Assembly (NCBI GenBank): GCA_022841745.1
Contig: JALHQW010000074.1
Location: forward strand, 1-36,502
Direction: 5' to 3'
DNA from: Saprospiraceae bacterium
GTDB lineage: Bacteria > Bacteroidota > Bacteroidia > Chitinophagales > Saprospiraceae
Length of the DNA stretch: 36,502 nucleotides
Part shown: one piece after another, positions 1 through 36,502 of the stretch
How the letters are laid out: each line of letters begins with the position of its first letter
Position numbering within the stretch: the stretch's first letter is position 1
The notes under the pieces: generated by a model
What the model saw: the letters and a program-made list of their open reading frames with translations, nothing else
Told to the model about the DNA's origin: nothing
Databases searched by the model: none
Translations under genes and position numbers: made by a program

Positions 1-252
1 CTTTTCGATATCATTCCTTGTATGTCAATGAACGTTATCTATGGTATCATTGCGAGAGACCTCAAACTCGGATTATCGCCATGATATATGTGTTGTAATT
101 TTAGTTCGTAGAGCTGGCATGGGGCTCATCGTAAAACCGAATTTTTAAATACAAACCCATAATTTCCCAGAAAAGAAACCGCTCTTTTTGTCCCAAACCC
201 AAATATCATTCTAAAAAATCTTGTTCAAGCAACCTTCTACTAATTTCTAATC
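1..252. other. Left-edge intergenic stretch, possible end of an upstream gene
   Basis: AT-rich stretch before the first clear gene. The first plus frame is open from base 1 to a TGA at 82-84 (27 codons, reading ...NVIYGIIARDLKLGLSP), so the 3' end of a gene starting outside the window is possible. Another plus frame is open for a similar length, so this is not secure. Bases 85-252 show no gene, hairpin or repeat that I can support. Confidence 0.2.
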
Positions 253-1071
253 TTAACTCAACAACCCTATCGCCCCAGACACACTCCTCCCCGCCATCTC
301 ATGCGCAAACTCCACCGCCCCAACCACATCCCTCCCCTCCGCAAACCGCAGTAGCAAGCTCGCCGCAAACACATCCCCCGCTCCCGTCGGGCTTTTCTCC
401 TCTACCTTCATGGCAGGGTAATGCGCAGGAACGCCAGCCTCAAAAACAGTGGCACCCCCAGCGCCCTGCGTGACGACCAGCAGTGGCACCTGCTTCGCAA
501 TGGCCCGAATCAGCTCCCAATCGCAGCCTACATCGGCCTCGCTCATGGAGACGAGGTCGGCCTTGGCCAGCACCGACCAATCGGGGATGGGCTTGGGGGA
601 GACCAAGTTATTGGCATCCCATTGCCGCATCCAGCCTTGCGGGCAGGCGCAGGTCACGGTGTTTTGCGCAGCAAAAAAATCGAGGAACTCCAAATTGACC
701 TCATCGCAGATGGGGCCGAGCAGGGCGGTTTTGGGTGCTTGCCAGTGTTTTGGCAAATCGGCGGGCGTGAGCAGGGCGGCCCGGCTGTGCAGGTATTGTA
801 TGCGTTGGCCGTCAGGTTGGTAAATGTTCTCGAAGACGGTGGTCGTTGCCGAAGGCACCACATGGAGGTCCAGTCCCTCGAATTGCGAAGCGAACTGAAA
901 ATCGGGGCCAAAGGATGTGAGTATCTTGGTAGGATGGCCGAGGCGGTGGGTAAGCAGGCCAGCGTAGGCGGCTGCCCCGCCGGGCGTGTAGCCGTCGGGG
1001 ACTTTATCGTGGCAGATATGGCCGATAATTAATGATGAAGGATGAATGGTGGAATGATGAATGGCGCTCAC
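253..1071 (-). CDS. PfkB-family carbohydrate/nucleoside kinase
   Basis: A 272-residue ribokinase/PfkB-fold kinase that should transfer phosphate from ATP to a sugar or nucleoside in the cytoplasm. The substrate cannot be named. The N-terminal Gly-Gly substrate-lid motif (TPGGAAAYAGLL, about residues 29-40) and the C-terminal signature SPTGAGDVFAASLL, with catalytic Asp about 233, are both intact. The length is slightly short for the family (usually about 290-320). The start is odd: the first fold residues are LIIGHICHDK, but the only in-frame ATG lies 14 codons upstream inside a short tandem array (1031-1064), so residues 1-14 (MSAIHHSTIHPSSL) are array-encoded. ilvE lies upstream on the same strand, about 110 bp away across an inverted pair of arrays. 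Family assignment is confident; specificity is not. Confidence 0.85.
   Translation of the reverse strand: MSAIHHSTIHPSSLIIGHICHDKVPDGYTPGGAAAYAGLLTHRLGHPTKILTSFGPDFQFASQFEGLDLHVVPSATTTVFENIYQPDGQRIQYLHSRAALLTPADLPKHWQAPKTALLGPICDEVNLEFLDFFAAQNTVTCACPQGWMRQWDANNLVSPKPIPDWSVLAKADLVSMSEADVGCDWELIRAIAKQVPLLVVTQGAGGATVFEAGVPAHYPAMKVEEKSPTGAGDVFAASLLLRFAEGRDVVGAVEFAHEMAGRSVSGAIGLLS
1031..1064 (+). repeat. Short tandem array, pfkB side of an inverted pair
   Basis: Degenerate 7-8 bp units of the type ATGATGA / AGGATGA / ATGGTGG. The array covers the pfkB start region and is translated into the kinase N terminus. It faces an inverted partner array at 1151-1184. Confidence 0.6.
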
Positions 1072-1150
1072 AGCATGTATTGATTGTGTAAAAAATGTTG
1101 CTCAAAAAGCTGCAAGAAAGCCATTTTCCACAAAATCATCTCCTCGTTGG

Positions 1151-1184
1151 CCATTCATCATTCATTATTTTCCATTCATCATTA
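1151..1184 (-). repeat. Short tandem array abutting the ilvE stop codon
   Basis: The inverted partner of the 1031-1064 array (units such as CCATTCATCATT). On the minus strand it begins at the ilvE stop codon TAA (1182-1184). Confidence 0.6.
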
Positions 1185-2264
1185 CCCCACAAGTTCTTCC
1201 GCAAGCACAGGCACGGGTACAGTCCAGCCCCATTTGTCCTCAATGACACCAGCCCTCATGCCGTCAATCACGGCCTTCACATGGGTGCCAATTTTGCGCT
1301 CGCTCACAGGCGGCAGGGTCATCAGCAGGTCACGGTAGCCGATTTCGCTGACGTGCGAAACGACGGCGGCGGTGCCTGCCCCGAATGCCTCTTGGAGGGT
1401 GCCGTCCTTATGGGCTTGCACCAATTCTTCAATGGTGATGGGGTGCTCCGCAACGGATTTGCCTTCGCTGCGCAGGATTTCAAGGATGCAGTCACGGGTC
1501 ACGCCGTCGAGGATGGTGCCGCCGGTGAGTGGCGGGGTGATGGTCACACCGTTGATGACGAAAAATACATTCATCGTACCGCTCTCCTGGATATACTTGA
1601 ACTCCTTGGCATCGAGCCAGAGCAACTGGTCGAAGCCCCGGTCTTGTGCCAGTTTAGCCGGGTAAAGCGCCCCAGCGTAGTTGCCAGCTGCCTTTGCGAA
1701 GCCGGTGCCGCCTTGCGCAGCACGGATGTACTCGGTCTCGGCCCAAAGGCGAACGGGTTTTGGGTAATAGGGGCCAACAGGGCCTGTGAAGACAAAAAAT
1801 TTGTAAGATTGCGACGGCTTAACGCCGATGAACTCGTCAGTGGCAATCATCGTCGGGCGGATATAAAGGGCGCTACCCTCTTCGTCCGGTATCCAAGCTT
1901 GGTCTATTTGCACGAGCCTTGTAAGTGCTTCAGTGAACAAGTCCTCTGGGAACGCTGGCATGCACATGCGCTTGGCAGAGACATTCATGCGGTGGGCGTG
2001 GCGCTCCGGGCGGAATAGCATCGGAGTGCCATCGTGGGTCTTGGATGCCTTCATTCCCTCGAAAATGGCCTGTCCATAGTGCAGCGCCATCGTAGCGGGG
2101 TGCAGCACGAAGCTATGGAATGGTTCGATGCGGGGGCTGTGCCACTCGCCGTTGTCGTAGTCGCAGACGAAGATATGGTCAGCGAAATTGCGGCCAAAAG
2201 GCAGGTTGGTAAAGTCAACTTCGGCAATGCGGGTGGTAGGTGATTTCGTGATTTTAATTTTCAT
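1182..2264 (-). CDS. ilvE: Branched-chain amino acid aminotransferase
   Basis: A fold-type IV PLP aminotransferase of 360 residues. It interconverts leucine, isoleucine and valine with their 2-keto acids, using glutamate/2-oxoglutarate, and acts in the cytoplasm. It is of the BCAT II (eukaryote-like) type: HYGQAIFEGMKA near residue 62, FRPERHAHRMN near 84, the PLP lysine in GFAKAAGNYAG (Lys191), QESGTMNVFFV, and the phosphate-binding loop GGTILDGVTRDCILEIL. Length is normal and the gene complete. The ATG at 2264 sits below a Bacteroidota-type promoter (2288-2315). It is transcribed toward the pfkB-family gene but separated from it by an inverted pair of short tandem arrays. No other ilv/leu genes are nearby, so it is probably expressed alone. 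Confidence 0.95.
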   Translation of the reverse strand: MKIKITKSPTTRIAEVDFTNLPFGRNFADHIFVCDYDNGEWHSPRIEPFHSFVLHPATMALHYGQAIFEGMKASKTHDGTPMLFRPERHAHRMNVSAKRMCMPAFPEDLFTEALTRLVQIDQAWIPDEEGSALYIRPTMIATDEFIGVKPSQSYKFFVFTGPVGPYYPKPVRLWAETEYIRAAQGGTGFAKAAGNYAGALYPAKLAQDRGFDQLLWLDAKEFKYIQESGTMNVFFVINGVTITPPLTGGTILDGVTRDCILEILRSEGKSVAEHPITIEELVQAHKDGTLQEAFGAGTAAVVSHVSEIGYRDLLMTLPPVSERKIGTHVKAVIDGMRAGVIEDKWGWTVPVPVLAEELVG

Positions 2265-2287
2265 GTCCGAGTTCTTTTATTTTTGCA

Positions 2288-2315
2288 CAAAATTATCCAG
2301 AAAATCATTTTCAAA
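2288..2315 (-). promoter_or_regulatory. Predicted Bacteroidota-type promoter for ilvE
   Basis: On the minus strand, TTTG (2315-2312) and TAATTTTG (2295-2288) are 16 nt apart. They match the -33 and -7 elements of the Bacteroidota housekeeping sigma factor. The start codon is about 24 nt downstream of the -7 element. Confidence 0.55.
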
Positions 2316-2385
2316 AAAATAAATTTTTCCGAATAGGGCCAAAAAAACGCCCTTTTGGAATAAAATTCTGAAAACAGGTCAAAAT

Positions 2386-2826
2386 ATGAATACGCAACCC
2401 AATGGAATTTTGGACTTCAAGGTCTATCCATTAAAGGAAAACATACTTTCAAGCGGTGTTGGGAACAACCGTAAAGGCCTCTTTGTCGGCTGCAAGGGTA
2501 CGCCCCGACCCGAAACGCTGGAACTGCTCACCAAAATGCTCCAAGCCGCCAAGTTTGACATAGCCGAGGATGCACTCGTCTGCTGGCTTTCCGACGACCA
2601 GCCCTTCAGCTTTTCTTCGCTGCGCAATGAGGCTGATATTTCAAACGCCCTTTTCTTCGGCATTCCACCAAAACAGGCCGGTATTAACGTCAACGCACAG
2701 CCCTACCAACCCATCTCCATTGGGGGAGCCACTTACTTTTTTTCTGCCAGTTTGGACGAAATCATCGCCAACCCTGACTTGAAAAGGCCGCTTTGGGCAG
2801 GGATGAAAGGAATGTTTGGGGTATGA
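2386..2826 (+). CDS. Conserved-looking hypothetical protein, 146 aa
   Basis: I do not recognise this family. It is a soluble 146-residue protein with no signal peptide or membrane segment. It alternates hydrophobic strands and helices (GLFVGCKG, ETLELLTKMLQAAKFDI, ALVCWLSDD, ALFFGIPPKQAGI), consistent with a small alpha/beta fold. It ends in a hydrophobic/basic tail (LKRPLWAGMKGMFGV). Codon use resembles its neighbours, so the gene looks real. It diverges from ilvE; the 121-bp gap holds an imperfect hairpin (about 2327-2361). The stop codon TGA (2824-2826) lies in the first unit of an 8-bp tandem array. The layout loosely recalls small replication or nucleotide-binding accessory proteins, but I assign no function. 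Confidence 0.7.
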   Translation: MNTQPNGILDFKVYPLKENILSSGVGNNRKGLFVGCKGTPRPETLELLTKMLQAAKFDIAEDALVCWLSDDQPFSFSSLRNEADISNALFFGIPPKQAGINVNAQPYQPISIGGATYFFSASLDEIIANPDLKRPLWAGMKGMFGV

Positions 2827-2860
2827 AAGTATGGAGGTGTGGAGGTGTGGAGGTATGTGA
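2821..2860 (+). repeat. 8-bp tandem array over the stop codon of the 2386 gene
   Basis: About five units of the form GTATGGAG / GTGTGGAG. The first unit supplies the upstream gene's TGA stop. A related array in the opposite orientation follows the parB stop (27855-27888). Confidence 0.65.
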
Positions 2861-2885
2861 AAGCCCGGGGTCAACCCAATGATGA

Positions 2886-2912
2886 AGTGCATCGCACCGT
2901 AATATTTGTAGC
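2886..2912 (+). repeat. REP-like element, copy 1 (hairpin plus AATATTTGTAGC)
   Basis: A short GTGC-ATC-GCAC hairpin is followed by CGTAATATTTGTAGC. The same hairpin-plus-tail arrangement occurs inverted at 14232-14257 and, with a shorter tail, at 14183-14206. A small GTAGC-AAAC-GCTAC hairpin overlaps its 3' end. Confidence 0.55.
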
Positions 2913-2955
2913 AAACGCTACAGGCCATGCCCCTAAGGGTGAATATTTCATAAAC

Positions 2956-3032
2956 TATGTCACGCAACGTCGTTACGAGCGCAACGCATTGATAATAAAT
3001 ACGTTGCGTTCGTAGCGGCGTTGCGTGACATA
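2956..3032. repeat. 31-bp-stem palindrome between convergent genes
   Basis: The arms at 2956-2986 and 3002-3032 are inverted copies around a 15-nt AT-rich loop. Of 31 positions 28 match, and each of the three differences still pairs as G-U in RNA. It lies between the convergent 2386-2826 gene and the cytochrome gene ending at 3067. It could form a two-way transcription barrier or be a mobile intergenic repeat. No long T-run follows either arm. Confidence 0.8.
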
Positions 3033-3066
3033 CAATTTTGGACACTCCCGCCCAAGGTAACATTCC

Positions 3067-6000
3067 CTACTTCAACCCCGCCAAATACGCCACCAAATCC
3101 CTTATCTCTCGCAATTTCAGCGTTTCGCCGAAAGGCGGCATGCCCGAAGGCAGGTTTTCCCTTTTCGCAATGCGGGATGCTTCGATGACGAGCGGTTCGG
3201 CGTTGTTCGTTTTCAGGGTCAGTTCCTTGTCCGTTTCCTTCATCAGGCTGCCGAACACCTCCTGGCCGTCCTTTAATTGCAACACCACATTGCCATAGCC
3301 GGGAGCCAATCGGGCGCCGGGGTCAACGATAGCTGCCAAGATTTGCTCCCTCGTCAACTCGCCACCGATTTTGCTAAGGTCGGGACCGACCTCGCCGCCA
3401 TTGCCGTCCAGTTTGTGGCATCGGGCACATTGCGCCTTTGAGTTCCAAAAAAACAGGCCGTAGCCATTGCCAGCGTCCCCGCCTTCCAAAGCCGAGGCAT
3501 ACTTGGCCAATGGGTCGTCCTTTTTTTGAAGCGACTCCATCATGGCCACCAAATTGACAGACCCGGAAGAATCCACCGCTTCCCTCAATTCCAAGGCGAG
3601 GCTCGGCGATAGTTTGCCAGCTTGGTACAAGGCCAACAAACCCTGCAGTACGGGCTGCACCTTGGCATCTTCCAGCTTGGTCATCGTCTGCAACAACTGT
3701 TGCTGTTCCTTCGGTGTGCCCTTGTTGAAGACGATGTTCACCAATTCTGGCAAGAGCTGTTGCGAAACCGTGGCGTCGGTAAGCAGGCCGAGCGCAGTGG
3801 TTCGCACCTTTTCTTCCTTGTCGGCAAGGGCGGTCTTGATGAGTTCGGTCGCTTTTGCGTATTTCAACCTGGACAGCGCCGTCAGAAATGCCGACTTCAC
3901 CTCCACCGACTTCGTGCTGGCGTAGATGGCGGCCAGTTGGTCGTTGGTGGATTTCAGGTCAAGGTTCACGAGCATATTGGCCACGGCAGCGAGAATCTTT
4001 GGGTTTTTATCCTTTAAATACTCGGCTACGTAAGGGCCAATCAGGCGCTGAACAGGGCCGACAGGGCGGGTCACTTTGCCCCGGAAGCGTCCATCCACCC
4101 GGTCGAGCAGAGAAGGCTCGGCCCAAGTGCCGAGTGCCGCCAGCGCTTCCGTGCGGATGGCCTCCGGTAGGTCGGTGCGCTTGGTGAAGTCGAAGAGCAA
4201 GTTGAGTTCCTTCTCCGAACCTACCCGCAGCGCAGCATTGATGGCACGGCGCAGCAGCGCCTCGCTCTTGTAGCGCTTGTCGGCGAGGCAGTTGGCAAGT
4301 GCGGGCAATGCTTTCACGATGGAATGGTCGTCGTTGATGGCTCGTGCGGCCTCGGCAGCCACATACTCGTCTCCGTCATCGAGGAAAAGCGCCACTTGCT
4401 CGCTTTTCAGCTTGCGCAATACCAGCACCGCTGCCGTGCGAACGGCCTTACTGGGGTCGGCATCCAAGGCAATCATCGGCTCGGCCTTGCCCAACCTCGA
4501 CAACGCCAACACCGCCGCATGGCGGATATATAAATCCTTGTCATTATTGGCCCGAATTAAATCAATTAATGGCTGTGTGGCGGCTTCATGTTTTATTTGC
4601 CCCAGGCATTCAGCAGCATAAAACTGGAGGCGGGGGTTTTTGCTTTTTAAAAAACCAATAATGGCATTTCCAATGGATTTAACTTCTGCATCGCCCAGCA
4701 TTTTCAGGGCTTGCACGATGATTTCCTCGTCCTTGTCATTTAATAACTCAATTATTTGCGGCGCATATTTAGCATCGCGGCGCAACATTTGCCCCATGCC
4801 CCATATCCCATGTATTCTGGCCAATTGATTATCGGTTTGTTTGGTGGCTTTGGTCAATTCCACCGCACCTTCTATATCCCTGTTTGCCAATTCAAACTGC
4901 GCCTTCATGCGTATGCGGCGGTCGGCATAGCCGAGCCATTTACCCAAATCGGCAATCGTCTGTTTGGAATAATCCAAGGTCATCAGCCGCTTGGTTTCCG
5001 CCCGCTCTTTTTCCAAATCATTCTTTTCCTTGGTCACGTCGAGCTTCCAGACCCGGCCATAGTTCTTGGTTTCCCAGCCGGTAATCCAGTCCGCCACGTA
5101 GAGCGCCCCGTCCGGCCCGAACTGGATGCCCGTTGGCAGGATGCCACTAATCATGTCTTTTTCACCATCCAAAACAAACGAAGCGCCCTTAGGCTTAAGG
5201 CCAAACGACCAGATATGCGAGTTGCTGGTGGTGCCGACGAATTCCACGAGGAAGAACTTGTTCAGCCACTCCTTGCCCAAGGCCGTGCCGGGGTTATAGA
5301 CCATGCCCGTGGGGCCGTTGTGGTAGTTCATGATGGGCGGAATAATGTACGCCGCTTGCCCTTCCCAGTGGGGCACGCTCAGTTTTTCGTCCATCCAGAC
5401 GTTGTAGCGGTTGTTCTTCGGGTCGGTGTATTTACCATACTGCCAGTTGGAGCGCCAGCCAGCGTCCGAGCCTTCCACGATGTGGACGAGGCGCTCCCGC
5501 TCGTCGGGGTAGTCGCCATCGTTGTCGGAGGAGATGAGGTTGCCGTAGTCGTCAAAGACGAACTCGTGGGTATTGCGCAGGCCCGTTGCGAAGATTTCAA
5601 AATCGGAGCCGTCGGCATTGCAGCGGGCGATGAAGCCGGAGTTGGCGTTGTCAATTTTGCGGCCATCGGAGGTCGTGATGTTCGCCCCGATGTCGCCCAT
5701 GTTGAAATAGATGCGCCCGTCGGGGCCTTCGATTGGCCCTGACATATTGTGCCCGCCAAAGCCAACATGCACTTGATAACCCTTGCTTGTTGGCGTTTTT
5801 TTCTCCCAAAGACCATCGCCGTCCTGGTCTTCGAGCCGCCAGAAATAGGGCGCCTGGGCGTAAAAAGCATCCTTCGCCCGCACGAGCAGGCCGCCTGCCA
5901 CGTCGGTCACTTCCTCAAAGAAATCGGCGAAGACCCGCACGGATTTATCGGCGAACCCATCCGAGTTGGTATCCTCCAAGCGCCAGATTTCGTCCTTTTC

Positions 6001-6456
6001 CACAGTCAGGTCCCTCCAGTCGTGGCTGCCGTCGTTGTTGAGGTCGGCGAGCCATTCGTTCTGCTTGCTGCGCTCCGGCGCAAAGTTTTTACGAAGGAAA
6101 TCCCGGCGCTCCTCCACGGTCTGCCATGAGATGGACTCGGTCATCCAGTGCTCGTAGCCCCGAATGTCGAACTCGGAATGCTTCTGCCGCACGGTGCGGG
6201 TGATATAGGCCCGGCCTTGGTCGTCCATGGCGATGGAAACGGGGTCGGGCGACAGCGAGTCGGAGGCCCAAAGCGTGAGTTCCAGCCCATCGGCCAGCTT
6301 CACGGGCGTCTCGTTGCGGATTTTGGCGGCGATGGAGTCGGAATGGGCGGGGTTTTCGGTCTTGGTGAGGAGTTCTGTGGGCTTTGGGGGGGGCGGTTCT
6401 TGCTTGCAGGCGGCAAGGAAGGAGACTAGAACAACAAGAAATATAGGTTGACGCAT
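3067..6456 (-). CDS. PVC-type heme-binding lipoprotein: propeller dehydrogenase, HEAT repeats, cytochrome c
   Basis: A 1129-residue envelope lipoprotein. I chose the ATG at 6456 because it yields MRQPIFLVVLVSFLAACKQ, a signal peptide with an LAAC lipobox; the frame is open 34 codons further upstream, but that stretch lies in an intergenic repeat. In order: a glucose/sorbosone dehydrogenase-like beta-propeller (about residues 40-490, with SPDPVSIAMDDQGRAYITRT, IYFNMGDIGAN and PTGIQFGPDGALYVADW), a long alpha-helical HEAT-like region (about 500-960), and a C-terminal cytochrome c with heme motif Cys1010-Ala-Arg-Cys1013-His1014 and a candidate Met ligand in LPSGMPPF. Relatives in Planctomycetes and Bacteroidota are thought to oxidise sugars or polyols and pass electrons to c-type cytochromes. 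The substrate is unknown. It has no operon partners. Confidence 0.9.
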   Translation of the reverse strand: MRQPIFLVVLVSFLAACKQEPPPPKPTELLTKTENPAHSDSIAAKIRNETPVKLADGLELTLWASDSLSPDPVSIAMDDQGRAYITRTVRQKHSEFDIRGYEHWMTESISWQTVEERRDFLRKNFAPERSKQNEWLADLNNDGSHDWRDLTVEKDEIWRLEDTNSDGFADKSVRVFADFFEEVTDVAGGLLVRAKDAFYAQAPYFWRLEDQDGDGLWEKKTPTSKGYQVHVGFGGHNMSGPIEGPDGRIYFNMGDIGANITTSDGRKIDNANSGFIARCNADGSDFEIFATGLRNTHEFVFDDYGNLISSDNDGDYPDERERLVHIVEGSDAGWRSNWQYGKYTDPKNNRYNVWMDEKLSVPHWEGQAAYIIPPIMNYHNGPTGMVYNPGTALGKEWLNKFFLVEFVGTTSNSHIWSFGLKPKGASFVLDGEKDMISGILPTGIQFGPDGALYVADWITGWETKNYGRVWKLDVTKEKNDLEKERAETKRLMTLDYSKQTIADLGKWLGYADRRIRMKAQFELANRDIEGAVELTKATKQTDNQLARIHGIWGMGQMLRRDAKYAPQIIELLNDKDEEIIVQALKMLGDAEVKSIGNAIIGFLKSKNPRLQFYAAECLGQIKHEAATQPLIDLIRANNDKDLYIRHAAVLALSRLGKAEPMIALDADPSKAVRTAAVLVLRKLKSEQVALFLDDGDEYVAAEAARAINDDHSIVKALPALANCLADKRYKSEALLRRAINAALRVGSEKELNLLFDFTKRTDLPEAIRTEALAALGTWAEPSLLDRVDGRFRGKVTRPVGPVQRLIGPYVAEYLKDKNPKILAAVANMLVNLDLKSTNDQLAAIYASTKSVEVKSAFLTALSRLKYAKATELIKTALADKEEKVRTTALGLLTDATVSQQLLPELVNIVFNKGTPKEQQQLLQTMTKLEDAKVQPVLQGLLALYQAGKLSPSLALELREAVDSSGSVNLVAMMESLQKKDDPLAKYASALEGGDAGNGYGLFFWNSKAQCARCHKLDGNGGEVGPDLSKIGGELTREQILAAIVDPGARLAPGYGNVVLQLKDGQEVFGSLMKETDKELTLKTNNAEPLVIEASRIAKRENLPSGMPPFGETLKLREIRDLVAYLAGLK

Positions 6457-6512
6457 AGGTTTGAATTGTTTTTGAAGGGGGTAAAAGTAGTTAAAGGGAG
6501 AATAGTTGATGA

Positions 6513-6790
6513 AGAATTTGGTTCTTCGTGTCTTATTGTGGGTAATTTCACTTAACATCTATCATCTTGTAACCCGCTATTTTAATGGCGGGAATTTGGC
6601 AAATACCCACCAACAACATCTTTCTTCTTTACAGAACATCAGCATTTACTATCTTTCGTCAAATGCTTGATGTTGATGTTTAGAAAAGAAGATAGATGTG
6701 CGAGAGGGAACTCATGCTCCCCTCGTTGAAACGAGGGGTTACAATATGATAGATGTTTACCCATACAAAACCACGAAGAACCAAAAACTT
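6513..6790. repeat. REPIN-like composite inverted repeat, ~278 bp
   Basis: Nested inverted repeats. The outer arms share TTTGGTTCTTCGTG (left 6517-6530) and its complement near 6771-6785. Inner arms 6554-6575 and 6736-6757 match at 21 of 22 positions. Next to each inner arm is a 9-bp hairpin with a 2-nt loop: 6573-6592 (one G-U pair) and 6719-6738 (perfect). A central pair of imperfect arms (about 6611-6646 and 6661-6700) closes the structure. The paired, oppositely oriented hairpins resemble REPINs mobilised in trans by RAYT/Y1 (IS200-like) transposases. No transposase lies in the window. Confidence 0.75.
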
Positions 6791-7135
6791 TATAACGAGT
6801 TTAAATCAAAATACTTGAGCATGAGAATCGAGATAGGCAAACAAAGATTCATTCAACCAGTCGCCTCAACCATTGACATGAGCGACGTTGAAAGAGCCAA
6901 CCACCTTGCATCGCAGGCCACTCAATCACAAGCAATCAGGGATAACCTAATCAAATTGCTCCTTGCAGATGAAAATGAAGGTAAGAAAATGAGCACCGAA
7001 ACTGATGCTTACTACGAAAAGCAACCCGCCCAAGAGAAAGCTGCTTACTTGGAAGCAAAATCTAAACTCCGCAAACTGTTGTTGCAAGAAACTATGATGC
7101 TGCATCAAGAAGTGGAAACGTTGGCAACTGGGTAG
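6746..7135 (+). CDS. Small hypothetical protein, 129 aa
   Basis: Not recognised. Starting at ATG 6746 it reads MIDVYPYKTTKNQKLY..., but the first ~15 codons lie in the right arm of the REPIN-like element. ATG 6821 (MRIEIGKQRF) would give a 104-residue protein free of the repeat. The product is predicted mostly helical and rich in Lys, Glu and Gln, with ERANHLASQATQSQAIRDNLIKLLL and a C-terminal helix AAYLEAKSKLRKLLLQETMMLHQEVETL. No signal peptide or membrane segment. Base composition is visibly more AT-rich than the neighbouring genes, suggesting a recent arrival. It converges on the DUF1653 gene with only 5 bp between stop codons. Existence is likely; start and role are uncertain. Confidence 0.5.
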   Translation: MIDVYPYKTTKNQKLYNEFKSKYLSMRIEIGKQRFIQPVASTIDMSDVERANHLASQATQSQAIRDNLIKLLLADENEGKKMSTETDAYYEKQPAQEKAAYLEAKSKLRKLLLQETMMLHQEVETLATG

Positions 7136-7140
7136 GATTA

Positions 7141-7383
7141 TCACTCCCCTACCCACTCAAACCGCCCCACCTCCTTCCCATCCACCACCACCTTTTCCAT
7201 AAAACTGGCCAGTGGGCGCACCCAAGTTTTACCCTCGCCATAGAGCGGCACATAGACCACGAGCGTTTCCAGCGTCTCGGAATGCGTGGCTGTGCCGATG
7301 ACTCGGTACGGGTTGCCTTTGAAGTGGCGGTAGGTGCCGGGTGTAGGCAATCCTGGTTGTTTTGAATCCTTAAGTTCAGCCAT
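7141..7383 (-). CDS. DUF1653 domain-containing protein
   Basis: An 80-residue protein consisting of essentially one DUF1653 domain: GTYRHFKGNPYRVIGTATHSE, then LVVYVPLYGEGKTWVRPLASF and a C-terminal RFEWV. The pattern YxHFKGxxYxVxxxAxHSETxE...VVYxxLYG...WVRP is the family signature. The domain is small and soluble with no known activity. I chose the ATG at 7383 (MAELKDSKQ); the frame is open 22 codons upstream, but those encode a hydrophobic stretch not typical of the family. The nearest gene on this strand, DUF4256, ends about 95 bp upstream, across a short tandem array. Confidence 0.85.
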   Translation of the reverse strand: MAELKDSKQPGLPTPGTYRHFKGNPYRVIGTATHSETLETLVVYVPLYGEGKTWVRPLASFMEKVVVDGKEVGRFEWVGE

Positions 7384-7444
7384 ACAAAGCATTAAATGAA
7401 AACATAAAAATAGAAGAAAGTATAATTTGAATTCCAAGCTGTTG

Positions 7445-7480
7445 CCCAATCCGAAATCCGAAATCGTAAATTCGAAATCA
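7445..7480 (-). repeat. 7-bp tandem array abutting the DUF4256 stop codon
   Basis: On the minus strand the units are GATTTCG, AATTTAC, GATTTCG, then a final GATTGGG. The array starts directly after the DUF4256 TGA (7478-7480). The unit resembles those at 34571-34606. Confidence 0.6.
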
Positions 7481-8041
7481 TACCCTCACTTTCCCCCTAA
7501 ACCCCCTCGCCGCATAATACGATTCCGCCCCATTGTGGTACCAAAACACCGTGTCATACCGACGGTCGCAGAAGACGGCCCCGCCCAGCTTGCGGATGCG
7601 CTCAGGGGTTTTCACCCAACTGGAGGTTTTCAAGTCGAATTGGCCGTGCAGTTGCAGCGCACGGTATTCGTTCTCGTCCAGCAGTTCGATGCCCATCGAA
7701 GCGGCCACGTCCACGGCATTGTCGGCGGGCTTGAACTCTTTCCTCGACTCCCAGGCAGCCCGGTCGTAGCAGAGGCTGCGGCGGCCCTTGGGGCTTTCGG
7801 CTGCGCAATCGTAGAAAAGGTACTCGCCCGTTTTTTCATCGAAACCAACCACGTCTGGCTCGCCACCCGTTTCTTCCATGAAGTGTAGCGACCAAAGCTT
7901 GTCGGGGCGGGCCTCTAATTTTGCTTGCACTTTGGCCCATTCAAGCCCTGCATGGCGGGTCTTGTTTTTCTCAAACCGGGTTTTCAGAATTGTCAAAATT
8001 TCCTCCCGTTGCGCAGCAGTGAGTTCTTTATGATTGTCCAT
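7478..8041 (-). CDS. DUF4256 domain-containing protein
   Basis: A 187-residue cytosolic protein of the DUF4256 family, biochemical function unknown. Family hallmarks are LEWAKVQAKLEARPDKLWSL, METGGEPDVVGFD (here MEETGGEPDVVGFD), YLFYDCAAESPKGRRSLCYDRAAWESRK, ASMGIELLDENEYRALQ and the C-terminal FWYHNGAESYYAARGFRG. The ATG at 8041 gives MDNHKELTAAQREEIL, a natural start; an upstream in-frame ATG at 8137 would overlap the divergent CotH gene region. It is transcribed away from cotH with a 132-bp gap that holds an inverted TGAGCCAAA / TTTGGCTCA pair (about 8067-8131). No operon partner apart from the downstream DUF1653 gene. Confidence 0.88.
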   Translation of the reverse strand: MDNHKELTAAQREEILTILKTRFEKNKTRHAGLEWAKVQAKLEARPDKLWSLHFMEETGGEPDVVGFDEKTGEYLFYDCAAESPKGRRSLCYDRAAWESRKEFKPADNAVDVAASMGIELLDENEYRALQLHGQFDLKTSSWVKTPERIRKLGGAVFCDRRYDTVFWYHNGAESYYAARGFRGKVRV

Positions 8042-8173
8042 GTTGTATGGTTTTAATAGATGTTGATGAGCCAAAGGTCTGAAATACCCTGAAATCTGCG
8101 ACCTTCTTTCAACCGAATGATTTGGCTCACCAACCAAAAACGCCGACCTTTACACCCAAGCAACCATTCTACT

Positions 8174-10015
8174 ATGCGCTTTCGCTGCGGCATTTTCCTA
8201 TTATTAATGTACCAATGCGCCCTCCAAGGCCAGGCCGTTCATTTCTCCCAGCCCAGCGGCTTCTATCTTGACTCCATCCTGCTCCAACTGACCACCGAGA
8301 CCCCCTACCCCATTCACTTCAGCCTAGACGGTAGCGACCCAACGGCTAGTTCCCCGCTCTACACCGGCCCCATCTGGCTGCACGACCGCAGCCCACAGCC
8401 CAATGGCATCGCCGAGGTGCCCACCAACCCGGCCAACACTGCCGAGGATTACCGATGGCGCCCGCCGAAGGGGCAAGTGCCCAAGTCGGTGGTGGTGCGG
8501 GCGGCGCTGTTCGAGGGCGATGTACCTGTCGGACAGGTAGTGACGGTGGAGTATTTCATCGGGTCGGCATTGGACAGCATCGGGCTGCCCTTGGTGTCCA
8601 TCTGGGCGGACAGCGCTGGTTTGTTCGGCTACGAACAGGGCATCTATATACCGGGGGAGGATTACGACCAAAACCCGTTCATTTGGCAGCCCGGCAATTA
8701 TTACAACGAAGGACCCGAATGGGTGCGGGAGGCCGTTTTCAGCTATTACGATGGAAAAGACCTCGCATTGCGGCAGCCGTTTGAACTGAAAATGCATGGC
8801 GGCGGCAGCCGATTGTTGCCCTGCAAAAGCCTTCGCCTCTCGGCCAAGGAAGATTTGGGAGCTGGCCATTTTGAGTACCCGTTCTTCCCTGAACGAGGCC
8901 ATGAAGCGCACAAGCGATTGGTGCTGCGCAATGGCGGGCAGGATTTCATCCGAACGCTCATGGCCGATGTGCTCATGCAATCGCTGCTGGCACCAACCGG
9001 GCTGGAATACCAATCGGCGAGGCAGGTGGTGGTGTTCATCAATGGCGTGTATTGGGGCATCCACAACCTCACCGAGCGCTACGACAAGTTCTATTTACAT
9101 CATTACCATGATGGTGAATTGGAGGCCATTGACCTTTTTGAGATTGCGATGGGCTACTGGCCCAGCGAGGGCAGCAGTTCGGATTATGAAGCGATGATTG
9201 CCTCGTTGCCCTTCAGCGACCTGAGCGGCCCAGCCCAATATGCCGCAGTTGCGGAGCAGATAGTCATCCAGAACTTCATAGACCACCACATCTCCAAGGT
9301 CTATGGCGGCGGCGACGACTGGTCGGGCAACAACGAGGAACTCTGGCGGCCCCACCAGCCCGATGCCCGCTGGCGTTGGCTCGTCAACGACTATGACGAT
9401 GCCTTTGTCAACCTTGAAAAAGACGGCTATAGCCACGCCACCCGCAACGACGGCGTCAACTGGCCCAACCCTGAGTGGAGCACCCGCCTATTCCGCAGCC
9501 TGATGCAGCACCCCAGCTTTGCGAAGCAGTACAAGCAATCGTTGCGCAAGCACCTCGACACCACCTACCACCCAGACCGGGTACAGCGGGCCATTGATTC
9601 GCTGGCCGCCATCTATCGTCCCGAAATGGGGCGGCACATCCGGCGGTGGGGGCATCCGGCATCGCCGGCGCAATGGGAGGCGAATATTGTACAGTTTAAA
9701 AGCTTTGCTGCGCAACGGGCGGAACAGGTCTGGCAGAATTTTAATGATTATTTCCCAGCCATTTACCTGCCGCCTGGCGAGGTATCGGTGCGCCCCAATC
9801 CGGTGAGCGACGTGCTTTGGGTGGATTTGCCCACCGCTGTATCTGGCAAGGCTCAGTACCGGGTTTTCAATGCTAACGGACAATTAGTGCAGTACGGTGT
9901 TTGGACGAACGAGCAGACCAATACTTTGGTCGTGACCGATTGGCCAAGGGGTGTGTTTGTGCTGGAAATCGTGGCGGGAGAGTTTGCGCTGCGGCAACGG
10001 GTGGTGAAGCGATAG
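8174..10015 (+). CDS. Secreted CotH-kinase-family protein with T9SS sorting domain
   Basis: A 613-residue exported protein. ATG 8174 gives a signal peptide (MRFRCGIFLLLMYQCALQGQA). Next comes a chitobiase/beta-hexosaminidase C-terminal-like Ig module (about residues 25-75, IHFSLDGSDPTASSPLYTGP). The main body is a CotH domain (about 130-520) with LKMHGGGSRLLPCKSLRLSAKE, the loop VVVFINGVYWGIHNLTERYD, and WRWLVNDYDDAF, which resembles the metal-binding DxDxxF region of CotH kinases. CotH proteins are atypical kinases that phosphorylate secreted or surface proteins. The C terminus (about 535-613, VSVRPNPVSDVLWVDL ... YRVFNANGQLV) is a type A T9SS sorting signal, so the protein is probably passed across the outer membrane and attached to the surface. 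The substrate is unknown and no cotB-like neighbour is seen. Confidence 0.9.
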   Translation: MRFRCGIFLLLMYQCALQGQAVHFSQPSGFYLDSILLQLTTETPYPIHFSLDGSDPTASSPLYTGPIWLHDRSPQPNGIAEVPTNPANTAEDYRWRPPKGQVPKSVVVRAALFEGDVPVGQVVTVEYFIGSALDSIGLPLVSIWADSAGLFGYEQGIYIPGEDYDQNPFIWQPGNYYNEGPEWVREAVFSYYDGKDLALRQPFELKMHGGGSRLLPCKSLRLSAKEDLGAGHFEYPFFPERGHEAHKRLVLRNGGQDFIRTLMADVLMQSLLAPTGLEYQSARQVVVFINGVYWGIHNLTERYDKFYLHHYHDGELEAIDLFEIAMGYWPSEGSSSDYEAMIASLPFSDLSGPAQYAAVAEQIVIQNFIDHHISKVYGGGDDWSGNNEELWRPHQPDARWRWLVNDYDDAFVNLEKDGYSHATRNDGVNWPNPEWSTRLFRSLMQHPSFAKQYKQSLRKHLDTTYHPDRVQRAIDSLAAIYRPEMGRHIRRWGHPASPAQWEANIVQFKSFAAQRAEQVWQNFNDYFPAIYLPPGEVSVRPNPVSDVLWVDLPTAVSGKAQYRVFNANGQLVQYGVWTNEQTNTLVVTDWPRGVFVLEIVAGEFALRQRVVKR

Positions 10016-10166
10016 GGAGGCGTCTATAGTTCTTCGGCCAATTGGTTACGTATTGGCGAGGCTTGAGGCAGCAACCGCCCTAAAGGGCTGTTACGGGACA
10101 GCCTAAAGGCCGTGCTAATGAGGGGAATTAGCCAGTTCTTCTCATATTTACCCAAAAATCTGTTGA

Positions 10167-12434
10167 ATGAAGAAGCCAATCTTTCGCCTATCGCTGGTAT
10201 TGTCCGCATTGCTGTTGGCAATGGCCCTCCCCGCACAAAAGCCTACTGTCAGAACCTTAAACGGCCTTGTATCGGGCACGTCCGCCGCTGATGGTAAAGT
10301 GGCCATTTTCAAAGGCGTCCCGTTTGCCATGCCGCCTGTGGGCGGGCTTCGCTGGCGTGCGCCGCTGCCGCCCGTTAGTTGGGAGGGCACCCTGGAATGC
10401 ACCAAGTTTGCCCCAAGCGCCGTCCAGCAGGCACCGGCGCCGTTCTTCGTATGGTCGGAGGAGTTTCTGATTCCGCCAGCGCCAATTGGCGAAGACTGCC
10501 TATACCTTAATATATGGTCGCCTTCGGTTGCCGCTGCTTCGCAAAAGCTGCCCGTCATCGTTTGGATACATGGTGGTGGCTTCATGAGTGGCGGGAGTGC
10601 CTGCCCGATTTACGATGGCGAGGGCATTGCACGTAAGGGCGTTGTGTTTGTCAGCATCAACTACCGCCTGGGGGTGTTCGGCTTTTTGGCGCACCCGGAA
10701 CTGAACCGGGAATCGGGGCGCAACGCCAGCGGCAATTACGCCCTGCTCGACATGATCGAGGCACTGAAATGGGTGCAGCAGAACATCGCTGCCTTTGGGG
10801 GCAACCCCAGCAATATCACGATTGCGGGGCAGTCGGCGGGCAGTTTTGCGGTCAATTCGTTGGTGGCATCGCCGTTGGCAAAAGGGCTGTTCCACCGAGC
10901 CATTGGCCAAAGTGGCGGCATGTTCGGCGACCGGGCGGTGGGGCTGCACGAGGCCAGTTTGGAGGGCATTGCCTTGGTGAACAAATTGAAAAAATACAGC
11001 ATCGCCGACCTGCGCTCCCTGCCAGCAGACACGCTGCTGAAATATGGCGGTGGTTTCTCGCCGGTCATTGATGGCTATGTGGTGCCAAAGGATGTCCATG
11101 CGATTTTTGCCGAAGGCAAACAAAATGACGTGACGACGCTGGTGGGCTACAACCGTGACGAGGGTTTTGTTTTTGGCGAGCCAAAGACCGCCGAGCAGTT
11201 TATTGCGGAAGCAAAAAGCACTTACGGCCCGCTGGCCGACGAATTCCTGAAAGCCTTTCCTGCCACCGACGATGCCGTTGCGAAGCAATCGCAAAAGAAC
11301 TTTTTCCGTGACATGGCTTTTGCTTGGCAGGCTTATACTTGGGCGAGGCTGCAAAGCAAAACGGGCAAGCAAAAGACTTGGCTCTACCGATTTGACCGGG
11401 TACCACCGGGCCGCCCCGACCTCGCCGAGCACGGGGCATTCCACTCCGCAGAGATTGCCTATGCCCTGAACTCACTGCCCATGTGGAACCGCCCTTGGGA
11501 GCCGCTCGACCGACAGCTTTCGGAGCAGGTATCGAGCTACTGGGTCAATTTTGCCACCACAGGAGACCCCAACGGCAAGGGGCTGCCGAAATGGGAAGCA
11601 TTCAACCCCGCCGCACCGAGCGCCTTGGTCTTTGATAAAAAAACGGCGATGCGACCCGGCCTGGAGCAAGCGGAGTTTGGCGTGCTGGATAAATGGAAGG
11701 AAGCTTCGCAACTGGATTTGAAGCATTTCGAGAAAAAGATTTATTCATCAAATGGCGAGGAGTTGCCCTACCGCATCCTATACCCAGAAAACTATGACCC
11801 TGCGAAGAAATACCCACTTGTGCTCTTCCTGCATGGCTCCGGCGAACGGGGCAACGACAACGAGGCGCAGTTGGTGCATGGCGCAAAGCTGTTTTTGAAA
11901 CCAGAGAATCGTCGGGACTTTCCGGCCATCGTCATCTTCCCGCAATGCCCATCCAACGACTCTTGGCACATGGGCAGGGCCGACCGCTCGAAGCAGCCCG
12001 TCGTCCGGGACTTTGACTATAAACGTGACATTTCGACGCCATTGCGGTTGGCCATTGACCTCACCAATTCGTTCATTGCCAGTGGTGCCGCCGACCCAGA
12101 GCGGGTCTATGTGGCGGGCCTGAGCATGGGTGGCATGGGCACTCTGGAGGCCGTGTGCCGCTTCCCCGATATGTTTGCAGCAGCCATCCCTATCTGCGGC
12201 GGCGGCGATATGCGGGCATTTGGCGGGGCAAAACGCAAAATCCCCATGCGCCTCTACCACGGGGCCATTGATTCCGTGGTGGACTACAAATACTCTTGGG
12301 AAATGTACGATAGCCTTAAGCGCATGGGCTGGCCCGTCGAGTATATTGAGTACCCGGCAGTTGACCACAATAGCTGGGATTATGCTTTTGCAGAGCAGGA
12401 CTTTTTGACTTGGTTGTTCTCAAAGAAGAAGTAA
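10167..12434 (+). CDS. Exported two-domain hydrolase: type-B carboxylesterase fused to an esterase/phospholipase-like domain
   Basis: A 755-residue protein with a cleavable signal peptide (about residues 1-23, ending ALPAQ). The N-terminal half (about 25-520) is a type-B carboxylesterase: EDCLYLNIW, HGGGF oxyanion loop, nucleophile Ser223 in GQSAG, Glu332 in NRDEG and His426 in GAFHSAE, so its triad looks complete. The C-terminal half (about 530-755) is a second alpha/beta hydrolase of the PHB-depolymerase/'phospholipase-carboxylesterase' kind: LVLFLHGSGERGNDNE, Ser653 in GLSMGG, Asp702 in HGAIDSVV and His734 in VDHNSW. Both sites look competent. It probably cleaves ester bonds of plant polymers or lipids outside the cytoplasm. 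The gene stands alone, 151 bp after cotH. Confidence 0.9.
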   Translation: MKKPIFRLSLVLSALLLAMALPAQKPTVRTLNGLVSGTSAADGKVAIFKGVPFAMPPVGGLRWRAPLPPVSWEGTLECTKFAPSAVQQAPAPFFVWSEEFLIPPAPIGEDCLYLNIWSPSVAAASQKLPVIVWIHGGGFMSGGSACPIYDGEGIARKGVVFVSINYRLGVFGFLAHPELNRESGRNASGNYALLDMIEALKWVQQNIAAFGGNPSNITIAGQSAGSFAVNSLVASPLAKGLFHRAIGQSGGMFGDRAVGLHEASLEGIALVNKLKKYSIADLRSLPADTLLKYGGGFSPVIDGYVVPKDVHAIFAEGKQNDVTTLVGYNRDEGFVFGEPKTAEQFIAEAKSTYGPLADEFLKAFPATDDAVAKQSQKNFFRDMAFAWQAYTWARLQSKTGKQKTWLYRFDRVPPGRPDLAEHGAFHSAEIAYALNSLPMWNRPWEPLDRQLSEQVSSYWVNFATTGDPNGKGLPKWEAFNPAAPSALVFDKKTAMRPGLEQAEFGVLDKWKEASQLDLKHFEKKIYSSNGEELPYRILYPENYDPAKKYPLVLFLHGSGERGNDNEAQLVHGAKLFLKPENRRDFPAIVIFPQCPSNDSWHMGRADRSKQPVVRDFDYKRDISTPLRLAIDLTNSFIASGAADPERVYVAGLSMGGMGTLEAVCRFPDMFAAAIPICGGGDMRAFGGAKRKIPMRLYHGAIDSVVDYKYSWEMYDSLKRMGWPVEYIEYPAVDHNSWDYAFAEQDFLTWLFSKKK

Positions 12435-12577
12435 TATTTTGGATTAAGGTGGTTGCCTCCTGCCGCTACCCAGCTACCAACTATCCCTTGACGAAAGTCA
12501 CGAAAAGCTCCTGACTAAAATCCTCTCTGGCTACATTAAAAGCTTGCTACTTGCCGCCGTAAATTCAAACCAACAAA

Positions 12578-13096
12578 ATGCTAATCTTCATCGCCGGGTT
12601 GCCCGGCAGCGGCAAGACGAGTTTGGCGGAAGCCATCGCAATAAAACTCAGCGCCATTCATCTCAACTCCGACCAAGTCCGGCGGGAACTGGGCTTGTGG
12701 GGGCATTACCTACCCGAGGACAAGGCAACCGTGTACAATGAACTACTTTACCGAACGAAGCGGGCGCTGGAAGCTGGGGTAACAGTGATAGTGGATAGTA
12801 CATTTTACCTGGCATCGGTGCGCAGGCCGTTTGCATTGGTTGCGGAGCAATTGGGACAAAAAACCCTTTGGATACTGGCTACAGCCTCGGAGGAGGTATT
12901 GGTTCAACGAGTGTCAAAGCTTCGGCCCGACAGCGAGGCCGGTCAGGAGATATTGCTCAAAATCAAAAATGCTTTTGAGCCAATGGAACCTCCCTATATG
13001 ACCATAGACACATCAAATGGCAATGCCGAAACTTTGGCAGCGGCCATTGTTGAACATATCCGATATGGACAAAAAGCAGGTATTGGACATCCTTGA
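12578..13096 (+). CDS. P-loop kinase-like ATPase (COG0645 type)
   Basis: A 172-residue predicted small-molecule kinase. The Walker A loop GLPGSGKT is at residues 7-14, followed by IHLNSDQVRRELGL (substrate/lid region) and a Walker-B-like strand VTVIVDSTF (about 68-76). It matches the AAA_33/zeta-toxin-like group annotated COG0645, which includes predicted kinases. There is no antitoxin-like partner. Its last 32 bp overlap the start of the COG2187 gene in another frame, so the two are probably translationally coupled and work together. In many bacteria the two are one fused polypeptide, with the order reversed. The substrate is not known. Confidence 0.85.
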   Translation: MLIFIAGLPGSGKTSLAEAIAIKLSAIHLNSDQVRRELGLWGHYLPEDKATVYNELLYRTKRALEAGVTVIVDSTFYLASVRRPFALVAEQLGQKTLWILATASEEVLVQRVSKLRPDSEAGQEILLKIKNAFEPMEPPYMTIDTSNGNAETLAAAIVEHIRYGQKAGIGHP

Positions 13097-14057
13097 GCGA
13101 AGCGCCTTTCCTGGCAGCGATAAAGGGGCAAAGCTCGTCGAGACGCATATCTCGTGGGTCATTCTTACGCCTGAATTTGCCTTCAAAATCAAAAAGCCAA
13201 TTCAGTATGACTTCTTGGATTACAGCACGTTGTTGGCTCGAAAGAAATTCTGCCAAGATGAGTACCGGCTAAACCGGCGGCTTGCACCCGACACTTATCT
13301 CGGCGTATTGCCCATTGGATTAAAGGATGGCCAACCGTGCATTGCAGAAGGCATCGAAAACCCAATGGACTATGCCGTTTGGATGCGCAGGGAAGACAAT
13401 GGCCGCCAATTGGACGTTCTGCTTAATGCTGGCAAGGTTAAGCCAGAAGACCTGAAACCGTTGGCCCATTCAATGGCCGTATTCCATCGAAATCATGTAT
13501 TGCCACACCCTCATTTCGACCCTAAGGAGTTGGTAATTGACTTCGCTGATTTGTTCCACCACGAAAAATTGCTTCTTTCCGTACTTGGCCGTGAAACCAA
13601 GGAAACGCTCGAACGGATGAAGGCTTGCCTGCCCATTTTCATCGAAAAACATGGCCGACGGCTAATGGAAAGGGCTGCCAATGGCCAATGGGTGGATGGC
13701 CATGGCGACCTTCATTGCCGCAACATCTTCCTGACCGAACCACCCATCGTGTTCGACTGCATCGAGTTCAACCCGCACCTGCGCCGCCTCGATCTGCTGA
13801 ACGAATTGGCCTTCCTCTGCATGGACTTCGACCACCATGCCCGACCCGACCTCTGTGTTGCCTTCCTTCAATATTACCAACTGGAGCACCCCTGCATCGA
13901 ACAGCCGGAAGACGAATTGCTGTTCCAATTCTTTAAGGCTTATCGGGCCAATGTGCGATTGAAAGTGGCCTTGTTGAGTGGCCGCCCTCATGAGGAAATA
14001 CTGGGCTACTGGAATTTGTTGAATGGATATTGGGGGCTGGTAGCTGGATGCTGTTGA
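13065..14057 (+). CDS. Aminoglycoside phosphotransferase-like kinase (COG2187)
   Basis: A 330-residue protein-kinase-fold enzyme. The catalytic loop is HGDLHCRN (His-Gly-Asp at about residues 215-217), followed by the metal-binding FDCIEFN, as in APH-type small-molecule kinases. The N-lobe has the conserved SWVILTPEFAFKIKKP, with a candidate ATP-binding lysine. I chose ATG 13065 (MDKKQVLDILERS); it overlaps the 3' end of the P-loop kinase gene by 32 bp. An earlier in-frame ATG exists at 13017. The last codons (NGYWGLVAGCC) and the stop at 14055-14057 fall in a 7-bp tandem array beginning near 14025, so the tail is probably array-derived. Predicted substrate: a sugar or other small molecule. 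Confidence 0.82.
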   Translation: MDKKQVLDILERSAFPGSDKGAKLVETHISWVILTPEFAFKIKKPIQYDFLDYSTLLARKKFCQDEYRLNRRLAPDTYLGVLPIGLKDGQPCIAEGIENPMDYAVWMRREDNGRQLDVLLNAGKVKPEDLKPLAHSMAVFHRNHVLPHPHFDPKELVIDFADLFHHEKLLLSVLGRETKETLERMKACLPIFIEKHGRRLMERAANGQWVDGHGDLHCRNIFLTEPPIVFDCIEFNPHLRRLDLLNELAFLCMDFDHHARPDLCVAFLQYYQLEHPCIEQPEDELLFQFFKAYRANVRLKVALLSGRPHEEILGYWNLLNGYWGLVAGCC

Positions 14058-14104
14058 TGCTGGATACTGGATATTGGATATTGGATACTGTTGATGCTGG
14101 ATGA
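14025..14104 (+). repeat. 7-bp tandem array, left member of an inverted pair
   Basis: About ten units of GGATGCT / GGATACT / GGATATT. The array starts inside the COG2187 gene and provides its stop codon. The inverted partner is at 14313-14410. Confidence 0.75.
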
Positions 14105-14182
14105 CGAAAACATATTGCAGTGGTGGGAAAAACTGGCAACAATTTTCGTCCGAAAAGGGGTAGCGACCTGGCATATTAAATC

Positions 14183-14206
14183 TCCAATATTACGGGGCGC
14201 TGCCCC
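14183..14206 (-). repeat. REP-like element, copy 2
   Basis: A GGGGC-GCT-GCCCC hairpin preceded on the plus strand by CCAATATTAC. On the minus strand it reads hairpin then CGTAATAT, as in copy 1 at 2886, but the TTTGTAGC part of the tail is not kept. Confidence 0.5.
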
Positions 14207-14231
14207 TCAAAGCCTGTGGGTAATTTGCATG

Positions 14232-14257
14232 CTACAAATATTGCGGGGCGCTGCCCC
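14232..14257 (-). repeat. REP-like element, copy 3
   Basis: CTACAAATATTGC is followed by the same GGGGC-GCT-GCCCC hairpin. On the minus strand it reads hairpin then CGCAATATTTGTAG, nearly identical to the tail of copy 1. Confidence 0.55.
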
Positions 14258-14312
14258 TTGGAAACTAAGATACACCGAAGGCTGCAACTGTGGATGCAGG
14301 GTAGGAAATACT

Positions 14313-14410
14313 CCAACAGCACCCAGTATCAACAGCAACTAGTATCAACAGCATCCAGCATCCAGTATCCAGCCCCCGCTTTCACCTATCCGCTGCATCC
14401 AGCCGATACC
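14313..14410 (-). repeat. 7-bp tandem array, right member of an inverted pair
   Basis: On the minus strand, units GGATACT, GGATGCT and GTTGATACT continue into the last codons of the glucosaminidase-like gene (GYRLDAADR, stop at 14382-14384). Confidence 0.65.
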
Positions 14411-15092
14411 CCTGTACCAATTCGATGATTTCCTTGGCAAAATGGTCGGTTTCGGCAAAGCCTTCGTTTTCGAGGGCGAGTGCCCAGGCTTCGTAATCGG
14501 CACCTTTCAGTCGGGCAAAATGCTCCTTGGCGTAGAGGCTGAAATCACGGAAGCTGGCCCAGGCAGAACTGTACTTGCGGTAGGTATGGCCTTGGAACTC
14601 CCGGCAGGCACCGTTCCACTCAGCGTTGCAGGGCATGGCAAAATAGTTGTTGACATCGGTGGCAATGTCACGCTGGCCAGCGGCACTTTGGCGGAGCGAG
14701 ACGGCAAGAATAATACTAGCAGGTATGCCAAAGCGCTTCTGCTCTTCCTTGGCCACTTTCACAAAGCGGGCAAGGTAGGCGTGAGCTTCGGCTTCGCCAA
14801 TGCTGGGGTATTCGTCGGTACTACCCATTGAACCAAAGCCGGGCAGGCTGATGGAGGGTGCTTCCATGCGGCCCGTTTGGGGCAGGGCTGCCGAGAGGGG
14901 GTTGGCATCCGTGTATTTCTCCTTGGGCTTGCTTACGGATTTCTCCAATTGGTAGGGAGATTCGTCCATTTTGACCTGAAAGTTGAGGTCTTTGCGGAGC
15001 CAGGCAAACAGCATCAAAGCAGTGATGGACAGCTTGAACCAGTTATCTTTTACAAAGCGAAATACGATTTGTGCGGGCGATTCTTTTTTCAT
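14382..15092 (-). CDS. Membrane-anchored glucosaminidase (GH73)-like protein lacking the catalytic glutamate
   Basis: A 236-residue protein starting at ATG 15092 (MKKESPAQIVFRFV). One N-terminal membrane segment (about 16-30, FKLSITALMLFAW) and a linker lead to a glucosaminidase domain (about 100-225). Family landmarks are present: FGIPASIILAVSL, NNYFAMPC (equivalent of NNxFGIK), YRKYSSAWASFRDFSLYAKE. GH73 enzymes cleave N-acetylglucosaminyl bonds in peptidoglycan, using the Glu of a motif like LESG. Here that position is Gln135 (LRQSAAG; codon CAA at 14690-14688), so hydrolysis is probably lost or altered. The protein may bind peptidoglycan or regulate a partner. The last residues run into a tandem array. 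The fold call is confident; activity is doubtful. Confidence 0.82.
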   Translation of the reverse strand: MKKESPAQIVFRFVKDNWFKLSITALMLFAWLRKDLNFQVKMDESPYQLEKSVSKPKEKYTDANPLSAALPQTGRMEAPSISLPGFGSMGSTDEYPSIGEAEAHAYLARFVKVAKEEQKRFGIPASIILAVSLRQSAAGQRDIATDVNNYFAMPCNAEWNGACREFQGHTYRKYSSAWASFRDFSLYAKEHFARLKGADYEAWALALENEGFAETDHFAKEIIELVQGYRLDAADR

Positions 15093-15170
15093 GGCTACAT
15101 GAGTTTGAAACAATGAGCCACAAACTTAAACAATTTGTTTTTATTTGTCAAAAACAAATTGTTTTATTTT

Positions 15171-16022
15171 TTACAAATTTTTCATCACCAAATTGTCTAT
15201 CAACCTGACCTCTCCCATCTTGACGGCAGTACAGGCCACCACCAACTCGTGCTCGTCCATATTATGGATGGTTTGAAGCGTTGTTCCGTCCACAATTTCA
15301 AAATATTCGGGCACCATGCCAGGCACGCTCAGGGCTTTCATTGCGGCAGCACTAATCTCCTGAGGGCTTTCGGCCAGAAGGGATTCTTTAGCGCTGCTGA
15401 GGGTTTGGAAAATGAGCGGGGCAATGGTCCGCTGTTCGGGGGTAAGGCGCAAGTTGCGACTGCTCATGGCCAGGCCATCAGGCTCCCTCACGGTGGTGCT
15501 CATCACCAATTTTACGGGCAATTGTAGCACGGAAATCATGTGCCGCACAATGGCGAACTGCTGGTAGTCCTTTTGCCCCATGAAGAGCTGATCGGGCTGC
15601 ACAATATCGAGCAAGCGCTTCACAACCTGGGCCATTCCCTTGAAATGGCCTGGGCGGTGCGCCCCTTCCATCGGCTGATCCAGTTGGCCGAAGTCAATGT
15701 TCAGGGTAGATTGCTGCCCATCTGGATAAACCTCTGGCACTTCGGGCAGGAAGAGTACCGTGCAACCTGCTTCGAGCAACAGGGTTATGTCCTTTTCGGG
15801 GGTTCGGGGGTATTTAGCAAGGTCGGTTGCCTCGTTGAACTGGGTCGGGTTGACAAAAATGCTGCAAACGGAGACATCGGTCGCTACTGCAGCCTGCCGC
15901 ACAAGGCTGGTATGGCCTTGGTGCAGTGCCCCCATCGTTGGCACGAAGCCGACGGTCTGGCCCTGCTTTTTGCGGAGATCGAGGAAATGGCGAAGGTCGG
16001 CTGATTTTTTAAATAGGAACAT
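15171..16022 (-). CDS. panC: Pantothenate synthetase
   Basis: A 283-residue pantoate-beta-alanine ligase that makes pantothenate from pantoate, beta-alanine and ATP, the last step of vitamin B5 synthesis for CoA; cytoplasmic. It carries the nucleotidyltransferase motif GALHQGH (His34, His37), FVNPTQFNEATDLAKYPRT, FMGQKDYQQFAIVRHM and REPDGLAMSSRN. Length is normal. The start codon at 16022 is directly preceded by eight perfect 7-bp repeat units, with no Shine-Dalgarno sequence; a TAnnTTTG element lies about 80 nt upstream. It diverges from the glycogen-synthase-like gene. panB and panD are not in the window. Confidence 0.96.
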   Translation of the reverse strand: MFLFKKSADLRHFLDLRKKQGQTVGFVPTMGALHQGHTSLVRQAAVATDVSVCSIFVNPTQFNEATDLAKYPRTPEKDITLLLEAGCTVLFLPEVPEVYPDGQQSTLNIDFGQLDQPMEGAHRPGHFKGMAQVVKRLLDIVQPDQLFMGQKDYQQFAIVRHMISVLQLPVKLVMSTTVREPDGLAMSSRNLRLTPEQRTIAPLIFQTLSSAKESLLAESPQEISAAAMKALSVPGMVPEYFEIVDGTTLQTIHNMDEHELVVACTAVKMGEVRLIDNLVMKNL

Positions 16023-16079
16023 GGTTTACGGCTTACGGTTTACGGCCAATGGCTAACGGCCAAGGGCTTTCGGCTAAGA
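16023..16079 (-). repeat. Eight-unit 7-bp tandem array forming the panC 5' leader
   Basis: Eight consecutive 7-bp units beginning GG (for example GGTTTAC, GGCTTAC, GGCCAAT, GGCTAAG on the plus strand) start at the base next to the panC start codon. The same unit type appears, inverted, at the parA stop codon (28840-28866). Confidence 0.8.
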
Positions 16080-16101
16080 GTGGACGGTCATTTCCGAGGG
16101 G

Positions 16102-16109
16102 CAAAAGTA
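16102..16109 (-). promoter_or_regulatory. Predicted -7 element for panC
   Basis: TACTTTTG on the minus strand matches the Bacteroidota TAnnTTTG element. A TTG lies 24 nt further upstream, slightly wider than usual. A transcript from here would carry the whole 7-bp array as its leader. Confidence 0.45.
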
Positions 16110-16220
16110 GCCGATTTTGGGTACGTCGCACGGCAATTTTAGGGCATCACACAATTGGCATCCACCTTCCCAAAAAATTATATGTGGCCGAATGGTGCAT
16201 TAATCCGCATTTTTTTTTAG

Positions 16221-16228
16221 TATCTTTG
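16221..16228 (+). promoter_or_regulatory. Predicted -7 element for the glycogen-synthase-like gene
   Basis: TATCTTTG followed by CAGCC is a full match to TAnnTTTG. No clear -33 TTG is seen. The start codon is 52 nt downstream. Confidence 0.5.
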
Positions 16229-16279
16229 CAGCCAAGTTCATTGAGACTATTTTTTTTGTCAAAAAAAACATAAAACAAC

Positions 16280-17104
16280 ATGGTAGAAAAGAAAAAGCTT
16301 TTGTTTGTGACGCAGGAGTTGGACCCCTACACCGCCATAACGGAGGTATCGGAGGCAGTGAAAAAGCTACCGGAATATGCCCAGTCAAACGGCATGGAAA
16401 TTAGGGTACTCATGCCCCGTTACGGTGTTATCAACGAACGCAGGCACCGCTTGCACGAAGTGGTAAGACTTTCGGGGATGAACATCATCGTTGACGACGA
16501 CGACTACCCACTCATCATAAAAGTGGCATCGTTGCCCGGCGCAAGGCTGCAGGTTTATTTCCTTGACAACGATGATTTTTTCAAGCGCAAATCAGGTTTT
16601 GCCAATGAAGACGGCACTCCTTATGAAGACAATCCAGACCGTATGGTGTTCTTTTGTAAAGGGGTAATCGAAACCGTCCGCAAGTTCGGTTGGCCACCAG
16701 ACATCATCCATTGCCACGGCTGGATGACGGCGCTCATACCCATGTATATCAGGGAGGCTTACAAGACCGAGCCGCTCTTCCAGAACGCAAAAATCATTTA
16801 TTCGGCATACGACTCTTCGATGGATAGCCATTTCTCCAATGCATTTATCGAGAAGGCCAGCATCAACAACCTTGGCCGTGAAGACCTTGACGCCTATTTG
16901 GAAGGAAGCACTGTTGTGCTGCACAAGGGCGCCATTACCTACGCTGATGCCATCATTCGGGGCAGCGAACACCTGCCTGCCGATGTAGAAGACATGATCA
17001 TCGCCTCTGGCAAGCCAGCCCTTGCCTTCCAAAGTGAGGAAGACATGCTGCCCGCCTACATGGAATTTTACAACGCCATGCTGGTGGAAGAGGAGGCCGT
17101 ATAG
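16280..17104 (+). CDS. Glycogen/starch synthase N-domain-only protein
   Basis: A 274-residue protein matching only the N-terminal half of GT5 glycogen synthase: LLFVTQELDPY at the start, GMEIRVLMPRYGVINERRH, PDIIHCHGWMTALIPMYIREAY, and YANA-like ITYADAIIRGSE near residue 225. The C-terminal GT-B domain that binds ADP-glucose in catalysis is missing, and the early KxGG loop of true synthases is replaced by YTAITEVSEAVK, so it is unlikely to make glycogen by itself. The stop is a normal TAG followed by a large palindrome, not an obvious frameshift. The same short form is, as far as I know, usual in Bacteroidota between panC and DUF4270, which suggests a conserved non-glycogen role. Confidence 0.85.
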   Translation: MVEKKKLLFVTQELDPYTAITEVSEAVKKLPEYAQSNGMEIRVLMPRYGVINERRHRLHEVVRLSGMNIIVDDDDYPLIIKVASLPGARLQVYFLDNDDFFKRKSGFANEDGTPYEDNPDRMVFFCKGVIETVRKFGWPPDIIHCHGWMTALIPMYIREAYKTEPLFQNAKIIYSAYDSSMDSHFSNAFIEKASINNLGREDLDAYLEGSTVVLHKGAITYADAIIRGSEHLPADVEDMIIASGKPALAFQSEEDMLPAYMEFYNAMLVEEEAV

Positions 17105-17114
17105 TTGTGAGTGA

Positions 17115-17185
17115 AAGGGGTTCATAAGTTCAAGGAGTTTGATTTACTTGCCGTAAATCAAACTCCTTGAACTTATGAACCCCTT
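17115..17185. repeat. Perfect 33-bp-stem palindrome
   Basis: The arms 17115-17147 and 17153-17185 are perfect inverted complements around the loop TTGCC. The palindrome starts 10 bp after the glycogen-synthase-like stop. No T-run follows it, so it is not a standard intrinsic terminator. The arm contains degenerate repeats (TTCATAAG, TTCAAGGAG) like the tandem arrays elsewhere. Confidence 0.9.
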
Positions 17186-17263
17186 CAAACAACCTATCTG
17201 TCATCGAAAGACACTTTCCTACCGATATTTTTATTGAATAAATCACCGGCTTCTCCAACAAGC

Positions 17264-18622
17264 ATGAAAAAACTTACCAAGCCAGCACTTTGGGTGCTGC
17301 TATTTTCTTTTACAGCTTTCTTCGCTTGCAATGACCCAACCGTTATCGGTTCCGACTTGCTTTCGGGCGACCAATTGGATATTGAATTCACGGATACGCT
17401 GACACTAAAGGCAAGGACGATTACAAACGACTCCTTGGTCGTCTGGCGGACAGGCACTAATGCCGTGCTGTTCCAGAATTTCGTGTTCGGAGACTTCCAA
17501 GACCCTGTTTTTGGCAGGACCGTGGCCAGCATCTATGCCCAATATGTTACCAACACGAGTTTGCCAAAATTTAGTGAGACCCAAGTGCTCGACTCCGTGG
17601 TATTGATGCTGCCCTATAATGCCAGTCTCTCCTATGGTAAAATAGATCAGCCATTCTCCATCGAAGTCTATGAAATGACCCAGGGCATGGATGCAGACGA
17701 GGTTTACACCAATGCCGACAGCTTTGCGGTCAGCGCTGTACCATTGGCCGTACACAGTTCCATTCCCAACCTGACAGACAGCATAACGGTGCTGGAACCT
17801 ACTGCCGACACCTTGCGGCAAGTTAAGTTGCCTCCACATTTGCGCATCAAACTCGACCCTGCAAGGTTTGCCCCGTTTTTCAGCCTTGACTCAGCCACTA
17901 TCGCCAATGATAGCAGCTTTTTGCAATACTTCAAGGGGCTTTGGCTGAAGCCAAGTTCACAAAATGCGGGACTGCTAAGTTTCAAAATGCGGGACCTCCT
18001 TAGTAACCTGCGCTTCTACTACCGGGATGGTACAGACACCTTGAGCTACGATTTCCGCATTTTTTCTGGGAACCCCATTGTGCTCCACCAACAAAACTAT
18101 TATGGCGGATCCACCGTGGCACCTTACATTAGCCAATCTGGTGAAGAGCGCCCCGATGACTTAATATTCCTGCAAGGGCTTAATGGCCTGAACTTTGAAT
18201 TGGAAATACCGTATGCTGAAGAGTTGAACGGTATCATCATCAACAAAGCAGAATTGATACTTCCCATCATTTCGCTGGACAATGACAACGACGAAAATGG
18301 CCCTGTTTTTCAGCTTTACGCAACAGAGGTCGTTTCTGACGATACATTGGTCTTGGTTGACGATATTTACCTGCCCCTATTGAACTTGGCAACCGATGAT
18401 TTCGGAAACTTTTTTGGGGGCAAAGCCATAGCAGACGAAGATTTTTACACAGTGTCGCTTTCAGCCCACCTGCAAAAGGTGATTGAAGGAAGGGCCACCA
18501 AAAAAATCAGGTTCACGGTTCATCTTCGCACCGAACGTGCGGCAAGGGTTGTGTTGGGGGGCCCTTCCAATACAACAGCGGCCCTTAAAGCTAAACTCCG
18601 ATTGACCTATACGAAGTATTGA
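17264..18622 (+). CDS. DUF4270 family lipoprotein
   Basis: A 452-residue cell-envelope lipoprotein of a Bacteroidota-specific family with unknown activity. ATG 17264 gives MKKLTKPALWVLLFSFTAFFACND, a lipoprotein-type signal (Cys22). The body has family features CNDPTVIGSDLL, the NFVFGDFQDPVFGRTVASIYAQY strand, LDSVVLMLPY, and late beta-rich segments with NGIIINKAELILPI. It is mostly beta-strand with no membrane segment after the signal. An in-frame TTG lies 10 codons upstream but would spoil the signal peptide. It sits between the glycogen-synthase-like gene and glmS; a 78-bp gap after the 33-bp palindrome suggests it may be transcribed separately from the former. Confidence 0.88.
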   Translation: MKKLTKPALWVLLFSFTAFFACNDPTVIGSDLLSGDQLDIEFTDTLTLKARTITNDSLVVWRTGTNAVLFQNFVFGDFQDPVFGRTVASIYAQYVTNTSLPKFSETQVLDSVVLMLPYNASLSYGKIDQPFSIEVYEMTQGMDADEVYTNADSFAVSAVPLAVHSSIPNLTDSITVLEPTADTLRQVKLPPHLRIKLDPARFAPFFSLDSATIANDSSFLQYFKGLWLKPSSQNAGLLSFKMRDLLSNLRFYYRDGTDTLSYDFRIFSGNPIVLHQQNYYGGSTVAPYISQSGEERPDDLIFLQGLNGLNFELEIPYAEELNGIIINKAELILPIISLDNDNDENGPVFQLYATEVVSDDTLVLVDDIYLPLLNLATDDFGNFFGGKAIADEDFYTVSLSAHLQKVIEGRATKKIRFTVHLRTERAARVVLGGPSNTTAALKAKLRLTYTKY

Positions 18623-18746
18623 AAACTACTGCAAATCGTTTGAACAATTAGGCGAGTCAAAACATTTGACTTACGCTGAATTATGCGGCCTAAAGTCGCA
18701 GCTTTTTCAAAAGATTTAGTCATTTTTCACTCACTAATTCAACATC

Positions 18747-20585
18747 ATGTGCGGAATAATCGCCTATATCGGCAAAAAAGAAGCATACCCTATCCTCATC
18801 AAAGGACTGCAACGTTTGGAGTACCGTGGCTATGACAGTGCTGGTATCGCTTTGATGAACGGCAGCCTGAACGTTTACAAGAAAAAGGGCAAAGTGCAAG
18901 ACCTCGTGGACTTTGCTATGGGCCAAAACATTACCGGTAACGCCGGCATTGGCCATACCCGCTGGGCAACCCACGGCAAACCCGACGATACCAATGCCCA
19001 CCCCCACAATTCAAGTGATGGACGCCTCACCCTCGTCCACAATGGCATCATCGAAAACTACTCCCCCATCAAGCATGCGCTTGAGAAAAAGGGTCATAGC
19101 TTCAAATCCCAAACGGATACCGAAGTATTGGTACACCTGATTGAAGAGGTTCAGAAGCAGGACAACCTTCCCATTGAGGAAGCAGTGAGGGTAGCACTGT
19201 CAAAAGTAGTTGGCGCTTATGCTATCGTGGTGATGGACAAAACAGACCCTGACAAATTGGTGGCGGCACGAAAGGGCAGCCCCTTGGTTCTCGGTATCGG
19301 CGAAGACGAATTCTTCCTCGCCTCTGACGGGACGCCCATTGTAGAATACACTAAAAAAGTCATCTATTTAGAAGACGAGCACATCGCCACCATACACCGC
19401 AACGGCGAGTACGAAATACGCACCACTGACAACGAAGTACATACTCCATTCGTGGATGAGTTGAACATGGAAATCGAGCGCATGGAAAAGGGCGGCTACG
19501 ATTATTTCATGTTGAAGGAAATCTACGAACAGCCGACCACCATCCAGGATGCCATGCGGGGCCGCATCAATGCCGAGGAGGGCTGGGTACGGCTTGGCGG
19601 CATGGACGACCATGTGGACATGGTGAAAGACGCCCAGCGGTTCATCATCCTTGGCTGCGGCACGTCTTGGCATGCAGGCCTCATTGCCGAATACCTGTTT
19701 GAAGACCTTGCCCGCATACCCGTGGAAGTAGAGTATGCCTCCGAGTTTCGCTACCGCAATCCGGTCATCACGGACAAGGACGTGGTCATTGCCATTTCAC
19801 AATCTGGGGAAACCGCCGACACCTATGCAGCCTTGGAATTAGCCAAGAAGAACGGCGCCCTGCTTTATGGCATCGTGAACGTGGTTGGCTCAAGCATTGC
19901 CCGCCTCACCCATGCTGGTTCCTATATTCACTGCGGCCCGGAAATTGGCGTAGCTTCCACAAAAGCGTTCACCGCCCAAGTAACCTTGCTGACGCTTATG
20001 GCCTTGCAAATTGGCCATGAACGAGGCACGATTTCTGACGAGTATTTCAAAAAACTGCTGGTCGAGCTGGAAAATATTCCCGAAAAAGTGAAAAAAATGC
20101 TCGATAGCAACGATAAAATCAAATACATTGCTTCCGAAATCAAGGATTCGCCCAATGCAATGTATCTTGGCCGGGGCTATAACTTCCCGATTGCACTTGA
20201 AGGGGCGCTGAAACTCAAGGAAATTTCGTACATCCATGCCGAGGGCTACCCTGCCGCAGAAATGAAGCATGGCCCCATAGCCTTGATTGACGAGAACATG
20301 CCGGTTATTGTCATTGCTACTAACAAGAGCCTGAACGATAAAATCGTTTCCAATATTCAGGAAGTGAAAGCCCGCAAAGGCATCGTGTTGGCCATCGTCA
20401 CCGAGGGCGACCATGAAATCAGCCGAATTGCGGACTATACCATTGAAATACCGGACACAGAGGAGCCTTTCACACCGCTTTTGTCGGTCATCCCACTCCA
20501 ATTGTTGTCGTATCATATCGCAGTTATGCGTGGCTGCAACGTTGACCAGCCCCGTAACTTGGCGAAATCAGTCACTGTAGAATAG
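18747..20585 (+). CDS. glmS: Glutamine-fructose-6-phosphate aminotransferase (isomerizing)
   Basis: A 612-residue cytoplasmic enzyme making glucosamine-6-phosphate from fructose-6-phosphate and glutamine, the entry step to UDP-GlcNAc for peptidoglycan and outer-membrane glycans. After Met removal, Cys2 (MCGIIAYIG) is the glutaminase nucleophile; GHTRWATHGKP and HNGIIENY complete that domain (1-240). Two SIS domains follow (about 290-430 and 460-600), with LGCGTSWHAGL, ISQSGETADTYAAL and YLGRGYNFPIALEGALKLKEISYIHAEGYPAAEMKHGPIAL. The C terminus DQPRNLAKSVTVE is canonical. No glmS-ribozyme-like leader is apparent. The stop codon runs into a GAGGGAT-type array that separates it from DUF4290. Confidence 0.97.
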   Translation: MCGIIAYIGKKEAYPILIKGLQRLEYRGYDSAGIALMNGSLNVYKKKGKVQDLVDFAMGQNITGNAGIGHTRWATHGKPDDTNAHPHNSSDGRLTLVHNGIIENYSPIKHALEKKGHSFKSQTDTEVLVHLIEEVQKQDNLPIEEAVRVALSKVVGAYAIVVMDKTDPDKLVAARKGSPLVLGIGEDEFFLASDGTPIVEYTKKVIYLEDEHIATIHRNGEYEIRTTDNEVHTPFVDELNMEIERMEKGGYDYFMLKEIYEQPTTIQDAMRGRINAEEGWVRLGGMDDHVDMVKDAQRFIILGCGTSWHAGLIAEYLFEDLARIPVEVEYASEFRYRNPVITDKDVVIAISQSGETADTYAALELAKKNGALLYGIVNVVGSSIARLTHAGSYIHCGPEIGVASTKAFTAQVTLLTLMALQIGHERGTISDEYFKKLLVELENIPEKVKKMLDSNDKIKYIASEIKDSPNAMYLGRGYNFPIALEGALKLKEISYIHAEGYPAAEMKHGPIALIDENMPVIVIATNKSLNDKIVSNIQEVKARKGIVLAIVTEGDHEISRIADYTIEIPDTEEPFTPLLSVIPLQLLSYHIAVMRGCNVDQPRNLAKSVTVE

Positions 20586-20586
20586 G

Positions 20587-20661
20587 GGTGAGGAACGAGG
20601 GATGAGGGATGATAGGTCCCGTGTTTCATCCCTCATCCCTCATCCCTCATCCCCTCATCCC
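20587..20661. repeat. Inverted pair of 7-bp arrays between glmS and DUF4290
   Basis: GAGGGAT-type units (about 20594-20613) are inverted relative to CATCCCT-type units (20626-20661), able to form a long hairpin. The array starts next to the glmS stop and ends 8 bp before the DUF4290 ATG. The right arm has more units than the left. Confidence 0.75.
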
Positions 20662-20669
20662 TTATAAAA

Positions 20670-21401
20670 ATGGAGTACAACTCAAAAAAAGAAGAACTCA
20701 TCATCCCCGAATATGGCCGGAACATTCAGGCCATGATACGCTTCGCAAGGGAGGTACCTGATAGGGCCATGCGCCAGCAGTACATCGAAATGATCGTGAA
20801 TTTGATGATGCAAATGCACCCCCAAAACCGCAACCTCGAAGACCACCGAGAGAAGACCTGGAAGCACGTATTCCGCATTGCGGAGTACAACCTTGACGTG
20901 GTGACACCAAACGGAGAGATACCAAGGCCGGAAGACAGCCGGAAAAAGCCCGAAAAAGTGCCCTACCCTACCAAGGAAACTAGGTTCAGGCATTATGGGC
21001 ACAATGTGCAAAAACTCGTTTCCCGTGCCCTCCAGATGGAGGACGGCCCCAAAAAAGAGGGTTTCGTACAGGTCATAGGCTCTTACATGAAATTGGCCTA
21101 CAAGACCTGGAACCGGGAGCACTACGTCTCAGACGACATCATAATCGAGGACTTGGAGCACCTGTCCGGCGGCAAGTTGAAGGTCATGGACGAAGCCTCG
21201 CTCGATAACCTCAGCCGGGGCAATATCCGCAGGCCGGGCGACAGCCGTGACCGTGACCGCAACGACCGTGACCGTGGCGGACGTGGCGGCAACAACCGTG
21301 GCGGGCGTGGAGGCGGTGGAAAGAGCAACAACCGTAGCGGCGGTGTCGGTGGCGGTGGAAACCGTGGAACCAGGGGCGGTGGTAATAGCCGAAGAAAATA
21401 A
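20670..21401 (+). CDS. DUF4290 protein with RGG-rich C-terminal tail
   Basis: A 243-residue cytosolic protein of a Bacteroidota-specific family with unknown role. The DUF4290 domain (about 1-185) shows LIIPEYGRNIQAMIRFA, MQMHPQNRNLEDHREKTWKH, EYNLDVVTPNGEIPRPEDS and YPTKETRFRHYGHNVQKLV. After about residue 188 it changes to a low-complexity tail (RDRDRNDRDRGGRGG and further GGRGG and RGGG repeats, ending NSRRK), typical of RNA- or nucleic-acid-binding RGG regions. The tail codons are repetitive (CGTGAC, GGCGGT). An intrinsic terminator follows at 21426. It may be co-transcribed with glmS through the array hairpin. An RNA-associated function is inference only. Confidence 0.88.
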   Translation: MEYNSKKEELIIPEYGRNIQAMIRFAREVPDRAMRQQYIEMIVNLMMQMHPQNRNLEDHREKTWKHVFRIAEYNLDVVTPNGEIPRPEDSRKKPEKVPYPTKETRFRHYGHNVQKLVSRALQMEDGPKKEGFVQVIGSYMKLAYKTWNREHYVSDDIIIEDLEHLSGGKLKVMDEASLDNLSRGNIRRPGDSRDRDRNDRDRGGRGGNNRGGRGGGGKSNNRSGGVGGGGNRGTRGGGNSRRK

Positions 21402-21425
21402 CCATATCTTGGTTTCAACAATACC

Positions 21426-21462
21426 AAACGGGAACGCAGCGCAGCTGTCTTCCCGTTTTTTT
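21426..21462 (+). terminator. Intrinsic terminator after DUF4290
   Basis: The stem AAACGGGAA (21426-21434) pairs with TTCCCGTTT (21450-21458), followed by a T-run. It ends the glmS/DUF4290 unit before the aquaporin gene. Confidence 0.75.
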
Positions 21463-21558
21463 ATTAAAAAAGTCCAACTCCTTGCTTGAAATTCAGAAGA
21501 ATGTGGTTTATTTGACATTCATTGCAAAAAAACACCTTCACATTACAAAACGAAGAAA

Positions 21559-22347
21559 ATGACAGAATTCTGGGGCGAACTTATTGGTACCATGCTTTTG
21601 ATCTTATTGGGCGACGGGGTAGTCGCAGGATCCATCCTAAAAGGAACTAAATCGGAAAATGGCGGATGGGTAGTCATTACCCTCGCTTGGGGTCTTGCGG
21701 TCACCATTTGCATCTATGCCGTTGGCAAAATCAGTGGAGCACACCTAAATCCTGCCGTGACGATTGGCCTTGCCGCCGAGGGCAGTTTCCCTTGGGAGAA
21801 AGTGCCATCATTTATATTGGCGCAGGTTGCCGGAGCAGTCATTGGCGCCAGCCTTGTTTGGCTACACTACCTGCCGCATTGGTCGCGTACCGAAGACCCC
21901 GCCACTAAATTGGGCGTTTTTTGCACCAGCCCTGCGGTGCCCAGTACTTGGTCCAATATTTTGAGCGAAATGCTTGGCACTTTCGTGCTGGTTGCGGGCA
22001 TACTCTTCATCGGTGCCAACGAGTTTGCCGAGGGGCTGAACCCCATCGTCGTTGGTGCATTGATAGTGGCCATTGGCATGTCGTTGGGCGGCCCCACGGG
22101 TTACGCCATCAATCCGGCAAGGGATTTCGGGCCAAGGCTTGCGCATTTTTTGCTGCCCATCAGCGGCAAGGGTGGCTCTGATTGGGGCTATGCTTGGATA
22201 CCCGTCGTTGGGCCGATATTGGGCGGCTTGTTGGGCGCAGCATTCTATTGTGCAGCCTTTAAGATGGAATGCGCACCATGGGCCTGGGTTGTTTTCCTGG
22301 CTGCCATTGCCGTAATGGGGTTGGCTTATTTCGAGCGGAAAAAATGA
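21559..22347 (+). CDS. glpF: MIP family channel (glycerol facilitator/aquaporin)
   Basis: A 262-residue inner-membrane channel with six hydrophobic helices and two half-helix NPA loops: HLNPAVT (Asn64-Ala66) and INPARDFGPR (Asn185). The Asp of the second NPARD motif and the length favour a glycerol facilitator over a water-only aquaporin. It would let glycerol and similar small polyols enter by diffusion. No glycerol kinase or glpD is adjacent. Its TGA overlaps the ATG of tsaE (ATGA at 22344-22347), so tsaE is translationally coupled to it. Family is certain; solute choice is inferred. Confidence 0.92.
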   Translation: MTEFWGELIGTMLLILLGDGVVAGSILKGTKSENGGWVVITLAWGLAVTICIYAVGKISGAHLNPAVTIGLAAEGSFPWEKVPSFILAQVAGAVIGASLVWLHYLPHWSRTEDPATKLGVFCTSPAVPSTWSNILSEMLGTFVLVAGILFIGANEFAEGLNPIVVGALIVAIGMSLGGPTGYAINPARDFGPRLAHFLLPISGKGGSDWGYAWIPVVGPILGGLLGAAFYCAAFKMECAPWAWVVFLAAIAVMGLAYFERKK

Positions 22348-22781
22348 GCGAAACTTGTGTGGCACGGTCGGTTGCAGACCTTGTGACGGTGGCGGATGCG
22401 TTGCTCCGATTTGCCAGCGGCAGGAAAAAATTCGCACTGATCGGCGACCTTGGCGCAGGAAAGACGGCTTTTGTAAAGGCATTTTGCCGAAGGCTAAAAG
22501 TGGCTGAAAATGTATCCAGTCCCACCTTTGCCTTGGTAAACGAATACGCCTATTTCGATGAAAACAGCCATGCTGTTTCCATATATCACCTCGACCTGTA
22601 CCGATTGAAGGACCTGGACGAGGCGCTTAACATCGGTATTGAAGAGTATTTAGACAACAACAGCTATTGTTTTATTGAATGGCCTGAAATCATAGAACCA
22701 TTGCTGCCAGTGGATATGGTGTTCATTAAAATCGAGGTACTGCCCGATGGCAGCCGACAGTTTTTGATGAAAGCTGTTTAG
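22344..22781 (+). CDS. tsaE: tRNA threonylcarbamoyladenosine biosynthesis ATPase TsaE
   Basis: A 145-residue P-loop protein (Walker A GDLGAGKT, residues 34-41). With TsaB and TsaD it drives formation of the t6A modification at A37 of ANN-decoding tRNAs. Other hallmarks are VSSPTFALVNEY, YHLDLYRLKDLDEALNIGIEEYL and FIEWPEII. I chose ATG 22344, which overlaps the stop of the channel gene by 4 bp; an in-frame ATG at 22269 would sit deep in the channel gene. The neighbour downstream (32 bp) is the alanine-dehydrogenase homologue. Confidence 0.95.
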   Translation: MSETCVARSVADLVTVADALLRFASGRKKFALIGDLGAGKTAFVKAFCRRLKVAENVSSPTFALVNEYAYFDENSHAVSIYHLDLYRLKDLDEALNIGIEEYLDNNSYCFIEWPEIIEPLLPVDMVFIKIEVLPDGSRQFLMKAV

Positions 22782-22812
22782 TAACGTGTGCAGGATGGTA
22801 ACTACTTGAATC

Positions 22813-24042
22813 ATGACTGAAACAACGAAGAAAATCCCGATTCCCAAGTCCCTAACGGAAGGCCAGTTGCAGCCACAGGCTGAAATGTTGGCCATGAAAC
22901 CAAGCGCAGGCCGCATGACCATTGGCATTCCAAAGGCCGAAGTAATGCAAGAGAGCCGAATAGCCCTGGTGCCTTCTGCCGTAATGGCGTTGACTGGAAT
23001 GGGCTTCAACGTGCTGGTGGAGACAGGAGCAGGCGAAAAGGCCAATTACAACAACCACCGTTACTCGGAATCGGGGGCCGAGATTTGCTATGAGCGGAGC
23101 AAGGTTTTTCAGTCGAACGTCCTACTTATGGTAGCTCCGCCAACCATGGAAGAGATTGCCATGTTCCACCCGAACCAATTCATCATATCGCCCCTTCACA
23201 TTCCTGCGCTGACCGACGAGTTCGTGCGCAAAATCCTTGAAAAGCGGGTGATTTCGATGGCCATGGAATATATCAAGGACGAAAACGGCACTTTCCCCCT
23301 TGTGCGGGTGATGAGCGAGCTGGCGGGCATCAGCGTTATGCTATCGGCTGCCGAGTTGATGACAAGCACGGGCGGTGGCAAGGGCGTCCTGTTGGGTGGC
23401 ATAGCGGGTGTGCCTTCGGCAAAGGTGGTGGTGCTGGGCGCAGGCATCGTGGGCGAATCGGCGACAAGGGTAGCGCTCGGCCTCGGTGCTGATGTGCGGG
23501 TATTCGACAACGATGTTTACAAGTTGATGCGGCTCCAGCGGCACGTTGGCCAGAAACTGAACACCTCCACGCTCAACCCGTCCCAATTGGAAAAAGAACT
23601 TATCAATGCCGACGTGGTCATTGGGGCCGTGCATTCGAAAACGGGGCGTTCCCCGGTCATTGTGCCGGAAAGCCTCGTGGAAAAAATGAAGCCGGGCACC
23701 GTGATCGTGGACGTGAGCATTGACCAAGGTGGCTGTTTCGAAACCTCCGAAATCACTTCGCTTGACCGACCAACTTTCGTAAAGCACGGTGTGGTGCATT
23801 ATTGTGTGCCGAATGTCGCCTCGAAAGTACCCCGAACCGCCTCCATCGCCATCAGCAATATCCTGACTCCCATGCTCATCAACGCTGACAATAGTGGAGG
23901 TTTGGACGAACTGCTCTTCGAAAACTATGGCCTCCGCAACGGCGTCTATGCCTATAAAGGCCGCCTGACCAACGCCTATATGGGCAGGCGTTTTGGCATC
24001 AAGCACACCGACTTGGGCCTTCTGATGGCAAGCCGATCATAG
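22813..24042 (+). CDS. ald: Alanine dehydrogenase family protein (divergent active site)
   Basis: A 409-residue homologue of alanine dehydrogenase and the transhydrogenase alpha subunit. It has the N-terminal AlaDh/PNT domain (MTIGIPKAEVMQESRIALVPSAV from residue 35), the Rossmann motif GAGIVGESATRVALGLGADVRVFD, and IVDVSIDQGGCFET. The family enzyme oxidises alanine to pyruvate and ammonia with NAD+. Against M. tuberculosis Ald, His96 (here His129, LHIP) and Asp270 (IDQGG) are kept, but catalytic Lys75 aligns without gaps to Ala108 (LMVAPPT in place of VKVKEP). It also has a 34-residue N-terminal extension. Activity as an alanine dehydrogenase is therefore uncertain. It follows tsaE closely. 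The stop (24040-24042) leads into a short GGATTA-type array. Confidence 0.85.
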   Translation: MTETTKKIPIPKSLTEGQLQPQAEMLAMKPSAGRMTIGIPKAEVMQESRIALVPSAVMALTGMGFNVLVETGAGEKANYNNHRYSESGAEICYERSKVFQSNVLLMVAPPTMEEIAMFHPNQFIISPLHIPALTDEFVRKILEKRVISMAMEYIKDENGTFPLVRVMSELAGISVMLSAAELMTSTGGGKGVLLGGIAGVPSAKVVVLGAGIVGESATRVALGLGADVRVFDNDVYKLMRLQRHVGQKLNTSTLNPSQLEKELINADVVIGAVHSKTGRSPVIVPESLVEKMKPGTVIVDVSIDQGGCFETSEITSLDRPTFVKHGVVHYCVPNVASKVPRTASIAISNILTPMLINADNSGGLDELLFENYGLRNGVYAYKGRLTNAYMGRRFGIKHTDLGLLMASRS

Positions 24043-24064
24043 GGATTACGGATTGGGATTAGGA
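24041..24064 (+). repeat. Short GGGATTA-type array at the ald stop codon
   Basis: Units GGGATTA, CGGATTG and GGATTAGG begin inside the stop codon context. A related run (attgcggattgcgggttgcg) lies at 24211-24230. Confidence 0.45.
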
Positions 24065-24095
24065 GTTTTAAGAAAAGTTTGACGAAGTTTTTTTG

Positions 24096-24192
24096 ACACA
24101 GAGAGACGCAGATTTTTTATGATTTTTTATTTTTCCCCCACCTTCGGTGGAATGGGCCTATTGCTGGAACATAGAAATCTTTGCATCTGTGT
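24096..24192. repeat. Degenerate palindromic element between ald and trxA
   Basis: The outer segments ACACAGAGAGACGCAGATTT (24096-24115) and AAATCTTTGCATCTGTGT (24175-24192) are imperfect inverted copies. Between them are a tandem GATTTTTTAT pair (24111-24130) and a CCACC-TTC-GGTGG hairpin (24138-24150). No gene is seen in the 299-bp gap 24043-24341. Confidence 0.5.
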
Positions 24193-24272
24193 ATTTTCTG
24201 AACACCCCTAATTGCGGATTGCGGGTTGCGAATAAGTTTCGAATTTAATGGCAGCGGGAAACAGGAAAATGG

Positions 24273-24307
24273 AAAGCCCTGTTGCAAACGAATTGCAACA
24301 GGGCTTT
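24273..24307. terminator. Bidirectional terminator hairpin, trxA side
   Basis: A perfect 15-bp stem (24273-24287 with 24293-24307) around a 5-nt loop, with A/T runs on its outer ends. It lies 34 bp after the trxA stop on the minus strand. Confidence 0.8.
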
Positions 24308-24341
24308 TGTATAGTGTTGATAAACAATTGCTTACAACAAA

Positions 24342-24665
24342 TCAGGCGGCAAGTTGTGCCTCGATTTTTTGTGCAAGCACAGCTTGGGTGGTAAGCCCAA
24401 CATGCTTGTCAACGAGCTGGCCGCCCTTGAAAATGAGTATGGTCGGAATGGAGCGCACCCCAAATTCAACGGGAATTTCAGAATTCTCGTCCACGTTTAC
24501 TTTGCCGATGAGTGCCTTTCCATCATATTCAGTCGAAAGTTTATCTATGATGGGGCTGATCATCCGGCAGGGGCCACACCACTCGGCCCAAAAGTCAAGC
24601 ACGGCAACGCCTTCGTTGTCCCTTACTTTTTCTTTAAAGTTTGAATCAGTTATTTCAAAAGCCAT
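24342..24665 (-). CDS. trxA: Thioredoxin
   Basis: A 107-residue cytoplasmic thiol-disulfide reductant with the redox motif WCGPC (Cys30, Cys33) in VLDFWAEWCGPCRMISPIIDKL, the buried Asp in VLDF, and the cis-proline loop RSIPTILIF. Length is that of a classical thioredoxin. I chose ATG 24665 (MAFEITDSNF); the frame is open 18 codons upstream with no thioredoxin homology. The promoter is predicted at 24737-24764 and a strong terminator hairpin follows. It is a single-gene unit. Confidence 0.96.
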   Translation of the reverse strand: MAFEITDSNFKEKVRDNEGVAVLDFWAEWCGPCRMISPIIDKLSTEYDGKALIGKVNVDENSEIPVEFGVRSIPTILIFKGGQLVDKHVGLTTQAVLAQKIEAQLAA

Positions 24666-24736
24666 TTTGAAAAATTTAGACGTTAGTGAAAAATTGAACA
24701 GTGGATGAAGTAACACCACAGTCTTTGAAAATGTTG

Positions 24737-24764
24737 CAAAGGTAAACGTATTGGGAAAATCAAA
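24737..24764 (-). promoter_or_regulatory. Predicted Bacteroidota-type promoter for trxA
   Basis: On the minus strand, TTTG (24764-24761) and TACCTTTG (24744-24737) are 16 nt apart, the same geometry as at ilvE. The start codon is about 70 nt downstream. Confidence 0.6.
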
Positions 24765-24804
24765 CCTGAACTACATGGACTGGATGGAATATCTCCTAAA
24801 AGAT

Positions 24805-24812
24805 TACCTTTG
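24805..24812 (+). promoter_or_regulatory. Candidate -7 element upstream of the Lrp gene
   Basis: TACCTTTG followed by CAGCC, the same octamer context as at 16221. It would give the lrp gene a leader of about 200 nt. No clear -33 element is seen. Confidence 0.35.
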
Positions 24813-24947
24813 CAGCCTATTTGAAAAATCGCCTTATCTTCCGTCAACGCAAGTAATTTCCATCACCTCCTTTTCCCGAATTTTATTCAACTACCGACCC
24901 CGACAAGGGTAATAACTGAAATTAATAAAGGTTTTTTGCAAAATTTT

Positions 24948-24978
24948 TTGCAGAATATTCCACAAGTTCATATCTTGC
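24948..24978 (+). promoter_or_regulatory. Candidate proximal promoter for the Lrp gene
   Basis: TTG (24948-24950), 20 nt, then TATCTTGC (24971-24978), a near match to TAnnTTTG. The start codon is 42 nt downstream. Apart from this and the two other promoter-like sites, the 355-bp gap 24666-25020 holds nothing I can identify. Confidence 0.4.
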
Positions 24979-25020
24979 GCCGATTTTTAAAAAATCCTTA
25001 TATCTAAATCAAAATTTAAA

Positions 25021-25494
25021 ATGGCAGATAAACTTGACCGTACCGATTTGAAGATTTTGAAAATTCTTCAAGAAAATTGCAAAATAACAAACCTTGACCT
25101 TTCCAAGAAGATTGGCCTGTCACCTGCGCCAACGCTTGAGCGTGTGAAAAAACTCGAAACCGTTGGCTACATCGAGAGCTACCACGCCCAGATTAACCCG
25201 CAGAGCATTGGTTTGAACGTACAGACTTTCGTTCAGGTATCCCTCGCTTGGCAAAAGGAGAACGCTTTGAACAACTTCCTTGAGAAAATCAAGGCCATTG
25301 ATGAAATCGTTGAGTGCTATATCATCACTGGCGAGGCTGATTTCCTCATCAAGATCGTTTGCAAGGACATCCCTTCCTACGAGCAACTCCTGTTCAAGAC
25401 ACTTTCTCAAATCGAGGAAATCGAGCGTTTGAAAACGCTCATGACCCTCTCCACCGTGAAGAACTCAAAGATTCTTCCCTACGACTACGAATAA
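25021..25494 (+). CDS. Lrp/AsnC family transcriptional regulator
   Basis: A 157-residue DNA-binding regulator that responds to amino acids in related proteins. The N-terminal winged helix-turn-helix (about 5-55) reads LDRTDLKILKILQENCKITNLDLSKKIGLSPAPTLERVKKLE in outline; the C-terminal RAM effector/oligomerisation domain (about 70-150) has VECYIITGEADFLIKIVCKD. Full length and complete. Single-gene unit with a terminator at 25591. Target genes cannot be told from the window; its closest neighbours are trxA (divergent) and a TraB-family gene. Confidence 0.93.
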   Translation: MADKLDRTDLKILKILQENCKITNLDLSKKIGLSPAPTLERVKKLETVGYIESYHAQINPQSIGLNVQTFVQVSLAWQKENALNNFLEKIKAIDEIVECYIITGEADFLIKIVCKDIPSYEQLLFKTLSQIEEIERLKTLMTLSTVKNSKILPYDYE

Positions 25495-25507
25495 TTAGTC
25501 GGAATGC

Positions 25508-25540
25508 TGGATGCTAGATACTGGATGCTAGATACTGGTT
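25508..25540 (+). repeat. 7-bp tandem array after the Lrp gene (left of an inverted pair)
   Basis: Alternating GGATGCT and AGATACT units beginning 13 bp after the Lrp stop codon. The inverted partner array is at 25628-25682. Confidence 0.7.
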
Positions 25541-25590
25541 ATCCGAAACCAGATTTTTGCAACCAGCACTATAGGAAAAAGTCTTATCGA

Positions 25591-25626
25591 ATGGCCGGAC
25601 AGCATATAAGTTGTCTGGCCATTTTT
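25591..25626 (+). terminator. Intrinsic terminator after the Lrp gene
   Basis: ATGGCCGGACA (25591-25601) pairs with TGTCTGGCCAT (25612-25622), with one G-U pair, followed by TTTTT. It lies between the two inverted arrays. Confidence 0.75.
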
Positions 25627-25627
25627 C

Positions 25628-25682
25628 AATCCAGCATCCCCCGCAAGTGCAAGCAGTATCCAGCATCCAGCATCCAGCATCC
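25628..25682 (-). repeat. 7-bp tandem array abutting the TraB-family start codon
   Basis: CAGCATC / CAGTATC units run up to the base before ATG 25683 and thus form the whole near-start leader of that gene. Confidence 0.7.
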
Positions 25683-26474
25683 ATGCACCACAACAGCCTG
25701 ATTTGGAAAATAGAAGGCGAGTCACTCCCCTCCCCTTCTTACGTTTTTGGCACCATGCACGTGCGTGACCGCCGGGCGTTCAGGCAACTGACGCTTGTCC
25801 ATGAAAAAATGGCGGCTTGCGAAGGTTATGCCGCAGAGTTTCACTTGGATGAAAGCATGGGGCAAGCGGAAGCGAACGCCATGCAACTGCCAACAGGAAA
25901 AGCCCTCAGTAGCTTTTTCCCTGCAAAGGAACTCAAGCGCTACCGCAACCTGCTGTTGAAAAGCACAGGTCTTGACTTGGCCAATTTCGAGAAAGTGCTG
26001 CCTTTTGTCGTGTTGAACCTCGCCACGGAGCACCTCCTCGCCAAAGACATGCCCGAACCACTAGACCAACACCTTTGGAACCATGCAAAACTGGCCGGGA
26101 AATCACTGTACGGCATAGAGACTTTTCAGGAACAGATGTCCGTGCTGGCGCAAATCCCGCTTGAAACGCAAGTGAAGATGCTCAGTGGCCTCTGTGCCAA
26201 TATCAGCAAGTTCCGGCACTACCTGCGACGATTGGCCGAGCATTACGAAGCCAGCGAACTACAGCAACTCTATAAAATGGTGAAACGAAATACAAAGGAC
26301 CTCCGTCCTTTGATGTTGTACCATCGAAACGAGGTAATGGCGGAACGCATCGCAGCCTTGACCCAACAGCAATCGGTATTCATTTCGATAGGGGCCGCAC
26401 ACTTGAGCGGGGGGAAGGGCGTGCTGCGGCTGTTGAAGAAAAAGGGATTGTCAATATCGCCAGTAAAGGCATAA
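25683..26474 (+). CDS. TraB/GumN family protein
   Basis: A 263-residue member of the TraB/GumN (Tiki-like) superfamily, some members of which are metal-dependent proteases. Family motifs are the N-terminal GTMHVRD (GxxH, about residues 23-29) and the C-terminal VFISIGAAHLSGGKGVLRLLKKKG (GAAHL). Conserved Glu residues occur in YAAEFHLDES and YGIETFQEQ. No signal peptide is seen, unlike many GumN proteins. I chose ATG 25683 (MHHNSLIWKIEG); upstream in-frame codons are all array sequence. Its stop faces the RDD gene with a 4-bp gap between convergent genes. The physiological substrate is unknown. Confidence 0.87.
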   Translation: MHHNSLIWKIEGESLPSPSYVFGTMHVRDRRAFRQLTLVHEKMAACEGYAAEFHLDESMGQAEANAMQLPTGKALSSFFPAKELKRYRNLLLKSTGLDLANFEKVLPFVVLNLATEHLLAKDMPEPLDQHLWNHAKLAGKSLYGIETFQEQMSVLAQIPLETQVKMLSGLCANISKFRHYLRRLAEHYEASELQQLYKMVKRNTKDLRPLMLYHRNEVMAERIAALTQQQSVFISIGAAHLSGGKGVLRLLKKKGLSISPVKA

Positions 26475-26478
26475 CTGA

Positions 26479-26949
26479 TTAAACGAACCGCTTCTTGCTC
26501 ACCTCAATCACCTTGGTGCCCGACCAATCGTCGTGCCACCCATTGTCTCCCAGAAAAGAAAACGCATCGAAAGGAACAAAACGGCAAGCCGTACGCTTTA
26601 AGGTAACTGAAAAATCGGGCACCCTACCATACTCATCCACGACACGGGTCTTGGTAATCAGCTTACCAATCGTCCTTCCTCTCATTAACGACTCGGACAA
26701 TAAGTAGTAAACAAACATGAACAAAGCCGTCAACAAGTAGTCTTGGAAGCGGTTGATATTGGCCATTGAATTCAATATATCCGGGCCAATAATCATTGCC
26801 ACCAGCATGGATAGCGCAAAAAAGATAATATAAAAGGCAATCCGGTCAATGATGAAATTGGCGAACCGCTTGCCACGGGAGGCGAGAATCAGTTCTTCGT
26901 TTTCTTCTTCTTGGAACGGCTGGTCAAGGATTTGATCGTTGTTTTCCAT
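26479..26949 (-). CDS. RDD family membrane protein
   Basis: A 156-residue inner-membrane protein of the RDD family (transport-like, function mostly unknown). After an acidic N terminus (EEENEELILASRGKRFANFIIDRIAF) come three predicted membrane segments: about 35-55 (FYIIFFALSMLVAMIIG), 70-90 (YLLTALFMFVYYLLSES), and a weaker one near RTACRFVPFDAFSFL. The RDD signature arginine and aspartates are in RFANFIIDR, with MRGRTIGKLITKTRVVDEYG following. It is downstream of DUF5683 on the same strand (126-bp gap) and may be the last gene of the par cluster. Confidence 0.87.
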   Translation of the reverse strand: MENNDQILDQPFQEEENEELILASRGKRFANFIIDRIAFYIIFFALSMLVAMIIGPDILNSMANINRFQDYLLTALFMFVYYLLSESLMRGRTIGKLITKTRVVDEYGRVPDFSVTLKRTACRFVPFDAFSFLGDNGWHDDWSGTKVIEVSKKRFV

Positions 26950-27074
26950 AAACAGGGTTTGATAAATTGCTCAATACGAAGTATCCATCGAATTGTTTGA
27001 AATCATGCAAGAACACGGAATAACAAAACTGATACTTGCGAGTATTACCACCTGTTTCAATCAAAAATCACTTG

Positions 27075-27782
27075 TTAATCCCCAAACGTAAACGCCACGC
27101 CAACACCCATCGCCGGGTATTGCGATGCATAGGACTGCTCCAAGGATGGCTTAAAGTGAAAACTAAGGTCGTCGCTCACATCAAAGGTCTTCAGGTGGCA
27201 GTCCACGAACGCCTCCGCCGTTTGAAAGATGTGCAGGATGAAAATGCCGATATAGGAAAGCTGCCGCCGTTTGTCGAACTGGTCACGCAACCGCCTGAGG
27301 TCGCCATTGTCGTAACCCAGCGGCTCGAATTCATGGGGCTTGCCTTTGACGGAAAGTTCGTAGGCATTCTTGAGCCGCTTGTATCTGTTTGTGTTCCAAT
27401 CCACAGAATAAATCAGTGCCGCATAGCCGCCCCAGACGATGGGTGCCTTCCACCAGCGCCGGTTGTAAATTTGACCGCCCGCCGGAAAAACAAGGGAAGC
27501 ATAGAGTGCCTTGTTCGGATTCGGGTAGTCCGACTTGAAAAAACGGTGGACGAAGCCCCTTCTCTCCACTTTTACAGCATCAATTTTGGTAGTATCGGCT
27601 AAGGCGAGCGGGTCGTTGGGGTTTAATGGAGCCGTTTCGGAGAGGCTGTCCGTTGGAATTGTATCTTGCTGAACAGCAGGCAATTGGAAGGTGGTTGCGA
27701 CCGAATCGGGCGCTTGTGCTTTGCAATGGGTCAATGCTAAAAGCACTATTATCAGGGATAAAAATAGCTTGTTTTTCATCAA
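27075..27782 (-). CDS. DUF5683 domain-containing exported protein
   Basis: A 235-residue envelope protein with an N-terminal signal sequence (MMKNKLFLSLIIVLLALTHCKAQA) and a disordered Pro/Thr/Asp-rich linker. The DUF5683 domain starts near residue 85 (SDYPNPNKALYASLVFPAGGQIYNRRWWKAPIVWGGYAALIYSVDWN) and runs to the C-terminal YPAMGVGVAFTF. LTHC is not a proper lipobox, so it is probably a membrane-tethered or periplasmic protein. It is typically found with parAB in Bacteroidota, as here (about 100 bp after parB across an array). Function unknown; a link between chromosome segregation and the envelope is only inferred from context. Confidence 0.85.
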   Translation of the reverse strand: MMKNKLFLSLIIVLLALTHCKAQAPDSVATTFQLPAVQQDTIPTDSLSETAPLNPNDPLALADTTKIDAVKVERRGFVHRFFKSDYPNPNKALYASLVFPAGGQIYNRRWWKAPIVWGGYAALIYSVDWNTNRYKRLKNAYELSVKGKPHEFEPLGYDNGDLRRLRDQFDKRRQLSYIGIFILHIFQTAEAFVDCHLKTFDVSDDLSFHFKPSLEQSYASQYPAMGVGVAFTFGD

Positions 27783-27854
27783 AAATAAACGCCAGCCTGA
27801 ATAGGAGCCACTACCGATTTGCCAAGCATTAACAGCTGGACACGCTCAAGACTA

Positions 27855-27888
27855 CCCATATCTTCATACCTCATACCTCCACACCTCA
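27855..27888 (-). repeat. 8-bp tandem array at the parB stop codon
   Basis: On the minus strand the parB TGA is the first part of GAGGTGTG / GAGGTATG units. The unit resembles the 2821-2860 array. Confidence 0.6.
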
Positions 27889-28782
27889 GTTTTTTTCCAA
27901 CAAGTCCAGCAGTCGGTTCAAATCCTTGGTAGAGGTGAATGGAATGGCAATCTGTCCAGCGCCATTGGCCTTCACCTTCAGGGCCACCTTTGCACCGAGG
28001 CGGGTGCGGAGCGAGTCCTGCACGTTCTGGTAGTCGGCACCGAGCTTGGGCTTGGCGGGCTTGGGCTTTTTGTCCTCGTTGTAGTGGCGAATGAGGTCTT
28101 CGGTTTCCCGCACCGATAGCTTGTCGGCGATGATGCTCTTGAAAATAGAGTGCTGCATTGCAAAATCGCTGATGCCGAGCAGCGCACGGGCATGGCCCAT
28201 GCTGATGCTTTCACCCTTCAACCCCTTCTGGATGTCAGGCGGCAGCTTGAGCAGTCGCAGGAAATTGGACACGGTACTGCGCTTCTTGCCTACCCGATCG
28301 CTGAGGTTATCGTGTGTAAGGCTGCACTCGTCTATGAGGCGTTGGTAGGTAATGGCCACCTCTATGGCGTTCAGGTCTTCCCGCTGGATGTTCTCCACGA
28401 GCGCCATTTCAATCATCTCTTGGTCATTCGCCAAGCGGATATAGGCTGGCACCTCCGTAAAACCTGCCAGTTTCGAAGCCCGCATACGCCGCTCACCGGA
28501 AATGAGCTGGTACTGCTTGTCGGCCAGGCGGCGCACGGTGATAGGCTGGATGAGGCCATGCACTTTCAGCGATTCGGCCAGTTCGGCCAAGGCCTCCGGG
28601 TCGAAGTCAACACGGGGCTGAAAGGGGTTCACCTCGATTTCAGTCAACGGAATCATCGCCACAGTATGCGTCAGTTCCCGCACCACCTCCACCTGCTTTT
28701 CGTGCGATTGCGCTTCGATATTTGTCAACAACGCCCTGACTCCGAGGCCGAGGGCTGCTTTTTTTGCTACTTGTTTTGCCAT
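27886..28782 (-). CDS. parB: Chromosome partitioning protein ParB
   Basis: A 298-residue DNA-binding CTPase that loads at parS sites and spreads to form the partition complex acted on by ParA. The N-terminal CTPase/ParB domain has IEVNPFQPRVDFD, the CTP motif GERRMRASKLAG, and LVENIQREDLN. A central HTH (KKRSTVSNFLRLLKLP, about 165-180) contacts parS. The C-terminal dimerisation domain ends IPFTSTKDLNRLLDLLEKN. Complete and of usual length. It follows parA by 69 bp, all of it a 7-bp array. I did not notice a canonical parS site in this window. Confidence 0.95.
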   Translation of the reverse strand: MAKQVAKKAALGLGVRALLTNIEAQSHEKQVEVVRELTHTVAMIPLTEIEVNPFQPRVDFDPEALAELAESLKVHGLIQPITVRRLADKQYQLISGERRMRASKLAGFTEVPAYIRLANDQEMIEMALVENIQREDLNAIEVAITYQRLIDECSLTHDNLSDRVGKKRSTVSNFLRLLKLPPDIQKGLKGESISMGHARALLGISDFAMQHSIFKSIIADKLSVRETEDLIRHYNEDKKPKPAKPKLGADYQNVQDSLRTRLGAKVALKVKANGAGQIAIPFTSTKDLNRLLDLLEKN

Positions 28783-28792
28783 TTTACTTTGT

Positions 28793-28868
28793 TGCTGGAT
28801 GCTGGATACTTGATGCTGGATGCCCCACGTCCACCGTCCATCGTTTATCGTTTACCGTAAGCCATCGT
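28793..28868 (-). repeat. 7-bp tandem array filling the parA-parB gap
   Basis: About ten 7-bp units in register on the minus strand, changing from GGTAAAC/GATAAAC through GGTGGAC to ATCCAGC. It begins in the last codons of parA and ends about 10 bp before the parB start. The two unit types match those at panC (16023) and near the TraB gene (25628). Confidence 0.75.
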
Positions 28869-29628
28869 TATTCCTTTTCAAAAACTCCTTCGCCAGGTTC
28901 AAAAAATTCGTTGTGCCACGGCTGCCAGCGTCGTACATGATGACGGGCTGGTGGACGTTGGGGGCCTCACTGATTTTGGCGTTTCGGTGGATGATGGTGT
29001 CGAACACCTTCTCCTTGTAAAAACTGCGCACCTCGTTCACCACCACATTGGCGAGGCGGAGGCGGCTATCATACATGGAGAGTAGGATGCCCTCTATTTC
29101 GAGCTTTTTGTTGAAGTTCTGCTTAACAGAGTTGATGGTCTGCTGCAATTTACCGAGGCCCTCCAAGGAGAAATACTCGCACTGCACAGGGATGATAACC
29201 GAATCGGCGGCGCTGAGGGCATTCAGCGTGATGATGCCAAGTGAGGGCAGACAGTCAATTAGTACATAATCGTAGCTGTCCCGCACCTTGTTCAGTACGG
29301 CCTCCAGCACGTATTCACGCCGGGGCCTCGTCACCAATTCCAGTTCAGCACCCACGAGGTCAATATGTGAGGGCAGCAGGTGCAAGTTCGGCGTCTCCGT
29401 TTCATAAATGGCCTCAGCGGGGTCGGTACCGTTCACAAGGCAGTCGTAGAGGCTGAACTCAATGGCATCTTGGAACACCCCCACGCCCGACGACGAGTTG
29501 GCCTGCGGGTCGGCGTCCACGAGCAGCACTTTTTTCTCCAGGATGGCCAGGCAGGCCGCCAGGTTAATGGCCGCCGTCGTTTTGCCAACGCCGCCTTTTT
29601 GGTTTGCTATCGCAATGATTTTTCCCAT
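28852..29628 (-). CDS. parA: Chromosome partitioning ATPase ParA
   Basis: A 258-residue Walker-type ATPase (Soj/ParA) that moves ParB-parS complexes over the nucleoid. The deviant Walker A motif KGGVGKTT is at residues 11-18; DADPQANSS and [10 protein letters not shown] (Walker B) follow. Length and order match chromosomal parA. It is the first gene of a minus-strand cluster parA-parB-DUF5683(-RDD). The last codons (NNDGLR) and stop TAA at 28854-28852 lie in the start of a 7-bp array. Upstream is the duplicated GGATTGGA repeat block (29634-29905), so its promoter must lie within or beyond that block. Confidence 0.96.
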
Positions 29629-29633
29629 TTATT

Positions 29634-29905
29634 AAGGATTGAAGGATTGGAGGATTGGAGGATTGAAGGGTTGGGGGCGTTGTTAATTCCCTCAAATCTT
29701 CTTCCTTTTACCCTTTTTACCCTTTCTACAAGGATTGGAGGATTGGAGGATTGAAGGGTTGGGGGGTTGGGGGCGTTGTTAATTCCCTCAAATCTTCTTC
29801 CTTTTACCCTTTTTATCCTTTCTAAAAGGATTGGAGAATTGAAGGATTAAAAGATTAGGGCATGCTGCCCTTCAATCCTTCACCCCTTCAATCCTTCAAT
29901 CCTTT
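29634..29905. repeat. GGATTGGA repeat block with an ~88/96-bp tandem duplication
   Basis: The copies 29643-29730 and 29731-29826 are nearly identical; the second has an extra 8 bp (TTGGGGGG) and small changes. A third partial copy starts at 29827. Each begins with GGATTGGA/GGATTGAA octads and continues with a shared ~50-bp non-repeat segment. Inverted units (CCTTCAAT) at about 29869-29905 cross into the 3' end of the UPF0173 gene. No gene is seen in 29629-29879. Confidence 0.8.
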
Positions 29906-30572
29906 CGCCAAGGGCCGGCAAAAGTAGCCTTTTCCCCTTGGCCGCAAAAGCATTTTTCGCCGCATCGTGGTCAATCACCACGGGCGGGAAGGTGTCGAAG
30001 TGGCAACCGATGATGGTATCGCACTGGATGAACTCAGCGGCAATGGCCGCATCGTCGTAGCCCATCGTGAAATTATCGCCGACTGGCAGGATGGCGAAGT
30101 CCAATTTGGGACAGGTCACGGGGATGAGTTTCATGTCCATCGTGAGGGCCGTGTCGCCAGCAAAGTAGAAGCAGCCGTCCGTGTCGTTCCAAATGACAAA
30201 ACCGCCGGGGTTGCCGCCATAAGTGCCATCGGGCAGCACACTGGAATGTGTGGCATACACGTATTTGACCCAGCCGAAGTCGAAACGGTACTTGCCGCCG
30301 TGGTTCATGCCGTGGCCATTGATGCCCTTGCCGCCGTAGTAGGTGGCGATTTCATAATTCGAGATAATGGTGGCCCCATTTTGCTTCGCAATGCGCTCGG
30401 CATCCGCCACGTGGTCGCCGTGGCCGTGCGAGAGCAGTACGTAATCCGCTTTGATTTCATCCACGTTGATGCCCGCCGCTGCCGGGTTGGGCGAGATAAA
30501 GGGGTCGAAGACCAATCGTTTGCCACCGAACTCGATTAGGAAGCTGGAATGGCCGAGGTAGGTTATGTTCAT
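29880..30572 (-). CDS. UPF0173 metal-dependent hydrolase (metallo-beta-lactamase fold)
   Basis: A 230-residue cytosolic hydrolase. It has the di-metal motif HGHGDH (in LLSHGHGDHVADAE), MNHGG, FAGDTAL, and ILPVGDNFTMG. It matches the UPF0173 / L-ascorbate-6-phosphate lactonase-like group; the substrate is unknown. I chose ATG 30572 (MNITYLGHSSFLIEFGG), the usual family start; an upstream ATG at 30611 adds 13 unrelated residues. The C terminus ...GERIEGLKG and its stop are encoded by inverted GGATTGAA repeat units, so the final residues are probably array-derived. A TACCTTTG element (30594-30601) lies 21 nt upstream of the start. Confidence 0.9.
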   Translation of the reverse strand: MNITYLGHSSFLIEFGGKRLVFDPFISPNPAAAGINVDEIKADYVLLSHGHGDHVADAERIAKQNGATIISNYEIATYYGGKGINGHGMNHGGKYRFDFGWVKYVYATHSSVLPDGTYGGNPGGFVIWNDTDGCFYFAGDTALTMDMKLIPVTCPKLDFAILPVGDNFTMGYDDAAIAAEFIQCDTIIGCHFDTFPPVVIDHDAAKNAFAAKGKRLLLPALGERIEGLKG

Positions 30573-30593
30573 ACTCAATTGTTTTTTGCGGCG

Positions 30594-30601
30594 CAAAGGT
30601 A
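30594..30601 (-). promoter_or_regulatory. Predicted -7 element for the UPF0173 gene
   Basis: TACCTTTG on the minus strand, the same octamer as at trxA. No TTG at proper spacing is seen upstream. Confidence 0.4.
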
Positions 30602-30707
30602 CGATAGGCATGGGGAGGTATCATTGCGAAGGCAAAGAAGTTGTGGTTAAAAAAACCAATTTATTTTAGTGGCCTTTCCATGAAATATTACCTTAGACCA
30701 GCCCTTT

Positions 30708-30736
30708 GTTTAACTTTTTTTCAAAAAAAATTAAAC
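30708..30736. repeat. AT-rich palindrome between the UPF0173 and FAS1 genes
   Basis: GTTTAA then a T-run, mirrored by an A-run then TTAAAC. Apart from this and the UPF0173 promoter element, the 295-bp gap (30573-30867) shows nothing further. Confidence 0.4.
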
Positions 30737-30867
30737 ACCAGGCAACCATCCCGCCACCGCCGGCACATAGGCTTTTCGTAACACGGTTACAACTTGAATT
30801 ATTTTAGTCAAACACAAATCCGGTGGCGAACAGAAGCTTACGGGTTTCTAATCAAAAAAATTGTACG

Positions 30868-31803
30868 ATGAAAAATTTTCGTTTTTTCCTCAGCGTCTTA
30901 ATGCTTGGCCTTGTGACCACTTCTTTCTTTTCCTGCAAAGATGATGGCGACGACACGCCAGATCCAAAGAACATTACTGAAATAGTGGTGGATGGTGACG
31001 ACTTCAGCGACCTCGAAATCGCCCTGACCCGTGCCAACTTGACCTCCGTGCTGGAAGGCGCTGGCCCCTTCACGGTCTTTGCCCCAACCAATGCCGCTTT
31101 CGACAAGGCAGGCATTGACGTGAACACCATTGACGTGAATACCTTGACCACAGTGCTGCTCTACCACGTTTTGGGCGGCGCATCCATCAAGTCAACTGAC
31201 CTGCAAGCTGGCCAGACCTACGCCTCCACGGCTTCTGAGAACGGCCCGAACGGTGAGCAGCTTTCCATCATGATTGAAAAAACGGGCAGCGCCGTAAAGG
31301 TGAACAACACCGCCAACGTGACTGCCGCCGACGTGAGCGCCACCAACGGCGTCATCCATGTCATTGACAACGTCATCCTGCCGCTCAACGTGGTAGGCCA
31401 TGCAGCAGCCAACAGCAATTTCACCTCCTTGGTGAGCACGCTCGGTGCCGCTTCCGGCGACCTGGTGAACGTCCTAAGCGGCGACGGCCCGTTCACGGTC
31501 TTTGCCCCTGTCAACAGCGCTTTTGAAGAAATCGAAACTGTGGCAGCTGGCCTTACCCCTGACCAATTGGCCAAGGTGCTGACCTATCACGTAGTGAACG
31601 GCAACGTCGTCTCCAGCGACCTTTCTAACGGCATGAGCGTCACGACCGTCAACGGAGAAACTTTCACCGTCAATATCAGTGGCAGCACGGTGACCATCAC
31701 CGACACTGGCGGCAACGTGGCCAATGTGGTGCTGACCGATGTACAAGCCACCAACGGCGTCATCCACGTGATTGACAAGGTGATTTTGCCATCGAACCTG
31801 TAA
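30868..31803 (+). CDS. Lipoprotein with two fasciclin (FAS1) domains
   Basis: A 311-residue cell-surface/periplasmic adhesion-type lipoprotein. ATG 30868 gives MKNFRFFLSVLMLGLVTTSFFSCKDD with a lipobox-like FFSC. Two FAS1 domains follow (about 35-165 and 172-310), each with the H1/H2-type motifs GPFTVFAPTNAAF / GPFTVFAPVNSAF, YHV (LLYHVLGG, LTYHVVNG) and ATNGVIHVIDNVILP / ATNGVIHVIDKVILP. FAS1 proteins mediate cell-cell or matrix contact. An in-frame ATG 15 codons upstream is less likely. The gene is followed by a TCATGGCT octad array and a bidirectional terminator. Confidence 0.93.
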   Translation: MKNFRFFLSVLMLGLVTTSFFSCKDDGDDTPDPKNITEIVVDGDDFSDLEIALTRANLTSVLEGAGPFTVFAPTNAAFDKAGIDVNTIDVNTLTTVLLYHVLGGASIKSTDLQAGQTYASTASENGPNGEQLSIMIEKTGSAVKVNNTANVTAADVSATNGVIHVIDNVILPLNVVGHAAANSNFTSLVSTLGAASGDLVNVLSGDGPFTVFAPVNSAFEEIETVAAGLTPDQLAKVLTYHVVNGNVVSSDLSNGMSVTTVNGETFTVNISGSTVTITDTGGNVANVVLTDVQATNGVIHVIDKVILPSNL

Positions 31804-31809
31804 TGGGAC

Positions 31810-31846
31810 TCATGGTTTCATGGCTTCATGGCTTCATGGTTGAATA
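31810..31846 (+). repeat. 8-bp tandem array after the FAS1 gene
   Basis: TCATGGTT / TCATGGCT octads, four units, starting 7 bp after the stop codon. Confidence 0.7.
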
Positions 31847-31913
31847 GCCAACGTTGAAGCCTGAAAAATGGGCGTTATTTAGTTTGCACAGAAGTTAGTG
31901 AAAATATGGTATC

Positions 31914-31951
31914 AAAAAAGCCCTGCCGGATAAATTCCGAGCAGGGCTTTT
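31914..31951. terminator. Bidirectional terminator after the FAS1 gene
   Basis: AAAAGCCCTGC-CGGA pairs with TCCG-(A)-GCAGGGCTTTT, one bulged A. U-runs are available on both strands. The core AAAGCCCTG/CAGGGCTTT resembles the trxA terminator core. Confidence 0.8.
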
Positions 31952-31963
31952 GCATGTTATCCT

Positions 31964-31997
31964 AAAAAAAAGGGACGCCTCCTATTGGAAGCACCCC
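31964..31997 (-). terminator. Minus-strand intrinsic terminator
   Basis: An 11-bp stem between 31972-31982 and 31987-31997 followed (minus strand) by eight T residues at 31971-31964. Confidence 0.6.
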
Positions 31998-32013
31998 AAT
32001 GAATTCTTTATCT
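31964..32013 (-). ncRNA. Candidate short RNA (~50 nt) ending in its own terminator
   Basis: A full Bacteroidota-type promoter on the minus strand (32020-32051) is followed within about 15-40 nt by an 11-bp hairpin (31972-31997, loop AATA, three G-U pairs) and a run of eight T (31971-31964). A transcript starting near 32013 would be about 50 nt. No protein gene is on this strand here. It could also be the remnant of a lost gene's control region. Confidence 0.35.
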
Positions 32014-32019
32014 CGGTTA

Positions 32020-32051
32020 CAAAGATAGGGGAAAATTGGTGGGATGCGCAA
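32020..32051 (-). promoter_or_regulatory. Predicted orphan promoter on the minus strand
   Basis: TTG (32051-32049), 21 nt, then TATCTTTG (32027-32020): a full match to Bacteroidota -33/-7 spacing. It points away from the TlpA-like gene into a gap without a minus-strand gene. Confidence 0.5.
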
Positions 32052-32188
32052 TGGTGTATTTAAAAGCAGTGACCCAAGTCACACCCTCTCAACCATTTCT
32101 CCCACAACTTTGCCCGCCAAGAACGATTTTTGCACCCACCCCATTTTCACAATCAATCCTCATCTTTCGGGAAAACCACCACCGCATC

Positions 32189-33385
32189 ATGTATTCAAAA
32201 GCGACCTTACACCTACTGTTCCTGTTCCTTGGCTTGCTCACGGGCTGCGACCAAACGCCACCGATTCATGGCTATATCACCTTGGATGCCAAGGGCGAAT
32301 GGAAGCCCACCGTTTACTTCGTTGACCCGAAAAACTGGGACGGCATAGCGGCCAGTTTTGTAGGGGCCGTGCTGGATTCGGCAGCCATTGGCCAAGATGG
32401 GTATTTTGCCTTTGAAAAAATGCCCGATTCGCCAGCGCCCAAGCTGTTCGAACTGGTCGTCCAGAAAAAGACGGAGGCCAATTACCCCAACCGCCTGGAC
32501 AACGACAATCCCGGCACGTCCAATTATTTCCCGATTGTCTATAAAAATGGTAAAACCGTTTGTGTACGAGGAGAGGCGGCACAATTGCAGCGAAGCCTCT
32601 CCATGAAAAATCCTACTGCGGAAAATGCGGCCATGTTGCATTTGCGGGATGTCCGCCAAGCTGCTTTCGACAAGAACATCAGCCAAAAAAAGGAAGGCGA
32701 GCACGACGCCTCCGCCCTGCTCGACGAGGAAAAAGCAGTGCTTGCCTACAAGCAAGCCATCATGGATTTTGCGGAGCAAACCCCGCACCTGCTGCCCGCC
32801 TTGGTTGCTGCTCGCTGGGTGAGCGTGGAGGGCGATTATGAGCGCATACCCGAGTTCATTGTCGGGCAGGCTGAGCGCTGGCAAAAAGAAGCGCCCCAGC
32901 ACCCGTGGGTGGCACAATTGGTCGCCAAGGCCGACCGAAAGGCGTTGCCAGTGCTCGTCGGCGACATGCTGCCCGACTACCCGATGCCACTATTATCGGG
33001 CGACACGATGGGGCTGCATGCATTATTGAAAGGGAAAAAGCTCATCCTGCTCGACCTCTGGGCATCGTGGTGCGCCCCTTGTCGTAAAGAGAACCGTGGC
33101 ACGCTCGTGCCCCTTTATGAAAAATACAGTGGAGTTGGGTTCCAGGTGGTGGGCTATGCGCTGGAGGCCAGCAAAGCCCCGTGGGCCGCTGCCATCGAGA
33201 AGGACGGCGTTGGCCGCTGGCCCCATGCCTCCGACCTTCAGGGTGACGAGTCTCCGCTGTTCAAGGAGCTGCGCATGACCACCATCCCCGCCAATTTCCT
33301 CGTGGACGAAACCGGCAAGGTACTGACCAAAAACCTTCATGGGGAACAGCTGGTGAAATGGGTGGAGGGGTATTTCAATAAATGA
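32189..33385 (+). CDS. TlpA-like thioredoxin-family lipoprotein
   Basis: A 398-residue lipoprotein facing the periplasm. ATG 32189 gives MYSKATLHLLFLFLGLLTGCDQ with lipobox LTGC. The N-terminal half is a DUF4369-like beta domain (about 25-130) followed by a helical linker. The C-terminal thioredoxin/AhpC-TSA domain (about 265-398) has the redox motif WASWCAPCRKENR (Cys295, Cys298), FQVVGYALEASKAPW, and the cis-Pro loop TTIPANFLVDETGKV. Such proteins reduce disulfides in envelope proteins, including cytochrome c maturation clients. The 51 codons upstream in frame do not look coding. No ccm genes are nearby. Confidence 0.92.
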   Translation: MYSKATLHLLFLFLGLLTGCDQTPPIHGYITLDAKGEWKPTVYFVDPKNWDGIAASFVGAVLDSAAIGQDGYFAFEKMPDSPAPKLFELVVQKKTEANYPNRLDNDNPGTSNYFPIVYKNGKTVCVRGEAAQLQRSLSMKNPTAENAAMLHLRDVRQAAFDKNISQKKEGEHDASALLDEEKAVLAYKQAIMDFAEQTPHLLPALVAARWVSVEGDYERIPEFIVGQAERWQKEAPQHPWVAQLVAKADRKALPVLVGDMLPDYPMPLLSGDTMGLHALLKGKKLILLDLWASWCAPCRKENRGTLVPLYEKYSGVGFQVVGYALEASKAPWAAAIEKDGVGRWPHASDLQGDESPLFKELRMTTIPANFLVDETGKVLTKNLHGEQLVKWVEGYFNK

Positions 33386-33615
33386 TGGGGGACCAATAGC
33401 GTCAACCATTTAATTAGCATGATTTCAATCAATCATTATGATTGAAATTCGGGGGGGGGTGCCACACCTGCTCAAAAAAAAACCCCGAAAAAGTAGGGTA
33501 TCTCCCCCCACCCTCGTTCCTATGTTGATTCCAATGCACAACGATGTTCCCCACAAGCGATTGACCATCAACGCATTGGCGCTTTATTTTCATCCTTAAA
33601 CTAAAAATCTTAGTT

Positions 33616-34446
33616 ATGAACAAGAGATCTTTGAATTCGTCCCTTATGTTTTTGGCAACTGCCTTCCTGCTCGTTTTCACCGCTTGCCAAAAAGAAGAGA
33701 AGGTCACTCCCGAAGCTGACAAAGCCGCCATCGAGCAGACAAAACAAGCGATGGCTAACCAGCAAATCATGCTTTCTTCCTTTAATATCGCCCAGTGGGG
33801 CGCCGAGAACGCCAACGGCATCCAAGATGGAAAAGTGCAGGAAAGAAGCTGCGGCACCATCACCGTTACGCCGCCCGACCTGCTGGTTTTCCCGAAGGTC
33901 GTCACCGCTGATTTTGGCGCTGGTTGCATAGACGACGACGGCAAGTTCAAGCAAGGCAAGGTCATCATGACTGTCGGGGCTTTTTGGGAACCGAACGCCA
34001 GCATCATCGTCACCTACGACAATTACTACGAAGACAACGTGAAGGTGGAAGGCCAATTCACCTTCGTCAACCTCAGCACCCCCGATGCCGCCATCCTGCG
34101 CATTGATGCGAATAGCATCAAGCTCACCGACCAGAATGGCTACACCTTTGCTTTTACCGGTGACCAAACTTACACCCAAACCGCTGGCCATGCCACTTGG
34201 TGGGATGCCAACGACGACGTTTTCGAAGTGACGGGCAGTATCTTCAGCACCCTCACCAATGGCGAAACCGTGAATTGGCTCATCCAAACCCCGCTCGTGA
34301 AGGCCAATAACTGCGCATGGGTCAGCCAGGGCAAGGTCACCCTCGACATCAACGGCTTGCCCGTCTATGTGGATTACGGCAACGGTACCTGCGATAACCA
34401 AGGCACTTATTCGGTTAATGGGCAGGTGTATCCGTTTACCATCTGA
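33616..34446 (+). CDS. Hypothetical Bacteroidota lipoprotein
   Basis: A 276-residue predicted lipoprotein of unknown function. The signal peptide (MNKRSLNSSLMFLATAFLLVFTACQKEE) ends in a lipobox-like FTAC. The mature part is beta-rich with recurring Cys, Gly and Asp: SCGTITVTPPDLLVFPKVVTADFGAGC, KFKQGKVIMTVGAFWEPNASIIVTYDNYYEDNVKVEGQFTFVN, and C-terminal NCAWVSQGKVTLDINGLPVYVDYGNGTCDNQG. It resembles a widespread group of uncharacterised Bacteroidota lipoproteins with 'FPK..T.DFG..C' and 'DNYY' motifs; four conserved Cys may form disulfides. The TGA (34444-34446) is the first triplet of a ~50-bp inverted repeat. Confidence 0.8.
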   Translation: MNKRSLNSSLMFLATAFLLVFTACQKEEKVTPEADKAAIEQTKQAMANQQIMLSSFNIAQWGAENANGIQDGKVQERSCGTITVTPPDLLVFPKVVTADFGAGCIDDDGKFKQGKVIMTVGAFWEPNASIIVTYDNYYEDNVKVEGQFTFVNLSTPDAAILRIDANSIKLTDQNGYTFAFTGDQTYTQTAGHATWWDANDDVFEVTGSIFSTLTNGETVNWLIQTPLVKANNCAWVSQGKVTLDINGLPVYVDYGNGTCDNQGTYSVNGQVYPFTI

Positions 34447-34501
34447 TTTCGGAATAGGTTCCCTACGGGAATGACAAAGATTTCGGATTGGGGGCACAGT
34501 A

Positions 34502-34541
34502 AACCTTCCAAGTCTGCGAGACTTGGAAGGTTTTTTATTTT
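34502..34541 (+). terminator. Intrinsic terminator, copy 1
   Basis: A perfect 14-bp stem (34502-34515 with 34519-34532), loop GCG, then T-rich tract. It ends transcription from the lipoprotein gene. Confidence 0.85.
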
Positions 34542-34616
34542 CTGCCAGCCCTGACTTTCGTCACCGCCTCCGAATTGCGGAATTCGGATTGCGGATTTCG
34601 GATTGGGGTGCCTGCT

Positions 34617-34656
34617 AACCTTCCAAGTCTGCGAGACTTGGAAGGTTTTTTATTTT
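34617..34656 (+). terminator. Intrinsic terminator, copy 2 (exact duplicate)
   Basis: Identical to copy 1, 115 bp further on, within the duplicated 64-bp segment. Any tnaA promoter on the plus strand must lie downstream of it (34657-34772) or read through. Confidence 0.85.
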
Positions 34657-34772
34657 CTGCCAGCCCTGACTTTCGTCACCTGTCAATGAAATCTTAAGCC
34701 CTTCCTTTGCCGCATATTCCGCCCCCCAATCCGCAATCTTTGTCATTCCCGTAGGGAACCTAATCCGCAATC

Positions 34773-36152
34773 ATGAATCACAAGACCATTATCGAGCCGT
34801 TCCGCATCAAAGTCGTTGAGCATATCAAAATGACGACTGAGGCCGAGCGGGAAGCATTCCTCAAAAACGCCGCCTACAATCCCTTCCTCCTGCACAGCAC
34901 GGAGGTCATCGTTGATTTGCTGACCGACAGCGGCACTTCGGCCATGAGTTCCAACCAATGGGCGGGCATCATGCAGGGTGACGAAAGCTATGCTGGCGCA
35001 ACCTCTTGGCTAAAAATGGAGGCGGCCATCAAGGACCTCACGGGTTGCCCCTATATCCTGCCGACGCACCAGGGGCGGGCCGCCGAGCATTTGCTTTATT
35101 CCCGCATTGGCGGCAAGGGCAAGGTCTTTTTCAGCAACACCCACTTCGACACCACGAGGGCGAACATCGAGTTCAGCGGGGCAGAGGCGATTGACCTGCC
35201 TGTGCCGGAAGCCAAGCAGCCGGAACTGGAACTGCCCTTCAAGGGGAACCTCGACATTGCGAAGCTGGAGGAAAATATTTCGAAGCACGGCAAGGAAAAC
35301 GTGGCGGCGGTCATTCTCACTGTAACAAACAACAGCGGGGGCGGTCAGCCCGTGAGCATGGCCAATGCCCGTGCTGTGTCGGAGCTGTGCAAGCAAAACG
35401 GCATCCTTTTTATCCTCGATGCTTGCCGTGTGGCAGAAAATGCTTGGTACATCCGCCATCGAGAGGAGGGCTTTTATGAAAAAACCTATCGCCAGATTGC
35501 ACAGGAGATGTTCGCCCTTGCCGATGGCTGCATCATGAGCGCCAAGAAGGATGCCCTCGTGAACATGGGCGGCTTCCTTGCCCTGAAAAACCTCGACCTC
35601 GCCATCTTGTGCCGAACCGTGCTTATCATCACCGAAGGTTATTCCACTTACGGCGGCCTAAGCGGCCGGGACATGGAGGCCATAGCGCAGGGCCTGATGG
35701 AGGTCTTCGAACCGGACTACCTCGATTACCGCATCAAGAGCACGGCCTACCTCGGCAATGCGCTCACGAAACTCGGCATCCCCGTCATCCGGCCCATTGG
35801 CGGCCATGCGGTGTATGTGGATGCGAAGCAGTTCTACCACCATATCCCGCCGGAGCAGTTCCCCGGTCAGGCGCTGGTTTGCCAGTTGTATTTAAAAGGC
35901 GGCATCCGCAGTTGCGAGATTGGCTCGGTGATGTTCGGGAAATACGACGAAGCAGGCAAGCTCATTCCCGCCCCGATGGAATTAGTCAGACTGGCCATTC
36001 CCCGCCGGGTCTATACGCAGAGCCATATTGACTACGTCATTGAAACCTTCGAGATGCTGCTGGACGATAGGGAGGCGGCAAGGGGTTTCAAGATTGTGTA
36101 TGAACCGCCGTTTTTAAGGCATTTTACGGCGCGGTTTACCCCTGTCTCCTGA
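34773..36152 (+). CDS. tnaA: Tryptophanase (tryptophan indole-lyase)
   Basis: A 459-residue PLP enzyme splitting tryptophan into indole, pyruvate and ammonia in the cytoplasm. Family signatures are PFRIKVVEHIKMTT, NPFLLHSTEVIVDLLTDSGT, ILPTHQGRAAEHLL, GGQPVSMANARA and the PLP lysine in MSAKKDALVNMGG (Lys259). Two residues separate it from tyrosine phenol-lyase: Asp126 in HFDTTRANIE (Asp137 in E. coli TnaA; Thr in TPL) and His450 in LRHFTARF (His463 in TnaA; Phe in TPL). Both are the tryptophanase form. I see no tnaC-like leader or tnaB permease. ATG 34773 is at the edge of a composite inverted repeat. Complete, normal length. Confidence 0.93.
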   Translation: MNHKTIIEPFRIKVVEHIKMTTEAEREAFLKNAAYNPFLLHSTEVIVDLLTDSGTSAMSSNQWAGIMQGDESYAGATSWLKMEAAIKDLTGCPYILPTHQGRAAEHLLYSRIGGKGKVFFSNTHFDTTRANIEFSGAEAIDLPVPEAKQPELELPFKGNLDIAKLEENISKHGKENVAAVILTVTNNSGGGQPVSMANARAVSELCKQNGILFILDACRVAENAWYIRHREEGFYEKTYRQIAQEMFALADGCIMSAKKDALVNMGGFLALKNLDLAILCRTVLIITEGYSTYGGLSGRDMEAIAQGLMEVFEPDYLDYRIKSTAYLGNALTKLGIPVIRPIGGHAVYVDAKQFYHHIPPEQFPGQALVCQLYLKGGIRSCEIGSVMFGKYDEAGKLIPAPMELVRLAIPRRVYTQSHIDYVIETFEMLLDDREAARGFKIVYEPPFLRHFTARFTPVS

Positions 36153-36408
36153 AGGGGAACCCACAGAAACACACAGGTAGGAACTCCATAAGCGCAAGTT
36201 ATCGCAGACCTGAACGAGTTAGGTTCCCCTTTAGGCAGAGGCGATTGGTTCTGCAGAGCCACGATGAATTTGATTTCAGATATAAGATAGACGATTTCAG
36301 ATATAAGATTTTGGGGTGCCGAGCCAAGCCCAAAATGCTTTGATTCGGCGGCAAAACGCAATTCTGCAATCAATAAATCGCCAATTAATCTCTAACTCCG
36401 CTCCAGTT
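36153..36408. other. Intergenic region after tnaA
   Basis: No gene is supported. It contains an inverted AAGGGGAACC / GGTTCCCCTT pair (about 36154-36163 and 36221-36231) and a 17-bp direct repeat GATTTCAGATATAAGAT (36272-36288 and 36293-36309), spaced by 4 bp. Confidence 0.5.
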
Positions 36409-36502
36409 TTACGCAATAGGTAGGCTGATTTTGTCGAGCAGCTTCTGGGTGGCTTTGATGATTTCCGCCCGGTGCCAGTGCCCGTCAATTTTCACCATGC
36501 GC
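36409..36502 (-). CDS. C-terminal fragment of an unrecognised protein (runs off the right edge)
   Basis: The minus frame is open from the window edge to a TAA at 36411-36409. It encodes about 30 residues ending ...GHWHRAEIIKATQKLLDKISLPIA. The helix-like, non-repetitive sequence looks coding, and the gene would converge on tnaA. The family cannot be told from so short a piece. Confidence 0.4.
   Translation of the reverse strand, partial: RMVKIDGHWHRAEIIKATQKLLDKISLPIA

Follow-up and report, generated by a model that had tools for sequence, protein, structure and literature searches.

Tandem arrays of short degenerate repeats, with steps of 7 or 8 nt, lie at the ends of many genes in the Saprospiraceae-type Bacteroidota genome analysed here, and they follow one polarity rule: the G/T-rich strand of an array nearly always reads outward from the neighbouring gene. 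This rule is the main addition to a first-pass annotation of the window (the whole stretch of 36,502 nt that was analysed), which had pointed out repeat arrays in gap after gap. The outward layout is kept while relatives often swap the repeat word, suggesting directional DNA copying rather than a coded element.

Arrays in the window and in the source genome

The first-pass annotation had claimed 15 stretches of the window as arrays. Each was compared with dinucleotide shuffles of its own sequence at lags 7 and 8, and the arrays proved real throughout, with p ≤ 0.05 in 15/15 and p < 0.005 in 10/15. The weakest were 27855-27888 (p = 0.05), 1031-1184 (p = 0.04), 24041-24064 (p = 0.03) and 25508-25540 (p = 0.02). 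Tandem Repeats Finder (TRF), run on the same 15 stretches, reported units of period 7, 8, 14, 15 or 16 in 14 of them and gave no report for 24041-24064. The arrays of the window are as follows.

1031..1063, +: G-type array AATGATG / GGATGAA, left arm of an inverted pair (TRF period 7, sequence)
1152..1183, -: C-type array CATTCAT, right arm, in contact with the 3' end of gene 1182-2264 (-) (TRF period 7)
2827..2858, +: G-type 8-nt array TGGAGGTG, directly past the stop of 2386-2826 (+)
7445..7479, -: C-type array AATCCGA at the 3' end of 7478-8041 (-)
14043..14103, +: G-type array GGATGCT/GGATACT, spanning the stop of 13065-14057 (+)
14314..14373, -: C-type array CAGCATC/CAGTATC at the 3' end of 14382-15092 (-), inverted partner of 14043..14103
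16023..16075, +: G-type array GGTTTAC/GGCTTAC/GGCTAAC at the start of 15171-16022 (-)
20590..20612, +: G-type array GAGGGAT past the stop of 18747-20585
20626..20662, -: C-type array CATCCCT before the start of 20670-21401, inverted partner of 20590..20612
24041..24064, +: weak G-type array GGATTAC/GGATTGG at the stop of 22813-24042 (p = 0.03)
24210..24231, +: G-type array GGATTGC, mid-gap, absent from the earlier list
25507..25538, +: G-type array GGATGCT/AGATACT past 25021-25494 (+)
25653..25685, -: C-type array CAGCATC, extending into the start codon at 25683
27857..27888, -: C-type array CATACCTC spanning the stop of 27886-28782 (-, ParB-like) (TRF, shuffles)
28793..28823, +: G-type array GGATGCT upstream of the ParB-like gene (-)
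28840..28868, -: C-type array ATCGTTT/CCGTCCA spanning the stop of 28852-29628 (-, ParA-like)
29632..29673, +: G-type 8-nt array GGATTGAA/GGATTGGA upstream of the ParA-like gene (-)
29729..29773, +: the GGATTGAA/GGATTGGA G-type array in a second copy, inside a 96-nt tandem duplication
29869..29906, -: C-type array TTCAATCC, inverted partner, entering the end of gene 29880-30572 (-)
31809..31842, +: G-type 8-nt array GGCTTCAT/GGTTTCAT after 30901-31803 (+); no partner arm detected
34571..34606, +: G-type array GGATTGC/GGATTTC, mid-gap

Because the gene caller placed the start of gene 253-1071 (-) beyond the 1031..1063 array, this start is uncertain, and the pair 1031..1063 / 1152..1183 was left out of the array counts.

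The survey of the source genome covered 1.634 Mb with 924 gaps, 158 of which held arrays (207 in all, at spacings 7 and 8). The 265,580 gap bases contained 119 arrays at lag 7 and 79 at lag 8, with 2-4 at each of lags 4-6 and 4-18 at each of lags 9-13, while the 1,340,181 coding bases gave 39 at lag 7 and 9 at lag 8; heptad tandem repeats are thus concentrated in intergenic DNA. As the first-pass annotation had anticipated, autocorrelation in the gap DNA within 436 kb of sequence exceeded that of shuffled DNA, 4.9-fold at lag 7 and 6.5-fold at lag 8, the latter value being inflated by a single 305-nt GGGGTTTT array in L020; lag 10 gave 1.5-fold, and lags 3-6, 9 and 11-13 gave 1.0-1.1-fold. Arrays were present in 119/633 co-directional, 25/129 convergent and 14/162 divergent gaps, divergent gaps being the rarest carriers.

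Contact with a stop or start codon, described earlier as recurrent, was observed for most arrays, since 141 of the 206 scorable ones lay within 25 nt of a gene end, but the listed stretch 34571-34606 is mid-gap. The supposed G/A-rich start was not the common feature; the array strand is instead G/T-rich and C-poor (G.34, T.34, A.24, C.09). Likewise, the idea that units are locus-specific fits the 92 consensus strings (near variants counted apart) found among the 207 arrays, but not the recurrence of GGATTGAA, GGATTGC and GGATGCT in 13, 12 and 12 gaps, respectively.

Outward polarity at gene ends

The G/T-rich strand read outward from the gene in 130 of the 141 near-end arrays (≤25 nt; p = 6e-27), and this was so in convergent (27/28), divergent (10/11) and co-directional (93/102) gaps alike. 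Scored by the polarity of Rehm et al., that is, with the nearer ORF on the 5' side of the G-rich strand whatever the ORF direction, 168/206 arrays agreed. Single arms with no detected partner also kept the polarity (72/82). It held at other thresholds and without a dispersed element, the counts at the main threshold being 70 versus 8 at 3' ends and 59 versus 1 at 5' ends. In array-free gaps, 5' ends already carried a bias in the same direction (242 versus 64 and 245 versus 52) and 3' ends only a slight one (128 versus 115 and 147 versus 110); therefore, only the 3' ends provide a clean test of polarity. Arrays more than 25 nt from a gene end showed no clear polarity (39 versus 26, p = 0.14).

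Where a gap held several arrays, the order was G-type then C-type in 39/41 cases. Such gaps (24/633 co-directional, 9/129 convergent and 6/162 divergent) were no commoner in the co-directional class, indicating independence from a shared transcript.

These results bear on plain neutral slippage, in which gaps tolerate tandem duplication and heptads slip best, with no direction. The scarcity of arrays in coding DNA and in divergent gaps is consistent with it, as are the lead of heptads among the long simple repeats of many prokaryotes and the 7-nt polymerase footprint proposed by Mrazek et al. (both as cited in the available text of PMC4679880 and PMC4692102). The near-end polarity, the G-to-C order and the sharing of units across a gap are left unexplained, and this reading, already disfavoured, is improbable.

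In relatives of the genus the polarity was again clear (22 versus 1), and it was weak or absent in two samples from outside. A cyanobacterial plasmid with 14 arrays showed none (7 versus 6), and ten distant Bacteroidota, picked for GGATTNC arrays, gave 11 versus 3 near gene ends (p = 0.057), with the G-to-C order in only 3/8 multi-array gaps.

Directional copying and competing readings

We favour, at slightly below an even chance, the view that the arrays are products of directional DNA-level copying and neither a coded element nor a selected RNA motif. A 3' end just out of a gene would, during replication or repair, grow outward by 7- or 8-nt steps into a G/T-rich, C-poor strand, the growing end slipping back to recopy the last 7-8 nt, often starting from the gene's final few bases. 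An inverted copy would then be written at the opposite end of the gap by template switching, which is established as a source of hairpin arms (available text of PMC8794818), giving a G-type left arm and a C-type right arm of one unit. Arrays arising elsewhere would be purged by genes, promoters and terminators, so that survivors adjoin gene ends. The 7/8 step, the polarity, the units common to both arms, the differing units at orthologous sites and the first unit's overlap with the gene end are observations; that direction reflects the 3' end of the growing strand, that slippage and template switching take place as described, and that selection does no more than filter, we infer.

The two arms of a gap had a common unit family in 26/40 pairs, where chance would give 2.8 and none of 2000 shuffles gave more than 8, and in some gaps (L027, L081) they were near-mirror copies. 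The first unit overlaps the gene end, the 7/8 periodicity reaching into the coding end at 159/350 positions versus 110.9 after permutation (maximum 142 in 5000). The annotators' suspicion of a single process behind the heptads is supported by the polarity rule and the two step sizes, which are common to many units, and by the shared family of inverted arms. Of the two routes they had offered, slippage plus templated copying is the better fit, and an unknown element the poorer one, because a terminator conserved in several relatives survives in gap 25495-25682 between arrays 25507..25538 and 25653..25685.

Comparison within the genus was made at species level, with one genome per species. Units differed in 44/51 orthologous-gap comparisons, in keeping with the array differences expected earlier. 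The gap of the GAGGGAT array at 20590..20612 carries other units in several relatives, and one orthologous gap holds GAGGGAT in G000, G001 and G007, AATGATG in G008, TCATACC in G005 and CATTCAT in G004. No array was detected in 56/85 orthologous gap-genome cells.

An unlikely competitor is that structure is selected: paired arms would form an mRNA or DNA hairpin, or a G-rich structure, by stop and start codons, serving for example termination, mRNA protection or insulation, and units would drift because only the structure matters. Judged by reading, the parA-upstream gap contains clear inverted heptad pairs of several different units in 9/13 genus loci, some with strong folds (-104.9 kcal/mol in L137, -79.7 in L128), and gap 17105-17263 has recurrent hairpins of differing sequence without clear heptads. 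The units of Xanthomonas and Nostoc form G4, and their sites are 83% conserved between two Xanthomonas species, according to the available sections of PMC4692102. However, stems in co-directional array gaps had no G.U excess (G.U 49 versus A.C 68), whereas those in co-directional array-free gaps had the excess expected of RNA (76 versus 54); in convergent array gaps the numbers were too small to judge (11 versus 8). Selection for structure is also at odds with the G-to-C arrangement being no commoner in co-directional gaps, with the polarity of partnerless arms, with the many array-free orthologous cells and with the parA-parB gap, where the 28840..28868 unit differs from that of the neighbouring arm 28793..28823 and the two do not pair.

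The copying reading draws on the polarity, the G-to-C order, arm sharing, coding-end periodicity, unit swaps and the lack of a G.U excess. Counting against it are the missing polarity beyond 25 nt, the weak samples outside the genus, the 5'-end bias of array-free gaps and the identical unit in 4/7 cells of relatives having both arms. In addition, the partner was hardly closer than same-family arms elsewhere in 22 same-family pairs (mean 0.77 versus 0.72), outscoring every other arm in 7/22, and unit order between arms was only mildly conserved (p < 0.05 in 5/39 pairs).

Unit families recurring in many gaps imply that local seeding is insufficient and must be joined by copying from gap to gap or by a preference for certain sequences. 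A somewhat less probable alternative than selected structure takes this further, with recombination or ectopic template switching spreading a pool of heptad families that invades gaps and replaces units, polarity marking the priming end of invading strands. Consistent with this, the commonest units occupy 12-13 gaps each, the best match of an arm lay in a different gap for 28/39 arms (about 200 candidates versus one partner), a 94% match to the window array 1031-1066 lies elsewhere in the source genome, and three tandem GGATTNC units turn up in scattered genomes (11/395, own included). Same-gap arm sharing far above chance and the first unit overlapping the gene end point instead to local origin. 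By eye, spacers varied from gap to gap, and shared flanks or an insertion signature were not noticed apart from one dispersed GGGTTTTC element.

Telomeres have a G/T-rich strand with its 3' end leading, and the outward G/T-rich strand and 7-8 nt steps would likewise suit a dedicated reverse transcriptase or telomerase-like enzyme that extends DNA ends within gaps by short templated repeats; group II-like reverse transcriptases have been reported to act in end joining. We consider this very improbable, as an RVT_1 match was found in only 7/14 genus genomes (own included) and was absent from array-bearing G001 (98% complete) and G005 (100% complete).

Relation to known heptad systems

As the polarity holds across many units, gap orientations and species of the genus while units are swapped, the process is separable from any particular sequence or regulatory role. 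The prevalence of heptads among long bacterial simple repeats has been an open question from 2007 or earlier (Mrazek et al., as cited in the available text), and the polarity rule makes it testable at two points, array birth and the end at which units are added. A further caution from the arrays is that intergenic DNA which is inverted, structured and conserved in site does not necessarily mark a conserved RNA element. It is rather doubtful that at least three bacterial phyla share a directional gene-end process in which G/T-rich 7-8 nt repeats grow outward, rewrite gaps from both sides and spare functional elements. If so, STRR, GGGAATC, TAACTGA and the Nostoc intron stem would be scars of one unrecognised replication or repair pathway, with a telomere-like polarity and a new word repeatedly written on both sides of a gap.

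STRR are degenerate heptad repeats of heterocystous cyanobacteria, with defined families. The likeness to STRR drawn in the first-pass annotation stands as to form, degenerate heptads in tandem between genes, but the relatives from a ParB search were mostly Saprospiraceae and other Bacteroidota, and the contrast of many unit types has some precedent in the range of heptamers that MacGregor 2015 mentions for Microcystis (available text of PMC4679880). That text also describes TAACTGA repeats in Beggiatoaceae, Cyanobacteria and five Bacteroidetes. They resemble the present arrays as short intergenic heptad arrays, sporadic across phyla and sometimes of mixed heptamers, but have one unit, lie in BOGUAY mostly just upstream of starts, and their related heptamers are rarely direct repeats. 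TAACTGA was absent from the 60 listed of our 92 consensus strings.

Among the closest are the GGGAATC / GGGGA(C/T)T heptads of Xanthomonas and Nostoc sp. PCC 7120, for which the available sections of Rehm et al. 2015 (PMC4692102) report the same outward polarity for single G-rich units. These G-rich heptads too lie between genes and near the ORF 5' of the G strand in any ORF direction, are under-represented in divergent gaps, stand singly or in inverted pairs, and vary in length and sequence between species. There, one unit type per genome was followed, with G-runs able to form G4, whereas the present arrays have 92 consensus strings and periods of both 7 and 8, their units differ at orthologous gaps, and the commonest units lack a G-run of three. 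In the Nostoc tRNA-Leu intron, the P6b stem is made of degenerate heptads (class I TDNGATT, class II NNTGAGT; PMC4476775); this is one intron locus, and similar replacement is seen here at several intergenic sites. Template-switch mutation makes and repairs inverted arms by copying, but its description in the available text of Monttinen and Loytynoja 2022 (PMC8794818) deals neither with tandem units of 7-8 nt nor with outward polarity. Thus, the kind is already known from cyanobacteria, Beggiatoaceae and Xanthomonas; what appears to be new is that one genome has many units and that they are replaced at fixed sites.

Heptad arrays in the gaps of the source genome

The source genome (8.43 Mb, 178 contigs) was sampled as the window, which is its contig C74 (36,502 bases), together with 80 further stretches, giving 1.634 Mb (19% of the genome) with 1,130 called genes and 924 gaps of at least 20 nt. 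Genes were called with an in-house hexamer scorer, for which stops are reliable and start codons less so. Arrays were called where 12 of 14 positions matched at a lag of 7 or 8, after removal of low-complexity short-period stretches. By this definition, 207 arrays were found in 158 of the 924 gaps, not counting the array pair in the window's first gap, which was mis-bounded by the gene caller.

The first-pass annotation had listed 15 stretches of degenerate 7- to 8-bp repeats in the window, and all 15 exceeded dinucleotide shuffles in periodicity at 7 or 8 nt, 4 of them weakly. Its suggestion that such arrays occur in gap after gap was borne out by autocorrelation in the first 436 kb, which was enriched over shuffles at lags 7 and 8, as well as several sums of the two (14, 15, 16, 21, 23, and 24), with control lags at 1.0 to 1.1 times the shuffled level (lags 3 to 6, 9, and 11 to 13) or 1.5 times (lag 10). 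The lag-8 signal of these 436 kb is inflated by one 305-nt array of GGGGTTTT / GGGTTTTC (L020, 11943-12247), much longer than the other arrays listed alongside it. In the 1.634-Mb sample, lag-7 and lag-8 arrays were far fewer per base in coding DNA than in gaps, and 100 kb of Escherichia coli K-12 gave no arrays at lags 5 to 12 in 53 gaps.

Several other repeats were observed. A dispersed element with TAGAACCCGAAAACCCGAAAACT recurs in several gaps (L017, 7444-7466; L018, 15504-15526; L020, 13775-13797 and 19072-19094), some copies sharing a similar flank, e.g., CAATGGTTCGTGAAGTTTT, and looks like another kind of repeat than the gene-end heptads. A stretch designated L130 holds a block, TTCCCGCAGGGAA, similar to the one at 34446-34772 of the window. 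Those in the window are as follows.

Other repeats observed in the window
2940-3035, imperfect inverted repeat in a gap, ACGCAACG...CGTTGCGT (by eye)
6540-6760, imperfect inverted repeat in a gap, AACATCTATCAT...ATGATAGATGTT (by eye)
29634-29856, upstream of a parA-like gene, 96-nt tandem duplication of 2.3 copies, holding a heptad array and a TTTTACCCT run
34446-34772, 51-bp near-perfect inverted repeat with GGTTCCCTACGGGAATGACAAAG, and a duplicated block holding AACCTTCCAAGTCTGCGAGACTTGGAAGGTTTTTTATT

Outward polarity at gene ends

The two strands of an array are distinguishable, one being rich in G and T and poor in C (G,.34; T,.34; A,.24; C,.09). This G/T-rich strand reads outward from the gene in 130 of the 141 arrays that have a gene end at most 25 nt away (p 6e-27), comprising 71/81 at 3' ends and 59/60 at 5' ends. 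Since array-less gaps are themselves strongly biased at 5' ends (242 versus 64 and 245 versus 52) and only slightly at 3' ends (128 versus 115 and 147 versus 110), the 3' polarity is the clean result. Leader-composition bias as the sole cause is ruled out by the convergent gaps, which contain 3' ends only and in which 27 of 28 arrays were outward. Removal of 11 arrays of the dispersed GGGTTTTC element and of three merged palindromes left 70 versus 8 at 3' ends and 59 versus 1 at 5' ends, and the picture was unchanged at array thresholds of 11, 13, and 14. In gaps with at least two arrays, a G-type array (G/T-rich strand reading forward) came first and its reverse, the C-type, last in 39 of 41. 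At distances of more than 25 nt from a gene end, polarity was not clear (39 versus 26 in 65 scorable arrays; p 0.14), and control-lag arrays near gene ends were too few for any rule to show. Often the first unit and the coding end overlap: across the last seven coding bases beside 50 arrays, the array period was matched at 159 of 350 positions, compared to 110.9 when coding ends were exchanged (maximum of 142 in 5,000).

Near-end arrays of the genus relatives followed the same rule (22 versus 1), and we consider it firm in this genus. Most of the relatives found through the window's ParB-like protein were labeled Saprospiraceae or other Bacteroidota; protein identity was 86 to 93% in seven of the relatives. 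Arrays at the same threshold were present in 12 of 38 ParB loci, 11 of these 12 being from metagenome-assembled genomes (MAGs) labeled Saprospiraceae, Saprospirales, or Bacteroidetes; several of the 26 loci without an array had few or zero callable gaps. One stretch from a Sphingobacteriales MAG, outside Saprospiraceae, carries two heptad arrays, AATTACG and AATTCGT (L065).

Farther away, three tandem GGATTNC units were found in 11 of 395 sampled Bacteroidota genomes, scattered across several families and numerous in four (the source genome, 65 hits; G149, 112; G303, 24; G268, 18); the reversed control gave 6 hits in 5 of the 395. In the 10 genomes other than our own, where gene calls were poor because of too little training DNA, the gene 5' of the G strand was the nearer one for 25 of 33 arrays, polarity of near-end arrays was 11 versus 3, G-to-C order was seen in just 3 of 8 multi-array gaps, and no array was detected in two genomes. 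The rule therefore holds weakly in these distant Bacteroidota. A cyanobacterial plasmid taken as a positive control, with 14 arrays in 230 gaps, showed no polarity (7 versus 6); this is a weak test, since Rehm et al. (2015, PMC4692102) state that they did not find their repeats on the Anabaena plasmids. For the chromosomes of Xanthomonas and Nostoc the rule has been published, and beyond those and this genus it is unproven.

Shared units within gaps and unit replacement among relatives

The arrays comprised 92 consensus strings (near variants counted separately), the commonest being found in 12 to 13 gaps. In a given gap, the left arm and the right arm tend to match: they belonged to the same unit family in 26 of 40 pairs, compared to 2.8 with shuffled partners, and the mean arm-to-arm alignment score was 17.95 within a gap versus 6.48 between gaps (permutation maximum, 9.98). 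The window's parA-parB gap has arms of different units. Near-mirror copies occur among the pairs (L027, L073, L080, and L081). As the only source of arm sharing, fresh mirror copying is partly supported at best: a shuffle of unit order gave p < 0.05 in only 5 of 39 arm pairs, and the partner arm was on average hardly closer than same-family arms elsewhere (0.77 versus 0.72 in the 22 pairs with enough such arms).

The gap upstream of parA was compared at 13 loci, our own and 12 from genus relatives. A clear inverted heptad pair was counted by eye at nine. The unit was GGATTGAA-like in the source genome, L131, and L132, and elsewhere was GTGAGAGC, GTGAGAAC, AAAAGTA, GAGTGTTT, GTTTGAGA, or TTGAGAGG, both arms being altered together. 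The exceptions were a weak pair (L133), hairpins without clear heptads (L135 and L139), and a 12-nt gap with no pair (L136).

A syntenic block was compared in nine relatives, taking only window gaps with adjacent orthologs in at least three relatives, at a threshold of 11/14 and with long merged palindromes treated as one array. Eleven gaps could be compared in this way, in 85 gap-genome cells, and arrays were present in 29 of these cells. Arrays differed among species of the genus: in the same gap and on the same side, they were different in 44 comparisons and similar in 7, these 51 being drawn from overlapping genome pairs, with arrays lying mid-gap and a small number of chance matches among them. 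Where both arms were detected in a relative, they had the same unit in four cells and different units in three. In the gap at 20586-20669, GAGGGAT pairs were present in three species, an AATGATG pair in one, and single arms of further units in others, with no array detected in G013. The gap at 25495-25682 holds a terminator between GGATGCT arms; G006, G008, and G010 have this terminator too, but no array was detected in them. At 21402-21558, the terminator form was kept in the relatives compared, with no swapping.

Proposed mechanism and comparison with known systems

Four observations constrain the mechanism: two step sizes, an outward reading at both gap ends irrespective of transcription, the sharing of units on either side of a middle that is kept, and fixed sites at which the units differ. 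If an RNA helix were under selection, G.U pairs should be tolerated on the transcribed strand. Array-less gaps do show such an excess (G.U 76 versus A.C 54; 47 stems), but co-directional array stems run in the opposite direction (49 versus 68; 43 stems), in a test covering gaps up to about 400 nt and stems scoring at least 14. A hairpin coupling operon genes by bringing stop and start together was rejected as a general cause, since the expected co-directional excess was absent: G-to-C arrangements occurred in 24/633 co-directional (3.8%), 9/129 convergent (7.0%), and 6/162 divergent (3.7%) gaps. Plain slippage yields no direction.

Because both of those predictions failed and slippage is directionless, we favor outward extension combined with inverted template switching. 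A 3' end would be extended outward as the G/T-rich strand, slipping in steps of 7 to 8 nt; inverted template switching across the gap would follow, and selection would clear arrays landing in genes or promoters. Direction and arm sharing are observed, and the copying steps are what we infer. Since unit families recur between gaps, an extra step would be needed: units would be copied from gap to gap, or certain sequences would be preferred. A requirement for an RVT_1 reverse transcriptase is unlikely; a match was found in 7 of 14 genus genomes and none in the nearly complete, array-bearing G001 and G005. A long hairpin lies right after a stop codon at 17105-17263 of the window. Several relatives have a hairpin there too, although its stem differs greatly in sequence and the arms are not clear heptads; the copying of arms may extend beyond heptads.

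Searches of open-license papers, only one of them naming the family, listed no account of such arrays in Saprospiraceae. Related systems are described elsewhere. The heptads of Xanthomonas and Nostoc are reported to lie close to the open reading frame 5' of the G strand, whatever its direction, to be scarce in divergent gaps, and to occur singly or as inverted pairs (Rehm et al. 2015, PMC4692102). The polarity rule is identical, but that account describes one unit type per genome. Polarity itself was thus already known, and its independence of the unit is the addition made here. In the stem of the Nostoc tRNA-Leu intron, heptad classes are described as repeatedly replacing one another at one locus (PMC4476775), and the TAACTGA repeats, with Bacteroidetes among their reported carriers, are a further single-unit case (MacGregor 2015, PMC4679880). 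The phenomenon is real, orderly, and of a known kind, in a form richer than in the published accounts compared, and the part worth following is the outward, unit-independent polarity together with the swapping of units.
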